In this document: piece by piece, positions 1 to 43,482 of the stretch | How the letters are laid out: each line of letters begins with the position of its first letter | Position numbering within the stretch: position 1 is the stretch's first letter | Source of the DNA: a virus | DNA length: 43,482 bases | Virus record (IMG/VR): IMGVR_UViG_3300009160_000061 | Span: 1-43,482 of that record | Strand: one strand, 5' to 3' | Notes under the pieces: generated by a model | Databases searched by the model: none | What the model was told of the DNA's origin: nothing | What the model saw: the letters and a program-made list of their open reading frames with translations, nothing else | Translations under genes and position numbers: made by a program

Positions 1-35
1 GATCGTTAATTTAAAATAACAACCCTATCATATAT

Positions 36-63
36 AAACCCCCACCTAAAATGGGGGTTTTTC
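36..63 (+). terminator. rho-independent terminator
   Basis: Nine-base stem AAACCCCCA / TGGGGGTTT (36-44 and 52-60) with a 7-nt loop, followed by a T-rich run. It would end transcription from a gene lying left of the window and insulates the gene starting at 100. Confidence 0.85.
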
Positions 64-74
64 TTTATCTTTTA

Positions 75-82
75 TATTTATT
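75..82 (+). promoter_or_regulatory. TATTTATT motif upstream of gene 100
   Basis: TATTTATT lies 17 nt before the ATG at 100, directly after the terminator. The same octamer sits 3-14 nt before many other starts here (9409 minus, 10559, 16926, 20347, 24577, 35706). I infer a phage promoter element; spacing here is longer than in the best examples. Confidence 0.45.
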
Positions 83-99
83 AAGTATAGTTTATTAAT

Positions 100-1233
100 A
101 TGAAAGAAAAATTTTTACCTTGGTTTATGTTATTTTGTGCGTTGGGTTTATCTGGAACTGCGGCATATTATTCAGTAGTTGGTTTATCAATAGTATTTGT
201 TGGTGTAGCATTACCCGTTATCATTATGGGATCATTTCTTGAAATATCCAAGATTGCAATTGCAACATACTTACACGATAAATGGAAAGAAACCTATGGT
301 ATTCTTAAGATTTACCTATCAATTGCTCTTATAGTACTATCTATAATTACCTCTTTAGGGATATACGGACTGTTAAGTACCGGTTTTCAGAGTAATATCG
401 CAAAACTTGAAATAAATGAAAAACAAGTTAAAAATATTGAAGTCAAAAAGAAACGATTTGATGAAGTTAAAGTTGAGTTAACCAAAGAAAAAAACACTTT
501 AGATGGAGACATTACTAAGTTAAGAGATGGGGTATCTAATAACACAACAACACAATCTATAGATAGAAGAACAGGACAGGTAATTACAAGAGCCAACGAC
601 GGTAATAGAAAATTATTTGAATCTCAATTATCGCAAGCACAAGTTAGAAGGGACACTATAGCAAAAAGAATTGATAATATGAATGATAGTATCACACAAC
701 TTGATATTGATATTTTAAACATGGAATCAAAAGAAATTTCAGGAAGTGAATTGGGAGCTCTAAAGTATGTTAGCGAACTACTTGATTGGGATATTAAAAG
801 AACGGCAAATCTTTTTATTTTAATTCTGATATTTGTGTTTGATCCATTGGCAATCACGTTAGTTATTGCAACAAACCAAGCGTTTAAAGGAAAAAGAAAA
901 GACGAACTTACCCCCCAAGTTACCCCCCAAGTTACCCCCCAAGTTACCATACATGATGAGGTTGAGATTCCTGAAAGTTATTTAACTCATCATACCCCTC
1001 AAGTTACCGACGAAGTACCGACTAAGTACCGACTAAGTACCGACGAAGTAAAAAAGGTTTGGGAAAGGGTTAAAAAATTAAGAAAAAAAGGTTTATTACC
1101 TCTTGAACAAACAGAAGAAGAAAAGATTGATGAACCTACCGCATTGGTATTTACCCCATATGAAATTGAAGATTTGGGGGAAACCGACTATGTTGAAGAA
1201 AACAATAAGAAAAGATTGATTTATAAAAAATAA
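100..1233 (+). CDS. Multi-pass membrane protein with coiled coil and repeat-rich tail
   Basis: Family not recognised. The 377-aa protein has three hydrophobic segments near the N-terminus (about 8-25, 28-52 and 70-93), a charged coiled-coil stretch (about 100-210), a fourth hydrophobic segment (about 236-258), and a hydrophilic tail. The topology suggests an inner-membrane protein with a periplasmic or cytoplasmic coiled-coil arm. The tail contains TPQV repeats from a 12-bp DNA repeat and a segment made by an 11-bp repeat. The stop codon overlaps the start of the next gene by one base (TAATG), so the two are probably co-translated. A role at the host envelope (lysis or entry) is inference from the neighbours only. 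Confidence 0.85.
   Translation: MKEKFLPWFMLFCALGLSGTAAYYSVVGLSIVFVGVALPVIIMGSFLEISKIAIATYLHDKWKETYGILKIYLSIALIVLSIITSLGIYGLLSTGFQSNIAKLEINEKQVKNIEVKKKRFDEVKVELTKEKNTLDGDITKLRDGVSNNTTTQSIDRRTGQVITRANDGNRKLFESQLSQAQVRRDTIAKRIDNMNDSITQLDIDILNMESKEISGSELGALKYVSELLDWDIKRTANLFILILIFVFDPLAITLVIATNQAFKGKRKDELTPQVTPQVTPQVTIHDEVEIPESYLTHHTPQVTDEVPTKYRLSTDEVKKVWERVKKLRKKGLLPLEQTEEEKIDEPTALVFTPYEIEDLGETDYVEENNKKRLIYKK
908..948 (+). repeat. 12-bp tandem repeat inside gene 100
   Basis: The unit TTACCCCCCAAG occurs three times without change (908-919, 920-931, 932-943), then TTACC. It encodes repeated Thr-Pro-Gln-Val. Copy-number change would keep the reading frame. The C6 runs stand out in this AT-rich DNA. 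Confidence 0.9.
1005..1048 (+). repeat. 11-bp tandem repeat x4 inside gene 100
   Basis: Four adjacent copies of an 11-bp unit: TACCGACGAAG at 1005 and 1038, TACCGACTAAG at 1016 and 1027. Because 11 is not a multiple of 3, each copy is read in a different frame, and gain or loss of one copy would shift the frame of the remaining C-terminus. Confidence 0.9.
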
Positions 1234-1829
1234 TGGTGGACATAATAAAATATGGAAACTTTAAATCTAAAAATGTATCAGATTTAAAAAAACAAATCAT
1301 ATTAATACATTCCTCCAGATATTCTGAAGAATATATTACATCCCTAAAATACAGGCACAACGAGTCATACAATAAAATACCTAACTATTTTATTGATCGG
1401 GAAGGTAAAATAGTTAAGTTATTGGAGGATCAAGAATACTCAAAATTTTTTAATAAAAATGATTTAAATAAAAACGCAATTTTTGTTTGTTTAGAAAATT
1501 TAGGTTGGTTAGAAAAACAACCATTAAAAACTGGTTACATTAACTGGATTGGCAATATTTATAATAGTGAAGTTTTCCAAAGAAGATGGAGAGATTATTA
1601 TTATTGGCAACCATATACTGAAGATCAGATGAAATCTACTTCAGACTTATGTTTAAAATTATGTGGTGATAACAATATTGAGGTCAAAATTTTGGGAAAC
1701 AACACAAAAATAAATGGTATTGAAAATTTTGAAGGTATTGTCACAAAAAGTAATTATTTAAGTGAGATTACAGACTTAAGTCCGGCCTTTAATTTTGAAT
1801 TATTTAGTAAATTATTAGAAAATGAATAG
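1233..1829 (+). CDS. Amidase_2/PGRP-like protein, probably catalytically degenerate
   Basis: The 198-aa layout resembles N-acetylmuramoyl-L-alanine amidases of the Amidase_2 fold: an early ILIHSSR segment (residues 22-28, first zinc His position), a YFIDREGKIVKL strand as in PGRP-type enzymes, and a C-terminal TDLSPAFNFELF like the KTDPGPAF ending of AmpD-type proteins. The second zinc His, expected shortly before that ending, is not visible (IVTKSNY occupies the place), so hydrolase activity is doubtful. It lies between membrane genes, consistent with a role at the cell wall. Start ATG overlaps the previous stop; the end overlaps the next gene by 8 nt. Family call moderate, activity uncertain. 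Confidence 0.6.
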   Translation: MVDIIKYGNFKSKNVSDLKKQIILIHSSRYSEEYITSLKYRHNESYNKIPNYFIDREGKIVKLLEDQEYSKFFNKNDLNKNAIFVCLENLGWLEKQPLKTGYINWIGNIYNSEVFQRRWRDYYYWQPYTEDQMKSTSDLCLKLCGDNNIEVKILGNNTKINGIENFEGIVTKSNYLSEITDLSPAFNFELFSKLLENE

Positions 1830-2397
1830 ACAGGAAGAAATAAAAAAATTATTGTCAGCATCAAGAAATCTTCTTAACAAAGATATGGTGAAGGAATCAA
1901 CAGACATACTTAATAAGTATTACGGTATAATTAAGGAATCTGATGATGAATATGAAACCGCAGAACCCAACGACGAAGATAATGAAGAAACTCCTGAAGA
2001 TAGAAAGTTTGAAAAGAAAACAACCTATAGGATTTCAGGAGGACTTATGACAATAAATGGTAAAGATAAAAAAGAATTACAATTAACAACAGACGATAAA
2101 AACGCATTTCAGGAATCAATGGACGAGTTTGTTGGTGAAGTATCTGAATTAGTTGATTTTAATACTCTTAATTTATACCCAAATAACGTAGAATGGTCAG
2201 GTAAAATACAAGACTTAGATATTGAATTTTTCTTCTCTATTGGTGAAACAAATGGGGTTTACATAAACGGAGACATGATAAACATTAATGATGAATTTGT
2301 TGAATTTACCACTAAGTTAAGAACTTATTACGAAAAGTTTAAGGCAAAATGGTCAAAAGTTATCGCTAACAGAAAAAAAACACCAAAAGAAAAATGA
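1822..2397 (+). CDS. Acidic hypothetical protein, possible virion or assembly protein
   Basis: Family not recognised. 191 aa, with a helical N-terminus (EEIKKLLSASRNLLNK), an acidic linker (about residues 40-65), a predicted beta-rich middle (about 70-160) and a basic C-terminal helix. The N-terminal part has VKE and IKE sites followed by Ser, of the (L/I/V)xE type discussed in the findings. It overlaps both neighbours (8 nt and 4 nt), so it belongs to the same operon. Confidence 0.8.
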   Translation: MNRQEEIKKLLSASRNLLNKDMVKESTDILNKYYGIIKESDDEYETAEPNDEDNEETPEDRKFEKKTTYRISGGLMTINGKDKKELQLTTDDKNAFQESMDEFVGEVSELVDFNTLNLYPNNVEWSGKIQDLDIEFFFSIGETNGVYINGDMININDEFVEFTTKLRTYYEKFKAKWSKVIANRKKTPKEK

Positions 2398-2747
2398 AAA
2401 ATTTTTTAGTTAAATATTATAAAGAAATCTTATTAGTAGTATTAACATTATTATTAACAATAATTCTAATTAAGATATTTAAACCAATTGAAGATAGGTC
2501 TGAATTATTAAATTATAAGTTAGATCAATTAGATCAAAACATTAGTAAAGTTAAAAACTTACAACTACAATTAAATGATTCTATCACATCATATAAAAAA
2601 GATATTGAAAAGATTGATGAAAATATATTAAAAATAAAAAGTGAAAAAACAACCGTAAATAATTATTACGAACAAAAGAAAGATCAAATAAAAGGAATGG
2701 ACAAAAAAGAAATTGACAGTTCGTTCAAACAAAGATACAAATATTAA
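2394..2747 (+). CDS. Small membrane-anchored coiled-coil protein, i-spanin-like
   Basis: 117 aa: one N-terminal transmembrane segment (about 10-29) followed by a long heptad-like helix (about 35-100) and a short conserved-looking tail ending FKQRYKY. An N-in anchor with a periplasmic coiled coil is the usual layout of phage inner-membrane spanins, and the gene is paired with a signal-peptide coiled-coil protein directly downstream (2-nt gap). Spanin function is inferred from topology and pairing, not from sequence similarity. Start ATG overlaps the previous stop (ATGA). Confidence 0.75.
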   Translation: MKNFLVKYYKEILLVVLTLLLTIILIKIFKPIEDRSELLNYKLDQLDQNISKVKNLQLQLNDSITSYKKDIEKIDENILKIKSEKTTVNNYYEQKKDQIKGMDKKEIDSSFKQRYKY

Positions 2748-2749
2748 TT

Positions 2750-3166
2750 ATGAAAAAAATTATTTTATTAACATTTTTTATGGTGTCTTTTATAGGTTTT
2801 AGTCAAACTAAACCACAAAAAGAAGATACCACTACAATATGTTTTCCTGTTAATGTGGGGAAACAAATACTATTAGATCTTAATGACTTAGATAAATTAA
2901 AAAAACAATCTATTTTAGATCAAAAAGAAATAAAAGAATTAGAAACCAAAGTAATTAAAGAAGAGGGTGTTGTTAAATTTTTGGAACAAAAAGATAAAAA
3001 TAGTGAAATAATAATAAAAGATACCGAAGAAAAGGTAACACTATTAGATACTGAAAACAAAGAGTTAAGAAAAGATATTAAAAAAATAAAAACAAAAAAC
3101 ACAATTATTGAAATAGTTTCAGGATCAATAGTTGGAGCATTAACATATATTTTAATTTTTAAATAA
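2750..3166 (+). CDS. Signal-peptide coiled-coil protein with C-terminal membrane anchor
   Basis: 138 aa: cleavable-looking signal peptide (about 1-18, ending GFSQ), a short segment with one Cys (TICFPVNVGKQ), a long charged coiled coil (about 40-112), and a hydrophobic C-terminal segment (about 115-136). It could span the periplasm as a partner of the upstream anchored coiled-coil protein or act alone like a unimolecular spanin; no lipobox Cys is present, which argues against a classical o-spanin. Three bases separate it from the next gene. Confidence 0.75.
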   Translation: MKKIILLTFFMVSFIGFSQTKPQKEDTTTICFPVNVGKQILLDLNDLDKLKKQSILDQKEIKELETKVIKEEGVVKFLEQKDKNSEIIIKDTEEKVTLLDTENKELRKDIKKIKTKNTIIEIVSGSIVGALTYILIFK

Positions 3167-3168
3167 AA

Positions 3169-3894
3169 ATGGAAGATTGGAAAGGGGCAATACAAAAAAG
3201 TTTTTCCGAAGTAATTGCAAATGCTAGAGGTTATGAGGGTGGAGGTCAATTAGATCCTACCTCTGCCATCCAATCAAAAAACGATTTATTATCAACAATA
3301 CAAACAGAAGAAGATAACGGAGAAAATACAAAAAATCATTATATGGATTTTTTAAAAGATAAGAAGGATATAATTGAAATGTACAAACTTATTAAAAACA
3401 AAAAGTTATCAAAAAACAAGATAAAACAGGAAATGAAAAAATATTTAAAAGATCCTGAAGAATTAAAGGATTTTTTAGAAATGGTAGTTACTACTAAAAA
3501 AAATAATTCAGAAACCAAAGAGGCGACCGCAACAGGAGGATCAGGATCCTTTGAACCTTTATTTTCAGGTGAAGAACCGAAAAAAATTGAGGCAACTGAG
3601 GCAACCTCATCTTCATCTTCCGGATCATATGAAACAACAGGAGCTTGGGCTAAATCTATGAGTAAGAAAAATTGGAGAGGTAGAGCCAAAACACAATTAC
3701 CTGGAGGAAAATTTGTTCAGGTTAAAAAAAAATGTAAACGTTTCCCATATTGTAACCAAGGTGATATCAAAGCTCTTAACATTTTTGAGAATCAATCGGT
3801 AGAAAATGTAATAAAAAGAATAAGTGATAAGTATGAAATTCATGAGGATATTATTAAAGATATTATCTTAAGTGAAATGAATAAACTTGGATAA
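3169..3894 (+). CDS. Hypothetical protein, possible structural or scaffold protein
   Basis: Family not recognised. 241 aa with a mainly helical N-terminal half (to about 115), a low-complexity Gly/Ser/Thr/Glu linker (about 116-165), and a C-terminal basic domain with a Cys pair (KKCKRFPYC) followed by a small helical region. Linkers of this kind are common in virion and scaffold proteins. It overlaps the upstream in-frame extension of the next gene but ends 25 nt before the chosen start at 3920. Confidence 0.75.
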   Translation: MEDWKGAIQKSFSEVIANARGYEGGGQLDPTSAIQSKNDLLSTIQTEEDNGENTKNHYMDFLKDKKDIIEMYKLIKNKKLSKNKIKQEMKKYLKDPEELKDFLEMVVTTKKNNSETKEATATGGSGSFEPLFSGEEPKKIEATEATSSSSSGSYETTGAWAKSMSKKNWRGRAKTQLPGGKFVQVKKKCKRFPYCNQGDIKALNIFENQSVENVIKRISDKYEIHEDIIKDIILSEMNKLG

Positions 3895-3899
3895 TCATA

Positions 3900-3907
3900 T
3901 ATTTATA
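3900..3907 (+). promoter_or_regulatory. TATTTATA motif before gene 3920
   Basis: TATTTATA lies 12 nt before the ATG at 3920, immediately after the stop of the previous gene. It matches the octamer found before other genes of the second promoter set. Confidence 0.45.
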
Positions 3908-3919
3908 ATAAAAAAAGAA

Positions 3920-5362
3920 ATGAAAAACTATAGAGGAAAAATATCCGAAAAATACGATACAATGAAATTCAATAAAGCCGGAAATTCTTTTGATTATGTG
4001 GAAGAAGATCTTAATGAAAGACTATATGGTAAACAAAGAAATATAGACAAAAACAAAAACGGTAGAATTGATAGTGAAGATTTTAAAATGTTAAGAAACA
4101 AAAAAGAAACAAAAGAAAGTATGGAAAAAGACCTTAGCGAAAAACTATATGGTAAACAAAGAAATATAGACAAAAACAAAAATGGTAGAATCGATAGAGA
4201 GGACTTCAAAATGTTAAGAAACAAAAAAGAAACAAAAGAAGGTCGTGGAGAATGTATGGAATGTGGAGGTAAATGGCCAATGGAAGAAGAAACAATCTAC
4301 GAATTTGAGGTTAATGAAAGTGATGTTTGTGAGTGTGGTGGATTGAAAATGGAGGGAGAATGTTCTGAATGTGGAATGAAAGAGTCTGATCTTTTAGAAT
4401 TTAAAGGTGATGATTATAAAGATTTAAGTATGTTTAACCCTTATTATGGTGATCATGAAGAGGAGTGTTCACATTGTAATGGAACAGGATACGACGAATT
4501 TAATGACACTGAATGTGAATGGTGTGGAGGAGAAGGTTTTTCTCAAGGTATCGACTTCCAGTACGAACCAAAACTTGAAGAAGACATGTTTGATAATGCG
4601 AAAAAAACATCTGATTTTTGGAATGACGGAGAAAAAACCTTCAGAACAAAAATGTATGAGTACGAAATATTCAACGATAAGTTAGGTAGAACCGTAAGAT
4701 TAAGTGAAGAACAAGTTGTTAATTTAATTGAGACTTTGGCCGAAGAGAAATTAAAACCATCTAAAAAAACTAGAGGATATTCTGAGTATGAAAGATCTTT
4801 TGATAAATCAGGAAAAGAAAATCAAGATTACTACAAAGAAGTTTCTAAAAAAATGAAAGATTACATGAAAGATGGATCTAAAGAGTCATTTACTATGGAA
4901 CCTAAACATTTCCCAATGGGTAATGGAGAGATAGAAGAAATGGATAAGATGGCGTATGTTCCTTCAGATAGTGTTGCAGAATACGTTGAAAACTTTACTG
5001 CAGCAGCATTAGAAAATATTGAATACGATGAATTCGCACCTAATAAAGAGTGGGTTGAAGATAATGTTCTTGGATCGTCAAGAACAGGAAACAACCCTAA
5101 ATGGGCAAATGCGGTAGAAACACCAACAAACAAAAGAAGAAATGAAATTAGAGAAAAGAATTTGTTAGGTCAAATTAAGAAAAAGGCTTATAATAAATCT
5201 CCACAACCTATTGTTAAAGATAGACCAGGAAGTGATGATGCTTCTGATCTTTTAAATAAAGTTGAAAGTGGGGAAAAAAGAAGTAGTAAAAAGTCTAAAA
5301 AAATTAACGAGGATTTAGAAAGAATAGGAAATTTAATTTCATACGGTAGAAAAACACAATAA
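3920..5362 (+). CDS. Probable structural protein with duplicated EF-hand loops and zinc knuckles
   Basis: 480 aa from the ATG at 3920; a longer frame needs a TTG at 3887 inside the upstream gene, so 3920 is preferred. Two identical-type calcium loops (DKNKNGRID..D, starting near residues 43 and 84) match the EF-hand/dockerin pattern DxNxNGxIDxxD; they lie in a 41-residue internal duplication. Next come Cys pairs (ECMECGG, CECGG, CSECG) and two DnaJ-style knuckles (CSHCNGTG, CEWCGGEG). Around residues 260-276 is RLSEEQVVNLIETLAEE, which matches the N-terminal tags of genes 16926 and 24577. The C-terminal 200 residues are acidic and unassigned. A hairpin terminator follows. Calcium and zinc binding are inferred from motifs; virion role is inference. 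Confidence 0.8.
   Translation: MKNYRGKISEKYDTMKFNKAGNSFDYVEEDLNERLYGKQRNIDKNKNGRIDSEDFKMLRNKKETKESMEKDLSEKLYGKQRNIDKNKNGRIDREDFKMLRNKKETKEGRGECMECGGKWPMEEETIYEFEVNESDVCECGGLKMEGECSECGMKESDLLEFKGDDYKDLSMFNPYYGDHEEECSHCNGTGYDEFNDTECEWCGGEGFSQGIDFQYEPKLEEDMFDNAKKTSDFWNDGEKTFRTKMYEYEIFNDKLGRTVRLSEEQVVNLIETLAEEKLKPSKKTRGYSEYERSFDKSGKENQDYYKEVSKKMKDYMKDGSKESFTMEPKHFPMGNGEIEEMDKMAYVPSDSVAEYVENFTAAALENIEYDEFAPNKEWVEDNVLGSSRTGNNPKWANAVETPTNKRRNEIREKNLLGQIKKKAYNKSPQPIVKDRPGSDDASDLLNKVESGEKRSSKKSKKINEDLERIGNLISYGRKTQ
4007..4240 (+). repeat. 123-bp internal duplication encoding the EF-hand loops
   Basis: The stretch from about 4007 and the stretch from about 4130 are near copies at a 123-bp offset (CTATATGGTAAACAAAG occurs at 4022 and 4145). 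DNA identity is high, including silent positions, so the duplication looks recent. Confidence 0.9.
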
Positions 5363-5387
5363 TTTACATAAAAATATAATAACCTAT

Positions 5388-5423
5388 AATTATCCATAGA
5401 TGAACTCTATGGATAATTTTTTT
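5388..5423 (+). terminator. Terminator-like hairpin overlapping the start of gene 5400
   Basis: Perfect 13-bp inverted repeat AATTATCCATAGA / TCTATGGATAATT (5388-5400 and 5406-5418), loop TGAAC, then T to 5423. It fits an intrinsic terminator for gene 3920, yet both candidate start codons of the next gene (5400 and 5409) lie within it. Confidence 0.75.
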
Positions 5424-5873
5424 AACTATATCTCTAAACCTATCAATAAAGAAGATATTGATACTTGGTTTAAAATTAACAATATCTTACCGGAAAAATT
5501 AGAATTGTATTATGATTTTTCATATTCATTATATGATTTAATTAAAAAAACATTTTTAGGGGAGGAAGATAATTCTGAAACCAAAATAAAAATGTCGGAA
5601 GAAGATATAGTCAATCATTTTAAATGGTGTTGGAATAAAACAATAGATAATTTTGGTAAAGAAGGTATATTTTTTACCAACGAGGGAAAACACTACGAAT
5701 ACTTTGTATTATTTTTTATAGAGATCTTTTATAATCAAAACGATAAAAAAATTAAAGAATCAATAGGGGAGTTTTTTGATGACATATTCAACATAGAAAA
5801 AACTTTCACACAATCAGATCTTGACATAATGTTAAATATATACAAATCATTAGATAACAATTTAACTGTTTAA
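5400..5873 (+). CDS. Hypothetical protein with start inside a hairpin
   Basis: Family not recognised. 157 aa (154 if the ATG at 5409 is used), acidic, rich in aromatic residues and predicted mostly helical, without signal peptide or membrane segment. Either start lies in the 13-bp hairpin at 5388-5418, so translation would need that hairpin to be open. No later in-frame ATG exists until residue 63 (KMSEED), making a short form unlikely. Confidence 0.7.
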   Translation: MNSMDNFFNYISKPINKEDIDTWFKINNILPEKLELYYDFSYSLYDLIKKTFLGEEDNSETKIKMSEEDIVNHFKWCWNKTIDNFGKEGIFFTNEGKHYEYFVLFFIEIFYNQNDKKIKESIGEFFDDIFNIEKTFTQSDLDIMLNIYKSLDNNLTV

Positions 5874-5933
5874 TATTTACTAAGATCTTAAAATTGATAT
5901 TTTTAATATTAAATAAACATATAATAATAAAAA

Positions 5934-6104
5934 ATGGAAACACTTGAAAAAATCAAAGTTTTAACAGAACAACTTAGCGTAGATACCACAAAATTTTTTG
6001 AGGGTAATAAAAGTGCGGGAACAAGAGCAAGAAAATCGGCTCAGGAGTTAAAGGCTTTAATGCAACAACTAAGAGGTGAAATTTTAGAAAGTAAAAAAGT
6101 ATAA
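5934..6104 (+). CDS. Histone H1-like protein Hc1
   Basis: 56 aa: METLEKIKVL..., then GNKSAGTRARKSAQELK and a basic C-terminal helix. The motif K-x-G-T-R-A-R-K-x-x-Q-E-L-K after a phenylalanine-rich turn is typical of the short Hc1/histone H1-like proteins common in Bacteroidota. These small basic proteins bind DNA without sequence specificity; in a phage one could compact the genome or displace host nucleoid proteins. It is followed after one base by a small membrane protein. The 60-nt spacer upstream is AT-rich with no clear promoter. Confidence 0.75.
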   Translation: METLEKIKVLTEQLSVDTTKFFEGNKSAGTRARKSAQELKALMQQLRGEILESKKV

Positions 6105-6105
6105 T

Positions 6106-6300
6106 ATGACAAACATTAATACATTATATCTTTTTGTATTTATATTTTCAATATTATCAATATTTAGAATTTTTCTAAAATTTGTTATTTCCCTACTACA
6201 TAGTAATCCTAAACCAATTGATTTAAGTGGTAGGGAAATATTTTTGTATGGTTTATCTTTAACTTATATAATAACATTTTTAATACAAACAAACGAATGA
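6106..6300 (+). CDS. Small two-helix membrane protein
   Basis: 64 aa with two hydrophobic segments (about 4-30 and 43-60) and a short polar hairpin between them (HSNPKPIDLSGRE). Family not recognised. It ends in an ATGA overlap with the next gene, so the two are translationally coupled. Confidence 0.7.
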   Translation: MTNINTLYLFVFIFSILSIFRIFLKFVISLLHSNPKPIDLSGREIFLYGLSLTYIITFLIQTNE

Positions 6301-6713
6301 GCATGTTCCAAGAATTTAATATCTTATTTCCGTACTTACAATCGGTAAGAAAATTAAAAAATTATCTATCATTTGACATAGAATTTCCAGACACTTGGAA
6401 ATTACCTAAAAAATTTGTCGATGAAAAAAGCGTACTAGAAAGTAAAACCCAAACCCCTAACGTAAGGTTGTTTTCTTTTGTTAGTGAATTTAATGAACAA
6501 TTAATTGATAATCAGATCACTAATATAAAAAATATAATTGCTTACAATAAGGAGAGAGAAGACAAAGATAAATTATTTCAACAAAAGATAGACGAACTAA
6601 AACATATTTTTGAAAAACAAAAATTAAATGACCTACAAGGATTGAAATTTGAAATAAAATCACCTAAAATTGAGTTAGAAGATGATGAAGAAGAAAAGCA
6701 AATTGGAAGCTGA
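6297..6713 (+). CDS. Hypothetical protein with C-terminal coiled coil
   Basis: 138 aa. The N-terminal half (to about 65) looks globular (FPDTWKLPKKF), the second half is a charged helix (about 75-115) ending in an acidic tail. No recognised family. It shares 32 nt with the next gene, which begins inside its acidic tail. Confidence 0.7.
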   Translation: MSMFQEFNILFPYLQSVRKLKNYLSFDIEFPDTWKLPKKFVDEKSVLESKTQTPNVRLFSFVSEFNEQLIDNQITNIKNIIAYNKEREDKDKLFQQKIDELKHIFEKQKLNDLQGLKFEIKSPKIELEDDEEEKQIGS

Positions 6714-6882
6714 GATTGATTGGCTAAAAAATGAAATAGAAAGAGACTCTAAAGATTTAAATTTTGAAAAAAATAACTTTATCAATAAGATCAAAGAATT
6801 AAAAAAAGAGGATATATTACCAAAAAAACCTAAGAAACTTACTTTATGGGAGAAACTGAAAAAAATATTAATGATATCTTAG
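6682..6882 (+). CDS. Small coiled-coil protein with amphipathic tail
   Basis: 66 aa, almost entirely a charged helix (residues 5-45), ending KKLTLWEKLKKIL, an amphipathic segment. The downstream protein ends with a similar KKKISFWERLF, suggesting a shared C-terminal interaction element. Overlaps both neighbours (32 nt and 37 nt). Family unknown. Confidence 0.65.
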   Translation: MMKKKSKLEAEIDWLKNEIERDSKDLNFEKNNFINKIKELKKEDILPKKPKKLTLWEKLKKILMIS

Positions 6883-7175
6883 AAAAATTAGTTATTGTTA
6901 CTGATGCCGCTAATAATATTTTTCCTTCAGGAAAAACAATTTTGGTGTATGAATTAGACAATGAAGATTTTAAAGAAGTACAAAAAAATTTTAGAAAAGT
7001 TGATAGTAATAGATTAAGATTTAAAGTTGAAATTTCAGGGACAGAAATTGTTTTTATCAATAATAAAATTTACGAGGAAGAAGTTATTGAAGAAGAAGTT
7101 ATTGAAAAGAAAAAAATAAGTTTTTGGGAAAGACTATTCCCTAGTAAACGTAGTAAACCTTCTATAAAGAAATGA
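6846..7175 (+). CDS. Hypothetical protein, last gene of the 5.9-7.2 kb operon
   Basis: 109 aa with a small alpha/beta N-terminal domain (about 1-75), a duplicated EEEVIEEEVIE stretch and a basic tail containing SFWERLFPSKR. Its 3' end overlaps the 3' end of the convergent gene 7134-7772 by 42 nt. A strong terminator (7182-7221) follows on the plus strand, inside the opposite gene. Confidence 0.65.
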   Translation: MGETEKNINDILEKLVIVTDAANNIFPSGKTILVYELDNEDFKEVQKNFRKVDSNRLRFKVEISGTEIVFINNKIYEEEVIEEEVIEKKKISFWERLFPSKRSKPSIKK

Positions 7176-7772
7176 TTTATCAATACCTTTAGACTCTAAA
7201 ATAGTATAAAGGTATTTTTTTTGTTGTTTAGAGGTATCCTTAACCAAGATACAATCCAACCTACCATTTTTTATTAAATAATCCTCAAGAACATCTATAA
7301 ATCTTGAGCATTCATCAATAGATTTTAAAGAAACCAAATTTACCTTATCATCATTTTGTATTGCAACTTTATTATTAAGTTTAGATATTAGTTTTATTCC
7401 TGACCTTGTTAGATACTTTTTAATAAAACCACCGAAAGATATTTTATTCTTTTCATCAACATCATATAGTAACTCTTCAATATTATAATCAACAATCTTA
7501 GTAAGACGGTAATCAGGATCATCAATATCCACTTTTATTTGTCTTCCTAGTTCGTCTTTAACAAAATATAAATTAAAGTCTGTTGAACCTGATTCTAAAA
7601 AACCAATCTCATACTTACAAGGTTTACCATTCTCGAATGATTTTGAAAATAAAACATTGTTACTTGTTTTAAGGGTATCGTTAAAATATTTGTTTGCCCT
7701 CTCTAATGTTTTAAATTTATTTAAAATCTTTTTTCTTTTCTTATTTTTAAATAAGACTATTAGATATTTCAT
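7134..7772 (-). CDS. Hypothetical protein
   Basis: 212 aa, no recognised family. The N-terminus is basic (KNKKRKKILNKFKTLERANKYF), followed by a beta-rich central region and a lysine-rich C-terminus. No signal peptide or membrane segment. Read divergently from the dnaJ-like gene (44-nt spacer). The 3' end overlaps the plus-strand gene 6846-7175 and holds that operon's terminator. Confidence 0.75.
   Translation of the reverse strand: MKYLIVLFKNKKRKKILNKFKTLERANKYFNDTLKTSNNVLFSKSFENGKPCKYEIGFLESGSTDFNLYFVKDELGRQIKVDIDDPDYRLTKIVDYNIEELLYDVDEKNKISFGGFIKKYLTRSGIKLISKLNNKVAIQNDDKVNLVSLKSIDECSRFIDVLEDYLIKNGRLDCILVKDTSKQQKKYLYTILESKGIDKSFLYRRFTTFTRE
7182..7221 (+). terminator. rho-independent terminator inside the convergent gene
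   Basis: Perfect 10-bp stem AATACCTTTA / TAAAGGTATT (7182-7191 and 7207-7216) with a 15-nt loop and an eight-T run. It ends the plus-strand operon after 7175 but lies within the coding sequence of the minus-strand gene 7134-7772. Confidence 0.8.
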
Positions 7773-7816
7773 ATTTTTTATCCTATATTACAAATAATAC
7801 AACAAAAAATTAATAA

Positions 7817-8740
7817 ATGAACTCTGAAAATTATTATAACATATTAGGCGTTGAGGAGACGGCAACACAAGACGAAATTAAGAAGGCTTATAGAAGTTTA
7901 GCAAAGGAAAACCACCCAGATAAAGGCGGGGATGAAGAATTGTTTAAGAAAATATCTGGTGCTTATGATGTGATTGGGGATGACAATAAACGTAGAGAAT
8001 ATGACATCCAAAGAAAGAACCCATTCGGCAATTCAAAGTTCGACCAATTTTCGGATATGTATGAGATGTTTAATAATCAATTTAGACAACAAAGAAAACC
8101 ATCAAGAGTAATCAACTTAAGTGTGGATGTTTTAAAAAGTTTCACTAATGAAAAAGTTTCGTTAAATTATAAAAGAAAAGAAAAGTGTGATCCTTGTAAT
8201 GGTACTGGTGGTGATAAAAAAGTTTGTGAAACATGTAAAGGAGAAGGGATTACTTGGAAACAAATGGGGAGTGGAATGTTCGTACAAATGGTACAATCTC
8301 CATGTGACTCTTGTCGAGGATTTGGAACAATTATAACGAATGCTTGTTATGCTTGTCATGGATCTGGTACAAAAGATGAGGTAAAGTCAGTTGAAGTTAA
8401 AGTACCACATGGTATTGATGATGGACAAATGTTGAGACTAAATGATATGGGCGATTATGGTAATGGAATATACGGGGATTTATTATTAAAAATTAGTTTA
8501 ACAAATGAGAGTGGATTTGAAAAATTTGGGGAACATTTAATTTATAATAAGTTTTTTAATTTAGAAGAGATTAACAAGGATAATTTTATAGTTCCACACC
8601 CTGATGGGGACATATCGGTCAATTTCCCAAAACATATGGATACATCTAAACCATTGAGAATTAAGAGTAAAGGATTTAGATTACAGACTGTTATAGGAGA
8701 TCTGCTAATAAGACCATATTTGAAATATGATAGGGATTAA
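7817..8740 (+). CDS. dnaJ: DnaJ-type (Hsp40) co-chaperone
   Basis: 307 aa. An N-terminal J domain (residues 4-64) carries the HPD tripeptide at 33-35 that activates Hsp70 ATPase. A short linker with NPFGNSKF replaces the usual Gly/Phe region, followed by four CxxCxGxG zinc repeats (CDPCNGTG, CETCKGEG, CDSCRGFG, CYACHGSG) and a shortened substrate-binding beta domain. Host DnaJ proteins are about 370 aa, so this is a compact version. No DnaK or GrpE is nearby; it probably recruits host DnaK for virion assembly or replication. The stop overlaps the minus-strand gene 8737-8895 by 4 nt. Confidence 0.95.
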   Translation: MNSENYYNILGVEETATQDEIKKAYRSLAKENHPDKGGDEELFKKISGAYDVIGDDNKRREYDIQRKNPFGNSKFDQFSDMYEMFNNQFRQQRKPSRVINLSVDVLKSFTNEKVSLNYKRKEKCDPCNGTGGDKKVCETCKGEGITWKQMGSGMFVQMVQSPCDSCRGFGTIITNACYACHGSGTKDEVKSVEVKVPHGIDDGQMLRLNDMGDYGNGIYGDLLLKISLTNESGFEKFGEHLIYNKFFNLEEINKDNFIVPHPDGDISVNFPKHMDTSKPLRIKSKGFRLQTVIGDLLIRPYLKYDRD

Positions 8741-8895
8741 AACCAAGATACGATGTCTTGAACCAATCTAACGGCTCCGTAAATTGCCAAAGAAAATAAT
8801 AATCCACCTGAGATTACTAAAAACATTTGTAAATTTTCTTGTCCTTTATTACATTTACGACATCCTGTGACTTTAGTTGCTTCTTTCTTTTCCAT
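8737..8895 (-). CDS. Small single-span membrane protein with CxxC
   Basis: 52 aa: basic N-terminus, a Cys pair (TGCRKCNKG, residues 10-18), one transmembrane helix (about 24-46) and a short tail. Start ATG at 8895. The stop overlaps the dnaJ stop. It lies 7 nt downstream of gene 8903-9409 on the same strand, so the two are probably one transcript. Family not recognised. Confidence 0.6.
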   Translation of the reverse strand: MEKKEATKVTGCRKCNKGQENLQMFLVISGGLLFSLAIYGAVRLVQDIVSWF

Positions 8896-8902
8896 AAATT
8901 AA

Positions 8903-9409
8903 TTATAATAACACGGTTCTTAAATGAAAATACTTTTCTATTATAACTTTTCTTGCTTGGACAACATCTCTACCGTAAAGTTTTAAATAATTACCATTAT
9001 CGGAAAAAGTACTTGACACCACTAAAAAAGTATTATCTTCGCCACGAGCAAGGATAAATTCAATGTAGTCAAAAACCTCCTCATCTTCATTATTATTTCT
9101 TTTGTGTACAAATTTTATTTTTTTCTCTTCCGGGTTTAATGAAAATTCATTAAGTATTTTTCTATATTTGTCTCTTATTAATTTTGAAATCATAAGGTTA
9201 GGGACACCAACTCGTGTATGTATATTAATATTGGAACTAATCGCAGTTAGAATTATGTCTTTTATTTCATCATAACTTAAATTACTCTTTCTATCTTCTG
9301 TTTGATGAGTTGTTGAAATAAATTTAACTCCTTCAGGAGAAGTAAATAACCTATGGTACTTACCTCTATTTTCTAAAATTAAATTTTTAAGAACATTTAA
9401 TGTTTTCAT
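8903..9409 (-). CDS. Hypothetical protein with packaging-tag-like N-terminus
   Basis: 168 aa, family unknown. The N-terminus MKTLNVLKNLILENRGK aligns without gaps with that of the LRR protein at 10559 (MELVKLLSNIVKENTNK; shared L7, N9, E13, N14, K17, R20, L21) although the rest differs. ILE before Asn fits a prohead-protease site of the (L/I)xE type. The remaining protein has a mixed alpha/beta pattern. A TATTTATT element lies 4 nt before the ATG. Confidence 0.75.
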   Translation of the reverse strand: MKTLNVLKNLILENRGKYHRLFTSPEGVKFISTTHQTEDRKSNLSYDEIKDIILTAISSNINIHTRVGVPNLMISKLIRDKYRKILNEFSLNPEEKKIKFVHKRNNNEDEEVFDYIEFILARGEDNTFLVVSSTFSDNGNYLKLYGRDVVQARKVIIEKYFHLRTVLL

Positions 9410-9413
9410 TATT

Positions 9414-9421
9414 AATAAATA
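9414..9421 (-). promoter_or_regulatory. TATTTATT element, 4 nt before ATG 9409
   Basis: On the minus strand TATTTATT ends 4 nt before the start codon. With a -10-like position this would put the transcript start at or next to the ATG. Confidence 0.55.
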
Positions 9422-9429
9422 TAATGAAA

Positions 9430-9455
9430 TAAAAAAAGGGGACCAAAAGTCCCCT
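9430..9455 (-). terminator. rho-independent terminator (minus strand)
   Basis: Stem AGGGGAC / GTCCCCT (9437-9443 and 9449-9455) with a 5-nt loop. On the minus strand it is followed by seven T. It ends the short transcription unit 9458-9618. Confidence 0.8.
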
Positions 9456-9457
9456 CT

Positions 9458-9556
9458 TTATATTTTTCCTGTTAGGAAGGTATTTTGACCTGTCTCTAAT
9501 AACCGTAAGATGACATCACGACTTGCGTTTTTTAAATGGTGTACCAAATCATCCAT
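9458..9556 (-). CDS. Possible 32-aa small protein
   Basis: A 32-codon frame (MDDLVHHLKNASRDVILRLL..., ending TFLTGKI) framed by a well-formed promoter (9587-9618) and a terminator (9430-9455), so at least a short transcript is likely. The peptide would be a single amphipathic helix. It could instead be a small RNA; coding is uncertain. Confidence 0.45.
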   Translation of the reverse strand: MDDLVHHLKNASRDVILRLLETGQNTFLTGKI

Positions 9557-9586
9557 TTTGTTTAGTGGTTAACCACATCCACAATA

Positions 9587-9618
9587 CAAATATAGTTGTT
9601 TTATATTTATCCACCAAA
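9587..9618 (-). promoter_or_regulatory. Bacteroidota-type promoter (TTTG-N20-TATATTTG)
   Basis: Minus strand: TTTG (9618-9615), 20 nt, TATATTTG (9594-9587). This matches the Bacteroidota sigma-A elements at -33 and -7. It reads toward the 9458-9556 unit. Confidence 0.75.
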
Positions 9619-9675
9619 GTTTTTTTATATTTTTTTCTTGTTGATTAATTACTATAAGTTTATTATTTTTTGAAT

Positions 9676-10515
9676 ATGTTAAGTTATATCGGAGGAAAAA
9701 GTAAAATAGGAAAGTGGATCGTCCCTTTCTATGATAAGAATATGGAAACGTATGTTGAGACGTTTGGAGGGATGTTTTGGTGTTTTTATAATATGGACTT
9801 AAAAGAGTTCCCCAACCTAAAGAAAGTTGTTTACAACGACTTTAACCCATTAAACTACAACTTATTTAAGTGTATCCAAAACCCAACGGAGTTATTGAAG
9901 GCAATAAACTCAATTGATTGTCAAAAATTTGGTGAGGTGACAACTCCACCATTATATAAAGAACAATTTACCAGGTTCCAAGCTGAAATATTTAATGAAG
10001 GTTTCAGCGTAAAACCTGGCGATTATGAAGTTGCAGCAAAATATGTTTACGTTTTAACTCAAGTATTTAGTGGATCAAAACCTGAAACAAGTTCTTTTAT
10101 TGATCTTAAAGGTAAGTACAAGTCAAAGTATTTGACGTTTAGAGATAAACTATCAAAGCCTGATTGGATTGATCATTTTATTAAGATCACAAAAGTGGAA
10201 AATATGGACTTTGCGGATGTAATTAAAAAATATGACTCACCATCCACATACATTTATTTGGATCCACCATATTGGAAAACAGAAAACTATTATTCTAACC
10301 ATGATTTTGATAGACAAGACCATGAAAGATTGGCAAACACGTTGAAAAACATTGAAGGTAAGTTTTCTTTATCGTATTATGATTTCCCTTTATTATCCGA
10401 ATGGTTCCCTAAAAATGAATACAGATGGGAATCAAAGGAGTTTGCAAAGGCCGCGGCAGCAAAAAAAGGTAAAAAACAAAATATGGGAGAAGAGATATTA
10501 ATAATGAACTATTAA
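9676..10515 (+). CDS. dam: Dam-type DNA adenine N6 methyltransferase (D12 class)
   Basis: 279 aa from ATG 9676; the two extra codons of a TTG start are not needed. Motif GGKSKIG near the N-terminus (residues 6-12) forms the SAM-binding loop; the catalytic motif DPPY (YIYLDPPYWKTENYYS) is near residue 196. The size fits T4-Dam and MboIA-like enzymes, which methylate adenine in GATC-type sites. In a phage it would protect the genome from restriction or mark replication sites. It stands alone after a 120-nt spacer with no restriction partner. Target sequence cannot be read from the protein. Confidence 0.92.
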   Translation: MLSYIGGKSKIGKWIVPFYDKNMETYVETFGGMFWCFYNMDLKEFPNLKKVVYNDFNPLNYNLFKCIQNPTELLKAINSIDCQKFGEVTTPPLYKEQFTRFQAEIFNEGFSVKPGDYEVAAKYVYVLTQVFSGSKPETSSFIDLKGKYKSKYLTFRDKLSKPDWIDHFIKITKVENMDFADVIKKYDSPSTYIYLDPPYWKTENYYSNHDFDRQDHERLANTLKNIEGKFSLSYYDFPLLSEWFPKNEYRWESKEFAKAAAAKKGKKQNMGEEILIMNY

Positions 10516-10536
10516 GATTTTTTTTCATAATTCTAA

Positions 10537-10544
10537 TATTTATT
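10537..10544 (+). promoter_or_regulatory. TATTTATT motif before gene 10559
   Basis: TATTTATT ends 14 nt before the ATG at 10559, in the 43-nt spacer after the methylase gene. Same octamer as in the second promoter set. Confidence 0.45.
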
Positions 10545-10558
10545 AATAAAAAAATATC

Positions 10559-12493
10559 ATGGAACTTGTTAAATTATTATCAAATATAGTTAAAGAAAAT
10601 ACGAATAAAAAAAATAGGTTATTACTTGAATATCCAGAATCTACCGTTAAAAAACTTGTTGGAAAATTTTCTGGCCAAACAGAAGATTCGATTGAGGTTA
10701 TTAAACAAACAATATCTGATTTTGAAAGATTTAAAGGTACTTTACAGGGTAATGAGAGAGATATCTTTACTTATGACTATCAAAAACTAAAAGATGTTGT
10801 AAACTCCAAGTCTGAGAGTCAAAAGTCTAAAAAATCTTTTGATGACATTTATAAGACTTTCATGGAAAAAAATGCCGGAGCAGATAAAAGATTAACAAAG
10901 TTAAACATTAAGAAATTTTTTGAAATGAAAGCTTTGGATTCTAAGAAGTTCAGAAAAGACATTTTAACTATGACATCCATAGAACTTTCTGCTTTAATAA
11001 GAAGAGACTTTGAAAATTTTATGAAAGAAAAGTTAACTGAAAAGTTGGTTAAAGAAAATCCCCAAGAAAATATAGAACAAGTCGTTAATAGGGTTGATAG
11101 ATATATTGCAAACTATCCTTTGGTCCCTATTAATACTAAACCGGCGGGTATGATGACTTTTATTGAGTTTGAACATGTTGTTGACGTTTTACCTATGCAG
11201 GATGAATATAAAATGCCTGAAGTTGATGTTAATGATGTTGATGTCACATATGAGGATGACACTATATTAATATTTGCACCTGATCAAAAACATAAGTGTA
11301 TTAATATTAGAAAAAAATTCGCTCCTGATAGAAGATGGTGTACATCTTGGGAGGGATCCTCAAACTATTATTACAATTATAGATTAAGACAGAATTTAAC
11401 TTTATACTATGTAATTAATAAAAATTTAAAAGAAAGTGATGTTAATTATGCGGTGGTAATCTTAGTTGATAACGATTGGAGAAATAACACACAATTTAGA
11501 TTAGCGGATGGAACTAACTCAGGTAGATTCGCAGGATCTACGATTATGCCTTTTAGTGAGATTGTACAAAAAATACCAAACCTAAACGGAAAAGAAAAAT
11601 ACTTCAAACCTAATCCATACTCAAGTGAACAACAAAGTATGATGATGACTTTTGAAAGAAAAAATTTAACAACAGACGATGCGATAAAGGAATTAGGATC
11701 AGAAGAGAATGTTGAATTATGGTTAGAATTAAGAACACCTGACTTAACAACTGTTGGTAATGGTGATCAAATATGGGCAAACTTTACGCCATACTTAAGA
11801 CACAAATACATTGGTATGGATGGTAAGATTAATGGTGAAATGCTTAAAGTAAGTGACAAAGAAAGTAAGGATTATTACCTTTCAAAGAAAAGAAAATCGT
11901 TGTTGTTAACAGATATTGACAAATTAAGTGAAGCGGATGTTTCCTTAATTATGAGTGATGAGATGGCTCCTTACCATGAGGCACTTATTAATTCATATGC
12001 AAAACAATTGGCTAAGAAAAATCTTGACCTGTCATATTTACCTATTTCTTTCCCTAATGATTCTGTTGCCAAATTTGCTATGATGTTTGGGTTAGAAACT
12101 TTATTCGAAATGTTACCTAAAGATACTCAGTTTATTAACTTAGAAAACAAATCAGATAAAGTAAAACCATTTGATGTGCCAGCAAATATATCAAGATTTA
12201 AAAATTTAAAGACCTTTGTTGCTGACAACATAATAAAAAGTTTACCTGAATCTATTGGTGAGTGTGGGGTATTATCATTCCTAAACGTTACCGGGAATAA
12301 GGAACTTAAAACTTTACCAAAATCATTATCAACATTATACTGTCTGACATTTGTGTCAGTGTTAGATTCTGGTATTGATGTTGATAGACTACCTAAAGAG
12401 TTATTTAAATACATGATACCAACCGAAGACTTCTTTATTGTTAATTTCCCACCGGAACTTAAAAAGAAAAGAGGTTGTAAAAGCGAAGACTAA
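10559..12493 (+). CDS. Large protein with RWCT-type domain and C-terminal leucine-rich repeats
   Basis: 644 aa. The N-terminus (MELVKLLSNIVKEN) matches that of gene 8903-9409 and has VKE and LLE sites like phage capsid-targeting propeptides. A helical region follows (25-190). A domain at about 225-330 contains YEDDTILIFAP and DRRWCTSWEG (259-265) and is related to a domain in gene 32761. The C-terminus (about 550-625) has two to three leucine-rich repeats (NLKTFVADN, SLPESIG, FLNVTGN, TLPKSLSTL). LRRs normally bind proteins. Packaging into the virion is inference; enzymatic function unknown. Confidence 0.8.
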   Translation: MELVKLLSNIVKENTNKKNRLLLEYPESTVKKLVGKFSGQTEDSIEVIKQTISDFERFKGTLQGNERDIFTYDYQKLKDVVNSKSESQKSKKSFDDIYKTFMEKNAGADKRLTKLNIKKFFEMKALDSKKFRKDILTMTSIELSALIRRDFENFMKEKLTEKLVKENPQENIEQVVNRVDRYIANYPLVPINTKPAGMMTFIEFEHVVDVLPMQDEYKMPEVDVNDVDVTYEDDTILIFAPDQKHKCINIRKKFAPDRRWCTSWEGSSNYYYNYRLRQNLTLYYVINKNLKESDVNYAVVILVDNDWRNNTQFRLADGTNSGRFAGSTIMPFSEIVQKIPNLNGKEKYFKPNPYSSEQQSMMMTFERKNLTTDDAIKELGSEENVELWLELRTPDLTTVGNGDQIWANFTPYLRHKYIGMDGKINGEMLKVSDKESKDYYLSKKRKSLLLTDIDKLSEADVSLIMSDEMAPYHEALINSYAKQLAKKNLDLSYLPISFPNDSVAKFAMMFGLETLFEMLPKDTQFINLENKSDKVKPFDVPANISRFKNLKTFVADNIIKSLPESIGECGVLSFLNVTGNKELKTLPKSLSTLYCLTFVSVLDSGIDVDRLPKELFKYMIPTEDFFIVNFPPELKKKRGCKSED

Positions 12494-12494
12494 A

Positions 12495-12785
12495 ATGAAA
12501 AACGTAGACATAGAGGTTTATATTAGTAACCTCATTAATTTTTTTGAAAAAAATCCTAATGATTTGCTTGTTTTAATAGGTGACTTACAAAAGGATGAAT
12601 TCTATGTAAAATTAAAAGAAAGAGCTATTTCTAATTTTGAAAAGGGTCAGGATTATATTTTAACAAAGTCACAAATTGTTGAGGTGGTATTGGAATTAAA
12701 ATTACCTATCATTAAGGGAGAAAAAAAACCTTATATTGATAAGATAATACAAAGAACAAAATTTGGTGATATTATTTTAAATTAA
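12495..12785 (+). CDS. Hypothetical protein
   Basis: 96 aa from ATG 12495, one nt after the preceding stop; the longer upstream reading overlaps the LRR gene and was not used. Two predicted helices, a short loop and a C-terminal segment KPYIDKIIQRTKFGDIIL. No recognised family or motif. Likely the last gene of the LRR operon. Confidence 0.65.
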   Translation: MKNVDIEVYISNLINFFEKNPNDLLVLIGDLQKDEFYVKLKERAISNFEKGQDYILTKSQIVEVVLELKLPIIKGEKKPYIDKIIQRTKFGDIILN

Positions 12786-12786
12786 T

Positions 12787-12817
12787 TTTGTTTATTTAAA
12801 ATAAACCATTACATTTG
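12787..12817 (+). promoter_or_regulatory. Bacteroidota-type promoter (TTTG-N19-TACATTTG)
   Basis: TTTG (12787-12790), 19 nt, TACATTTG (12810-12817), a near-perfect fit to the -33/-7 consensus. It serves the DUF932 gene with a leader of about 20 nt. Confidence 0.8.
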
Positions 12818-12841
12818 TTTTATAATTTTAAATCTAAAGAC

Positions 12842-13597
12842 ATGATCTACACACCAGAACTTATTAAAACACAAGCACCTTCAGTATTTGCAACTTCAGC
12901 CTCACCTAAGATGACAGAAAAGTACACATTTGTACCAACAGACCAGGTTTTGGAATTCTTTGATAGAGAAGGTTGGCAAATCGCATCAGTAAAACAAACA
13001 GGGAAGGGAGTACATTCTCTACACGAGATCAGATTCCGTAATAGTGAACTACCAAAAGTAGGTGACACTTTGGTTGAGGCGATCGTAAAAAACTCACACA
13101 ACGGTTCATCGGCATTTTCATTGAGTGCAGGACTATTCAGACTTGTGTGTTCAAACGGATTAACAGTACCAACCGCAGTCGCTGAGAGATTCACAATGAG
13201 ACATAACCACTTTCAATTAGACGACGTTAAAGAGTTGGCAGACAACTTTTCTAAAAAACTTCCATTTATTGAACAATCTGTTGGTCGTATGATGTCTCGA
13301 GAACTAACGGTTGATGAAAAAATAAATTTCGTACGTGAATCTGCAAAAATTAGATTTAATGCTGAAAAAACATTAAATGATATGGAAATCTTGGGTCTTC
13401 TAACGCCTAATCGACAAGAAGATGAAGGAGATGACCTTTGGAGAGTTTTTAACACCGTACAAGAGAAATTTATCCGTGGTGGGGTACAAGTGTCAAACCA
13501 AAGAGGTAATATGGCAAAGATGCGAAAAATTGATAACATAATCGCACAAAACACAATTAACACAAAACTTTGGGAATTGGCCGAAGAAATGATTTAA
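12842..13597 (+). CDS. DUF932 phage/plasmid-like protein
   Basis: 251 aa from ATG 12842 (the TTG at 12815 lies inside the promoter and is not used). Features of the DUF932 family: an early LHEIRFR strand, the conserved NSHNGSSAFSLSAGLFRLVCSNG stretch (split here as NSHNGSSAF and LFRLVCSNGL), RHNH, and a helical C-terminus. DUF932 proteins are common in phages and plasmids; biochemical role unknown. G+C and codon choice (more ACA, AAC, CGT) look slightly higher than in neighbours. Own promoter and terminator make it a single-gene unit, likely well expressed. Confidence 0.9.
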   Translation: MIYTPELIKTQAPSVFATSASPKMTEKYTFVPTDQVLEFFDREGWQIASVKQTGKGVHSLHEIRFRNSELPKVGDTLVEAIVKNSHNGSSAFSLSAGLFRLVCSNGLTVPTAVAERFTMRHNHFQLDDVKELADNFSKKLPFIEQSVGRMMSRELTVDEKINFVRESAKIRFNAEKTLNDMEILGLLTPNRQEDEGDDLWRVFNTVQEKFIRGGVQVSNQRGNMAKMRKIDNIIAQNTINTKLWELAEEMI

Positions 13598-13602
13598 TAA
13601 AG

Positions 13603-13630
13603 AAGTGGTGACTTTTTCACCACTTTTTTT
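13603..13630 (+). terminator. rho-independent terminator
   Basis: Perfect 9-bp stem AAGTGGTGA / TCACCACTT (13603-13611, 13617-13625), 5-nt loop, T run. Confidence 0.9.
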
Positions 13631-13641
13631 ATTCTTATATT

Positions 13642-13980
13642 ATGGATAAAAAAGATTATTTTGGAAAGGAAGATGAGTTCTTAAAATCAATTTACGATAA
13701 AGAAGGTAAACTATTATCCAAAAATAGGGTACAGGGAACTCTTAATTTAACTCCTGAATTATTACTTGAAAAGAATTATAAGATAGAGTATTGTGATATG
13801 TTAACATATGAAAATGGGTTTTTTTATACGGATACCATTTTTAGAAATAAGTCTGACATATTCATATATTTATCAAAAAAGGAAACAAATGAAGTTGGTT
13901 ATCAAACCATGATATATTTTGACCCTGAAAGATTAGAAGAAATAAAATTCTTCATAAAAAATTTAATAAAATTAAAATAA
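13642..13980 (+). CDS. Hypothetical protein, first gene of the redox cassette
   Basis: 112 aa, no recognised family; predicted alpha/beta with a lysine-rich C-terminal helix. No Cys motif beyond one residue. Its stop overlaps the thioredoxin start (TAATG), so it is co-translated with it. Confidence 0.7.
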   Translation: MDKKDYFGKEDEFLKSIYDKEGKLLSKNRVQGTLNLTPELLLEKNYKIEYCDMLTYENGFFYTDTIFRNKSDIFIYLSKKETNEVGYQTMIYFDPERLEEIKFFIKNLIKLK

Positions 13981-14294
13981 TGGAAATTAGTGGTGATGAA
14001 CTAACAAAAAAAATAAACTCAGGTAAAAAAGTTATTGTTGAGTTTTGGGCGGAATGGTGCGGACCATGTAAGATGATGAAACCAGTTTTTGAAAAAGTAT
14101 CAACGGAAAATGAAACAGAAGTTGAAATGTATACGATGAATGTGGATCTTAATAAAGAGATTAGTTCAACTCTAGGGATTAGAAGCATCCCTACTGTAAA
14201 AATTTTCAATGAGGGAAATGTTGTTGATACACGAGTTGGTGTTATGGCCGAAAACAACATAAAAAGTTTAGTTAAAAATCTTTTATTAAATTAA
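13980..14294 (+). CDS. trxA: Thioredoxin
   Basis: 104 aa, full thioredoxin length. Active site WCGPC at residues 26-30 within VEFWAEWCGPCKMM, the cis-proline SIPT at 69-72, and a C-terminal GVMAENNIKSLVK helix. It reduces disulfides using host thioredoxin reductase. Phage thioredoxins serve ribonucleotide reductase or polymerase processivity; no such partner is in the window. First of three thiol-related genes with a lipoprotein in between. Confidence 0.95.
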   Translation: MEISGDELTKKINSGKKVIVEFWAEWCGPCKMMKPVFEKVSTENETEVEMYTMNVDLNKEISSTLGIRSIPTVKIFNEGNVVDTRVGVMAENNIKSLVKNLLLN

Positions 14295-14295
14295 T

Positions 14296-14436
14296 ATGTA
14301 TAGAATAATTTTATCAGTTTTGTTAACCTTTGTTTTATTTTCATGTAAGACAACAAAATCCGCTAATTGCGATGCTTATGGGTCGAACCAAAATAAAAAC
14401 TATTATAATGATAGTATAAATTACTTAAATAAATAA
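14296..14436 (+). CDS. Small lipoprotein
   Basis: 46 aa, too short for automatic listing. Signal peptide MYRIILSVLLTFVLFSC with the lipobox Cys at residue 17, then KTTKSANCDAYGS. The CDAYG segment after a KTT start recurs in small Bacteroidota lipoproteins. One nt after thioredoxin, 3 nt before the glutaredoxin. Exported and lipid-anchored; role unknown. Confidence 0.7.
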   Translation: MYRIILSVLLTFVLFSCKTTKSANCDAYGSNQNKNYYNDSINYLNK

Positions 14437-14439
14437 AAT

Positions 14440-14727
14440 ATGGATAAGATAGTTGTACTATATACCATGAAAAGTTGTTCTTATTGTCACGACTTAAAAA
14501 ATATGTTGGATAAAGAAAACATTAAATACTTTGATAGGGATATTGACGATTATAAAGAGGAGTATGATATTTTTACAGAAATAACAAAGAATGAATACGT
14601 ACCATCTTTTATGACAATAGAGAACCCAAACTCAAAAAGACCAAAAACTAAATTATTTGCTCCTGAAAGAGATTTTGACGAAATTGAAGATGGGGTGAAA
14701 ATAATAAAAGAATTTTTTAAGAAATAA
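14440..14727 (+). CDS. Glutaredoxin-like protein
   Basis: 95 aa. N-terminal strand then KSCSYCHDLKNML, a CxxC active site (Cys13, Cys16) at the glutaredoxin position, and EYVPSF as the likely cis-proline segment. Active-site CSYC differs from the classical CPYC. It ends at a bidirectional terminator. Substrate not predictable; the pair with thioredoxin suggests a phage thiol-redox unit. Confidence 0.85.
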   Translation: MDKIVVLYTMKSCSYCHDLKNMLDKENIKYFDRDIDDYKEEYDIFTEITKNEYVPSFMTIENPNSKRPKTKLFAPERDFDEIEDGVKIIKEFFKK

Positions 14728-14751
14728 AAAAACCACCTAATGGTGGTTTTT
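14726..14751. terminator. Bidirectional terminator
   Basis: Stem AAAAACCACC / GGTGGTTTTT (from 14728 to 14751) with loop TAAT; A-run on the left and T-run on the right let it work for the glutaredoxin gene and for the convergent minus-strand gene. Confidence 0.85.
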
Positions 14752-14753
14752 CT

Positions 14754-15449
14754 TTATAATAAAACTACATGTTCTAATCTGTCCTGTACCATGTATGGCT
14801 TATTGTTATCTTGGTATAAAATGTCTTCAATAAGGTTATAGTTAGTTAATTTATTATTGAACTCATTTAGGTTAAAATCAAAAACATCCAAAATCAAAGA
14901 TTTAATTTCATTAGGACTAACTTTAGATTTAGATAAAATTTCAATTTTAAAATCTTCATCAGAGTCAACATCAGTTGTGAAATAAAATTTTAAATCTTTT
15001 ACACCAAGCAAACTATACATATGATTGAATATGTAGTTAGAGTAATACACCATAGATCTACCACAACTTAAACTATGTCCGTAAGGAAATTCTGAAGTCG
15101 TTATAATGTTTGTCACAGGTTCAGGAACATTATAATACAGATCTTTAGTAACATTCACCCAACCACATTCTAATGGTTCTAAAGTTGCACCATAGGTGAT
15201 TATATCAATTATATTCATGTGATCAATACCAACGTCATCTAAATAAGATTTAAATTTAATAAAGAACTCTCCTTTTATTGATTGTAGATCAAGTATCTCC
15301 TTACTGGTACTTTTACCTGCGACAACAATAAAGCTATTACAGTCAGAAACTTGTATTATAGTTTTTTCTGTTTTATCTATCTTTGAAAGAATAAAATCAG
15401 AAAATAAATTTACTATAAATCTTTTTGAATTTTTGTTTAATAATCTCAT
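14754..15449 (-). CDS. Hypothetical protein
   Basis: 231 aa, no recognised family. The N-terminus is basic (RLLNKNSKRFIVNLF), then mixed alpha/beta with IIQVSDCNSFIVVAGKS and a Gly/Ser-rich GHSLSCGRSMVYY (about 125-137). No membrane segments. A TATTTATA lies 40 nt upstream, too distant to call. Separate transcription unit from gene 15525. Confidence 0.75.
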   Translation of the reverse strand: MRLLNKNSKRFIVNLFSDFILSKIDKTEKTIIQVSDCNSFIVVAGKSTSKEILDLQSIKGEFFIKFKSYLDDVGIDHMNIIDIITYGATLEPLECGWVNVTKDLYYNVPEPVTNIITTSEFPYGHSLSCGRSMVYYSNYIFNHMYSLLGVKDLKFYFTTDVDSDEDFKIEILSKSKVSPNEIKSLILDVFDFNLNEFNNKLTNYNLIEDILYQDNNKPYMVQDRLEHVVLL

Positions 15450-15524
15450 AATCTATTTTTTTATAATGGATATGAGTTTTATTTTAATATATAAATAGTT
15501 AAGTGATTTAGTTTAAAAAACGTA

Positions 15525-16637
15525 TTATATATAGTCTGTAAAAAGATCGTTTATATTTTTTCTAATATAGGTCCAATCTGCATAATCAGGTACTCTAAAG
15601 TCAATTTCGTCATATACATCATTATCCATTAGATGTCCTAACATACTAACATAACCACCCCAGTATTCTAAATTTGATTCATTATATCCACTACCACCCT
15701 CAAGGCCAATAAATTCCATAATATCCCTTTTAAAATCCCCGATCTTAATATACGATGCCCATTTTGTTTTATCTCCTGACTTAATCTGAACGTCCTCAAT
15801 CTTAGAGGAAAAAAATTCCTCAAGACCACCATAAACAAGTGCGTAACATTCATCTTGATATGCACCATTATAGGCGTTATTATGTATAGAATATAATTCA
15901 CTTTTTAAATCGGATAGATCACCATCAAGAAGTTCGTTCATTGCCTCAGAATCCTTTAGTAACTCATTAACATCATTTTGGGTTATCATAAAAAACTCGC
16001 CTCTATTTTGAGACTTTGCCAAATCATGAAAAAAATCAGAACTATAATCGTCAACAACCAAATCCTGATTACCGATCATTTTTAAAATATAATTTTCTAA
16101 ATGTCTATAGTTAGATTCATCAAGTTCCTCAATTACATCACTATATACGTCAGATGTTGTGTCCCAATAAGGTTCCCACATATCTTCACCAAAAACATGT
16201 TCGGCAACATTTCTAGCCGTCGTATCACGACCTCTACCATCAAAAAGAGGGGCCAATTCATCTCGATCCCTTAAATATAACCAAAATCCATCATCTCTAA
16301 TTTCTACATCGGTTATAATATTATTCGTTATATATTTAAATGCGTTATTTGGAGCAACTGAAATCCAATAAGATAAAAAGTAATTTCTAAGTTCATTATC
16401 AAAGTCATCATACTCTTTTCCTTTTAAATAACCATTCTCATTTAAAAACCCAAAAAAATCAGGACCTTCATTATAATCTTCACTATCTAATACCTCAACA
16501 CTAATTTCTTCAGATAAACCTTTTACTGCAACGTACTTTAAAAAAGTACGGACTCTTTTAAAGTATGGTTTTACGCTCTTTTCCCAATACCCATTATTGA
16601 ATAGTTCAATTAGTTCTTTTAAGTTTGAATTGTCCAT
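15525..16637 (-). CDS. Acidic hypothetical protein
   Basis: 370 aa, strongly acidic with many Asp and Tyr residues, no recognised family. Recognisable stretches: DGRGRDTTARNVAEHVFGED and a C-terminal GGSGYNESNLEYWGGYVS. Composition resembles the acidic protein encoded divergently at 16926. Starts 3 nt after a TATTTATA element; a terminator lies just upstream, so it is its own unit. Confidence 0.8.
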   Translation of the reverse strand: MDNSNLKELIELFNNGYWEKSVKPYFKRVRTFLKYVAVKGLSEEISVEVLDSEDYNEGPDFFGFLNENGYLKGKEYDDFDNELRNYFLSYWISVAPNNAFKYITNNIITDVEIRDDGFWLYLRDRDELAPLFDGRGRDTTARNVAEHVFGEDMWEPYWDTTSDVYSDVIEELDESNYRHLENYILKMIGNQDLVVDDYSSDFFHDLAKSQNRGEFFMITQNDVNELLKDSEAMNELLDGDLSDLKSELYSIHNNAYNGAYQDECYALVYGGLEEFFSSKIEDVQIKSGDKTKWASYIKIGDFKRDIMEFIGLEGGSGYNESNLEYWGGYVSMLGHLMDNDVYDEIDFRVPDYADWTYIRKNINDLFTDYI

Positions 16638-16640
16638 AAT

Positions 16641-16648
16641 TATAAATA
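16641..16648 (-). promoter_or_regulatory. TATTTATA element, 3 nt before ATG 16637
   Basis: On the minus strand TATTTATA ends 3 nt before the start codon, directly after the T-run of the preceding terminator. Confidence 0.55.
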
Positions 16649-16675
16649 CAAAAAAGGTGGAAAAAACTCCACCTT
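16648..16675 (-). terminator. rho-independent terminator (minus strand)
   Basis: Stem AAGGTGGA / TCCACCTT (16654-16661, 16668-16675), 6-nt loop; T-run on the minus strand. It ends the small gene 16701-16844. A separate palindrome around TTGGCCAA lies at 16679-16697. Confidence 0.85.
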
Positions 16676-16700
16676 AATTTCTTTGGCCAAAGGAAATTAA

Positions 16701-16844
16701 TTACTTTTTATTATAATATTTTTCAACTATCTTCTTTACTGACTCTTGAACTGATTGATTTTTAACCTGTTCATTTTGAGGTCTTGCTGCCTGTTGAGGA
16801 GCTGAAGCTTGTTGATTTCCTTTATTTTTACAACCACATCCCAT
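16701..16844 (-). CDS. MGCGCK small protein
   Basis: 47 aa: MGCGCKNKGNQQ, a Gln/Ala/Pro-rich middle and a C-terminal amphipathic helix VKKIVEKYYNKK. The two N-terminal Cys and flexible linker suggest a metal- or partner-binding tether. I do not know the family. Its own terminator follows; a TATTTAT lies about 30 nt upstream of the start. Confidence 0.65.
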   Translation of the reverse strand: MGCGCKNKGNQQASAPQQAARPQNEQVKNQSVQESVKKIVEKYYNKK

Positions 16845-16912
16845 AACAAATTGTTTTTTAATGTTTATTTAAACATAAATATCAGTCTATTGTCTTATTT
16901 GTAAATGTTTCA

Positions 16913-16920
16913 TATTTATT
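16913..16920 (+). promoter_or_regulatory. TATTTATT element, 5 nt before ATG 16926
   Basis: TATTTATT ends 5 nt before the ATG at 16926. This supports 16926 rather than the ATG at 16905 as the true start. Confidence 0.55.
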
Positions 16921-16925
16921 GTTAT

Positions 16926-18437
16926 ATGAAAAAGAAAATAAGACTTACTGAAAATAAACTTGTTAGTATTATTCTTAAATTAATTAAAGAAGATGAAATT
17001 GAAAAAGTTTATATTTCACCTGAACAATATATGCAATATTTAAGACAAGTTGGTTTTATGGCTCATGCAATACCTTATTTACCAAAATTTAGGGGTAAAA
17101 AACTTGTTGTTAAAGGTGACCTTAATCTTAGTAATGTTGATGGTAAACAAAAGATTTATAAAATTGGGGACATTGAGGTTGAAGGAGGTTTGAATGTTTC
17201 ATACACAAATGTTAAATCATTGGATGATGTTAAGGTTACGGGACATAAAACTTTTTGGCAAACCCCTTACGAAAAGGTTATTGAAAGAAGACAACTACAA
17301 GCCAAATATAATGAACAAAATGAAAAAAGAGAAGATGGTGATTGGGATATAGAAAATACTGGTTACGAAAGTCCAAGAGCCAATGCGGTTTTTCAATATG
17401 CGGTAAATGATGGGCATTTACAATCTCTTGATGATGACGAAAAAATAGAACTTAAGGAACTTAAAATAAGAATAAAAAATAAAGAAGAAGAGCAAGAAAA
17501 TTTAAGTACAGATACTGATGAATATGACTACAGTGACAAATTTGATGAGATACAAGAAGAAATAGATAGTATACAAGAAGACATTGATAGATTAATTGAA
17601 GATAAAAATGATGTATATGATCTATATCCGACAGGTTCCCATTATAATTTGGCCGAGTTTGAGTCATTGTCAACAAAAATGAGATTTGCGGTTGGTGAAT
17701 ATAGGGAAGCCGATGATTCATTGGAGGATTATTATGAACAACAAATTGATGACCTTGATAATTATTTTTCTAAAGAAACTCTATCAAGTTATGTTGATGA
17801 AGATAAAATAAAAGAATATTATAGGGATTCTGTAGAAGAATGGATAAGAGATGAACCTGATAGTTACGGGGTTGAAAAAGAATTAAGTAATTCTCAAGAA
17901 GAAGAAATTTGGTTACTAGAAATGGAAAAATGGGTTTACGAAAATGAAGGAGTAAGAGCCCCAATCAGGTACCCATCAAAAGAAAAAGATGGAACATTTG
18001 ATTTTTATGATTCTGAGGATAATGAATTACAATATAGAAGAGAAGGAAATAATTCAATATTATATAAGGAGGGTCAAGTTGTTCCACCAAGACAATTATA
18101 TGACGATGAGGACACCGAAGAACATGAAACCGATCGTGAAAATAGGATTAGTGAAATAGACTCAGAGATAGATGATATAAAAGAAAGTCCTGATGGGGAT
18201 CCTGACGAAAGTAGTATTGAAGAGGCGGTTGATAATTACTTAGAAAATGAGATAGGTTATGATCCAGCCGGATGGTTAGATAATATGGGTGGGGATATTG
18301 CCGATTTTATTGATACAAGAGAGTTATTAGATGATTTAGTTAGAAATGGGGATTATGGTGATTTAAATGGTTATGATGGTAGTTATGATACAGTTAACAT
18401 TAATGGTACTAATTATGTTGTAATGAGAATAGACTAA
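16926..18437 (+). CDS. Large acidic protein with N-terminal RLTE tag
   Basis: 503 aa from ATG 16926. Residues 6-22 (RLTENKLVSIILKLIKE) align without gaps with tags in genes 24577 and 3920 and end in an (L/I)xE site. Residues about 60-105 contain a short repeat (VKGDLNLSNVDG, VEGGLNVSYTNVKSL) like a beta-helical or LRR-type repeat. The rest is acidic and helical, with a Glu-rich coiled coil (about 180-230), and ends NGTNYVVMRID. No catalytic motif seen. Probably a packaged or virion-associated protein; this is inference from the tag. Confidence 0.8.
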   Translation: MKKKIRLTENKLVSIILKLIKEDEIEKVYISPEQYMQYLRQVGFMAHAIPYLPKFRGKKLVVKGDLNLSNVDGKQKIYKIGDIEVEGGLNVSYTNVKSLDDVKVTGHKTFWQTPYEKVIERRQLQAKYNEQNEKREDGDWDIENTGYESPRANAVFQYAVNDGHLQSLDDDEKIELKELKIRIKNKEEEQENLSTDTDEYDYSDKFDEIQEEIDSIQEDIDRLIEDKNDVYDLYPTGSHYNLAEFESLSTKMRFAVGEYREADDSLEDYYEQQIDDLDNYFSKETLSSYVDEDKIKEYYRDSVEEWIRDEPDSYGVEKELSNSQEEEIWLLEMEKWVYENEGVRAPIRYPSKEKDGTFDFYDSEDNELQYRREGNNSILYKEGQVVPPRQLYDDEDTEEHETDRENRISEIDSEIDDIKESPDGDPDESSIEEAVDNYLENEIGYDPAGWLDNMGGDIADFIDTRELLDDLVRNGDYGDLNGYDGSYDTVNINGTNYVVMRID

Positions 18438-18476
18438 TATTTACTGATTAACAAATTATGATTATTATTATGTCAA

Positions 18477-19247
18477 ATGAGAAGAAAAAAGAAAATAGAA
18501 TTTTTGATGGACACCGATTGGATGTTCGAAAAACCAATTGACAGAGAACACAAAGAATATAAATTATTGTCGTACTTTCAAAAAATGGGAGATAAACTTG
18601 ATAAAATGGAACTTTATCCTGGATTCATAGAACTTTCATTACATCTCGCAAATTTGCAGACACTTATTAAAGATAAAAAAATTATCTACACAAATAAGAA
18701 ATTAGACTCAGTAGACGATGAGTTATTAGTTAAGGATCTAAAGTTAAAAGAGATACCTGAACTAAATGATGATGAATCAAAAGAATTTATACAAATATTA
18801 AGTTATAGTGCCCCTAGAATGTTAGAGTATTTTAACATAGCAAAATCTGTTTGGACAATAGTTTATGAGAATGTGGACATAAAACCAAATAGAAGAGCAA
18901 AAGAAACCCTGTCAGACACCGGGTACTTCTACTTCAACAACACATCAGATAATAAAATACATGTTTGGGAATATAACATAAAACCGGCGGCCAAAGGTTC
19001 CATGGAAAGTAAAACAAAGGTAAATTTAATTTATTCTGACGTTAAAGATTTGACATTTACAAAAATAATTAATAATTTTTCAATATGGAATTCTGAAAAT
19101 AATAAGTTACCGGTTTTTGAAATGACAAGTAAAGGGATTTTTCCAATACAGGAAACATTGTTACCTATCTTTAAAAGAAAACTGATTTCATATATTAATC
19201 AGAAAAAAATCTCAGAAAATTTTAAAAAAGAAAAAGAAACGATTTAA
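18477..19247 (+). CDS. Hypothetical protein
   Basis: 256 aa, no recognised function. Conserved-looking N-terminus IEFLMDTDWMFEKPID, then helices and a C-terminal alpha/beta half. The start could also be the ATG at 18507. Its stop touches the DUF3310 start, so it heads an operon with DUF3310 and the second methylase. Confidence 0.75.
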   Translation: MRRKKKIEFLMDTDWMFEKPIDREHKEYKLLSYFQKMGDKLDKMELYPGFIELSLHLANLQTLIKDKKIIYTNKKLDSVDDELLVKDLKLKEIPELNDDESKEFIQILSYSAPRMLEYFNIAKSVWTIVYENVDIKPNRRAKETLSDTGYFYFNNTSDNKIHVWEYNIKPAAKGSMESKTKVNLIYSDVKDLTFTKIINNFSIWNSENNKLPVFEMTSKGIFPIQETLLPIFKRKLISYINQKKISENFKKEKETI

Positions 19248-19463
19248 ATGGAACAAGTTAATCACCCCAACCATTACGGTGGTGAAGAAAATCCATACGA
19301 AGCAATCAAAGTCATTGATGCTTGGGATTTGGGTTTTAGTTTAGGAAACACCGTAAAATATATCTCAAGAGCAGGTAAGAAAAATAAAGATAAAGAACTT
19401 GAAGATCTTAAAAAGGCACTTTGGTATTTACAACATCACATTAAAACATTGGAAAAAAAATGA
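19248..19463 (+). CDS. DUF3310 protein
   Basis: 71 aa, matching DUF3310: VNHPNHYGG at the N-terminus, EAIKVIDAWDLGF, then NTVKYISRAGKK and DLKKALWYLQHHI. These residues define the family, which is common in phages and often annotated as a nucleotide-kinase-like or MazG-related domain without proven activity. ATGA overlap with the following methyltransferase suggests coupled expression. Confidence 0.92.
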   Translation: MEQVNHPNHYGGEENPYEAIKVIDAWDLGFSLGNTVKYISRAGKKNKDKELEDLKKALWYLQHHIKTLEKK

Positions 19464-20311
19464 TAGAAACAGGAAAAATAATAACTGGAGATTGTGTTGA
19501 AGTGATGAAAACCTTACCTGAAGGTTGTGTTGATTTAATTGTTACCTCACCACCATACGGTGTTGGTATTGCTTATGATACTCATGATGATGACGTGGAG
19601 TTTCAAGAATACTTGGTCTTTGCAAGGAATTGGTTAACTGAAGCCTATAATGTGTTAAAAGATGATGGTAGAATTGCGTTAAACATACCGTATGAAATTA
19701 ACAGACAAAAGAAAGGAGGAAGAATCTTTTTTGTTTCTGAGATGTATCAAATAATGAAAGAGATAGGGTTTGGGTTCTTTGGTATTGTTGACCTTGAAGA
19801 ACAATCACCTCATCGTAGTAAAACAACTGCGTGGGGATCTTGGATGTCACCGTCAAGTCCTTATATATATAACCCAAAAGAATGTGTTATTTTGGGTTAT
19901 AAAAAATTACACATCAAAAAGGTTAAAGGAGAACCACAGTGGAAGGGAACACCAACTGAAATTATTCAGGAGGATGGAACCATAAAAAATAAAGTGGTAT
20001 ATGAAGAACAAGATAAGAAAGAATTTATGGAACTTGTTTTTGGTCAGTGGAATTACTTTGCAGATACTAAATCACTCACCAAGGCGACCTTCTCAATGGA
20101 CATCCCAACAAAGGCGATTAAAATATTGTCCTACAAAAACGATGTAGTATTAGACCCATTTGTTGGGTCAGGAACAAGTTTGGTAGCAGCAGAGATATTG
20201 GGGCGTAGATGGTTGGGTATTGAGTTATCACCAAATTATACTGAGATTGCCAAAACAAGAGTTGAATATTTTAAAACATTAGGTCAAATAAAAGAAATCC
20301 CATTTTCATAA
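19460..20311 (+). CDS. Site-specific DNA methyltransferase (N4-C or N6-A, beta class)
   Basis: 283 aa. Catalytic TSPPYG at residues 29-34 comes first; the SAM-binding LDPFVGSGTS followed by GRRWLGIELSP comes near the C-terminus. This order marks the beta class that includes N4-cytosine and N6-adenine enzymes. Length fits a stand-alone phage methylase. No restriction enzyme is adjacent, so protection of phage DNA from host restriction is the likely job. Terminator overlaps the stop codon. Confidence 0.93.
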   Translation: MIETGKIITGDCVEVMKTLPEGCVDLIVTSPPYGVGIAYDTHDDDVEFQEYLVFARNWLTEAYNVLKDDGRIALNIPYEINRQKKGGRIFFVSEMYQIMKEIGFGFFGIVDLEEQSPHRSKTTAWGSWMSPSSPYIYNPKECVILGYKKLHIKKVKGEPQWKGTPTEIIQEDGTIKNKVVYEEQDKKEFMELVFGQWNYFADTKSLTKATFSMDIPTKAIKILSYKNDVVLDPFVGSGTSLVAAEILGRRWLGIELSPNYTEIAKTRVEYFKTLGQIKEIPFS

Positions 20312-20325
20312 ATGGGGTTTTTTAT
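20295..20325 (+). terminator. rho-independent terminator overlapping the methylase stop
   Basis: Stem AAATCCCATTT / AAATGGGGTTT (20295-20305, 20310-20320) with one G-U pair, then T run. Confidence 0.8.
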
Positions 20326-20334
20326 TTTATATGG

Positions 20335-20342
20335 TATTTATT
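20335..20342 (+). promoter_or_regulatory. TATTTATT element, 4 nt before ATG 20347
   Basis: TATTTATT ends 4 nt before the start codon, just after the terminator of the methylase operon. Confidence 0.55.
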
Positions 20343-20346
20343 TAGT

Positions 20347-21726
20347 ATGAAAAGACTAATTAAAGAATCGGGTATTAGAGACATCAAAAATTTATCAAAA
20401 AGATACCCTAAAGCAAAAATTTATTTTCATCAAGATTTAGATGGTGTAACAACCGCCATTGCGATGAAAGAATATTTAGAGTCAAATAACATAAATGTTG
20501 TGGATGCTGAAATTATTCAATATGGAGATAAAGAGTTTGCAATTAAAAAATTAGACGCTAAAGGTGATATAATGCCTGTTTTAGTTGATTTTGCTCACGG
20601 TAAACCAATGTTTGTTATTCATACAGATCACCACGACACTCAAGCCGGAGTTGAGGACGGAACTGCAACTTCTTTTAGAAGTTCAAGATCTAATGTAGAG
20701 ACAATATCTCAAAGTGTTTCACCTAAAGAAATATTCCCTAATGAAGATATTACATTAATTTCTACCGTAGACTCCGCAAATTTTGCTCAATATAATATTT
20801 CTGTTGATGAAGTTATAAATTATCTATTTAAGATAGATAGAAATTCTGACGTTAAAAGAAATAAAATGTTAATGGGATTAGTTGCAAACAAATTACTATT
20901 GGCATTTAAAAACAAACCAGGATTCTTAGAGGAATTAGTTTTAGATTGTAAACCTTCTTTACTTAATATACTACTTAAGATAAAATCTATAATGAAAAGA
21001 GAAGGTTTTGATAATGAAGAAAAACTAACACAAAACCAACAAAAATATATTCAAAGTATGAATGTTAGTCCTAACGTAAATGTTAGTGGAAACATATTGG
21101 TACAATACGGTGGAGGTTATATGACACCACAAGGATCTTACGATAGATACACGCCTTTTAAAAATAATCCTGACGCTGACTTTTTAGTTATTGCTTGGCC
21201 AATGGGATTAGTTCAGGCTTCCTGTAACCCATATAAAAAAGAAAGAGCACTTAAAGGTGTTGATTTAGGTGAAATAAAAAATGAGGTTTTGGATGAGATG
21301 AATCCAGAATTAGAAAGTATTATAGTCCCATTATCAACATTAAAAGTTGTTTCAGAACAAAAAGCAACATTCAAATCAGTCGGATTTACATTCAAAGACT
21401 TTATGGCGATATATGGCAAAAGTCCTTCCTTAAAAGTTTTTGGTAGAAAAGAGACATTGTTCCCGATTATAGAAAATATAATGGATAGACCTTACAGAAA
21501 TTTAAGTGTAAAACAAGTTGCACTATTGGACAAAGTTGTGTTAAATGGTAGAGACATCATAAATGCTAATTCAGGTGGACATAAATGTATTACTAATATT
21601 TCAGGTATTAATTCTTTATATAGAAAAAAAGATGGGAATGGACAAAAAAGTTATGTTGATCTAACAAAAGAAATACAACAGAAGTTTTACGAAATTTTAC
21701 AAACAAAGATTAATAGTGAAAAGTAA
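20347..21726 (+). CDS. DHH-family phosphoesterase, possibly packaged
   Basis: 459 aa. Motif I HQDLDGVTT (28-36), an Asp in VLVDFAHG (about 81), DHH itself (HTDHHDT, about 93-98) and TVDSANF (about 138) give the metal-binding set of the DHH superfamily. A late GGHKC (SGGHKCITN) fits a DHHA1-type substrate domain. Such enzymes cleave short oligoribonucleotides, cyclic dinucleotides or pAp. The N-terminus MKRLIKESG has an IKE site like the tags on other genes. Substrate unknown: nanoRNA, cyclic nucleotide signals or single-stranded DNA (RecJ) are all possible. The end overlaps DUF192 on the other strand by 17 nt. Confidence 0.85.
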   Translation: MKRLIKESGIRDIKNLSKRYPKAKIYFHQDLDGVTTAIAMKEYLESNNINVVDAEIIQYGDKEFAIKKLDAKGDIMPVLVDFAHGKPMFVIHTDHHDTQAGVEDGTATSFRSSRSNVETISQSVSPKEIFPNEDITLISTVDSANFAQYNISVDEVINYLFKIDRNSDVKRNKMLMGLVANKLLLAFKNKPGFLEELVLDCKPSLLNILLKIKSIMKREGFDNEEKLTQNQQKYIQSMNVSPNVNVSGNILVQYGGGYMTPQGSYDRYTPFKNNPDADFLVIAWPMGLVQASCNPYKKERALKGVDLGEIKNEVLDEMNPELESIIVPLSTLKVVSEQKATFKSVGFTFKDFMAIYGKSPSLKVFGRKETLFPIIENIMDRPYRNLSVKQVALLDKVVLNGRDIINANSGGHKCITNISGINSLYRKKDGNGQKSYVDLTKEIQQKFYEILQTKINSEK

Positions 21727-22057
21727 TCTTATTACCCTCAACGATATTATATTCTTCACAATGTCCTGCCGGTATTTCTAATATCATATCACCATACCCT
21801 TCAAATCTTTCACACTCTTCTTCTTTACAAGGAAGACAGTTGTGGTGTATTTCCGTTACTTCGTTATTTTTTATGAATATAATATCTAAAGGGATTATAC
21901 AGTTTTTCATCCAAAAACTATGATCACCATCTTCCATAATAAATAACATACCATCAAAAGAATTATTGAATTTTTTATTCATCATTCCATTTGAGATATC
22001 TTTTTGTGTGATAACAGGTTTAACTGTGTATTTGTTATTATTTATGATTATATCCAT
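21710..22057 (-). CDS. DUF192 protein
   Basis: 115 aa. The segments GMMNKKFNNSFDGMLFIM, SFWMKNCIIPLDIIFI and ILEIPAGHCEEYNI match DUF192, a small beta-rich family widespread in bacteria and archaea with no proven function. Family proteins usually carry a signal peptide; here the domain starts at once, so it is cytoplasmic. Its start lies 3 nt from a palindromic TATTTATAAATA shared with the divergent NUDIX gene. Confidence 0.88.
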   Translation of the reverse strand: MDIIINNNKYTVKPVITQKDISNGMMNKKFNNSFDGMLFIMEDGDHSFWMKNCIIPLDIIFIKNNEVTEIHHNCLPCKEEECERFEGYGDMILEIPAGHCEEYNIVEGNKITFHY

Positions 22058-22068
22058 ATTTATAAATA
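22057..22068. promoter_or_regulatory. Palindromic bidirectional TATTTATAAATA element
   Basis: The 12-mer is its own reverse complement, so both strands carry TATTTATA: 3 nt before ATG 22057 (minus) and 11 nt before ATG 22076 (plus). It overlaps the first codon of the minus gene by one base. Confidence 0.55.
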
Positions 22069-22075
22069 TATTAAC

Positions 22076-22501
22076 ATGGCAGAATTTAACAGATATTCAG
22101 GTGTGGTGGTAAAAAACAAAGATAAAGTTTTACTTTGTAAAAGGTCACCGAATAAAACTTTACCAAATGAATGGTCCATACCATCTGGTAAGGTTGAAGG
22201 AAATGAAACCCCAAAAGAGGCGGCTATAAGGGAGTTTTATGAGGAAACTAATATTAAATTAAAAGGTGATTTAAATATTGTTGACATTCTTAATATGTAC
22301 AAAAGAGATGGAGAAACTAAAAAAGGTCTTATGTATGTATATCAATATAATACAAATCAAGAAATTAATCCGGATCTAAAAAAGGCTAGAGATGGGTTTG
22401 AACATACCAAATGTGGGTATTTTACAAAAACAAATAACCCATTAAATGAAAAAAACAAAGATTTTAAGAAAATAATTATGAATATCTTTAATAAAGATTG
22501 A
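22076..22501 (+). CDS. NUDIX hydrolase
   Basis: 141 aa from ATG 22076; a longer frame from 22004 runs through the divergent gene and is rejected. The Nudix box GX5EX7REUXEEXGU is present at residues 38-60 (GKVEGNE ... REFYEETNI, with Asn in place of the last Gly). Preceded by NEWSIPSGKVE as in MutT-type enzymes. It hydrolyses a nucleoside diphosphate derivative, possibly oxidised nucleotides or an alarmone or cap-like compound; substrate cannot be read. Confidence 0.92.
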   Translation: MAEFNRYSGVVVKNKDKVLLCKRSPNKTLPNEWSIPSGKVEGNETPKEAAIREFYEETNIKLKGDLNIVDILNMYKRDGETKKGLMYVYQYNTNQEINPDLKKARDGFEHTKCGYFTKTNNPLNEKNKDFKKIIMNIFNKD

Positions 22502-22532
22502 TTTTTGTTAAAGTACCATATATTTATTTAAC

Positions 22533-22619
22533 ACAAAAAGCATTACCCCTTTCAAAACTAGTAATGGTTTATCAAAATTAAATCCACAAAATTGTAAAAT
22601 TTCTTTGTGGATTTTTTTT
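22533..22619 (+). ncRNA. Candidate small RNA
   Basis: A 156-nt spacer without a usable ORF holds TATTTATT (22521-22528), then a CATTAC / GTAATG hairpin (22541-22566 region) and a strong terminator. If the octamer is a promoter, an RNA of about 87 nt results. Alternatively this is the 3' leader-trailer region of the NUDIX gene. Confidence 0.35.
22580..22619 (+). terminator. rho-independent terminator
   Basis: Perfect 11-bp stem AAATCCACAAA / TTTGTGGATTT (22580-22590, 22604-22614), 13-nt loop, eight T. Confidence 0.9.
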
Positions 22620-22635
22620 ATCTAATATTTTCTTT

Positions 22636-22643
22636 TATATTTG
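22636..22643 (+). promoter_or_regulatory. -7 element TATATTTG before gene 22658
   Basis: TATATTTG with 14 nt to the ATG. No TTTG lies at the usual 19-20 nt upstream (nearest at 28 nt), so only the -7 half is convincing. Confidence 0.5.
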
Positions 22644-22657
22644 TCTAAATAAAAAAT

Positions 22658-22849
22658 ATGAGAAGCACTAAATTGTATATTGCCGTGAATAGTCATCTTA
22701 GCGACGCATTGATTGAAATGGGATTTAATCCTGAGTTGGCTAAAGAAAGAATTCGGTTTGTTAAAATCCTAACAAACAGATACGAAGACCTTAGTCAGGA
22801 GATCTCAATTGACAAGTTGAATGAAATTTGGTTAGAAATGAAAAATTAA
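22658..22849 (+). CDS. Small helical hypothetical protein
   Basis: 63 aa, helical, no recognised family (LYIAVNSHLSDALIEMGFN, then ITNRYEDLSQEISIDKLNEIW-like helices; read as LTNRYEDLSQEISIDKL). Cytoplasmic. Stands before the leaderless-type gene 22897. Confidence 0.65.
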   Translation: MRSTKLYIAVNSHLSDALIEMGFNPELAKERIRFVKILTNRYEDLSQEISIDKLNEIWLEMKN

Positions 22850-22860
22850 TTATAATAAAA

Positions 22861-22892
22861 TTTGTGGTTTTTAAATAAATAATGTATATTTG
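22861..22892 (+). promoter_or_regulatory. Bacteroidota-type promoter (TTTG-N20-TATATTTG), 4 nt before ATG
   Basis: TTTG (22861-22864), 20 nt, TATATTTG (22885-22892), then four bases (TGGT) and ATG 22897. The -7 element position predicts transcription starting at the A of the ATG. Confidence 0.8.
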
Positions 22893-22896
22893 TGGT

Positions 22897-23172
22897 ATGA
22901 ATAAGACGGGTTTTAATATTAGAGTTATGAATGAAAAGTTTGGTGATCTTATCAACGAAACTTTCATGGACCAAATACAATTTAAATTGTTCCTTAAAAT
23001 GATACACGGGTGTGTTGAATTAGGAGAAGACCTTACATTCTTCAATGGAGATACATTTTTTGTGAACATACCTAATAGAATTCTAAAAGACTCTGTTATT
23101 GTTACAAACATAAAGGAAATAACAATGGTAGAACAAGTTAAGAGTAAAATTGAGGCACTTGTGACAAAATAG
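22897..23172 (+). CDS. Hypothetical protein, predicted leaderless mRNA
   Basis: 91 aa from ATG 22897; the ATG at 22882 lies inside the promoter and is rejected. Alpha/beta pattern with FGDLINETFMDQIQFKLF and LTFFNGDTFFVNIPN. Family not recognised. Followed by two hairpins, so it is transcribed alone. Confidence 0.7.
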   Translation: MNKTGFNIRVMNEKFGDLINETFMDQIQFKLFLKMIHGCVELGEDLTFFNGDTFFVNIPNRILKDSVIVTNIKEITMVEQVKSKIEALVTK

Positions 23173-23205
23173 TTTCTTTGTTAACTTTAAAACAAAGTGG
23201 TGGAA

Positions 23206-23262
23206 GATCGACACAATCCTTGTGCGACCCTAAAAAGGAATCAGAAATGGTTCCTTTTTTTT
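23206..23262 (+). terminator. Hairpin plus rho-independent terminator
   Basis: First hairpin TCGACACAA / TTGTGCGA (about 23209-23226, one bulge), then terminator stem AAAAAGGAA / TTCCTTTTT (23232-23240, 23251-23259) with a T run. The T run merges with the -33 element of the next promoter. Confidence 0.75.
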
Positions 23263-23290
23263 GTTTATTTAAAAAAAAACATTATCTTTG
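23260..23290 (+). promoter_or_regulatory. Bacteroidota-type promoter (TTTG-N19-TATCTTTG), 4 nt before ATG
   Basis: TTTG (23260-23263), 19 nt, TATCTTTG (23283-23290), then TCTT and ATG 23295. Confidence 0.8.
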
Positions 23291-23294
23291 TCTT

Positions 23295-23507
23295 ATGAAA
23301 ATAACAAAGAAAGAACAATTATTTATGGATCTCTTGGAAAGAGAGGGTGTTGTATGGCAATTTGATTATGTTTTTTACACCACTAAAGATAAAAAGGGTT
23401 ATGATAAAGTAATCGCGTACAAGGCTTGGAATATTGCTTTTGATTTGTTAGAAAAAGGGATGATTAAAGTTAATCCTGGAAATAATTTTGGTTGGGTAAA
23501 GGCGTAA
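23295..23507 (+). CDS. Small hypothetical protein heading the kinase/phosphatase operon
   Basis: 70 aa from ATG 23295; a longer frame from 23178 would cross the terminator and promoter. Looks like a small winged-helix-type or helical domain (KKEQLFMDLLEREGVVWQFD, then AWNIAFDLLEKGMIKV) but no family is certain. Three nt before the kinase gene, so co-transcribed with the RNA-repair pair. Confidence 0.7.
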   Translation: MKITKKEQLFMDLLEREGVVWQFDYVFYTTKDKKGYDKVIAYKAWNIAFDLLEKGMIKVNPGNNFGWVKA

Positions 23508-23510
23508 GAT

Positions 23511-23900
23511 ATGGAAAAAGTATTATATATTGTTAGAGGAATTCCGGGATCAGGAAAATCAACATTTGCAAAAACTTTGGGAGGGCAACATTATGAAGCG
23601 GATATGTTCTTCATTAGTGAGAATGGGGAATATAATTTTGATTTTACTAAAATCAAAGATGCTCACCAATGGTGCCAAGGAATGATTAAAACAGACATGA
23701 TATTGGAGTACCCAAAGATTGTGGTTTCCAATACCTCAACACAAGAGTGGGAACTTGAAGTATACTTTGAATTGGCAAAAGAATATGGGTATACTGTTTT
23801 TTCAGTGGTAGTTGAAAACAGGCATGGGGGAGTAAACCAACATGGAGTACCTGAAGATAAGTTAGAACAAATGCGTAATCGTTTTAATATAAAATTATGA
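23511..23900 (+). CDS. P-loop polynucleotide kinase-like ATPase (AAA_33/N4BP2-like)
   Basis: 129 aa. Walker A GIPGSGKST at residues 10-18 after a hydrophobic strand; EADMFF as the first Asp motif; VVSNTSTQEWELEVYFELA and later VPEDKLEQMRNRF match the pattern of N4BP2-like/zeta-type small kinases, where an Asn-Thr pair and a lid with Arg act on a nucleic acid 5'-OH. It would rephosphorylate 5'-OH RNA (or DNA) ends. ATGA overlap with a metallophosphoesterase recreates the kinase-phosphatase order of bacterial Pnkp. Substrate class inferred. Confidence 0.85.
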   Translation: MEKVLYIVRGIPGSGKSTFAKTLGGQHYEADMFFISENGEYNFDFTKIKDAHQWCQGMIKTDMILEYPKIVVSNTSTQEWELEVYFELAKEYGYTVFSVVVENRHGGVNQHGVPEDKLEQMRNRFNIKL

Positions 23901-24550
23901 GTTTTAAAAAAATATTGACAACAGGAAAAGTGTGGATTACAAGTGATACACACTACGGTCACAAAAATATTGTAAGAGGAACTACCAATTGGAGAACACA
24001 AGATGGTGAAGTACCGGTGGGTTCTACTCGTGACTTTCAAACTATTGAACAGATGAATGAACGTTTGATTGATGGTATAAATCATTTTGTGGGTCAGGAA
24101 GACACTCTAATTATGTTGGGTGATGTTTCATTTGGTGGATTTGATAATATTGGAATCTTTCTTGAAAGGTTGGTTTGTCACAACATTCACTTAATATTAG
24201 GGAATCACGATCACCATATTGACAGAAACTATGATTTTGTTCAAAAAAGGTTTTTAAGTGTTCAACATTATTTGGAAGTGAACATTGAAGGTAAAGATTT
24301 TGTGTTATGTCACTACCCACTACAAAGTTGGAATGGACTAAACAAAGGTGTAATACACCTTCATGGGCACGTTCACTTACCGGAAAATAGAAAATTTGGT
24401 AATGGTAGAAGAATGGACGTTGGTGTTGATGGTAATGGGATGGATCCATATAGTATTTCTGATATCATTAAAATAATGGATAAAAGAACAGTTGGTTCTG
24501 ATATGTCAGGAGATCATCACTTGGATGGATTAGTTGGTGTTGTGGGTTAA
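23897..24550 (+). CDS. Calcineurin-like metallophosphoesterase
   Basis: 217 aa with all five metal motifs: SDTHYGH (16-22), GDVSFGG (75-81), GNHDHH (102-107), CHYPLQSW (138-145) and HGHVH (156-160). This set binds two metal ions and hydrolyses phosphomono- or diesters. Translational coupling to a 5'-kinase suggests removal of 3'-phosphate or 2',3'-cyclic phosphate from broken RNA, as the phosphatase domain of bacterial Pnkp does. It ends in a GGTGTTG/CAACACC hairpin. Confidence 0.93.
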   Translation: MSFKKILTTGKVWITSDTHYGHKNIVRGTTNWRTQDGEVPVGSTRDFQTIEQMNERLIDGINHFVGQEDTLIMLGDVSFGGFDNIGIFLERLVCHNIHLILGNHDHHIDRNYDFVQKRFLSVQHYLEVNIEGKDFVLCHYPLQSWNGLNKGVIHLHGHVHLPENRKFGNGRRMDVGVDGNGMDPYSISDIIKIMDKRTVGSDMSGDHHLDGLVGVVG

Positions 24551-24565
24551 ATCGCAACACCATAA

Positions 24566-24573
24566 TATTTATA
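24566..24573 (+). promoter_or_regulatory. TATTTATA element, 3 nt before ATG 24577
   Basis: TATTTATA ends 3 nt before the start codon, right after the hairpin ending the preceding operon. Confidence 0.55.
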
Positions 24574-24576
24574 TGT

Positions 24577-25833
24577 ATGACAAAAATTATTATTACAGAA
24601 AGACAAATGGACTTGATAGTAAAAAATCTATTAAGTGAGGCAGTTGGTGTTCCAGAAGGTATTATTGAATCAGCAGAAAAATTATATGAAATCATTTTGA
24701 ATCTATTAAAAGGTATGGACGATTACAATACCACACAAACATTTACTGAAAACAATTTAGATTTAACAATATCTGATTATAAAATACACGAGTTAGAATT
24801 ACGAGTTGAAATTAACGAAATGGATGATTATGATGGACCTCTTGTTATGATGTCTGCTGGAGTTGCAAGCCAATTTAATTTTGATAAAAAAATATTAATG
24901 AAGGTGCATAAATTAGATAATAGTATTGAATTATCTTTAAATTTTGGATCAAATGAGGATAATTGGGATTCTGAAGACATTTATAACTATTTTAGTAAAG
25001 ATAAGGTTGAATTTATATCTGTAATTGCTCACGAAATTAAACATAAGTTTGATAAACAAAAAAAAGAAACGGATTTGATAGGTAAAGATGCTGATTACCA
25101 AGCATACACTAGTTCAGGATTAAACTTTGGAATTCCAGTGATTAATGAATTTATGAGACACAGTTATTTTATTCAACACGTTGAGAACCTTGTTAGACCA
25201 ACTGAAATTGCAACAAGAATGAAATTAACCGGTATTACAAAAGAAAAGTTTAGAGAATTTTTTGAAAACGATAAAGTAGTTAAAGAACTAAAAGAAATTA
25301 GATATTTTAGTTATACTAATTTAGTTAAAAAACTACACGAACAAATGGATAGAATTGATTCTTTATTATCACATGCTGGAGTACCTTATGAAGATATGTC
25401 TGAAGATAAAAAAATATATGTACTTATGGATTTGGTTTATATTAATCTAATAAGTGCTAAAAAAGATATTTTTGATAGAATGACAGAGGATATGAATGAT
25501 AGAGCCGCGGCATTTATGAGAATGATGGGTATGGGGCATATGGTTAAAGATAATAATAGTGAAGGATTGGAGAAAGTTAGAAATAAGTTTTTAAACCACA
25601 TTGCTAGATACCGAAATAAAGAAGAACGGTTCTTTGTTGATGAGTGCGAAAGATTTAATTATGTTGCAACAAAATTAATTAAAAGACTTTCTAAAATATA
25701 TTCACTTATTCCTGATGAGAAAGAACAAACAAACGAATCTATATTAAATTGGGATTTACACCAGAAACTTATGGAAAAAAAATACGGTAAAAGAAAAATA
25801 GAAACCGAAATTAAAGATTGGAAGATTAAATAA
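24577..25833 (+). CDS. HExxH zinc metallopeptidase-like protein with N-terminal tag
   Basis: 418 aa. Residues 5-21 (IITERQMDLIVKNLLSE) are the tag also seen in genes 16926 and 3920 and end in an LxE site. A zincin signature HEIKH (152-156) lies in the helix EFISVIAHEIKHKFDKQ; a downstream Glu in RPTEIATRM (about 199) may be the third zinc ligand. The rest is helical. It resembles phage-encoded zincins of unknown target. Tag plus protease suggests a virion-packaged enzyme released on infection or acting in assembly; this is inference. Confidence 0.85.
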   Translation: MTKIIITERQMDLIVKNLLSEAVGVPEGIIESAEKLYEIILNLLKGMDDYNTTQTFTENNLDLTISDYKIHELELRVEINEMDDYDGPLVMMSAGVASQFNFDKKILMKVHKLDNSIELSLNFGSNEDNWDSEDIYNYFSKDKVEFISVIAHEIKHKFDKQKKETDLIGKDADYQAYTSSGLNFGIPVINEFMRHSYFIQHVENLVRPTEIATRMKLTGITKEKFREFFENDKVVKELKEIRYFSYTNLVKKLHEQMDRIDSLLSHAGVPYEDMSEDKKIYVLMDLVYINLISAKKDIFDRMTEDMNDRAAAFMRMMGMGHMVKDNNSEGLEKVRNKFLNHIARYRNKEERFFVDECERFNYVATKLIKRLSKIYSLIPDEKEQTNESILNWDLHQKLMEKKYGKRKIETEIKDWKIK

Positions 25834-25977
25834 TAAACTAAAATCATAGTTTGCTCAATACGAGGATTTATTAACCACTAATCCCAATTATATTCGTATT
25901 TATTAGTGAACTCGACCGGCCCATGGAAGATGGGGGTTTCCTAAAAAGATTCTTCAAGAGAGTAAATAATTTTATTT

Positions 25978-25985
25978 TATTTATT
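25978..25985 (+). promoter_or_regulatory. TATTTATT element, 6 nt before ATG 25992
   Basis: TATTTATT ends 6 nt before ATG 25992. A second TATTTATT lies near 25896-25903. The 158-nt spacer after gene 24577 otherwise holds only a weak ACTAAT/ATTAGT inverted repeat. Confidence 0.45.
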
Positions 25986-25991
25986 TTTACT

Positions 25992-28739
25992 ATGAAGAAT
26001 ATATTGCTTGGACTTTTTGTTCTATTTTCATCTTTCTTATTTTCTCAATCATGTCTCCACACTATTAAACGAACAGATACCTTTGGTGATGGGTGGAATG
26101 GAGGAACAGTCGCAGTTTCCGTTAACGGAGTAACTGTTTTATCTAATTTAAGTTGTGTTGGATTAGGTCCTACTAATTCTACATTTACCGCATCTGTTGG
26201 GTCAACCATTAGAGTATACCGAACACTCGCAGGGTCTTACCCTTCCGAAATGCGTATACAGGTTCTAAATGGCTCAGGATCTATCATAATCAATACTATA
26301 CAACCAGTTGCCGGAACCGCAACTACGGGAGGACAAACAGTATTAGGTAGTTGTGCCGCAGTTGCTGCCGGCCCATGTACTAATACTTCCTCTTACATGA
26401 CGGCAACTGCACCATCAACACCAACAACTGTAACCATCAGTACTTGTCAATACCAAACTGAATATAATACAATTTATTCTTGTGTTGCAGGACAAACATA
26501 TCAATCATATTACAATTTAGGTGGATATATCACAGTTAGATCTGGAACTTATAATGGTACTGTAGTAACTAGTGGAAACTCTCCACTAAATTGGGTTTGT
26601 CCGTCCTCAGGAACATATTTTGTTCATTACAACACAAATAACACTTGTGGAACTGCTTCAAGTTGTGGAACATCTTATATTACTTGTCTAACTTGTGCAC
26701 CACCACCACCCCCATCCAACGATTTAGTATGTAACTCAACTCCAATTACTTGTGGTCAAACACTATCAGGAACCACCGTAAATGCAACTAACTCTGGAAC
26801 GGGTGAAAATGGTTTATGTTCTGTTAGTCAAACACAACCCGGTGTTTGGTATGTTATTTCAGGAAACGGACAAATTATGACCGCAAATCTTTGTGCAACG
26901 GCATGGGATAGTAAAATGTCTGTATTTAGTGGTCCTAATTGCTCAACATTATCATGTGTTGGAGGTAATGATGATTTTGGGCCCGCTTGTTCTAGTTCAT
27001 CAGCCTCATTTTCATGGACTTCGTCAATTGGAACAAATTACTATATATTAGTTCATGGGTATAGCGCAAGTAGTAGTTTTTCTATTGGTCTAACTTGTAT
27101 ATCTCCCCCGCCAGCAGACCCAACATCAATATCTGCGACACAAAATACTATTTGTAATGGATCATCTACCACTCTAACCGCAAATGGCGCTTTGGGTGTG
27201 GTTTATTGGTATATAGGAGGTTGTGCATCCACTTTCGTGTCAACTGGAAATTCCATCTCGGTAAGTCCTGCATCAACCACTACATACTATGCGAGAAATC
27301 TAAACGGAGGTCTTTTTAGTAGTGGGTGCGCTTCAACAACAATAACAGTTAACCCTAATCCCACTGTAACTATAAGTGCGGCAACCAATACAATATGTAA
27401 CGGATCAAATACCCAATTGATATCTAACATTAGTGGAGTGTCATCACCAGGAAATCTTGTTGTAACCATCTCCACCAGTGGATTCTTAGACGAAAGTTCT
27501 TGGACTTTAACAAATAGTTTAGGGGCTGTAATTGGTTCAGGTGGACCTTATGGTTTAGGGTCAACAAATATAATTCCAATCGGTTCATCGGCAAATGGCC
27601 CATATACATTTAATGTGGAAACTCAAGGAATATGGAATGACAACACGGCAAATTATTTGGTAACTTGTAACGGAACAACGGTCCTAAGTGGAAGTTTAGT
27701 TGGTGGACAGAGCATAACACAATCAATATCATCTTGTGGGTCTTCTCCCGGTGTAACATATCTATGGACACCTTCAAACGGACTTACAAATGCAAGTGCT
27801 CCAAGTCCATTTGCTTCTCCTACGACTACACAGACCTATCAATTAACCGCAACGGCAAATGGATGTTCGGCATCAACTTCAACAACAATAACCGTAAATC
27901 CTTCTGTTGGTTTTGTGTCTACAATATCTGGTAATAATACCATAATTGCCGGAACACAAGAAAGTTATTCAATAACACCGGTAGCAAACGCAACATACCA
28001 ATGGGCATACACACAGTCCGTAACCGCACAACTTTGGATAAACGTTCCAAATTCTAACTCTCCATCAATTACATTTACTTGGCCACAGACAACAACTAAT
28101 GGTTCTGTTAGGGTTACGGTATCAAACGCTTCAAATTGTGGAACTCAAACCAGATTTTTTAATATTATTACTAATGGTGCTCTTCCTGTGGAACTATTAT
28201 CTTTTGATGGGTCTTGTAATAACAACTTAATTACTTTAAATTGGAAAACGGCAACCGAACATAACTCTGACTATTTTGATGTTCTTAAATCAAGAGATGG
28301 TATTAATTGGTCTAAATTAACAACTTTGAATTCGGCAGGAAACTCAACTCAAGAGTTAACCTACACGACAAAAGATGAAAACGCAATTGATGGAAATAAC
28401 TATTATAAACTTCTTCAATATGACATAGACGGAGTGAATAAAGAGTATGGACCAATAAATGTTATTTGTAATGGAAATTCAAAAGGTTATTTTCTCATAT
28501 TTCCAAATCCTAGTTCTGGAGATTTTCAAGTTGTGTTAAACAATAAAAATATGATTGGTAATGGAAAACTAATAATTAAAGATACAAAAGGATCTGAAAT
28601 TTTTAATAAAGAAATTAATATTGTTTCAGGGATTAATTTATATAATATTGGTGATTTAAATATAGTAGATGGAATCTATTATATTCAGGTAAGTAATGGA
28701 AATTTTTCAACACAAGTAATAAAACAAATAATTAAATAA
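25992..28739 (+). CDS. Secreted multidomain surface protein with T9SS sorting domain
   Basis: 915 aa from ATG 25992, which begins a classical signal peptide (MKNILLGLFVLFSSFLFSQ); the upstream ATG 25923 would bury it. Domains in order: a TFGDGWNGG module (about 30-120), Thr/Cys-rich segments, a CG.TLSGTTVNAT/PGVWY/GNDDFGP beta domain (about 240-380), two Ig-like repeats opening with CNGSST and CNGSNT, an LPVELLSFDG...LNWKTATEHN fibronectin-like domain, and a C-terminal FPNPSSGDF...GIYYIQV type A sorting domain of T9SS (about 845-915). It would cross the outer membrane of a Bacteroidota host and be attached or released. Higher G+C and Cys content than neighbours suggest capture from a host genome. 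Its terminator follows. Confidence 0.9.
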   Translation: MKNILLGLFVLFSSFLFSQSCLHTIKRTDTFGDGWNGGTVAVSVNGVTVLSNLSCVGLGPTNSTFTASVGSTIRVYRTLAGSYPSEMRIQVLNGSGSIIINTIQPVAGTATTGGQTVLGSCAAVAAGPCTNTSSYMTATAPSTPTTVTISTCQYQTEYNTIYSCVAGQTYQSYYNLGGYITVRSGTYNGTVVTSGNSPLNWVCPSSGTYFVHYNTNNTCGTASSCGTSYITCLTCAPPPPPSNDLVCNSTPITCGQTLSGTTVNATNSGTGENGLCSVSQTQPGVWYVISGNGQIMTANLCATAWDSKMSVFSGPNCSTLSCVGGNDDFGPACSSSSASFSWTSSIGTNYYILVHGYSASSSFSIGLTCISPPPADPTSISATQNTICNGSSTTLTANGALGVVYWYIGGCASTFVSTGNSISVSPASTTTYYARNLNGGLFSSGCASTTITVNPNPTVTISAATNTICNGSNTQLISNISGVSSPGNLVVTISTSGFLDESSWTLTNSLGAVIGSGGPYGLGSTNIIPIGSSANGPYTFNVETQGIWNDNTANYLVTCNGTTVLSGSLVGGQSITQSISSCGSSPGVTYLWTPSNGLTNASAPSPFASPTTTQTYQLTATANGCSASTSTTITVNPSVGFVSTISGNNTIIAGTQESYSITPVANATYQWAYTQSVTAQLWINVPNSNSPSITFTWPQTTTNGSVRVTVSNASNCGTQTRFFNIITNGALPVELLSFDGSCNNNLITLNWKTATEHNSDYFDVLKSRDGINWSKLTTLNSAGNSTQELTYTTKDENAIDGNNYYKLLQYDIDGVNKEYGPINVICNGNSKGYFLIFPNPSSGDFQVVLNNKNMIGNGKLIIKDTKGSEIFNKEINIVSGINLYNIGDLNIVDGIYYIQVSNGNFSTQVIKQIIK

Positions 28740-28773
28740 AAAAATATTAATATTTTTGATATAAAAATAAATT

Positions 28774-28802
28774 AAATCCCTTCTTTACGGAGGGATTTTT
28801 TG
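28774..28802 (+). terminator. rho-independent terminator
   Basis: Stem AAATCCCTTC / GGAGGGATTT (28774-28783, 28789-28798, one G-U), loop TTTAC, T run. Confidence 0.88.
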
Positions 28803-28830
28803 TTTTATTAAAAAAACTTTTATATCTTTG
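28799..28830 (+). promoter_or_regulatory. Bacteroidota-type promoter (TTTG-N20-TATCTTTG), 4 nt before ATG
   Basis: TTTG (28799-28802) is built from the terminator T-run; 20 nt later TATCTTTG (28823-28830), then TGGT and ATG 28835. Confidence 0.8.
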
Positions 28831-28834
28831 TGGT

Positions 28835-29071
28835 ATGAATATGACAGATTTTAGAGATTCCGAGAAGTTTTTATTATCCTTGAACGTTGGTGAAGGTTAT
28901 AATGATATTGTTGTTACCAAAAAAACAAAAAAAAGGATATACCTATCAAACGGAAAAATTGTTACCATTAAAAATGGTGGTGGTTTTTTATATTTGGATT
29001 CACCCAAAAACGGTATTAATCAAATTCTTAGAGATATTGAGGGGTTTTTAATTTATAAAATTTATTGTTAA
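28835..29071 (+). CDS. Small hypothetical protein, first gene of the 28.8-32.3 kb operon
   Basis: 78 aa, beta-rich (YNDIVVTKKTKKRIYLSNGKIVTIK), no recognised family. ATG 28835 fits the promoter geometry best; ATG 28841 is a second option. The next gene starts at the stop codon. Confidence 0.7.
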   Translation: MNMTDFRDSEKFLLSLNVGEGYNDIVVTKKTKKRIYLSNGKIVTIKNGGGFLYLDSPKNGINQILRDIEGFLIYKIYC

Positions 29072-29245
29072 ATGAAAAAACCCTGTAAAGAATGCCCACA
29101 CTTCATTCGTAATCGTCACAACGATACTATTGTTGATTTTGCTGAGAGAACCGGTAAGAAACACAATTGTCATATGACAGAAGGAAAAAAAGATTTGTGG
29201 AATGTTAAAGATAAAAAATTAGAATGTTATGGAAGTAAAAACTAA
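29072..29245 (+). CDS. Small Cys/His-rich protein, possible zinc finger
   Basis: 57 aa: KPCKECPHF near the N-terminus, then KKHNCHM and LECYGSKN. Cys and His spaced CxxC...CxxxH-like could bind one zinc ion. Begins directly at the stop of the previous gene and overlaps the next gene by 17 nt. Family not recognised. Confidence 0.65.
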   Translation: MKKPCKECPHFIRNRHNDTIVDFAERTGKKHNCHMTEGKKDLWNVKDKKLECYGSKN

Positions 29246-29669
29246 ATTTGGGACATATATAAAAATGGAAACAGAGAGTAGTACAAAACTAACTGGCAAT
29301 AAAATCACAAGGTTTGTTGAGAGATTAAAAAAAATTGGTATTGATGTAAAACTATCAGGAAACTTTCCTTGGGTTTATATTGATGAGATTTGTGGTGTGA
29401 GGGTTACTGAAACATTTCTTGCAAATCATGGGTTTACCTTGATATTTCTTCCTGGTAGAAACGATAGTCCCGTATCTGAATTTACAGATATTGAAGAAAT
29501 ATTCAAACTCATACGAAAGTATGTTAAAAAGGCGAAGTGGTTACAAACTGAAAAGTTAAAGGCACAGATTGAAGTATTTGAATGGTTAGATAGTAAAGAT
29601 TACCTAACAGATGAAGTGGATATTCTCAGAAAAGAGTTTGAACAACAATTAAAAAAAATTAAAAGATGA
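29229..29669 (+). CDS. Hypothetical protein
   Basis: 146 aa. Alpha/beta N-terminal part (RFVERLKKIGIDVKLSGNFPWVYID, read in two pieces: RFVERLKKIGIDVKL and SGNFPWVYID), then helices. No recognised family. ATGA overlap with the cREC gene suggests linked function or stoichiometry. Confidence 0.7.
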   Translation: MEVKTKFGTYIKMETESSTKLTGNKITRFVERLKKIGIDVKLSGNFPWVYIDEICGVRVTETFLANHGFTLIFLPGRNDSPVSEFTDIEEIFKLIRKYVKKAKWLQTEKLKAQIEVFEWLDSKDYLTDEVDILRKEFEQQLKKIKR

Positions 29670-30088
29670 AAAATAATAAATTATTTTTGGATGATATCAG
29701 AATTCCAAAAGACGCAATAAGATTAATACCATCAGAATTCAATAAATTTTATTGGGAGAATGATTGGGATATAGTAACAAACTACGATAATTTTGTTCAG
29801 TACCTTGAAGATAACGGTGTTCCGGAGTTTGTTTCATTTGACCACGACCTGGCTGATTTTCACTACGACTTTAAACCTGAAGATTATGAAGGTATGTCTG
29901 AAGATGAAATGAATATGAAATTTGGTTCTATGGAAAAAACTGGACTTGATTGTGCAAAGTTCCTTGTTGAGTATTGTGTAAACAAGAACGTACCATTACC
30001 AAAATATTTGGTTCATTCGGCAAATCCTGCAGGAAAAGAAAATATTGAGAAATTTTTAGAAAACGCAAAAAAACATTTATCTTTGTAA
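29666..30088 (+). CDS. cREC (cyclic-phosphate-processing receiver-like) domain protein
   Basis: 140 aa. LFLDDIRIP (6-14), FVSFDHDLAD (about 55-64) and VHSANPAGKENI (116-127) match the cREC domain, a receiver-like fold found with RNA-repair enzymes and proposed to process cyclic phosphate ends. The paired acidic residues DD (9-10) and DHD (59-61) would bind metal. Lies 1.1 kb before the RNA ligase in the same gene run. Role in RNA-end healing is a published proposal for the family, not shown here. Confidence 0.85.
   Translation: MKNNKLFLDDIRIPKDAIRLIPSEFNKFYWENDWDIVTNYDNFVQYLEDNGVPEFVSFDHDLADFHYDFKPEDYEGMSEDEMNMKFGSMEKTGLDCAKFLVEYCVNKNVPLPKYLVHSANPAGKENIEKFLENAKKHLSL
30078..30085 (+). promoter_or_regulatory. 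-7 element TATCTTTG, 4 nt before ATG 30090
   Basis: TATCTTTG overlaps the end of the cREC gene and stands 4 nt before ATG 30090. The -33 region has only TTTT, so it may be a weak internal promoter. Confidence 0.45.
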
Positions 30089-30089
30089 T

Positions 30090-30338
30090 ATGAAACTAAT
30101 TAAATTAACATCATATAAAGACGATAAACCGATTTACATTAATGTGAATCAAATCGGATATTTCTATGAAGGAAAACAAAGTGATGATTGGTTTGAGGGT
30201 AAACCAATCGAGATGAAACATACTTGGATAGGTTTAGTGGTTAATGATAAAAGTGATTTTAAAGTTAAAGAAACCCCAGAAGAAATTATTGTAAAAATTA
30301 AAATGATTAAAAACGCAAACAGTACACGAACAATATGA
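30090..30338 (+). CDS. Small hypothetical protein
   Basis: 82 aa with beta-hairpin segments (MKLIKLTSYKDDKPIYINVNQIGYF pattern, then WIGLVVNDKSDFKVKET). Resembles small FlbD-like single-domain proteins (INxxxIxYF...), but the match is too weak to name. ATGA overlap with the next gene. Confidence 0.65.
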   Translation: MKLIKLTSYKDDKPIYINVNQIGYFYEGKQSDDWFEGKPIEMKHTWIGLVVNDKSDFKVKETPEEIIVKIKMIKNANSTRTI

Positions 30339-30859
30339 ATTTAGACAAATTAACAATGGACGAACTTATTTCATTAAGAAATGAGATACAAGGAAGAATA
30401 CATTCCTACACAGATGGGTATTTGTATATCTGTTCTGTCCGTCAGTTCGGTAGTGTATGGGAAGAAAACCCAAGTAGTTTATATGGTTTGAAAGAACTTT
30501 GTGATTCATATTACGGAGACAATGGTATTGTTGATGTTTATACTAACAACCCAAATTTGGAATTTCCTGAGATGGAGTTTGAAAATTATGGTGACGTTAT
30601 GTTTATTAAATCCGAGGATGATTACAGAGAGTGGATTAAACATACTAAGACTAAAAACCTTATTGAAGATGTAACAAAACGACTTGATGAATGGGATGAA
30701 AGTAAAAATTTACCATTTAAGTACCGTCCTTCTTTTGCTCCACATTGGACAAGAGAAGATGTTAGTGAATGGGTTACAGAGTTTGAAAGTAAGAAGTGGG
30801 ATTTTACTGAACCAAGATCTATGAAGATAAATTATCTTGAAGAAGATGGTGATAATTAA
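30335..30859 (+). CDS. Hypothetical protein
   Basis: 174 aa, acidic, no recognised family. N-terminal helix (TMDELISLRNEIQGRIHSY), then a central beta region with VRQFGSVWEENPSS and a Trp-rich C-terminus. No signal peptide. Last gene before an internal promoter. Confidence 0.7.
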   Translation: MNLDKLTMDELISLRNEIQGRIHSYTDGYLYICSVRQFGSVWEENPSSLYGLKELCDSYYGDNGIVDVYTNNPNLEFPEMEFENYGDVMFIKSEDDYREWIKHTKTKNLIEDVTKRLDEWDESKNLPFKYRPSFAPHWTREDVSEWVTEFESKKWDFTEPRSMKINYLEEDGDN

Positions 30860-30871
30860 AAAAATAATTTA

Positions 30872-30879
30872 TACCTTTG
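30872..30879 (+). promoter_or_regulatory. -7 element TACCTTTG, 4 nt before ATG 30884
   Basis: TACCTTTG then TATT and ATG 30884. No TTTG at -33. Same 4-nt spacing as the complete promoters. Confidence 0.55.
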
Positions 30880-30883
30880 TATT

Positions 30884-31144
30884 ATGGAATTAGAAAAATT
30901 TGAACAAGCAAAAAAAATAAAAGAAACACTTGATAGGTTGGAAACACAAAAATCTAAATTAGAATATGCACTTAAATCTTGTTCTTTAGGGGCAACAATT
31001 GCATACTCAAAAGGTGGAGAATTCCGAAGTAAAGGTGAAGTTAATATTTATAACACAGGATCAATTAGGGAGATGTTGTCTAAAGAACTTGAGAGAATAA
31101 ATGAGGAAATAAAGTTAGTGAACAAAGAATTTGAAAATATATAA
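30884..31144 (+). CDS. Small coiled-coil protein upstream of the RNA ligase
   Basis: 86 aa: helix (EKFEQAKKIKETLDRLE...), a central Gly/Ser-rich beta turn, and a second helix (LSKELERINEEIKLVNKEF), likely an antiparallel coiled-coil hairpin. Two nt before the RNA ligase gene. Family not recognised. Confidence 0.7.
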   Translation: MELEKFEQAKKIKETLDRLETQKSKLEYALKSCSLGATIAYSKGGEFRSKGEVNIYNTGSIREMLSKELERINEEIKLVNKEFENI

Positions 31145-31146
31145 AT

Positions 31147-32274
31147 ATGGAAAATCAAAATAGTGTATCATACGTAGGGGTAATAGGTTCAGTATCTGAA
31201 ATACCAGGTGCCGACAACATAGAATTAGTAACTGTTGGTGGTTGGAATGCCATAACTAAAAAAGGTGAATATAAGGTTGATGATCTTGTAGTTGTTGCAA
31301 CTACTGATGCGGTAATACCAAAAGAATTATCAGATAAATTGGGTGTTACTAATTATTTACGTAAAGGTCAAAGAGTTAGGACTGTAAAACTTCGTGGGGT
31401 TTATTCTGAATGTCTTTTAATACCTAACAAATACATACCAGGTTTTGGAGATGTATATTATGTGGGGATGGACTTAATGGAAAAAATGGGAATACATAAG
31501 TATGAACCACCTGTAAAAACTATACAGTTAAGTGTAGGTGGACGTAAAGTAAAATACCACCAAAATCCTAACTTCAAAGTTTACTACAAGTTTCCTAATC
31601 AAAAGAACGTACCTGATATGTTCAGTGAGGAAGATGAGGTTGTTATAACTCGTAAGTTACACGGAACCAATGCTCGTTACGGGATAGTTAGAAAGAAAAC
31701 ACTTTCTTTGTGGGACCGAGTTAAAATGTTTTTTGGAAATGAGTGGGTGGCATTTGAGTATGTTTATGGATCCCATAACGTTGAAAAAGGATCTGACTCT
31801 CAAGGTTTCTATGATACCGATGTGTGGAAAACTGTGGCTAACACTTACGACATAAGAGGTAAGTTATGGGACCACGTAAAGGATACTTACGAACCATCTA
31901 TGTTAACTGAAGGTGTTGTTATATACGGTGAGATATACGGAGCGGGAATACAAAAAAACTATGAATACGGTTTAACTGATGTTAAGTTTGTTGGGTTTGA
32001 TGTTGAAGTTGATGGTGAATACCAACCATACATAAATGAAACTATACACTTTGATTGCCTACAATTACCACAAGTAGAATTATTATACCAAGGTAATTGG
32101 AATAAGGAGGAACAAGATAAGTTTGTGTTCAATAATAACATAGAAGGTACCAAAGTACCACACGAAGGTATAGTGGTTAAATCAGTAACTGGTGATCGTA
32201 GAAAAGTATCCAAAGTGATAAATCCCGACTACTTAATATACGGTGAAAAAAATAATGTTGGTGACTCTCACTAA
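31147..32274 (+). CDS. RNA ligase, DRB0094/Rnl5-like
   Basis: 375 aa. An N-terminal OB-like domain (SEIPGADNIELVTVGGWNA, GEYKVDDLVV) matches the DRB0094-type RNA ligases of Deinococcus. The nucleotidyltransferase motif I is RKLHGTNAR with Lys170 as the AMP-accepting residue; GVVIYGEIYG (about 256-265) and FVGFDVEV fit motifs III/IIIa, and HEGIVVKS (about 353-360) is motif IV or V. It joins 3'-OH and 5'-phosphate ends of RNA. Together with the kinase, phosphatase and cREC genes it completes a repair route. Terminator overlaps the stop. Confidence 0.93.
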   Translation: MENQNSVSYVGVIGSVSEIPGADNIELVTVGGWNAITKKGEYKVDDLVVVATTDAVIPKELSDKLGVTNYLRKGQRVRTVKLRGVYSECLLIPNKYIPGFGDVYYVGMDLMEKMGIHKYEPPVKTIQLSVGGRKVKYHQNPNFKVYYKFPNQKNVPDMFSEEDEVVITRKLHGTNARYGIVRKKTLSLWDRVKMFFGNEWVAFEYVYGSHNVEKGSDSQGFYDTDVWKTVANTYDIRGKLWDHVKDTYEPSMLTEGVVIYGEIYGAGIQKNYEYGLTDVKFVGFDVEVDGEYQPYINETIHFDCLQLPQVELLYQGNWNKEEQDKFVFNNNIEGTKVPHEGIVVKSVTGDRRKVSKVINPDYLIYGEKNNVGDSH

Positions 32275-32289
32275 GAGTCACCTTTTTTT
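32260..32289 (+). terminator. rho-independent terminator overlapping the RNA ligase stop
   Basis: Perfect 9-bp stem GGTGACTCT / AGAGTCACC (32260-32268, 32274-32282), loop CACTA, seven T. Confidence 0.92.
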
Positions 32290-32322
32290 ATTAACTTTAT
32301 AAAAATATATAAATAAACAATT

Positions 32323-32565
32323 ATGATACAACCGTCAAGAGACATCATTTATGGTGTGTGCGATAAAACAGGAAAATGTGATTCGTACTTTGGATTCTTC
32401 AAAAATGAAGATGATGCAAAAAAAGAAATTAAAATCCAAGCAAACAGATTAAAAGAAGATCTTGGATATATGGACATTGTGGTTAAAGAAGATAGAGCCG
32501 TTATACTGAAAACAGATAGAGTAGAGGAGTTATTAATCATTATACATAATTTTGTTTTAAGATGA
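32323..32565 (+). CDS. Small hypothetical protein
   Basis: 80 aa, alpha/beta (YGVCDKTGKCDSYFGFFKNEDDAKKE cut here to YGVCDKTGKCDSYFGF), no recognised family. A TATAAATA (32308-32315) stands 7 nt before the ATG. ATGA overlap with the next gene. Confidence 0.65.
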   Translation: MIQPSRDIIYGVCDKTGKCDSYFGFFKNEDDAKKEIKIQANRLKEDLGYMDIVVKEDRAVILKTDRVEELLIIIHNFVLR

Positions 32566-32771
32566 TGAATAAAAAATTTAACTTAGATCTAATACCGTTC
32601 CTATCAAAAAACCTTTTTTGGTATTCCATCATGGTAATAGTTAATAAATCATTTAACCCAATAGATTGGTGGATCTCCCAATATTTTTGGGGTGGGGTAT
32701 TGTTTGTTATATTTGAATTTTTTATATTTAGTTCATGTCTAATAGAAAATAAAGAAGAAAATGGGAATTAA
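32562..32771 (+). CDS. Small two-span membrane protein
   Basis: 69 aa with two hydrophobic segments (about 18-30 weak, 40-60 strong) and a Trp-rich loop NPIDWWISQYFWGG. Overlaps both neighbours (4 and 11 nt). Family not recognised. Confidence 0.6.
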   Translation: MMNKKFNLDLIPFLSKNLFWYSIMVIVNKSFNPIDWWISQYFWGGVLFVIFEFFIFSSCLIENKEENGN

Positions 32772-33807
32772 ACAATTAAAAAAAGAAAATGATTATCTTA
32801 ACATGACATTAGTTGAAATGTTAGGAAAGTTCGATACAAGTAAGACCAAAAAATATACTCAATTTTTGGTTAAAATGATAAATAAAAGAAGGGAGATTTT
32901 TAATAATGAAACTAAAGAAAATTACATACGTAATTTACAAAATAATCATTTGGATGAAGTTATTCCTAGTTCTGATTTTGATAATAATATGATAAGACAT
33001 TATGTTTGTGATAGTCTTTTTAGTCATGATGCTATGGAAAGATTTGTTGAATTTTGTAAATTAATGGATAAAGGATTAGTTGATGAAAAAGACATTAGTA
33101 AATACGATTCTTGGGATATGTTAGAAATGCAACTTTTTGAGGCTAAGAATAAAGACATGTTCAAAAAGTCAAAAAAAGAAATTAGTATTATTTTTGAGGA
33201 CGAGAATTATTTAATTTTTAGACCATTAAGTTATATGGCATCTTGTTCTTACGGGTATCAAACAAAATGGTGTACTGCAATGGTTAATGACGCATCGTAT
33301 TTCTACAGTCATTCAAGAGGAGTTTTAATTTATTTAATTGATAAAAAAGAAAATAGAAAATTTGCATTCCATAGTCCTGTTAAAGAATTTTACGACATGG
33401 ATTCACATGAAAATCTTGTATTTAAAACGTATAATCAAGAAGATAAACAAATAGACACAATCCAAACAGGTCTACCAATTAATATTATTAAGATCATTTT
33501 AATGGAGGCGGACACTAGTTTACCAACAACATTACCTAACTATAAGTTATTTTCGGAAGAGGAAAAAATTATTTTTAGAAAATACAATGGTTATGATACT
33601 GTAACAGAAGAATTGGTTGATGAATTACCAATGCCGACACAGGTGGAAGACTTTGCACCACGACTACGAGTTTTACCAAGATTAAGAAGACATATAGGAC
33701 AAACTATTCCTTTACCTACTATTGTTAGAAGAGAAGAAACAACGGAAGAATATCTAACCAAATGTATCGTTGACCATATTAATGAGGACAATGATGATTA
33801 TAATTGA
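32761..33807 (+). CDS. Protein with KWCTA-type domain, paralogous to part of gene 10559
   Basis: 348 aa. Helical N-terminal half; a domain from about 140 to 235 contains FEDENYLIFRP, TKWCTAMVND (168-177), and GVLIYLIDKKENRKFAF. The same order (YEDDTILIFAP, RRWCTSWEG, LTLYYVINKN) occurs in gene 10559, so the two share a domain, although here without leucine-rich repeats. C-terminus basic and proline-rich. Domain function unknown. Confidence 0.75.
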   Translation: MGIKQLKKENDYLNMTLVEMLGKFDTSKTKKYTQFLVKMINKRREIFNNETKENYIRNLQNNHLDEVIPSSDFDNNMIRHYVCDSLFSHDAMERFVEFCKLMDKGLVDEKDISKYDSWDMLEMQLFEAKNKDMFKKSKKEISIIFEDENYLIFRPLSYMASCSYGYQTKWCTAMVNDASYFYSHSRGVLIYLIDKKENRKFAFHSPVKEFYDMDSHENLVFKTYNQEDKQIDTIQTGLPINIIKIILMEADTSLPTTLPNYKLFSEEEKIIFRKYNGYDTVTEELVDELPMPTQVEDFAPRLRVLPRLRRHIGQTIPLPTIVRREETTEEYLTKCIVDHINEDNDDYN

Positions 33808-33815
33808 AATAAAGA

Positions 33816-34022
33816 ATGAAAAATAATACATATAAAAAAGTAACTTGGGAATGTGGTGAATGTAAAACACAACACGAGTCATTCTCAAATAGACGTTGGG
33901 ACATGCAAATATGTGACTGTGGTAAAAGTGGTTATGATCTTGAAGAATATTACTCAAAAACTATGGGTAGTGTTAAATTAATAAAGGAAGAAACATTAAT
34001 AGAAAATACAAATGAGGACTAA
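33816..34022 (+). CDS. Small zinc-ribbon-like protein
   Basis: 68 aa: WECGECKTQHESF then MQICDCGKSGYDL, two Cys pairs (CxxC and CxC) spaced as in a zinc ribbon. Could bind nucleic acid or a protein partner. Overlaps the next gene by 11 nt. Confidence 0.7.
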   Translation: MKNNTYKKVTWECGECKTQHESFSNRRWDMQICDCGKSGYDLEEYYSKTMGSVKLIKEETLIENTNED

Positions 34023-34545
34023 AGAAGAATGGGAAAATAGATATCAATGTGTTAGAAGATTGATGTCAGTTATGGATTCATTAACTGAGGACTTTAATGA
34101 TAACCATCAAATTTTGGAGACTTGTGCTACAATGTTAAGAAACCCTATTATATTTGATAATAACGTTAAAGAGGTTAAATCAAAATTACCATTCCATGTT
34201 GAGAATATGGAAAAGGAAACGGATGATCACCTGATTGGAATGAGTAATATTGTTTTATATATACACAAAAAAGGTTTACATAAAAAATGGAAATCGGTGG
34301 AAGACTTTAAGAAAACTTTAAAGGCTTTAAATGTTTTATTACCGATAGAAAAGGCATTGAATAACAGTAAAGTATTCAAACATGAATGGAATTTTAATTA
34401 CGATAATATAGAGTCCTGTATTGAATGGGATAAAAAATTAGAATCTGTTGGTATTAAAGAATTGGTTTGTGATACGACAAAAGAAAAAATATCGGTCAAA
34501 AAAATAAAAGAACTTTGGTTCGAAGAAAATAAACATTATCTTTAA
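34012..34545 (+). CDS. Helical hypothetical protein
   Basis: 177 aa, predicted almost fully helical, no recognised family or motif. Starts inside the tail of the zinc-ribbon gene. Followed by a 49-aa gene after 3 nt. Confidence 0.65.
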   Translation: MRTKEEWENRYQCVRRLMSVMDSLTEDFNDNHQILETCATMLRNPIIFDNNVKEVKSKLPFHVENMEKETDDHLIGMSNIVLYIHKKGLHKKWKSVEDFKKTLKALNVLLPIEKALNNSKVFKHEWNFNYDNIESCIEWDKKLESVGIKELVCDTTKEKISVKKIKELWFEENKHYL

Positions 34546-34548
34546 ATT

Positions 34549-34698
34549 ATGAATAGAAAAATTGAAACATTTTTGGCAATACTTTATGTATTAAACGTTG
34601 GAATGTGTATTGTATTAGAGAATTGGATTGCCAGTGGAGGTTGGGGTTGTGCATTACTTGCACAATTAAGAATTATGGGCGTTATTAAAATTGATTAA
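34549..34698 (+). CDS. Small membrane-associated protein
   Basis: 49 aa with a hydrophobic helix (about 7-22), a GGWGCALLAQLRIMG segment that may form a second one, and few charges. Between gene 34012 and the HAD gene, whose ATG follows its stop without a gap. Family not recognised. Confidence 0.55.
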   Translation: MNRKIETFLAILYVLNVGMCIVLENWIASGGWGCALLAQLRIMGVIKID

Positions 34699-35127
34699 AT
34701 GAGACATCACGTAAACTTTTACACAAATAGGTTAGTTACCGAATGGTTAAAAAATGGTAAAATTATAATTGGTTGTGATCTTGATGATACAATTATTCCT
34801 TATAATGAAGAAATTAAAGACAACTGTAAAAAAATGGTTGATTTAATTTTGGAATGCCAAAAGGAAGGTATTATATTTTTAATCAATACCGCAAGAAGTG
34901 AATACCAATTAGAAAAAGCAAAAGAACAAGTTGAAGAACTTGGGATCACCGTACACGGAGTAAATAAAATGCATCCTGAATGGGATAAACCATATGGCGT
35001 AAATGGTAAGATATACGCTAATATATTCCTTGATGATAGAGGTGGTTTTTGGGACAATTATTGGATATTGACAAACGCTTTAACCATGGTTAAAATAGAA
35101 AGAAAAAATGGGGGTAAGAATGAATGA
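34699..35127 (+). CDS. HAD-superfamily phosphatase-like protein
   Basis: 142 aa. Motif I CDLDDTI (Asp27 and Asp29), motif II INTARS, motif IV region FLDDRGGFW. This is a compact, capless HAD protein. Such enzymes remove phosphate from small molecules or nucleic acid ends. First of three HAD genes within 3.6 kb, each with different sequence. Substrate unknown; a link to RNA ends is possible because of the neighbouring repair genes. Confidence 0.85.
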   Translation: MRHHVNFYTNRLVTEWLKNGKIIIGCDLDDTIIPYNEEIKDNCKKMVDLILECQKEGIIFLINTARSEYQLEKAKEQVEELGITVHGVNKMHPEWDKPYGVNGKIYANIFLDDRGGFWDNYWILTNALTMVKIERKNGGKNE

Positions 35128-35659
35128 TAATCACAGGACAGATCAGGAATTTGAAAACTTTTTGAAAAATATTGGTGGTATAAAAATTTCACATAAACCA
35201 CACTTGGAACCAATAACAGAAAGAAAACGATTTGGTGTTGAAAATGGATGGTTAGGGATCCTCCAAAGACTTTTTGATGTACTAATAAAAATGGGATGGG
35301 ACAAAAGTTTTATTAACGTTAAACAAAAATTTGGCGGTATGAGCATATTTTTGGATAACCTACCAGAAAATGGGTTTTACTTTGTGGTGGAAGCGGAAAA
35401 AGAAACATTTTCTGTTTGTGAAGTTTGTGGAGAACCGGGAGAACAAAATAGAATTAAAGGTTGGGTTTATACTTTATGTGAAAATCATAGAGACGAAAAA
35501 CTATATATTGAATACCAAGGAAAAACATATTTGACAAAATTATTGGAACCAATAAATAATGGTGATTTATATTACAACGCCAAGACTAATGAGATTATGG
35601 TTTGTGATGTTAATAATTTTTTTGATCCTTGGTCTTTAAAAGCCCATGAAGTTATATAA
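35120..35659 (+). CDS. Hypothetical protein with zinc-ribbon segment
   Basis: 179 aa from ATG 35120 (an ATG at 35108 adds four residues). The N-terminal half has PITERKRFGVENGWLGIL and QKFGGMSIFLDN; then SVCEVCGEPGEQ and YTLCENH form a probable zinc site. Overlaps the HAD gene by 8 nt. Family not recognised. Terminator follows. Confidence 0.7.
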   Translation: MNDNHRTDQEFENFLKNIGGIKISHKPHLEPITERKRFGVENGWLGILQRLFDVLIKMGWDKSFINVKQKFGGMSIFLDNLPENGFYFVVEAEKETFSVCEVCGEPGEQNRIKGWVYTLCENHRDEKLYIEYQGKTYLTKLLEPINNGDLYYNAKTNEIMVCDVNNFFDPWSLKAHEVI

Positions 35660-35682
35660 AACTCCATCTAAGTGGGGTTTTT
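35658..35682 (+). terminator. rho-independent terminator
   Basis: Stem AAAACTCCA / TGGGGTTTT (35658-35666, 35673-35681, one G-U pair), loop TCTAAG, T run. Confidence 0.85.
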
Positions 35683-35694
35683 AATTTAATACCA

Positions 35695-35702
35695 TATTTA
35701 TT
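35695..35702 (+). promoter_or_regulatory. TATTTATT element, 3 nt before ATG 35706
   Basis: TATTTATT ends 3 nt before the start codon, right after a terminator. One of the clearest cases of the second promoter set. Confidence 0.55.
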
Positions 35703-35705
35703 GTT

Positions 35706-36308
35706 ATGAAATATATTCTTAATGAATCACAAGCAAATGATATATCAAAACAACTAATTAAAATGTCAGATAATGTTGGTTATTATGAAACATTAAGGGG
35801 ATTTAAATTACCTTTATCTGCAGCTAAGATTTTTTTAAAACCAAAAAATGGAAATAACTTTAGTTGTCAAGAACTAACTGAGATAATGTTTTATTACATT
35901 TTTCAAACTAAAGATATACCAGAAATATTAAAAGTTGATGAAATAGAAATAACAAATGAAGAGTATGATGGTAATGGATTTCATTGGAATACATCAATTA
36001 TTAATGGGTCTGAGGTTGTAGAAACTACTTATGGATACGCTCAACCATTTTTATGTTCAAGTAGGCGGTCAATGATAATTAGTTTTCGTTTTGAATACTA
36101 TACGAGAGGTGATTGGAAAGAACCTGATAATAATTATATTGAAGAAGATGAATTTCATCTTGAATTCACATACGATATGAGTGACATTGAGTTTAAAACT
36201 TTAGATCAGGTAATATCTTGGTATTTAAACGAATACCCAAAAATAGTTAAAATGTCCGCAAAGGAGTATTTTAAAAAGGCAAAAAGTTATAACGAAAAAC
36301 ATTCGTAA
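35706..36308 (+). CDS. Hypothetical protein with ILNESQ N-terminal tag
   Basis: 200 aa. Residues 4-19 (ILNESQANDISKQLIK) align with the tags of genes 16926 and 24577 (E at the fourth place, Q at the sixth, I/L pattern after it). The rest is an alpha/beta domain with YGYAQPFLCSSRRSM in the middle and an acidic-basic C-terminal helix. Function unknown. Inserted as a single gene with its own promoter between early-type genes. Confidence 0.75.
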   Translation: MKYILNESQANDISKQLIKMSDNVGYYETLRGFKLPLSAAKIFLKPKNGNNFSCQELTEIMFYYIFQTKDIPEILKVDEIEITNEEYDGNGFHWNTSIINGSEVVETTYGYAQPFLCSSRRSMIISFRFEYYTRGDWKEPDNNYIEEDEFHLEFTYDMSDIEFKTLDQVISWYLNEYPKIVKMSAKEYFKKAKSYNEKHS

Positions 36309-36316
36309 TTATTTTA

Positions 36317-36348
36317 TTTGTAAAATCAAAATTTTTTTATTATATTTG
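36317..36348 (+). promoter_or_regulatory. Bacteroidota-type promoter (TTTG-N20-TATATTTG), 5 nt before ATG
   Basis: TTTG (36317-36320), 20 nt, TATATTTG (36341-36348), TATCT, ATG 36354. Confidence 0.8.
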
Positions 36349-36353
36349 TATCT

Positions 36354-36932
36354 ATGAAGGTTATATTTTTAGACAACGACGGAGTTATATGTCTCTCCAA
36401 CAATTGGGGTGGACGAACTAAGAAATGGGCAAAATACCGTAGTGAAAACCCTGATGGTAGTAAAGAAAAAAAAGACTCACCTGTTGAATATCGTTTTGAT
36501 GATTTTGACACAAAGGCTATTAAGGTACTTAATGAGATACTTGAAGAAACGGGAGCTGAAATTGTTGTAAGTTCAGATTGGAAATTACACGCAACTCTTG
36601 AAGAACTTGGAGATTACTACGAAAGTCAGGGTATTATCAAACGACCAATTGCTTTGACACCTAACATACAACATTGTACGGTTCATGGTAATTTATTTAT
36701 GTGGTCACCACGATGGGAGTCAGAACAATTACGAACTATTGAAATTAAACAATATCTTCACGATCACCCTGAAATAACTCACTGGGTTTCTATAGATGAT
36801 TTAAATATGGGTAAGATTGGGGAGCCTTGGAAGGATGAATGGGCAATTGATAATTTTGTATTAACACCAAAATCAAATGAAGGTATTAAACAATCAGGAG
36901 TTAAAGAAAAGATTTTAAACTACTTAGGATGA
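36354..36932 (+). CDS. HAD domain protein of the RNA-repair (SAK) type
   Basis: 192 aa. Motif I FLDNDGVI (Asp7, Asp9), motif II VVSSDWKLHA (73-76 SSDW), and SIDDLNMG as motif IV. The LD.DGV...SSDW layout is that of the HAD domains described in Swiss-army-knife RNA repair proteins. It may remove terminal phosphates during RNA repair. Predicted leaderless start. Followed by small genes through an ATGA overlap. Confidence 0.82.
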   Translation: MKVIFLDNDGVICLSNNWGGRTKKWAKYRSENPDGSKEKKDSPVEYRFDDFDTKAIKVLNEILEETGAEIVVSSDWKLHATLEELGDYYESQGIIKRPIALTPNIQHCTVHGNLFMWSPRWESEQLRTIEIKQYLHDHPEITHWVSIDDLNMGKIGEPWKDEWAIDNFVLTPKSNEGIKQSGVKEKILNYLG

Positions 36933-37123
36933 AAAATAAAAAAATAAATAAAGAAGATTTGTGGTGCGAATATAGCGATATGCCGTCACCAATGGCGTAT
37001 ATGGATTGTGCTGATTACGATAGTATGGGTAATCATGGAAGATTTTCAAAAAAAGAAATAAAAAAAAATAATAAATTAAAAACTTTTTTTAAAAGAATAA
37101 TTGAGGTAATTAAAATATGGTAA
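36929..37123 (+). CDS. Small basic hypothetical protein
   Basis: 64 aa, N-terminal part with DLWCEYSDMPSPMAYMDCAD and a basic amphipathic C-terminus. No family. ATGA overlap with the HAD gene, 7-nt overlap with the next gene. Confidence 0.6.
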   Translation: MKNKKINKEDLWCEYSDMPSPMAYMDCADYDSMGNHGRFSKKEIKKNNKLKTFFKRIIEVIKIW

Positions 37124-37467
37124 ATATAAATAATCTTTTAATCGGTATTGTTTTTGGGGGTTTGGCTCAGATACTAACATTTTTTCAACTACAAGGACAA
37201 CTAAAATTTGATTGGATTAAAGATCACTATTGGTTGACAGTATTAACAGGTATACCAATATCTATGTTATTTATGTTTTCAGTAAAAAATATGATTTCTG
37301 CGTTTGGTGGTGAAATGTGGCCCTCCAGATTAATAGGTTTTAGTATAGGGGCAATGGTATTTACGTGGTTAAGTTGGGCGGTATTTAGTGAACCTCTAAC
37401 AACAAAAACATACGTTTGTTTATTTTTATCATTTATGATATTAATAATACAACTACTTTGGAAGTGA
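37117..37467 (+). CDS. Four-helix membrane protein
   Basis: 116 aa with four hydrophobic segments (about 6-24, 40-58, 70-88, 96-114) and short loops, including FGGEMWPSR. Family not recognised. May change the host membrane or act in superinfection exclusion; no direct evidence. Confidence 0.7.
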   Translation: MVNINNLLIGIVFGGLAQILTFFQLQGQLKFDWIKDHYWLTVLTGIPISMLFMFSVKNMISAFGGEMWPSRLIGFSIGAMVFTWLSWAVFSEPLTTKTYVCLFLSFMILIIQLLWK

Positions 37468-37553
37468 AAAGACAGATATTAAAAGTAATGTTATGGTTTT
37501 ATTATAAATTCCCTAATAAAAAAAAAGTATTTGGGAACTATAAAATTTTTTAA
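37464..37553 (+). CDS. Possible 29-aa basic peptide
   Basis: GTG start overlapping the previous stop (GTGA), a 29-residue basic and aromatic peptide, stop directly before ATG 37554. It fills the only gap in this gene run, but its length makes the call weak. Confidence 0.3.
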   Translation: MKRQILKVMLWFYYKFPNKKKVFGNYKIF

Positions 37554-37868
37554 ATGAAAAATATAAGACAAATATTCAAAAATAATGAACATCTAATGGA
37601 TCTAACTCCTGTTGATGAGTTAATAGAATATACTCAAGAACTTGAAGGTAAGGTGTTTGAAAAAAACATTGAGGACAATTATAGTAAGGAACATATGTTA
37701 AAATCTATGTTGCAGGATATATTAAATAGTTGTCGTGATATGGAGGAAACAAACAAACTTGCTGAAAGATACCCTGGTATGTATGAAAAAAGTGATGCAG
37801 AATCTTTAGTAAAAAATTTAAAAGATTATATTTTAGATATGAGTTTTATGAATAATTTAAGTTTATGA
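37554..37868 (+). CDS. Helical hypothetical protein
   Basis: 104 aa, helical throughout, acidic, no recognised motif. ATGA overlap with the third HAD gene. Confidence 0.65.
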   Translation: MKNIRQIFKNNEHLMDLTPVDELIEYTQELEGKVFEKNIEDNYSKEHMLKSMLQDILNSCRDMEETNKLAERYPGMYEKSDAESLVKNLKDYILDMSFMNNLSL

Positions 37869-38245
37869 AAAAAAGAGTTTATTTGATTGATATTGACGGA
37901 ACGGTATGTGATGACATAAAAAACGAGGATAGTGATCTATACTCAATTGCAAAACCATACGAAGGATCCAAGGAAGAGATAAATAAACTTTACGATGAAG
38001 GAAACAAAATTGTTTTTTTTACCGCTAGAGAGTATAAAGATAAAGGGACCACTCTTGCTTGGTTATGGAGACACGGATTCAAGTTTCATGACTTGATTAC
38101 AGATAAACCAAGATGTTTAGAGGATGAAGAATATGTTTGGATTGATAATAAACCAGTAAGAGGTATTACCTATAAAGGCGAATGGGGACCGATAACGGAA
38201 ACAAAAAACCAAGAAGTTGGTATTTTATTAAACTTTAAAAAATGA
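37865..38245 (+). CDS. HAD-superfamily phosphatase (PNKP/capsule-phosphatase-like)
   Basis: 126 aa. Motif I LIDIDGTVCDD (Asp9, Asp11), motif II FFTAREYKD, an HGFKFHDLITDKPR stretch and YVWIDNKPVRG as the last metal site. This layout is typical of small capless HADs related to sugar-phosphate or polynucleotide 3'-phosphatases. Coupled at both ends by ATGA overlaps. Substrate unresolved. Confidence 0.88.
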   Translation: MKKRVYLIDIDGTVCDDIKNEDSDLYSIAKPYEGSKEEINKLYDEGNKIVFFTAREYKDKGTTLAWLWRHGFKFHDLITDKPRCLEDEEYVWIDNKPVRGITYKGEWGPITETKNQEVGILLNFKK

Positions 38246-38544
38246 AAGAAATTATTTTAAAGGAAAATTGTTTTGGTCCTGATGTAGAAATTGATGGAGA
38301 GTCTTTGTTCATACACGAATACGACAATAGAGATCCAAAGGTAGTTGAGGACATACAAGATGAGTTAATCTCAAGACTACACGAATTAAAAGGTGGAATG
38401 GGGATGAATGATTGGACTGTGATTGCCGAAATTATTGTTAATTTGTCTGATGAATATGAATATAATGTTGAAGAATCCGATGAAGGAACATCTTGCGATC
38501 AATGCGGAAACTACAACCATAAATACGTATATAATAAAAAATAA
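38242..38544 (+). CDS. Hypothetical protein with C-terminal CxxC
   Basis: 100 aa, acidic, with helix EDIQDELISRLHELKGGMG and a terminal TSCDQCGNYNH Cys pair. Could bind metal with a partner. ATGA overlap with the HAD gene. Family not recognised. Confidence 0.65.
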   Translation: MKEIILKENCFGPDVEIDGESLFIHEYDNRDPKVVEDIQDELISRLHELKGGMGMNDWTVIAEIIVNLSDEYEYNVEESDEGTSCDQCGNYNHKYVYNKK

Positions 38545-38901
38545 ATGAAAAAAACAGTAAGATTATTCAACATAGATCAAAAAACTTATTTAGTTTCCGC
38601 TGATCCAATAAAAGTAGGGGACAATGCGGTTGTTACCGTAGGAGGAGAATTCCCAAGTGTGGTTAAATGTGAAAACGAACAAGTCCTGAACTTAATTATT
38701 GATTCAAAATTATCACTAACAAAGGCATTTAAAATTGTCGCTTTACCTGAACAACTTGACATAACAGATCAAGAAATGGTAATAATCGAACAAAATCAAT
38801 GGTTTTGTCAAATAGATGAAGAAGAAAGTAAAGAAGAAGTAAAAAAAGATTGGGGAGTATCATTTGCACCAACCAAAAAAGTAAAAATAATTGTTGAATA
38901 A
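38545..38901 (+). CDS. Hypothetical beta-rich protein
   Basis: 118 aa. Alternating strands (TYLVSADPIKVGDNAVVTVGG split: TYLVSADPIKVGD and NAVVTVGGEFP) and an acidic C-terminus. No family named. Begins directly after the preceding stop. Confidence 0.68.
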   Translation: MKKTVRLFNIDQKTYLVSADPIKVGDNAVVTVGGEFPSVVKCENEQVLNLIIDSKLSLTKAFKIVALPEQLDITDQEMVIIEQNQWFCQIDEEESKEEVKKDWGVSFAPTKKVKIIVE

Positions 38902-38902
38902 T

Positions 38903-39097
38903 ATGAAAGATCCGGTTCTAATAGAAACCCTTAAAGGATTAGGTACTGTTGATAAAATTTATGTTTCTGAATTAGGTTATCTAATGTTGAGAATATACTT
39001 TGAAAATGGTACATTTACAACATATAACTTAGGGAAACATGATCCTGAAAATAATATGTTTACAGATAAAATAATGAAAGATGAAAAAGTTAATTAG
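38903..39097 (+). CDS. Small hypothetical protein
   Basis: 64 aa from ATG 38903; the TTG at 38891 lies inside the previous gene. Beta-rich (VLIETLKGLGTVDKIYV, LMLRIYFENGTF). Overlaps the lipoprotein gene by 17 nt. Confidence 0.62.
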   Translation: MKDPVLIETLKGLGTVDKIYVSELGYLMLRIYFENGTFTTYNLGKHDPENNMFTDKIMKDEKVN

Positions 39098-39311
39098 TGT
39101 TCTTATAGTATTACTCGTAGTTTCCTGTGGAAGAAACGATTATAGGTATAAAATAAAAGGTAGTGTTATTACCAATAAAGGTCCTCATCCGGCTATTTGG
39201 TATACAGATACAATTAGTTTTGATGGTGATACCGCATATTACTTTAATAGTGACGGATCTGAGGTAAGAATTAATCCACCTTATGTTTTAAAAGATAATA
39301 GATTTAAATAA
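39081..39311 (+). CDS. Small lipoprotein
   Basis: 76 aa. Signal peptide MKKLISVLIVLLVVSC with lipobox VVSC (Cys16), then a short polar domain (YRYKIKGSV, TAYYFNSDGSEV). Lipid-anchored in the envelope. First of two adjacent lipoproteins; possible superinfection-exclusion or o-spanin-like role is only a guess. Confidence 0.75.
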   Translation: MKKLISVLIVLLVVSCGRNDYRYKIKGSVITNKGPHPAIWYTDTISFDGDTAYYFNSDGSEVRINPPYVLKDNRFK

Positions 39312-39322
39312 AAAATAGTAAA

Positions 39323-39586
39323 ATGAAGAAAGTATTATTGGCAATTATGTTGGGTGTTATGGTAACATCTTGTACAGAAAACAGTAGAGTAAAAAGTTGG
39401 GGCGGAGACGGAACAATTACATTACCAAAAGGACAAAAATTAATTAATGTTACTTGGAAGGAAACCCAAGTTTGGTATTTGACAAGAGAAATGTCACCAC
39501 AAGATTCTTGTCAGATTTATAAATTTCACGAAGAATCTTCTTGGGGAGTAATTGAAGGAACATACACAATTATTGAAACTAAATAA
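39323..39586 (+). CDS. Small lipoprotein
   Basis: 87 aa. Signal peptide with lipobox VTSC (Cys17), then GDGTITLPKGQKLINVTWKE and VWYLTREM. The latter stretch (LPKGQKLxNVTWK...LWYLT) resembles small phage proteins that often keep no signal peptide. Envelope-anchored, role unknown. Confidence 0.78.
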   Translation: MKKVLLAIMLGVMVTSCTENSRVKSWGGDGTITLPKGQKLINVTWKETQVWYLTREMSPQDSCQIYKFHEESSWGVIEGTYTIIETK

Positions 39587-39587
39587 T

Positions 39588-39803
39588 ATGAGTAGGGAAT
39601 TTGATAACACAAAACTTAATTACATTGCAAACTCATTAAAAGAAACCGTTAACAGAATGAACTATACAGGTGATATTTTGGATCTTGGTAATGAAATTGG
39701 TGTTGTTGTTGGATTGACATTTAAAGATATGACTGATGAGGATATAACCGATTTTATTCACGGTTTTAAACATGGGGTAAGTTTAACAAATGGAACACAT
39801 TAA
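39588..39803 (+). CDS. Small helical hypothetical protein
   Basis: 71 aa from ATG 39588, one nt after the lipoprotein stop (a longer frame overlaps the lipoprotein). Helical, with LGNEIGVVVGLTFKDMTDED. No family named. Confidence 0.65.
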   Translation: MSREFDNTKLNYIANSLKETVNRMNYTGDILDLGNEIGVVVGLTFKDMTDEDITDFIHGFKHGVSLTNGTH

Positions 39804-39815
39804 AAAATAAATAAT

Positions 39816-40064
39816 ATGACAGAAAAAGAACTAATCCTTTTAGGATTTAAAAGTGAACTAATAGAAGAGCACGATGAAGATGACTCTTATTACTACGTGT
39901 TGGACATTGTTGATGGGTTGACATTCATTACACCAACTAACGAGGAAATAAAAGAAGGGAATTGGTATGTTGAGTTTTTTAATACGGATCCATCAGTAAG
40001 ATTCCACGAATTTGGTGAGTTACAAACTTTAATAAATCAACTCACACTGGCAATAGTTAAATGA
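39816..40064 (+). CDS. Small acidic hypothetical protein
   Basis: 82 aa: TEKELILLGFKSELIEEHDED, then DSYYYVLDI and GNWYVEFFNTDPSVRF. A small alpha/beta fold often met in phage genomes; function unknown. Confidence 0.68.
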   Translation: MTEKELILLGFKSELIEEHDEDDSYYYVLDIVDGLTFITPTNEEIKEGNWYVEFFNTDPSVRFHEFGELQTLINQLTLAIVK

Positions 40065-40083
40065 TAAAAAATAAATAAAAAAC

Positions 40084-40269
40084 ATGAGTGAAGATAAAAA
40101 AATATTACAGGGTAAATTAATGAATACCCATAGACTTATATTAAATGAGGTTTCTGAAATAAGAGCAGCTAGTACTGAAACCACTTTAGAAGAAGATAGA
40201 AAAAAAATTGCACAACTTGAAAGAGAATTAAAGTTAATTGCAAATAGTTTATATAATCTTTATAAATAA
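40084..40269 (+). CDS. Small helical protein
   Basis: 61 aa, one or two helices with heptad-like spacing (KKIAQLERELKLIANSLYNLY). Stop overlaps the next start (TAATG). Family unknown. Confidence 0.62.
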   Translation: MSEDKKILQGKLMNTHRLILNEVSEIRAASTETTLEEDRKKIAQLERELKLIANSLYNLYK

Positions 40270-40646
40270 TGAAAACAGAAATACCTACACATGATCCATA
40301 TACCGGTGAGTTAAATCCGTACTATGAGGAATTAACAGGTAAAAAAAATCCATTAATATCCGATAACAAGGATGATAACTATTGTTTTGATTTGTCATCA
40401 CTCATAGGTAAAGAGTTTAGATATAACGGTAAGTATGGGTTATCCAACTGGACAGACAAAGTTAAAAATGTTGAAACAATAATGGGAATTCATACCAATT
40501 TTAAGGAATCATTAAAACCAGTTAAAGAAGGTGAAGAACGTAAAAAGTTTGAAATATATGGACATATAGTAAATTTATATGTAAGATCGACAAGAGGAAG
40601 AAATCACCTTTATGAATTAGAGAATTGTGTATTTATAAATTATTAA
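40269..40646 (+). CDS. Hypothetical protein
   Basis: 125 aa, beta-rich second half (FEIYGHIVNLYVRSTRGRNHL split: FEIYGHIVNLYVRS and TRGRNHLYELEN). No recognised family. Co-transcribed with neighbours. Confidence 0.65.
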   Translation: MKTEIPTHDPYTGELNPYYEELTGKKNPLISDNKDDNYCFDLSSLIGKEFRYNGKYGLSNWTDKVKNVETIMGIHTNFKESLKPVKEGEERKKFEIYGHIVNLYVRSTRGRNHLYELENCVFINY

Positions 40647-40649
40647 TAA

Positions 40650-40877
40650 ATGACAGATTTTAGTAAAACAAAAAAATGGATAGAAAAGGTTATTAAGTCC
40701 TGTAATACTTGGGATCAAATAACTACTTGTGAAAAACTGATAAAAAATTTCAAAACACAAATGAGTAAGTGTGATTATGATGATATGATATCCTTACCTT
40801 ATATTGTTGATTTAGAATATAAGATTACTTTAAAACGTAAAGAACTTGTGGAAATAAATAACACCTTTAAAAATTAA
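40650..40877 (+). CDS. Small helical protein
   Basis: 75 aa, helical, two Cys (SCNTWDQITTCEK), basic. Three-nt gaps on both sides place it in the same operon. Family unknown. Confidence 0.62.
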   Translation: MTDFSKTKKWIEKVIKSCNTWDQITTCEKLIKNFKTQMSKCDYDDMISLPYIVDLEYKITLKRKELVEINNTFKN

Positions 40878-40880
40878 AAA

Positions 40881-41126
40881 ATGGAAGAAAACATTACCCC
40901 TGAAAATCAAAATGAAGAATTAAACCAAGAGACTCAAGAAAACGAGCAAGAAGAAGTATTAAAGATTGATCTAATGAATTGTCCTTCTTGTAGAGAAAAC
41001 AATAAAATAAAAATCCAAAGTGTAAGAAGAATTGATGGAAATAAAGTAAAACCTTTGGACATTTTAGTTTGTATCCAATGTGGAACTATGTACACAGATC
41101 CCGAAAAATTATTTGATAGTATCTAA
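40881..41126 (+). CDS. Small zinc-ribbon protein
   Basis: 81 aa: acidic Gln/Glu-rich N-terminus (1-30), then MNCPSCREN and VCIQCGTMYTD, a CxxC...CxxC zinc ribbon with a strand-rich spacer. Probable nucleic-acid or protein binding. Its end carries the -33 box of the next promoter. Confidence 0.72.
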   Translation: MEENITPENQNEELNQETQENEQEEVLKIDLMNCPSCRENNKIKIQSVRRIDGNKVKPLDILVCIQCGTMYTDPEKLFDSI

Positions 41127-41143
41127 AAAAAATTGTATCTTTG
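41112..41143 (+). promoter_or_regulatory. Bacteroidota-type promoter (TTTG-N20-TATCTTTG), 4 nt before ATG
   Basis: TTTG (41112-41115, inside the end of gene 40881), 20 nt, TATCTTTG (41136-41143), TGAT, ATG 41148. Confidence 0.78.
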
Positions 41144-41147
41144 TGAT

Positions 41148-42419
41148 ATGATTTTAGAAAGACTTAAGGACATACCAAAAAATTCAGGTTGCTATTTGTT
41201 TAAAAACAACAAAGGGCAAATAATTTATGTTGGTATGTCAAAGTTCTTACCAAAAAGAGTCTCCTCTTATTTCCAAAAAAATCAAACTGGTAAAACAAAA
41301 ACCCTCGTTGAGAACATTCACGATGTTGAGTTTAAAATTACCTCATCAGAACAAGAGGCAATAATCCTTGAAGAAGAATTAATTAAACTATACAAACCAA
41401 AGTTTAATATCAAGGGTAAAGATGATAAGACTAGAAAATGGTCCTTATGTTTTACGGACGAAGAATTTCCTAAACTTGAAATAGTAAGAGATAAACAAGA
41501 CGATAGAGTAAGTCTTGATTTTACTTCAGGAATGTTGTGTCGTGAAGTATATGATCTTATTCATGATATCTTTGAACTTCGTAGTTGTTCTTACGATCTT
41601 ACAGAAGAAAATATTCTAAAAGAAAAATTTAAAAATTGTTTAGAATTTCATCTTGGTAGATGTAATGCCCCTTGCGTAAATGGTATTAAAAAGTTTTACT
41701 ATAATGAAATAGTTCGTGACGTTAAAAAAGTTCTTTCTCTTGATTTGGATGGATTAAAGTCAAAGATAAAAAAATTAATGAAACATTATTCAAATAATAC
41801 GGAATATGAAAAAGCTCAGACTATATTATCGAAACTTACAGTATTGGAAACAATTGATAATAAGTTAGAGGTAATAAGAATTCAGAAACGCAAAAAAAAT
41901 ATCTTTGAAATAAAGGATATTTTAAATCTGAAAAATATACCGCAGGTTATTGAGGCTTTTGATAATTCACATAACCAAGGAGATTCTAATGTTGCGGCTT
42001 CGGTTAGGTTTGATGATGGTGTTCCATTAAAATCTGAGTATCGTAAATACAATATTAAAAGTTTTGTTGGTATTGATGACTACGCATCTTTTGATGAGAT
42101 CTTACAAAGAAGACTAAAAAGACTTATTGATGAAAAACAAAAACTACCTGATCTTATTTTAATTGATGGGGGTAAAGGACAATTAGGTGTTGCAAAAAGA
42201 GTGTTTGAAAAACTTAATTTAACTGATAAGATAGATTTAATTTCAATATCTAAGGACTCTAACCATAAGTCTTCAGTTATTCATAAGATAGACGGTACGG
42301 AATTTAACATAAAGGATTATAAGAACTTTACACTTTTTGGTAAAATACAAGAAGAAGTACACAGATTTGCCATTAAATTCCACAGACAAAAACAATCTAA
42401 AAAAATATTTTTAAAATAA
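41148..42419 (+). CDS. uvrC: UvrC-like GIY-YIG excision nuclease, short form
   Basis: 423 aa from ATG 41148; the TTG at 41133 is inside the promoter. N-terminal GIY-YIG nuclease (GCYLF...IIYVGMSKFLPKRV, residues 14-38), YKPKFNIKGKDDKTRKW, the Cys segment LGRCNAPCVNGI, a UVR-like helix (NNTEYEKAQTIL) and the RNase H-like domain (EAFDNSHNQGDSNVAASVRF and LILIDGGKGQL). Host UvrC is about 600 aa; this lacks the C-terminal HhH pair. It could repair phage DNA with host UvrAB or act independently like Cho. Own leaderless-type promoter. Confidence 0.93.
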   Translation: MILERLKDIPKNSGCYLFKNNKGQIIYVGMSKFLPKRVSSYFQKNQTGKTKTLVENIHDVEFKITSSEQEAIILEEELIKLYKPKFNIKGKDDKTRKWSLCFTDEEFPKLEIVRDKQDDRVSLDFTSGMLCREVYDLIHDIFELRSCSYDLTEENILKEKFKNCLEFHLGRCNAPCVNGIKKFYYNEIVRDVKKVLSLDLDGLKSKIKKLMKHYSNNTEYEKAQTILSKLTVLETIDNKLEVIRIQKRKKNIFEIKDILNLKNIPQVIEAFDNSHNQGDSNVAASVRFDDGVPLKSEYRKYNIKSFVGIDDYASFDEILQRRLKRLIDEKQKLPDLILIDGGKGQLGVAKRVFEKLNLTDKIDLISISKDSNHKSSVIHKIDGTEFNIKDYKNFTLFGKIQEEVHRFAIKFHRQKQSKKIFLK

Positions 42420-42455
42420 TTGAATTTAATATAAATTATTCTTATTTTTTAACAA

Positions 42456-42638
42456 ATGGGTTTTAATAAAAGATTTTTAAGAAAAGAAGGAATATTGTTA
42501 AACGTTGACAATATTATGACCTATTTGGATGCTGATGCGGTTATCAGTACAGATGAATTTTCACATAATGTCTACAAAATATTTAATGAGGGAAAAACAA
42601 AAGAGGAAATAATAAAATATATAAACGAGAATAAATGA
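42456..42638 (+). CDS. Small hypothetical protein before glutamine synthetase
   Basis: 60 aa, helical with DNIMTYLDADAVISTDEF and KTKEEIIKYINENK. No recognised family. ATGA overlap with the glutamine synthetase gene suggests a joint transcript. Confidence 0.62.
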   Translation: MGFNKRFLRKEGILLNVDNIMTYLDADAVISTDEFSHNVYKIFNEGKTKEEIIKYINENK

Positions 42639-43482
42639 AGTGTAAATTAGAATATGTTTGGTTAGATGGGTATACACCAGAACCAAATTTGAGAAGTAAA
42701 ATTAAAATTGTTGAATACGAAGAAATTAGAAATTGTTTGGTTTTAGGTAATTTTCCAAAATGGAACTTTGATGGGTCATCAACAAAACAAGCTCAGACAG
42801 GTAGTTCTGATTGTATTTTAATACCTGTTAGACATTATTTTTACAATCATACAAACACAATTTACGTGTTGTGTGAAGTAATGAATTCTGATGGTACTCC
42901 ACACAAAACTAATACAAGATCAAAACTAATTGAAGAACAAGAAGATTTATGGTTTGGGTTTGAACAAGAATATTTTATACAGGATATAAAAAATAAATGT
43001 ATTTTAGGTCACGATGAAAACAACTTGGAACCACAAGGTAAATATTATTGTGGTGTAGGTGAATATGTTGCAGGAAGAGATTTTGTTGAAGAACATATGG
43101 ATATGTGTTTAAAATACGGAATTGATATTACAGGGATCAACGCTGAGGTTGCATTAGGTCAATGGGAATACCAAGTATTTTCAAAAGGTAAATTAAAGGC
43201 GGGTGATGATTTGTGGATGACCAGGTACTTTTTATATAAAATTTCCGAAAAATATAATTATGGGGTTAATCTACATCCAAAACCACTTAAATACGGAGAA
43301 TGGAACGGATCTGGTTTACATACTAACTTTTCAAACGACAAAATGAGAAATGATGGCAAGGAAGAATACTTCAAATCAATATTCACATCATTTGAAAATA
43401 GACATAAAGAACATATTGAATCATATGGTTCCGATAATAATTTAAGATTAACCGGAAATTTTGAGACACAATCAATTGATAA
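42635..43482 (+). CDS. glnA: Class II glutamine synthetase, partial (cut by window end)
   Basis: 282 codons visible, no stop. It matches the eukaryote-type GSII found in some Bacteroidota: KWNFDGSST (42-50), FGFEQEYF (107-114, metal-binding Glu110 and Glu112), PQGKYYCGVG, GINAEVALGQWEYQ (168-181), NGSGLHTNFS (224-233, active-site His229) and RLTGNFET (271-278). The full family is about 340-350 aa, so some 60 residues lie outside. It makes glutamine from glutamate, ammonia and ATP in the cytoplasm. All visible catalytic residues are intact, so it is likely active. Coupled to the 60-aa gene upstream. Confidence 0.95.
   Translation, partial: MKCKLEYVWLDGYTPEPNLRSKIKIVEYEEIRNCLVLGNFPKWNFDGSSTKQAQTGSSDCILIPVRHYFYNHTNTIYVLCEVMNSDGTPHKTNTRSKLIEEQEDLWFGFEQEYFIQDIKNKCILGHDENNLEPQGKYYCGVGEYVAGRDFVEEHMDMCLKYGIDITGINAEVALGQWEYQVFSKGKLKAGDDLWMTRYFLYKISEKYNYGVNLHPKPLKYGEWNGSGLHTNFSNDKMRNDGKEEYFKSIFTSFENRHKEHIESYGSDNNLRLTGNFETQSID

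Follow-up and report, generated by a model that had tools for sequence, protein, structure and literature searches.

Leaders in the window

The window is a viral record of 43,482 bases. Two of its genes, 16926 and 24577, start with a similar peptide that ends at a Glu; a third starts with a short form of it, and two more have candidate short leaders. The features used below are as follows.

16926..16991, plus strand: leader MKKKIRLTENKLVSIILKLIKE, 22 residues, of gene 16926-18437 (26.8 bits; predicted cut after the last Glu)
16992..18437, plus strand: predicted mature part of gene 16926 (no Pfam family above cut-off)
24577..24639, plus strand: leader MTKIIITERQMDLIVKNLLSE, 21 residues, of gene 24577 (25.2 bits; predicted cut E21|A22)
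24640..25833, plus strand: predicted mature part of gene 24577, HExxH metallopeptidase-like (H152, E153 and H156 invariant)
25030..25044, plus strand: HEIKH motif of gene 24577
20347..20367, plus strand: leader MKRLIKE, 7 residues, of the DHH-like gene 20347-21726 (homologs have aligned leaders)
10559..10597, plus strand: candidate short leader MELVKLLSNIVKE of gene 10559-12493 (homologs MELINLLSNVVKE|N and MKLVKILSSVIVE|N)
9371..9409, minus strand: candidate short leader MKTLNVLKNLILE of gene 8903-9409 (homologs MDRLIERVIKQYLLE|T and MKRLIERIFREYLLE|E)
16913..16919, plus strand: TATTTAT before gene 16926
24566..24572, plus strand: TATTTAT before gene 24577
20335..20341, plus strand: TATTTAT before gene 20347
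10537..10543, plus strand: TATTTAT before gene 10559
9415..9421, minus strand: TATTTAT before the minus-strand gene 9409 (position counted by hand)

We scored the long leader, which we call the tag, with a 17-column matrix built from related phages and the window. The background was 1812 shuffled proteins, the best of which reached 6.5, 6.2 and 4.3 bits. Against the maximum of 6.5, the 26.8 and 25.2 bits of genes 16926 and 24577 mean that the leader they share, as first noticed in a sequence-only reading of the window, is real. That reading had described a 17-residue unit; the tag exists, but the 17-mer misses its first 4–5 residues, and the full unit runs for 21–22 residues from the Met. The consensus in the relatives is MKKVIRLTESDLTRIVKRVI[N/K]E, about 22 residues.

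Homologs of gene 16926 have different leaders with the same end point (MSIKNIIKNMVLE|QSEE and MGLKNNVRMVLRE|QDEE), and a further homolog reads MNKFRDFIKE|ADVE, provided that its ORF starts at an internal Met. In the gene 24577 family the leader varies from 15 to 23 residues, while E21 and A22 are invariant in all 24 aligned homologs. A structure model of gene 24577 has a pLDDT of 39–51 in the leader versus 81–96 in residues 21–60.

Gene 20347 had been read as a partial fit to the tag. It does not match the 17-mer, but the fit was right in another sense, as a short form of 7 residues: homologs read MKIIITESQYKQLIKE|SGIRD, MKMVITESQYKRLLNE|SGIRN and MKKILKE|TGIRD where the window has MKRLIKE|SGIRD. 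The DHH match of this gene is under the Pfam cut-off.

Two further stretches had been put forward, one as a copy of the tag and one as a partial fit, and we rejected both. The internal RLSEEQVVNLIETLAEE of gene 3920-5362 (4697..4747, plus strand, starting 2 bases ahead of the position first given) scores 4.0 bits, no better than the top shuffled proteins, and is a weakly conserved segment within that gene's family. Four homologs of gene 3920 have N-terminal leaders (e.g. MDREILNIVNRVLSE|E) and the window copy has none. The start of gene 35706, ILNESQANDISKQLIKM (35706..35765, plus strand), scores 5.6 bits, which is below the best shuffled protein, and has no terminal Glu. Two other stretches of the window score 6.9 and 7.6 bits, above both of these.

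The tag in related phages

We retrieved five related phage records of 254–304 kb through gene 24577 and not through the tag. They have 57 tagged genes at 17 bits or more, between 5 and 17 per record, so the tag is common in the relatives, where the sequence-only reading had suggested a search for it. Of these tags 55 are N-terminal, and the genes fall into 46 unrelated clusters, 38 of them singletons; shuffled proteins would be expected to give 0.2–0.6 matches at 10–14 bits. Over all loci, some of which were retrieved by the tag itself, 235 of 242 tags are N-terminal and the clusters number 150. The phages with the tag are huge, and their hosts are probably Bacteroidota. The tag pattern had a single match in 257 Gb of prokaryote genomes versus at least 120 matches in viral contigs. 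A tblastn search of a phage collection gave no match for gene 24577 and none for the tag consensus, a 22-residue query that is near the limit of such a search. The 22-residue tag is absent from the Flavobacterium phage immuto, a cultured relative that is S77-positive (see below).

The tag ends abruptly. Among 142 sequences selected by residues 1–12 alone, 133 have Glu at residue 22, and in 127 of these residue 20 is L or I (133 counting V). Conservation is 3.4 bits at Glu22 and less than 0.5 from residue 24 onward. Identity at codon positions 1, 2 and 3 of the tag is 0.70, 0.81 and 0.53, and since the third position is the least identical we conclude that selection acts on the peptide.

Short leaders and leader exchange

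Short leaders that end in [LIV][LIV]xE go well beyond the tag. In the five relatives, 284 of 1332 genes start with an untagged leader of this kind when 115 are expected (z 16–18), an excess of about 2.4–2.6-fold per genome; with one gene per family the count is 154/677 versus 58.5 expected. The excess is specific to Glu (z 16), with Phe next at 4.8, Asp at 0.8 and Lys at -5.9. Three phages without S77 show no excess when pooled (16/274, 19.3 expected), and immuto has 25/173 versus 11.0 expected. In 50 kb of T4 there are 5 such leaders in 67 genes versus 3.9 expected, which is not a clear excess, and therefore this genome-wide statistic misses the few known leaders of T4. Tag and short leaders together give roughly 35–54 candidate head cargoes per genome.

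Judging from alignments, homologs exchange leaders and the Glu is retained. Two SAM-lyase-like homologs have unrelated leaders (...KKIISE|TSLSRI and MSKQMREMINKFGNVLNE|SSLNRV), and a protein encoded next to terminase in one record (G001) reads ...IRKIIKE|APIDYG where its homolog in another (G003) reads ...STRLNE|APIDYE. When homologs have different leaders, the Glu site is kept in 37/54 families versus 151/434 for the other 19 residues pooled, the highest of which is Pro with 10/17; the p value of 2e-6 is indicative only, as this conditioned test was devised after the result of an unconditioned one, and a family is counted once per residue type. Part of the 37 families that keep the Glu are not leader-like, e.g. 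thioredoxin and the protease. In the unconditioned junction test, on 112 families with unequal N-termini, Glu was not special (ratio 1.6, with Lys at 1.8 and Gly at 2.0).

The upstream element

TATTTAT, proposed earlier as a shared feature of the starts of tagged genes, is borne out both at the sites listed above and by its enrichment in the five relatives plus the window. Among genes of at least 80 aa it stands upstream of 25/57 tagged and 122/290 short-leader genes, compared with 200/1092 others. It is also directly upstream of genes 35706 and 3920. In G001, 35 genes have the element and no leader, and their named matches include terminase, a baseplate wedge protein and a head-tail adaptor, as well as a replicative helicase and a superoxide dismutase; the comparison set was the 70 of 123 genes without TATTTAT that were scanned. 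We take the element to be late-like, a putative late promoter.

An element common to leader genes is what we would expect if the N-terminal likeness came from a constraint on translation start or on the DNA, and descent of all these genes from one family would be another source of likeness. We consider this very improbable. Conservation is lowest at third codon positions (0.53), five records by themselves show the tag on 46 clusters, and what is conserved is the residue, with Asp not in excess.

Protease and capsid protein

The tag end had been compared with (L/I)xE, the pattern of the T4 prohead protease. The comparison holds for 127 of the 142 tags, and the capsid proteins share the site type. 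Among 30 related records, the same 18 encode both an S77 (T4 gp21-type) protease and a gp23-like capsid protein, and the other 12 encode neither. Three related or tag-bearing records of more than 200 kb without S77 are likewise without the capsid protein. Since S77 is expected in T4-like phages, this co-occurrence is by itself weak evidence. The gp21-like protease that the sequence-only reading had called for is thus present in 18/18 related records with the capsid protein and absent in the window, whose 43,482 bases have no S77 match and no gp23-like match. We take the window to be a probable fragment because its relatives are 250–300 kb.

Each of the 18 capsid proteins carries an (L/I)xE site (LINE, LIYE or LLNE, with A or S next) near the cut site of T4 gp23, where they would be predicted to be cleaved. 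They match gp23 with an E of about 1e-25, chiefly over residues 349–575. The alignment of the N-terminal block is weak (10 bits, i-Evalue 2), and for this reason we place the site near that of T4 and do not equate the two. The capsid match of the Microcystis phage Mel-JY01 is slightly above that of immuto (300 versus 290 bits).

The leader could instead escape cleavage altogether and act as a docking helix that tethers proteins to a hub such as the scaffold, the portal or a replication compartment. In gene 24577 residues 8–23 are predicted, with low confidence, to be helical, and an amphipathic helix would be able to bind a partner uncleaved. However, such a helix would not call for a sharp end at Glu, for an excess specific to Glu and the preceding hydrophobic pair, for the same site type on the capsid protein, or for leaders that vary in length with the Glu fixed at the junction. 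We think it unlikely.

Cargo proteins

In a fold search the gene 24577 model matched three uncharacterised viral proteins and, at E<=0.001, nothing in PDB; a profile search of PDB sequences with the family gave a single match at E 0.13. Tagged proteins elsewhere include an Annexin match, and PG_binding_1 and LysM with one member each, which possibly act on the envelope. OmpA-like and annexin-like readings made by eye (L165, L180) were dropped, as Pfam at 0.01 was empty for both. We had also considered that cargoes might be positively charged and gave this up, as the median net charge per residue of mature tagged proteins of 60–250 aa shows no clear basic character (0.0, n=49, versus -0.02 for 1094 others).

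Proteins that may act on the envelope would fit a leader that addresses some other place, such as a phage nucleus, the membrane or the tail, with the S77 link a by-product of T4-likeness, since any T4-like phage should have this protease. That address would leave the prohead-protease site type and the Glu-specific junction unexplained, and we regard it as quite improbable.

Proposed mechanism

We conclude that the tag is very probably a capsid-targeting propeptide of the T4 type, with packaging and cleavage as we infer them from sequence. The earlier proposal that these proteins are packaged in the head and cleaved is thereby supported at the level of sequence. Cargo would be made, presumably late in infection, with an N-terminal amphipathic leader of 7–23 residues. 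As the shell assembles, the leader would dock the cargo in the prohead core. The S77 prohead protease would then cut behind the Glu of the leader's terminal (L/I)xE, just as it would on the propeptide of the major capsid protein. The mature cargo would stay in the head and reach the next host with the DNA.

We give about an even chance to a broader proposal of modular delivery. In it the portable 22-residue tag and the shorter leaders would load some 35–54 proteins per genome that act at infection, among them a SAM-lyase-like enzyme, peptidoglycan-binding proteins and the HExxH metallopeptidase-like protein, and the tag would be a key to the complete set of proteins that uncultured phages inject.

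To identify injected phage proteins, one usually purifies virions and analyses them by mass spectrometry, and this is not feasible for huge phages that are uncultured. A standard leader would allow injected proteins, including possible anti-defence enzymes, to be listed from metagenomes, so a genome alone may reveal which proteins a phage brings into its host. The tag makes the head-carried protein set of such phages a testable question, and it is a candidate packaging signal for a T4-like delivery tool in Bacteroidota phages.

Comparison with known systems

We did not find the tag mentioned in open-licence PMC papers, which were searched without motif similarity. Among the closest systems described are the bS21-encoding Bacteroidetes phages of up to 331 kb, which in the passages searched have a terminase, protease and capsid block with bS21 on the reverse strand (PMC9723584). 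Ribosomal_S21 is over the cut-off at this block in G001 and G003, as in those phages; it is over the cut-off at another place in G006, just below it in G004, and was found neither in G002 nor in the window. In the same passages it is put forward, as an open hypothesis, that bS21 might be packaged in the head, and a leader peptide is not mentioned (PMC9723584).

In the giant phages SPN3US and phiKZ, a relative of gp21 cleaves many head and ejection proteins behind a Glu, and the paralogs gp53 and gp54 are identical over their first 15 residues, according to passages of PMC5694885. The SPN3US propeptides given there are mostly about 80 to more than 160 residues long (one has 20) with the site A-x-E, whereas the tag phages have 7–23 residues, (L/I)-x-E and a single sequence across unrelated proteins.

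T4 is a further close system. Its IPI, IPII, IPIII and Alt have capsid targeting sequences (CTS) that are cut by gp21, as described in passages of PMC9026906 and PMC5694885. A functional definition of a CTS does not require a sequence match to that of T4. Unlike T4, the tag phages have a standard tag of 22 residues; in the 50 kb ipI-ipIII region of T4 no gene scores 14 bits or more. T4 has a handful of leaders, and the tag phages have 5–17 tagged genes per record plus tens of short leaders. Within the tag itself L/I-x-E occurs twice, ending at residues 9 and 22. Like the T4 CTS as those passages present it, for which about 10–20 residues are typical, the tag is a short N-terminal peptide on unrelated proteins with an L/I-x-E end, in phages with an S77 protease and a gp23-type capsid. 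T4 ipII and ipIII start with MKTYQEFIAE|A, which is close to the MNKFRDFIKE|A of the gene 16926 homolog when it is read from its internal Met.

A shared leader in the window and its relatives

The AT-rich virus record that forms the window has 43,482 bases and is regarded as a fragment, given that its relatives measure 250–300 kb; its gene order matches that of one of them, G001, at 284–304 kb plus 0–16 kb (comparison by eye). No tRNA genes were found in it. The leader is MKKKIRLTENKLVSIILKLIKE (26.8 bits) in gene 16926 and MTKIIITERQMDLIVKNLLSE (25.2 bits) in gene 24577, scored with a matrix from the relatives and the window; the top score among 1812 shuffled proteins was 6.5 bits. The sequence-only reading had seen this tag, whole or in part, on three further proteins. 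Two of these, the internal stretch at 4697 (4.0 bits) and gene 35706 (5.6 bits), do not rise above the best shuffled score and were dropped. The third, gene 20347, has no match to the matrix; judging by its homologs, its leader is a short form of the tag.

We scanned for relatives with six peptides of gene 24577, none of them within the tag, and obtained 60 loci in viral contigs of up to 304 kb. Five records were covered nearly whole, in stretches; genes spanning stretch borders were lost, and gene calling took the longest ORF from its first Met, which puts some starts in the wrong place. The 1812 genes of these records and the window gave 65 tag matches at 10 bits or more and 59 at 17 or more (shuffled, 0.2–0.6).

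Tag genes scoring at least 17 bits, per record
G001: 15
G002: 10
G003: 17
G004: 10
G006: 5
Window: 2

The tag, sought across related phages, was thus found in 57 genes of the five records, 55 N-terminal and 2 internal, and the 55 form 46 clusters (phmmer E 1e-3), 38 of them singletons. Its DNA pattern occurs in at least 120 viral stretches and matched once in 257 Gb of genome contigs, in a 3.2-kb contig of an alphaproteobacterial MAG.

In two records a ribosomal protein S21 gene sits beside the prohead protease gene and runs in the opposite direction:
G001:135021-135179, minus strand, S21 gene
G003:156097-156255, S21 gene
The bS21 phages described in PMC9723584 have the same arrangement. We infer Bacteroidota hosts because of this layout and because a Flavobacterium phage is among the better capsid-protein matches.

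Anatomy of the tag

A wider set of 272 sequences (3.48 Mb, partly overlapping, some of it retrieved with the tag pattern) contained 242 distinct tag proteins at 20 bits or more, 235 N-terminal and 7 internal, and the 17-mer begins exactly five residues past Met in 202 of the 242. In this biased set, clustering of the regions that follow the tag in 234 proteins gave 150 clusters, 115 of them singletons. Because circularity was to be avoided, the end of the tag was assessed in a subset chosen by residues 1–12 only (142 distinct sequences). Glu stands at residue 22 in 133 of them, 127 of which also have L or I two positions earlier (residue 20), and information content is 3.41 bits at residue 22, 1.11 at 23, 0.44 at 24 and 0.09–0.48 beyond. 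Identity at codon positions 1, 2 and 3 of the tag is 0.70, 0.81 and 0.53.

Protease and capsid protein

A T4 gp21-type protease had been proposed as the cutting enzyme. The window has no S77 (T4 gp21-type prohead protease) or gp23-like (T4 major capsid protein) match in its 43,482 bases; among related records, Peptidase_S77 (PF03420) is present in 6 of 14 and 12 of 16, 18 of 30 in all. A gp23-like capsid protein occurs in the identical 18 and is absent from the identical 12, which suggests that these 12 records simply lack the head module. The G003 capsid protein is similar to T4 gp23 (E about 1e-25), mostly over residues 349–575; a second, weak block pairs its residues 70–122 with residues 27–74 of mature gp23 (10 bits, i-Evalue 2). 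All 18 capsid proteins (20 rows, two proteins appearing twice) have LINE, LIYE or LLNE with A or S next, and a shared ETVVFPI[VI]RR follows the site at a distance of ten or eleven residues.

Two other head-related ORF types were seen. A 205-aa ORF of L305 (G020) is a small extra protein with a stretch resembling the N-terminal part and predicted cleavage region of the capsid protein. ORFs of L114 and L103, matching what we take to be the portal, have 1343 and 938 aa against about 606 and share an insert beginning CIAG(E/D)TKIAT, presumably intein-like.

Short leaders genome-wide

We counted [LIV][LIV]xE with Glu at residue 7–24 in untagged genes encoding 80 aa or more, with expectations from shuffling residues 2–26. 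The pattern occurs in 284 of 1332 genes against 114.6 ± 9.5, with a 2.4–2.6-fold excess in each record (z 6.9–8.8); with one gene per family the count is 154/677 against 58.5, and in the window alone 8/54 against 3.7. The excess requires the hydrophobic pair and is specific to Glu (z 16, followed by Phe with 4.8; Asp has 0.8 and Lys −5.9). Phages crAss001, phi14:2 and Twort, in whose whole records S77 was not found, show no excess (pooled, 100 kb each: 16/274 against 19.3); the S77-positive immuto and T4 (50 kb) have 25/173 against 11.0 and 5/67 against 3.9. Tagged genes plus the excess give about 54 candidates of at least 80 aa in G001, 51 in G003, 40 each in G002 and G004 and 35 in G006, totals that are arithmetic from leader counts.

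In G001, G003 (e.g. 237984) and G006 a further N-terminal peptide recurs, with the form MNLQExIxRIKSMMGL and at times an (L/I)xE after it; it is possibly another leader class.

Exchange of leaders between homologs

In the gene 24577 family E21 and A22 are invariant (24/24) while leader length varies from 15 to 23 residues. With a slash for the predicted cut, members of a DHH-like family start MKRLIKE/SGIRD, MKIIITESQYKQLIKE/SGIRD and MKKILKE/TGIRD, and MSLKKFFKNYILE/QDEN stands alongside the full tag in the gene 16926 family. A 150-residue protein whose gene lies no more than about 12 kb from the capsid gene of G001–G004 has short leaders there (e.g. MKNLDRLIKQVLRE/D), and its homologs in G006 and L226 have the full tag; in the terminase-adjoining protein of G001, APIDY is constant behind three different leaders in three records. 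Among families with the pattern in one member and another leader in a homolog, retention of the Glu site stands at 37/54 and that of other residues at 151/434 (p 2e-6); a few of these 37 are plainly not leaders. A simpler, unconditioned junction test showed nothing special.

Upstream element

The top-enriched 7-mer upstream of leader genes is TATTTAT (151/346 against 215/1091, p 7e-18), with peaks at −11 to −13 and −20 to −24. Among leader-less genes it precedes those for terminase and baseplate, though a helicase gene as well, and we regard it as probably a late promoter element.

Candidate cargo

For 144 of the 150 clusters, a representative of 80 aa or more was scanned against Pfam; this matched 11 families, one member each, including LysM, PG_binding_1, S-AdoMet_lyase and Annexin (E 8e-5). 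The S-AdoMet_lyase match is:
L017:9426-9983, candidate SAM-lyase-like protein (34.3 bits, cut-off 28)
Its gene lies directly upstream of a gene 24577 homolog, and elsewhere, in another record, its homolog carries an unrelated leader that ends at the same junction.

The gene 24577 family has an invariant HExxH, and the model of gene 24577 is confident (pLDDT 81.9) but not so in the leader. The final 25 residues (ILNWDLHQKLMEKKYGKR..., window 25741-25797) are among the most conserved and have low model confidence; this C-terminus recurs in a 200-aa ORF of L056 with a similar leader and a different middle, and is perhaps a second, C-terminal peptide tag.

Other proteins of the window drew our attention:
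25923-28739, 938-aa protein in a region of higher G+C (0.40 at 26–28 kb), its C-terminus resembling the sorting domains of type 9 secretion in Bacteroidota
10559-12493 and 32761-33807, two proteins with a common (K/R)WCT motif region and no Pfam family above cut-off

Comparison with known systems

The tag most likely acts by T4-type capsid targeting with proteolytic removal, as far as sequence can tell. The proposal that the tagged proteins are packaged in the head and cleaved would then hold for 16926, 24577 and, in short form, 20347. According to PMC9026906, T4 gp21 cleaves after L/I-x-E and the 10–19-residue propeptides of internal proteins are capsid targeting sequences; according to PMC5694885, T4 Alt is cleaved at two sites, ITE-6 and a C-terminal LTE. 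T4 ipII and ipIII start MKTYQEFIAE/A, and an ITE stands at residue 19 of ipI. The leaders here differ from those of T4 in length, uniformity and number and are shorter than those of SPN3US; capsid targeting in these phages would be standard in sequence and unusual in scale.
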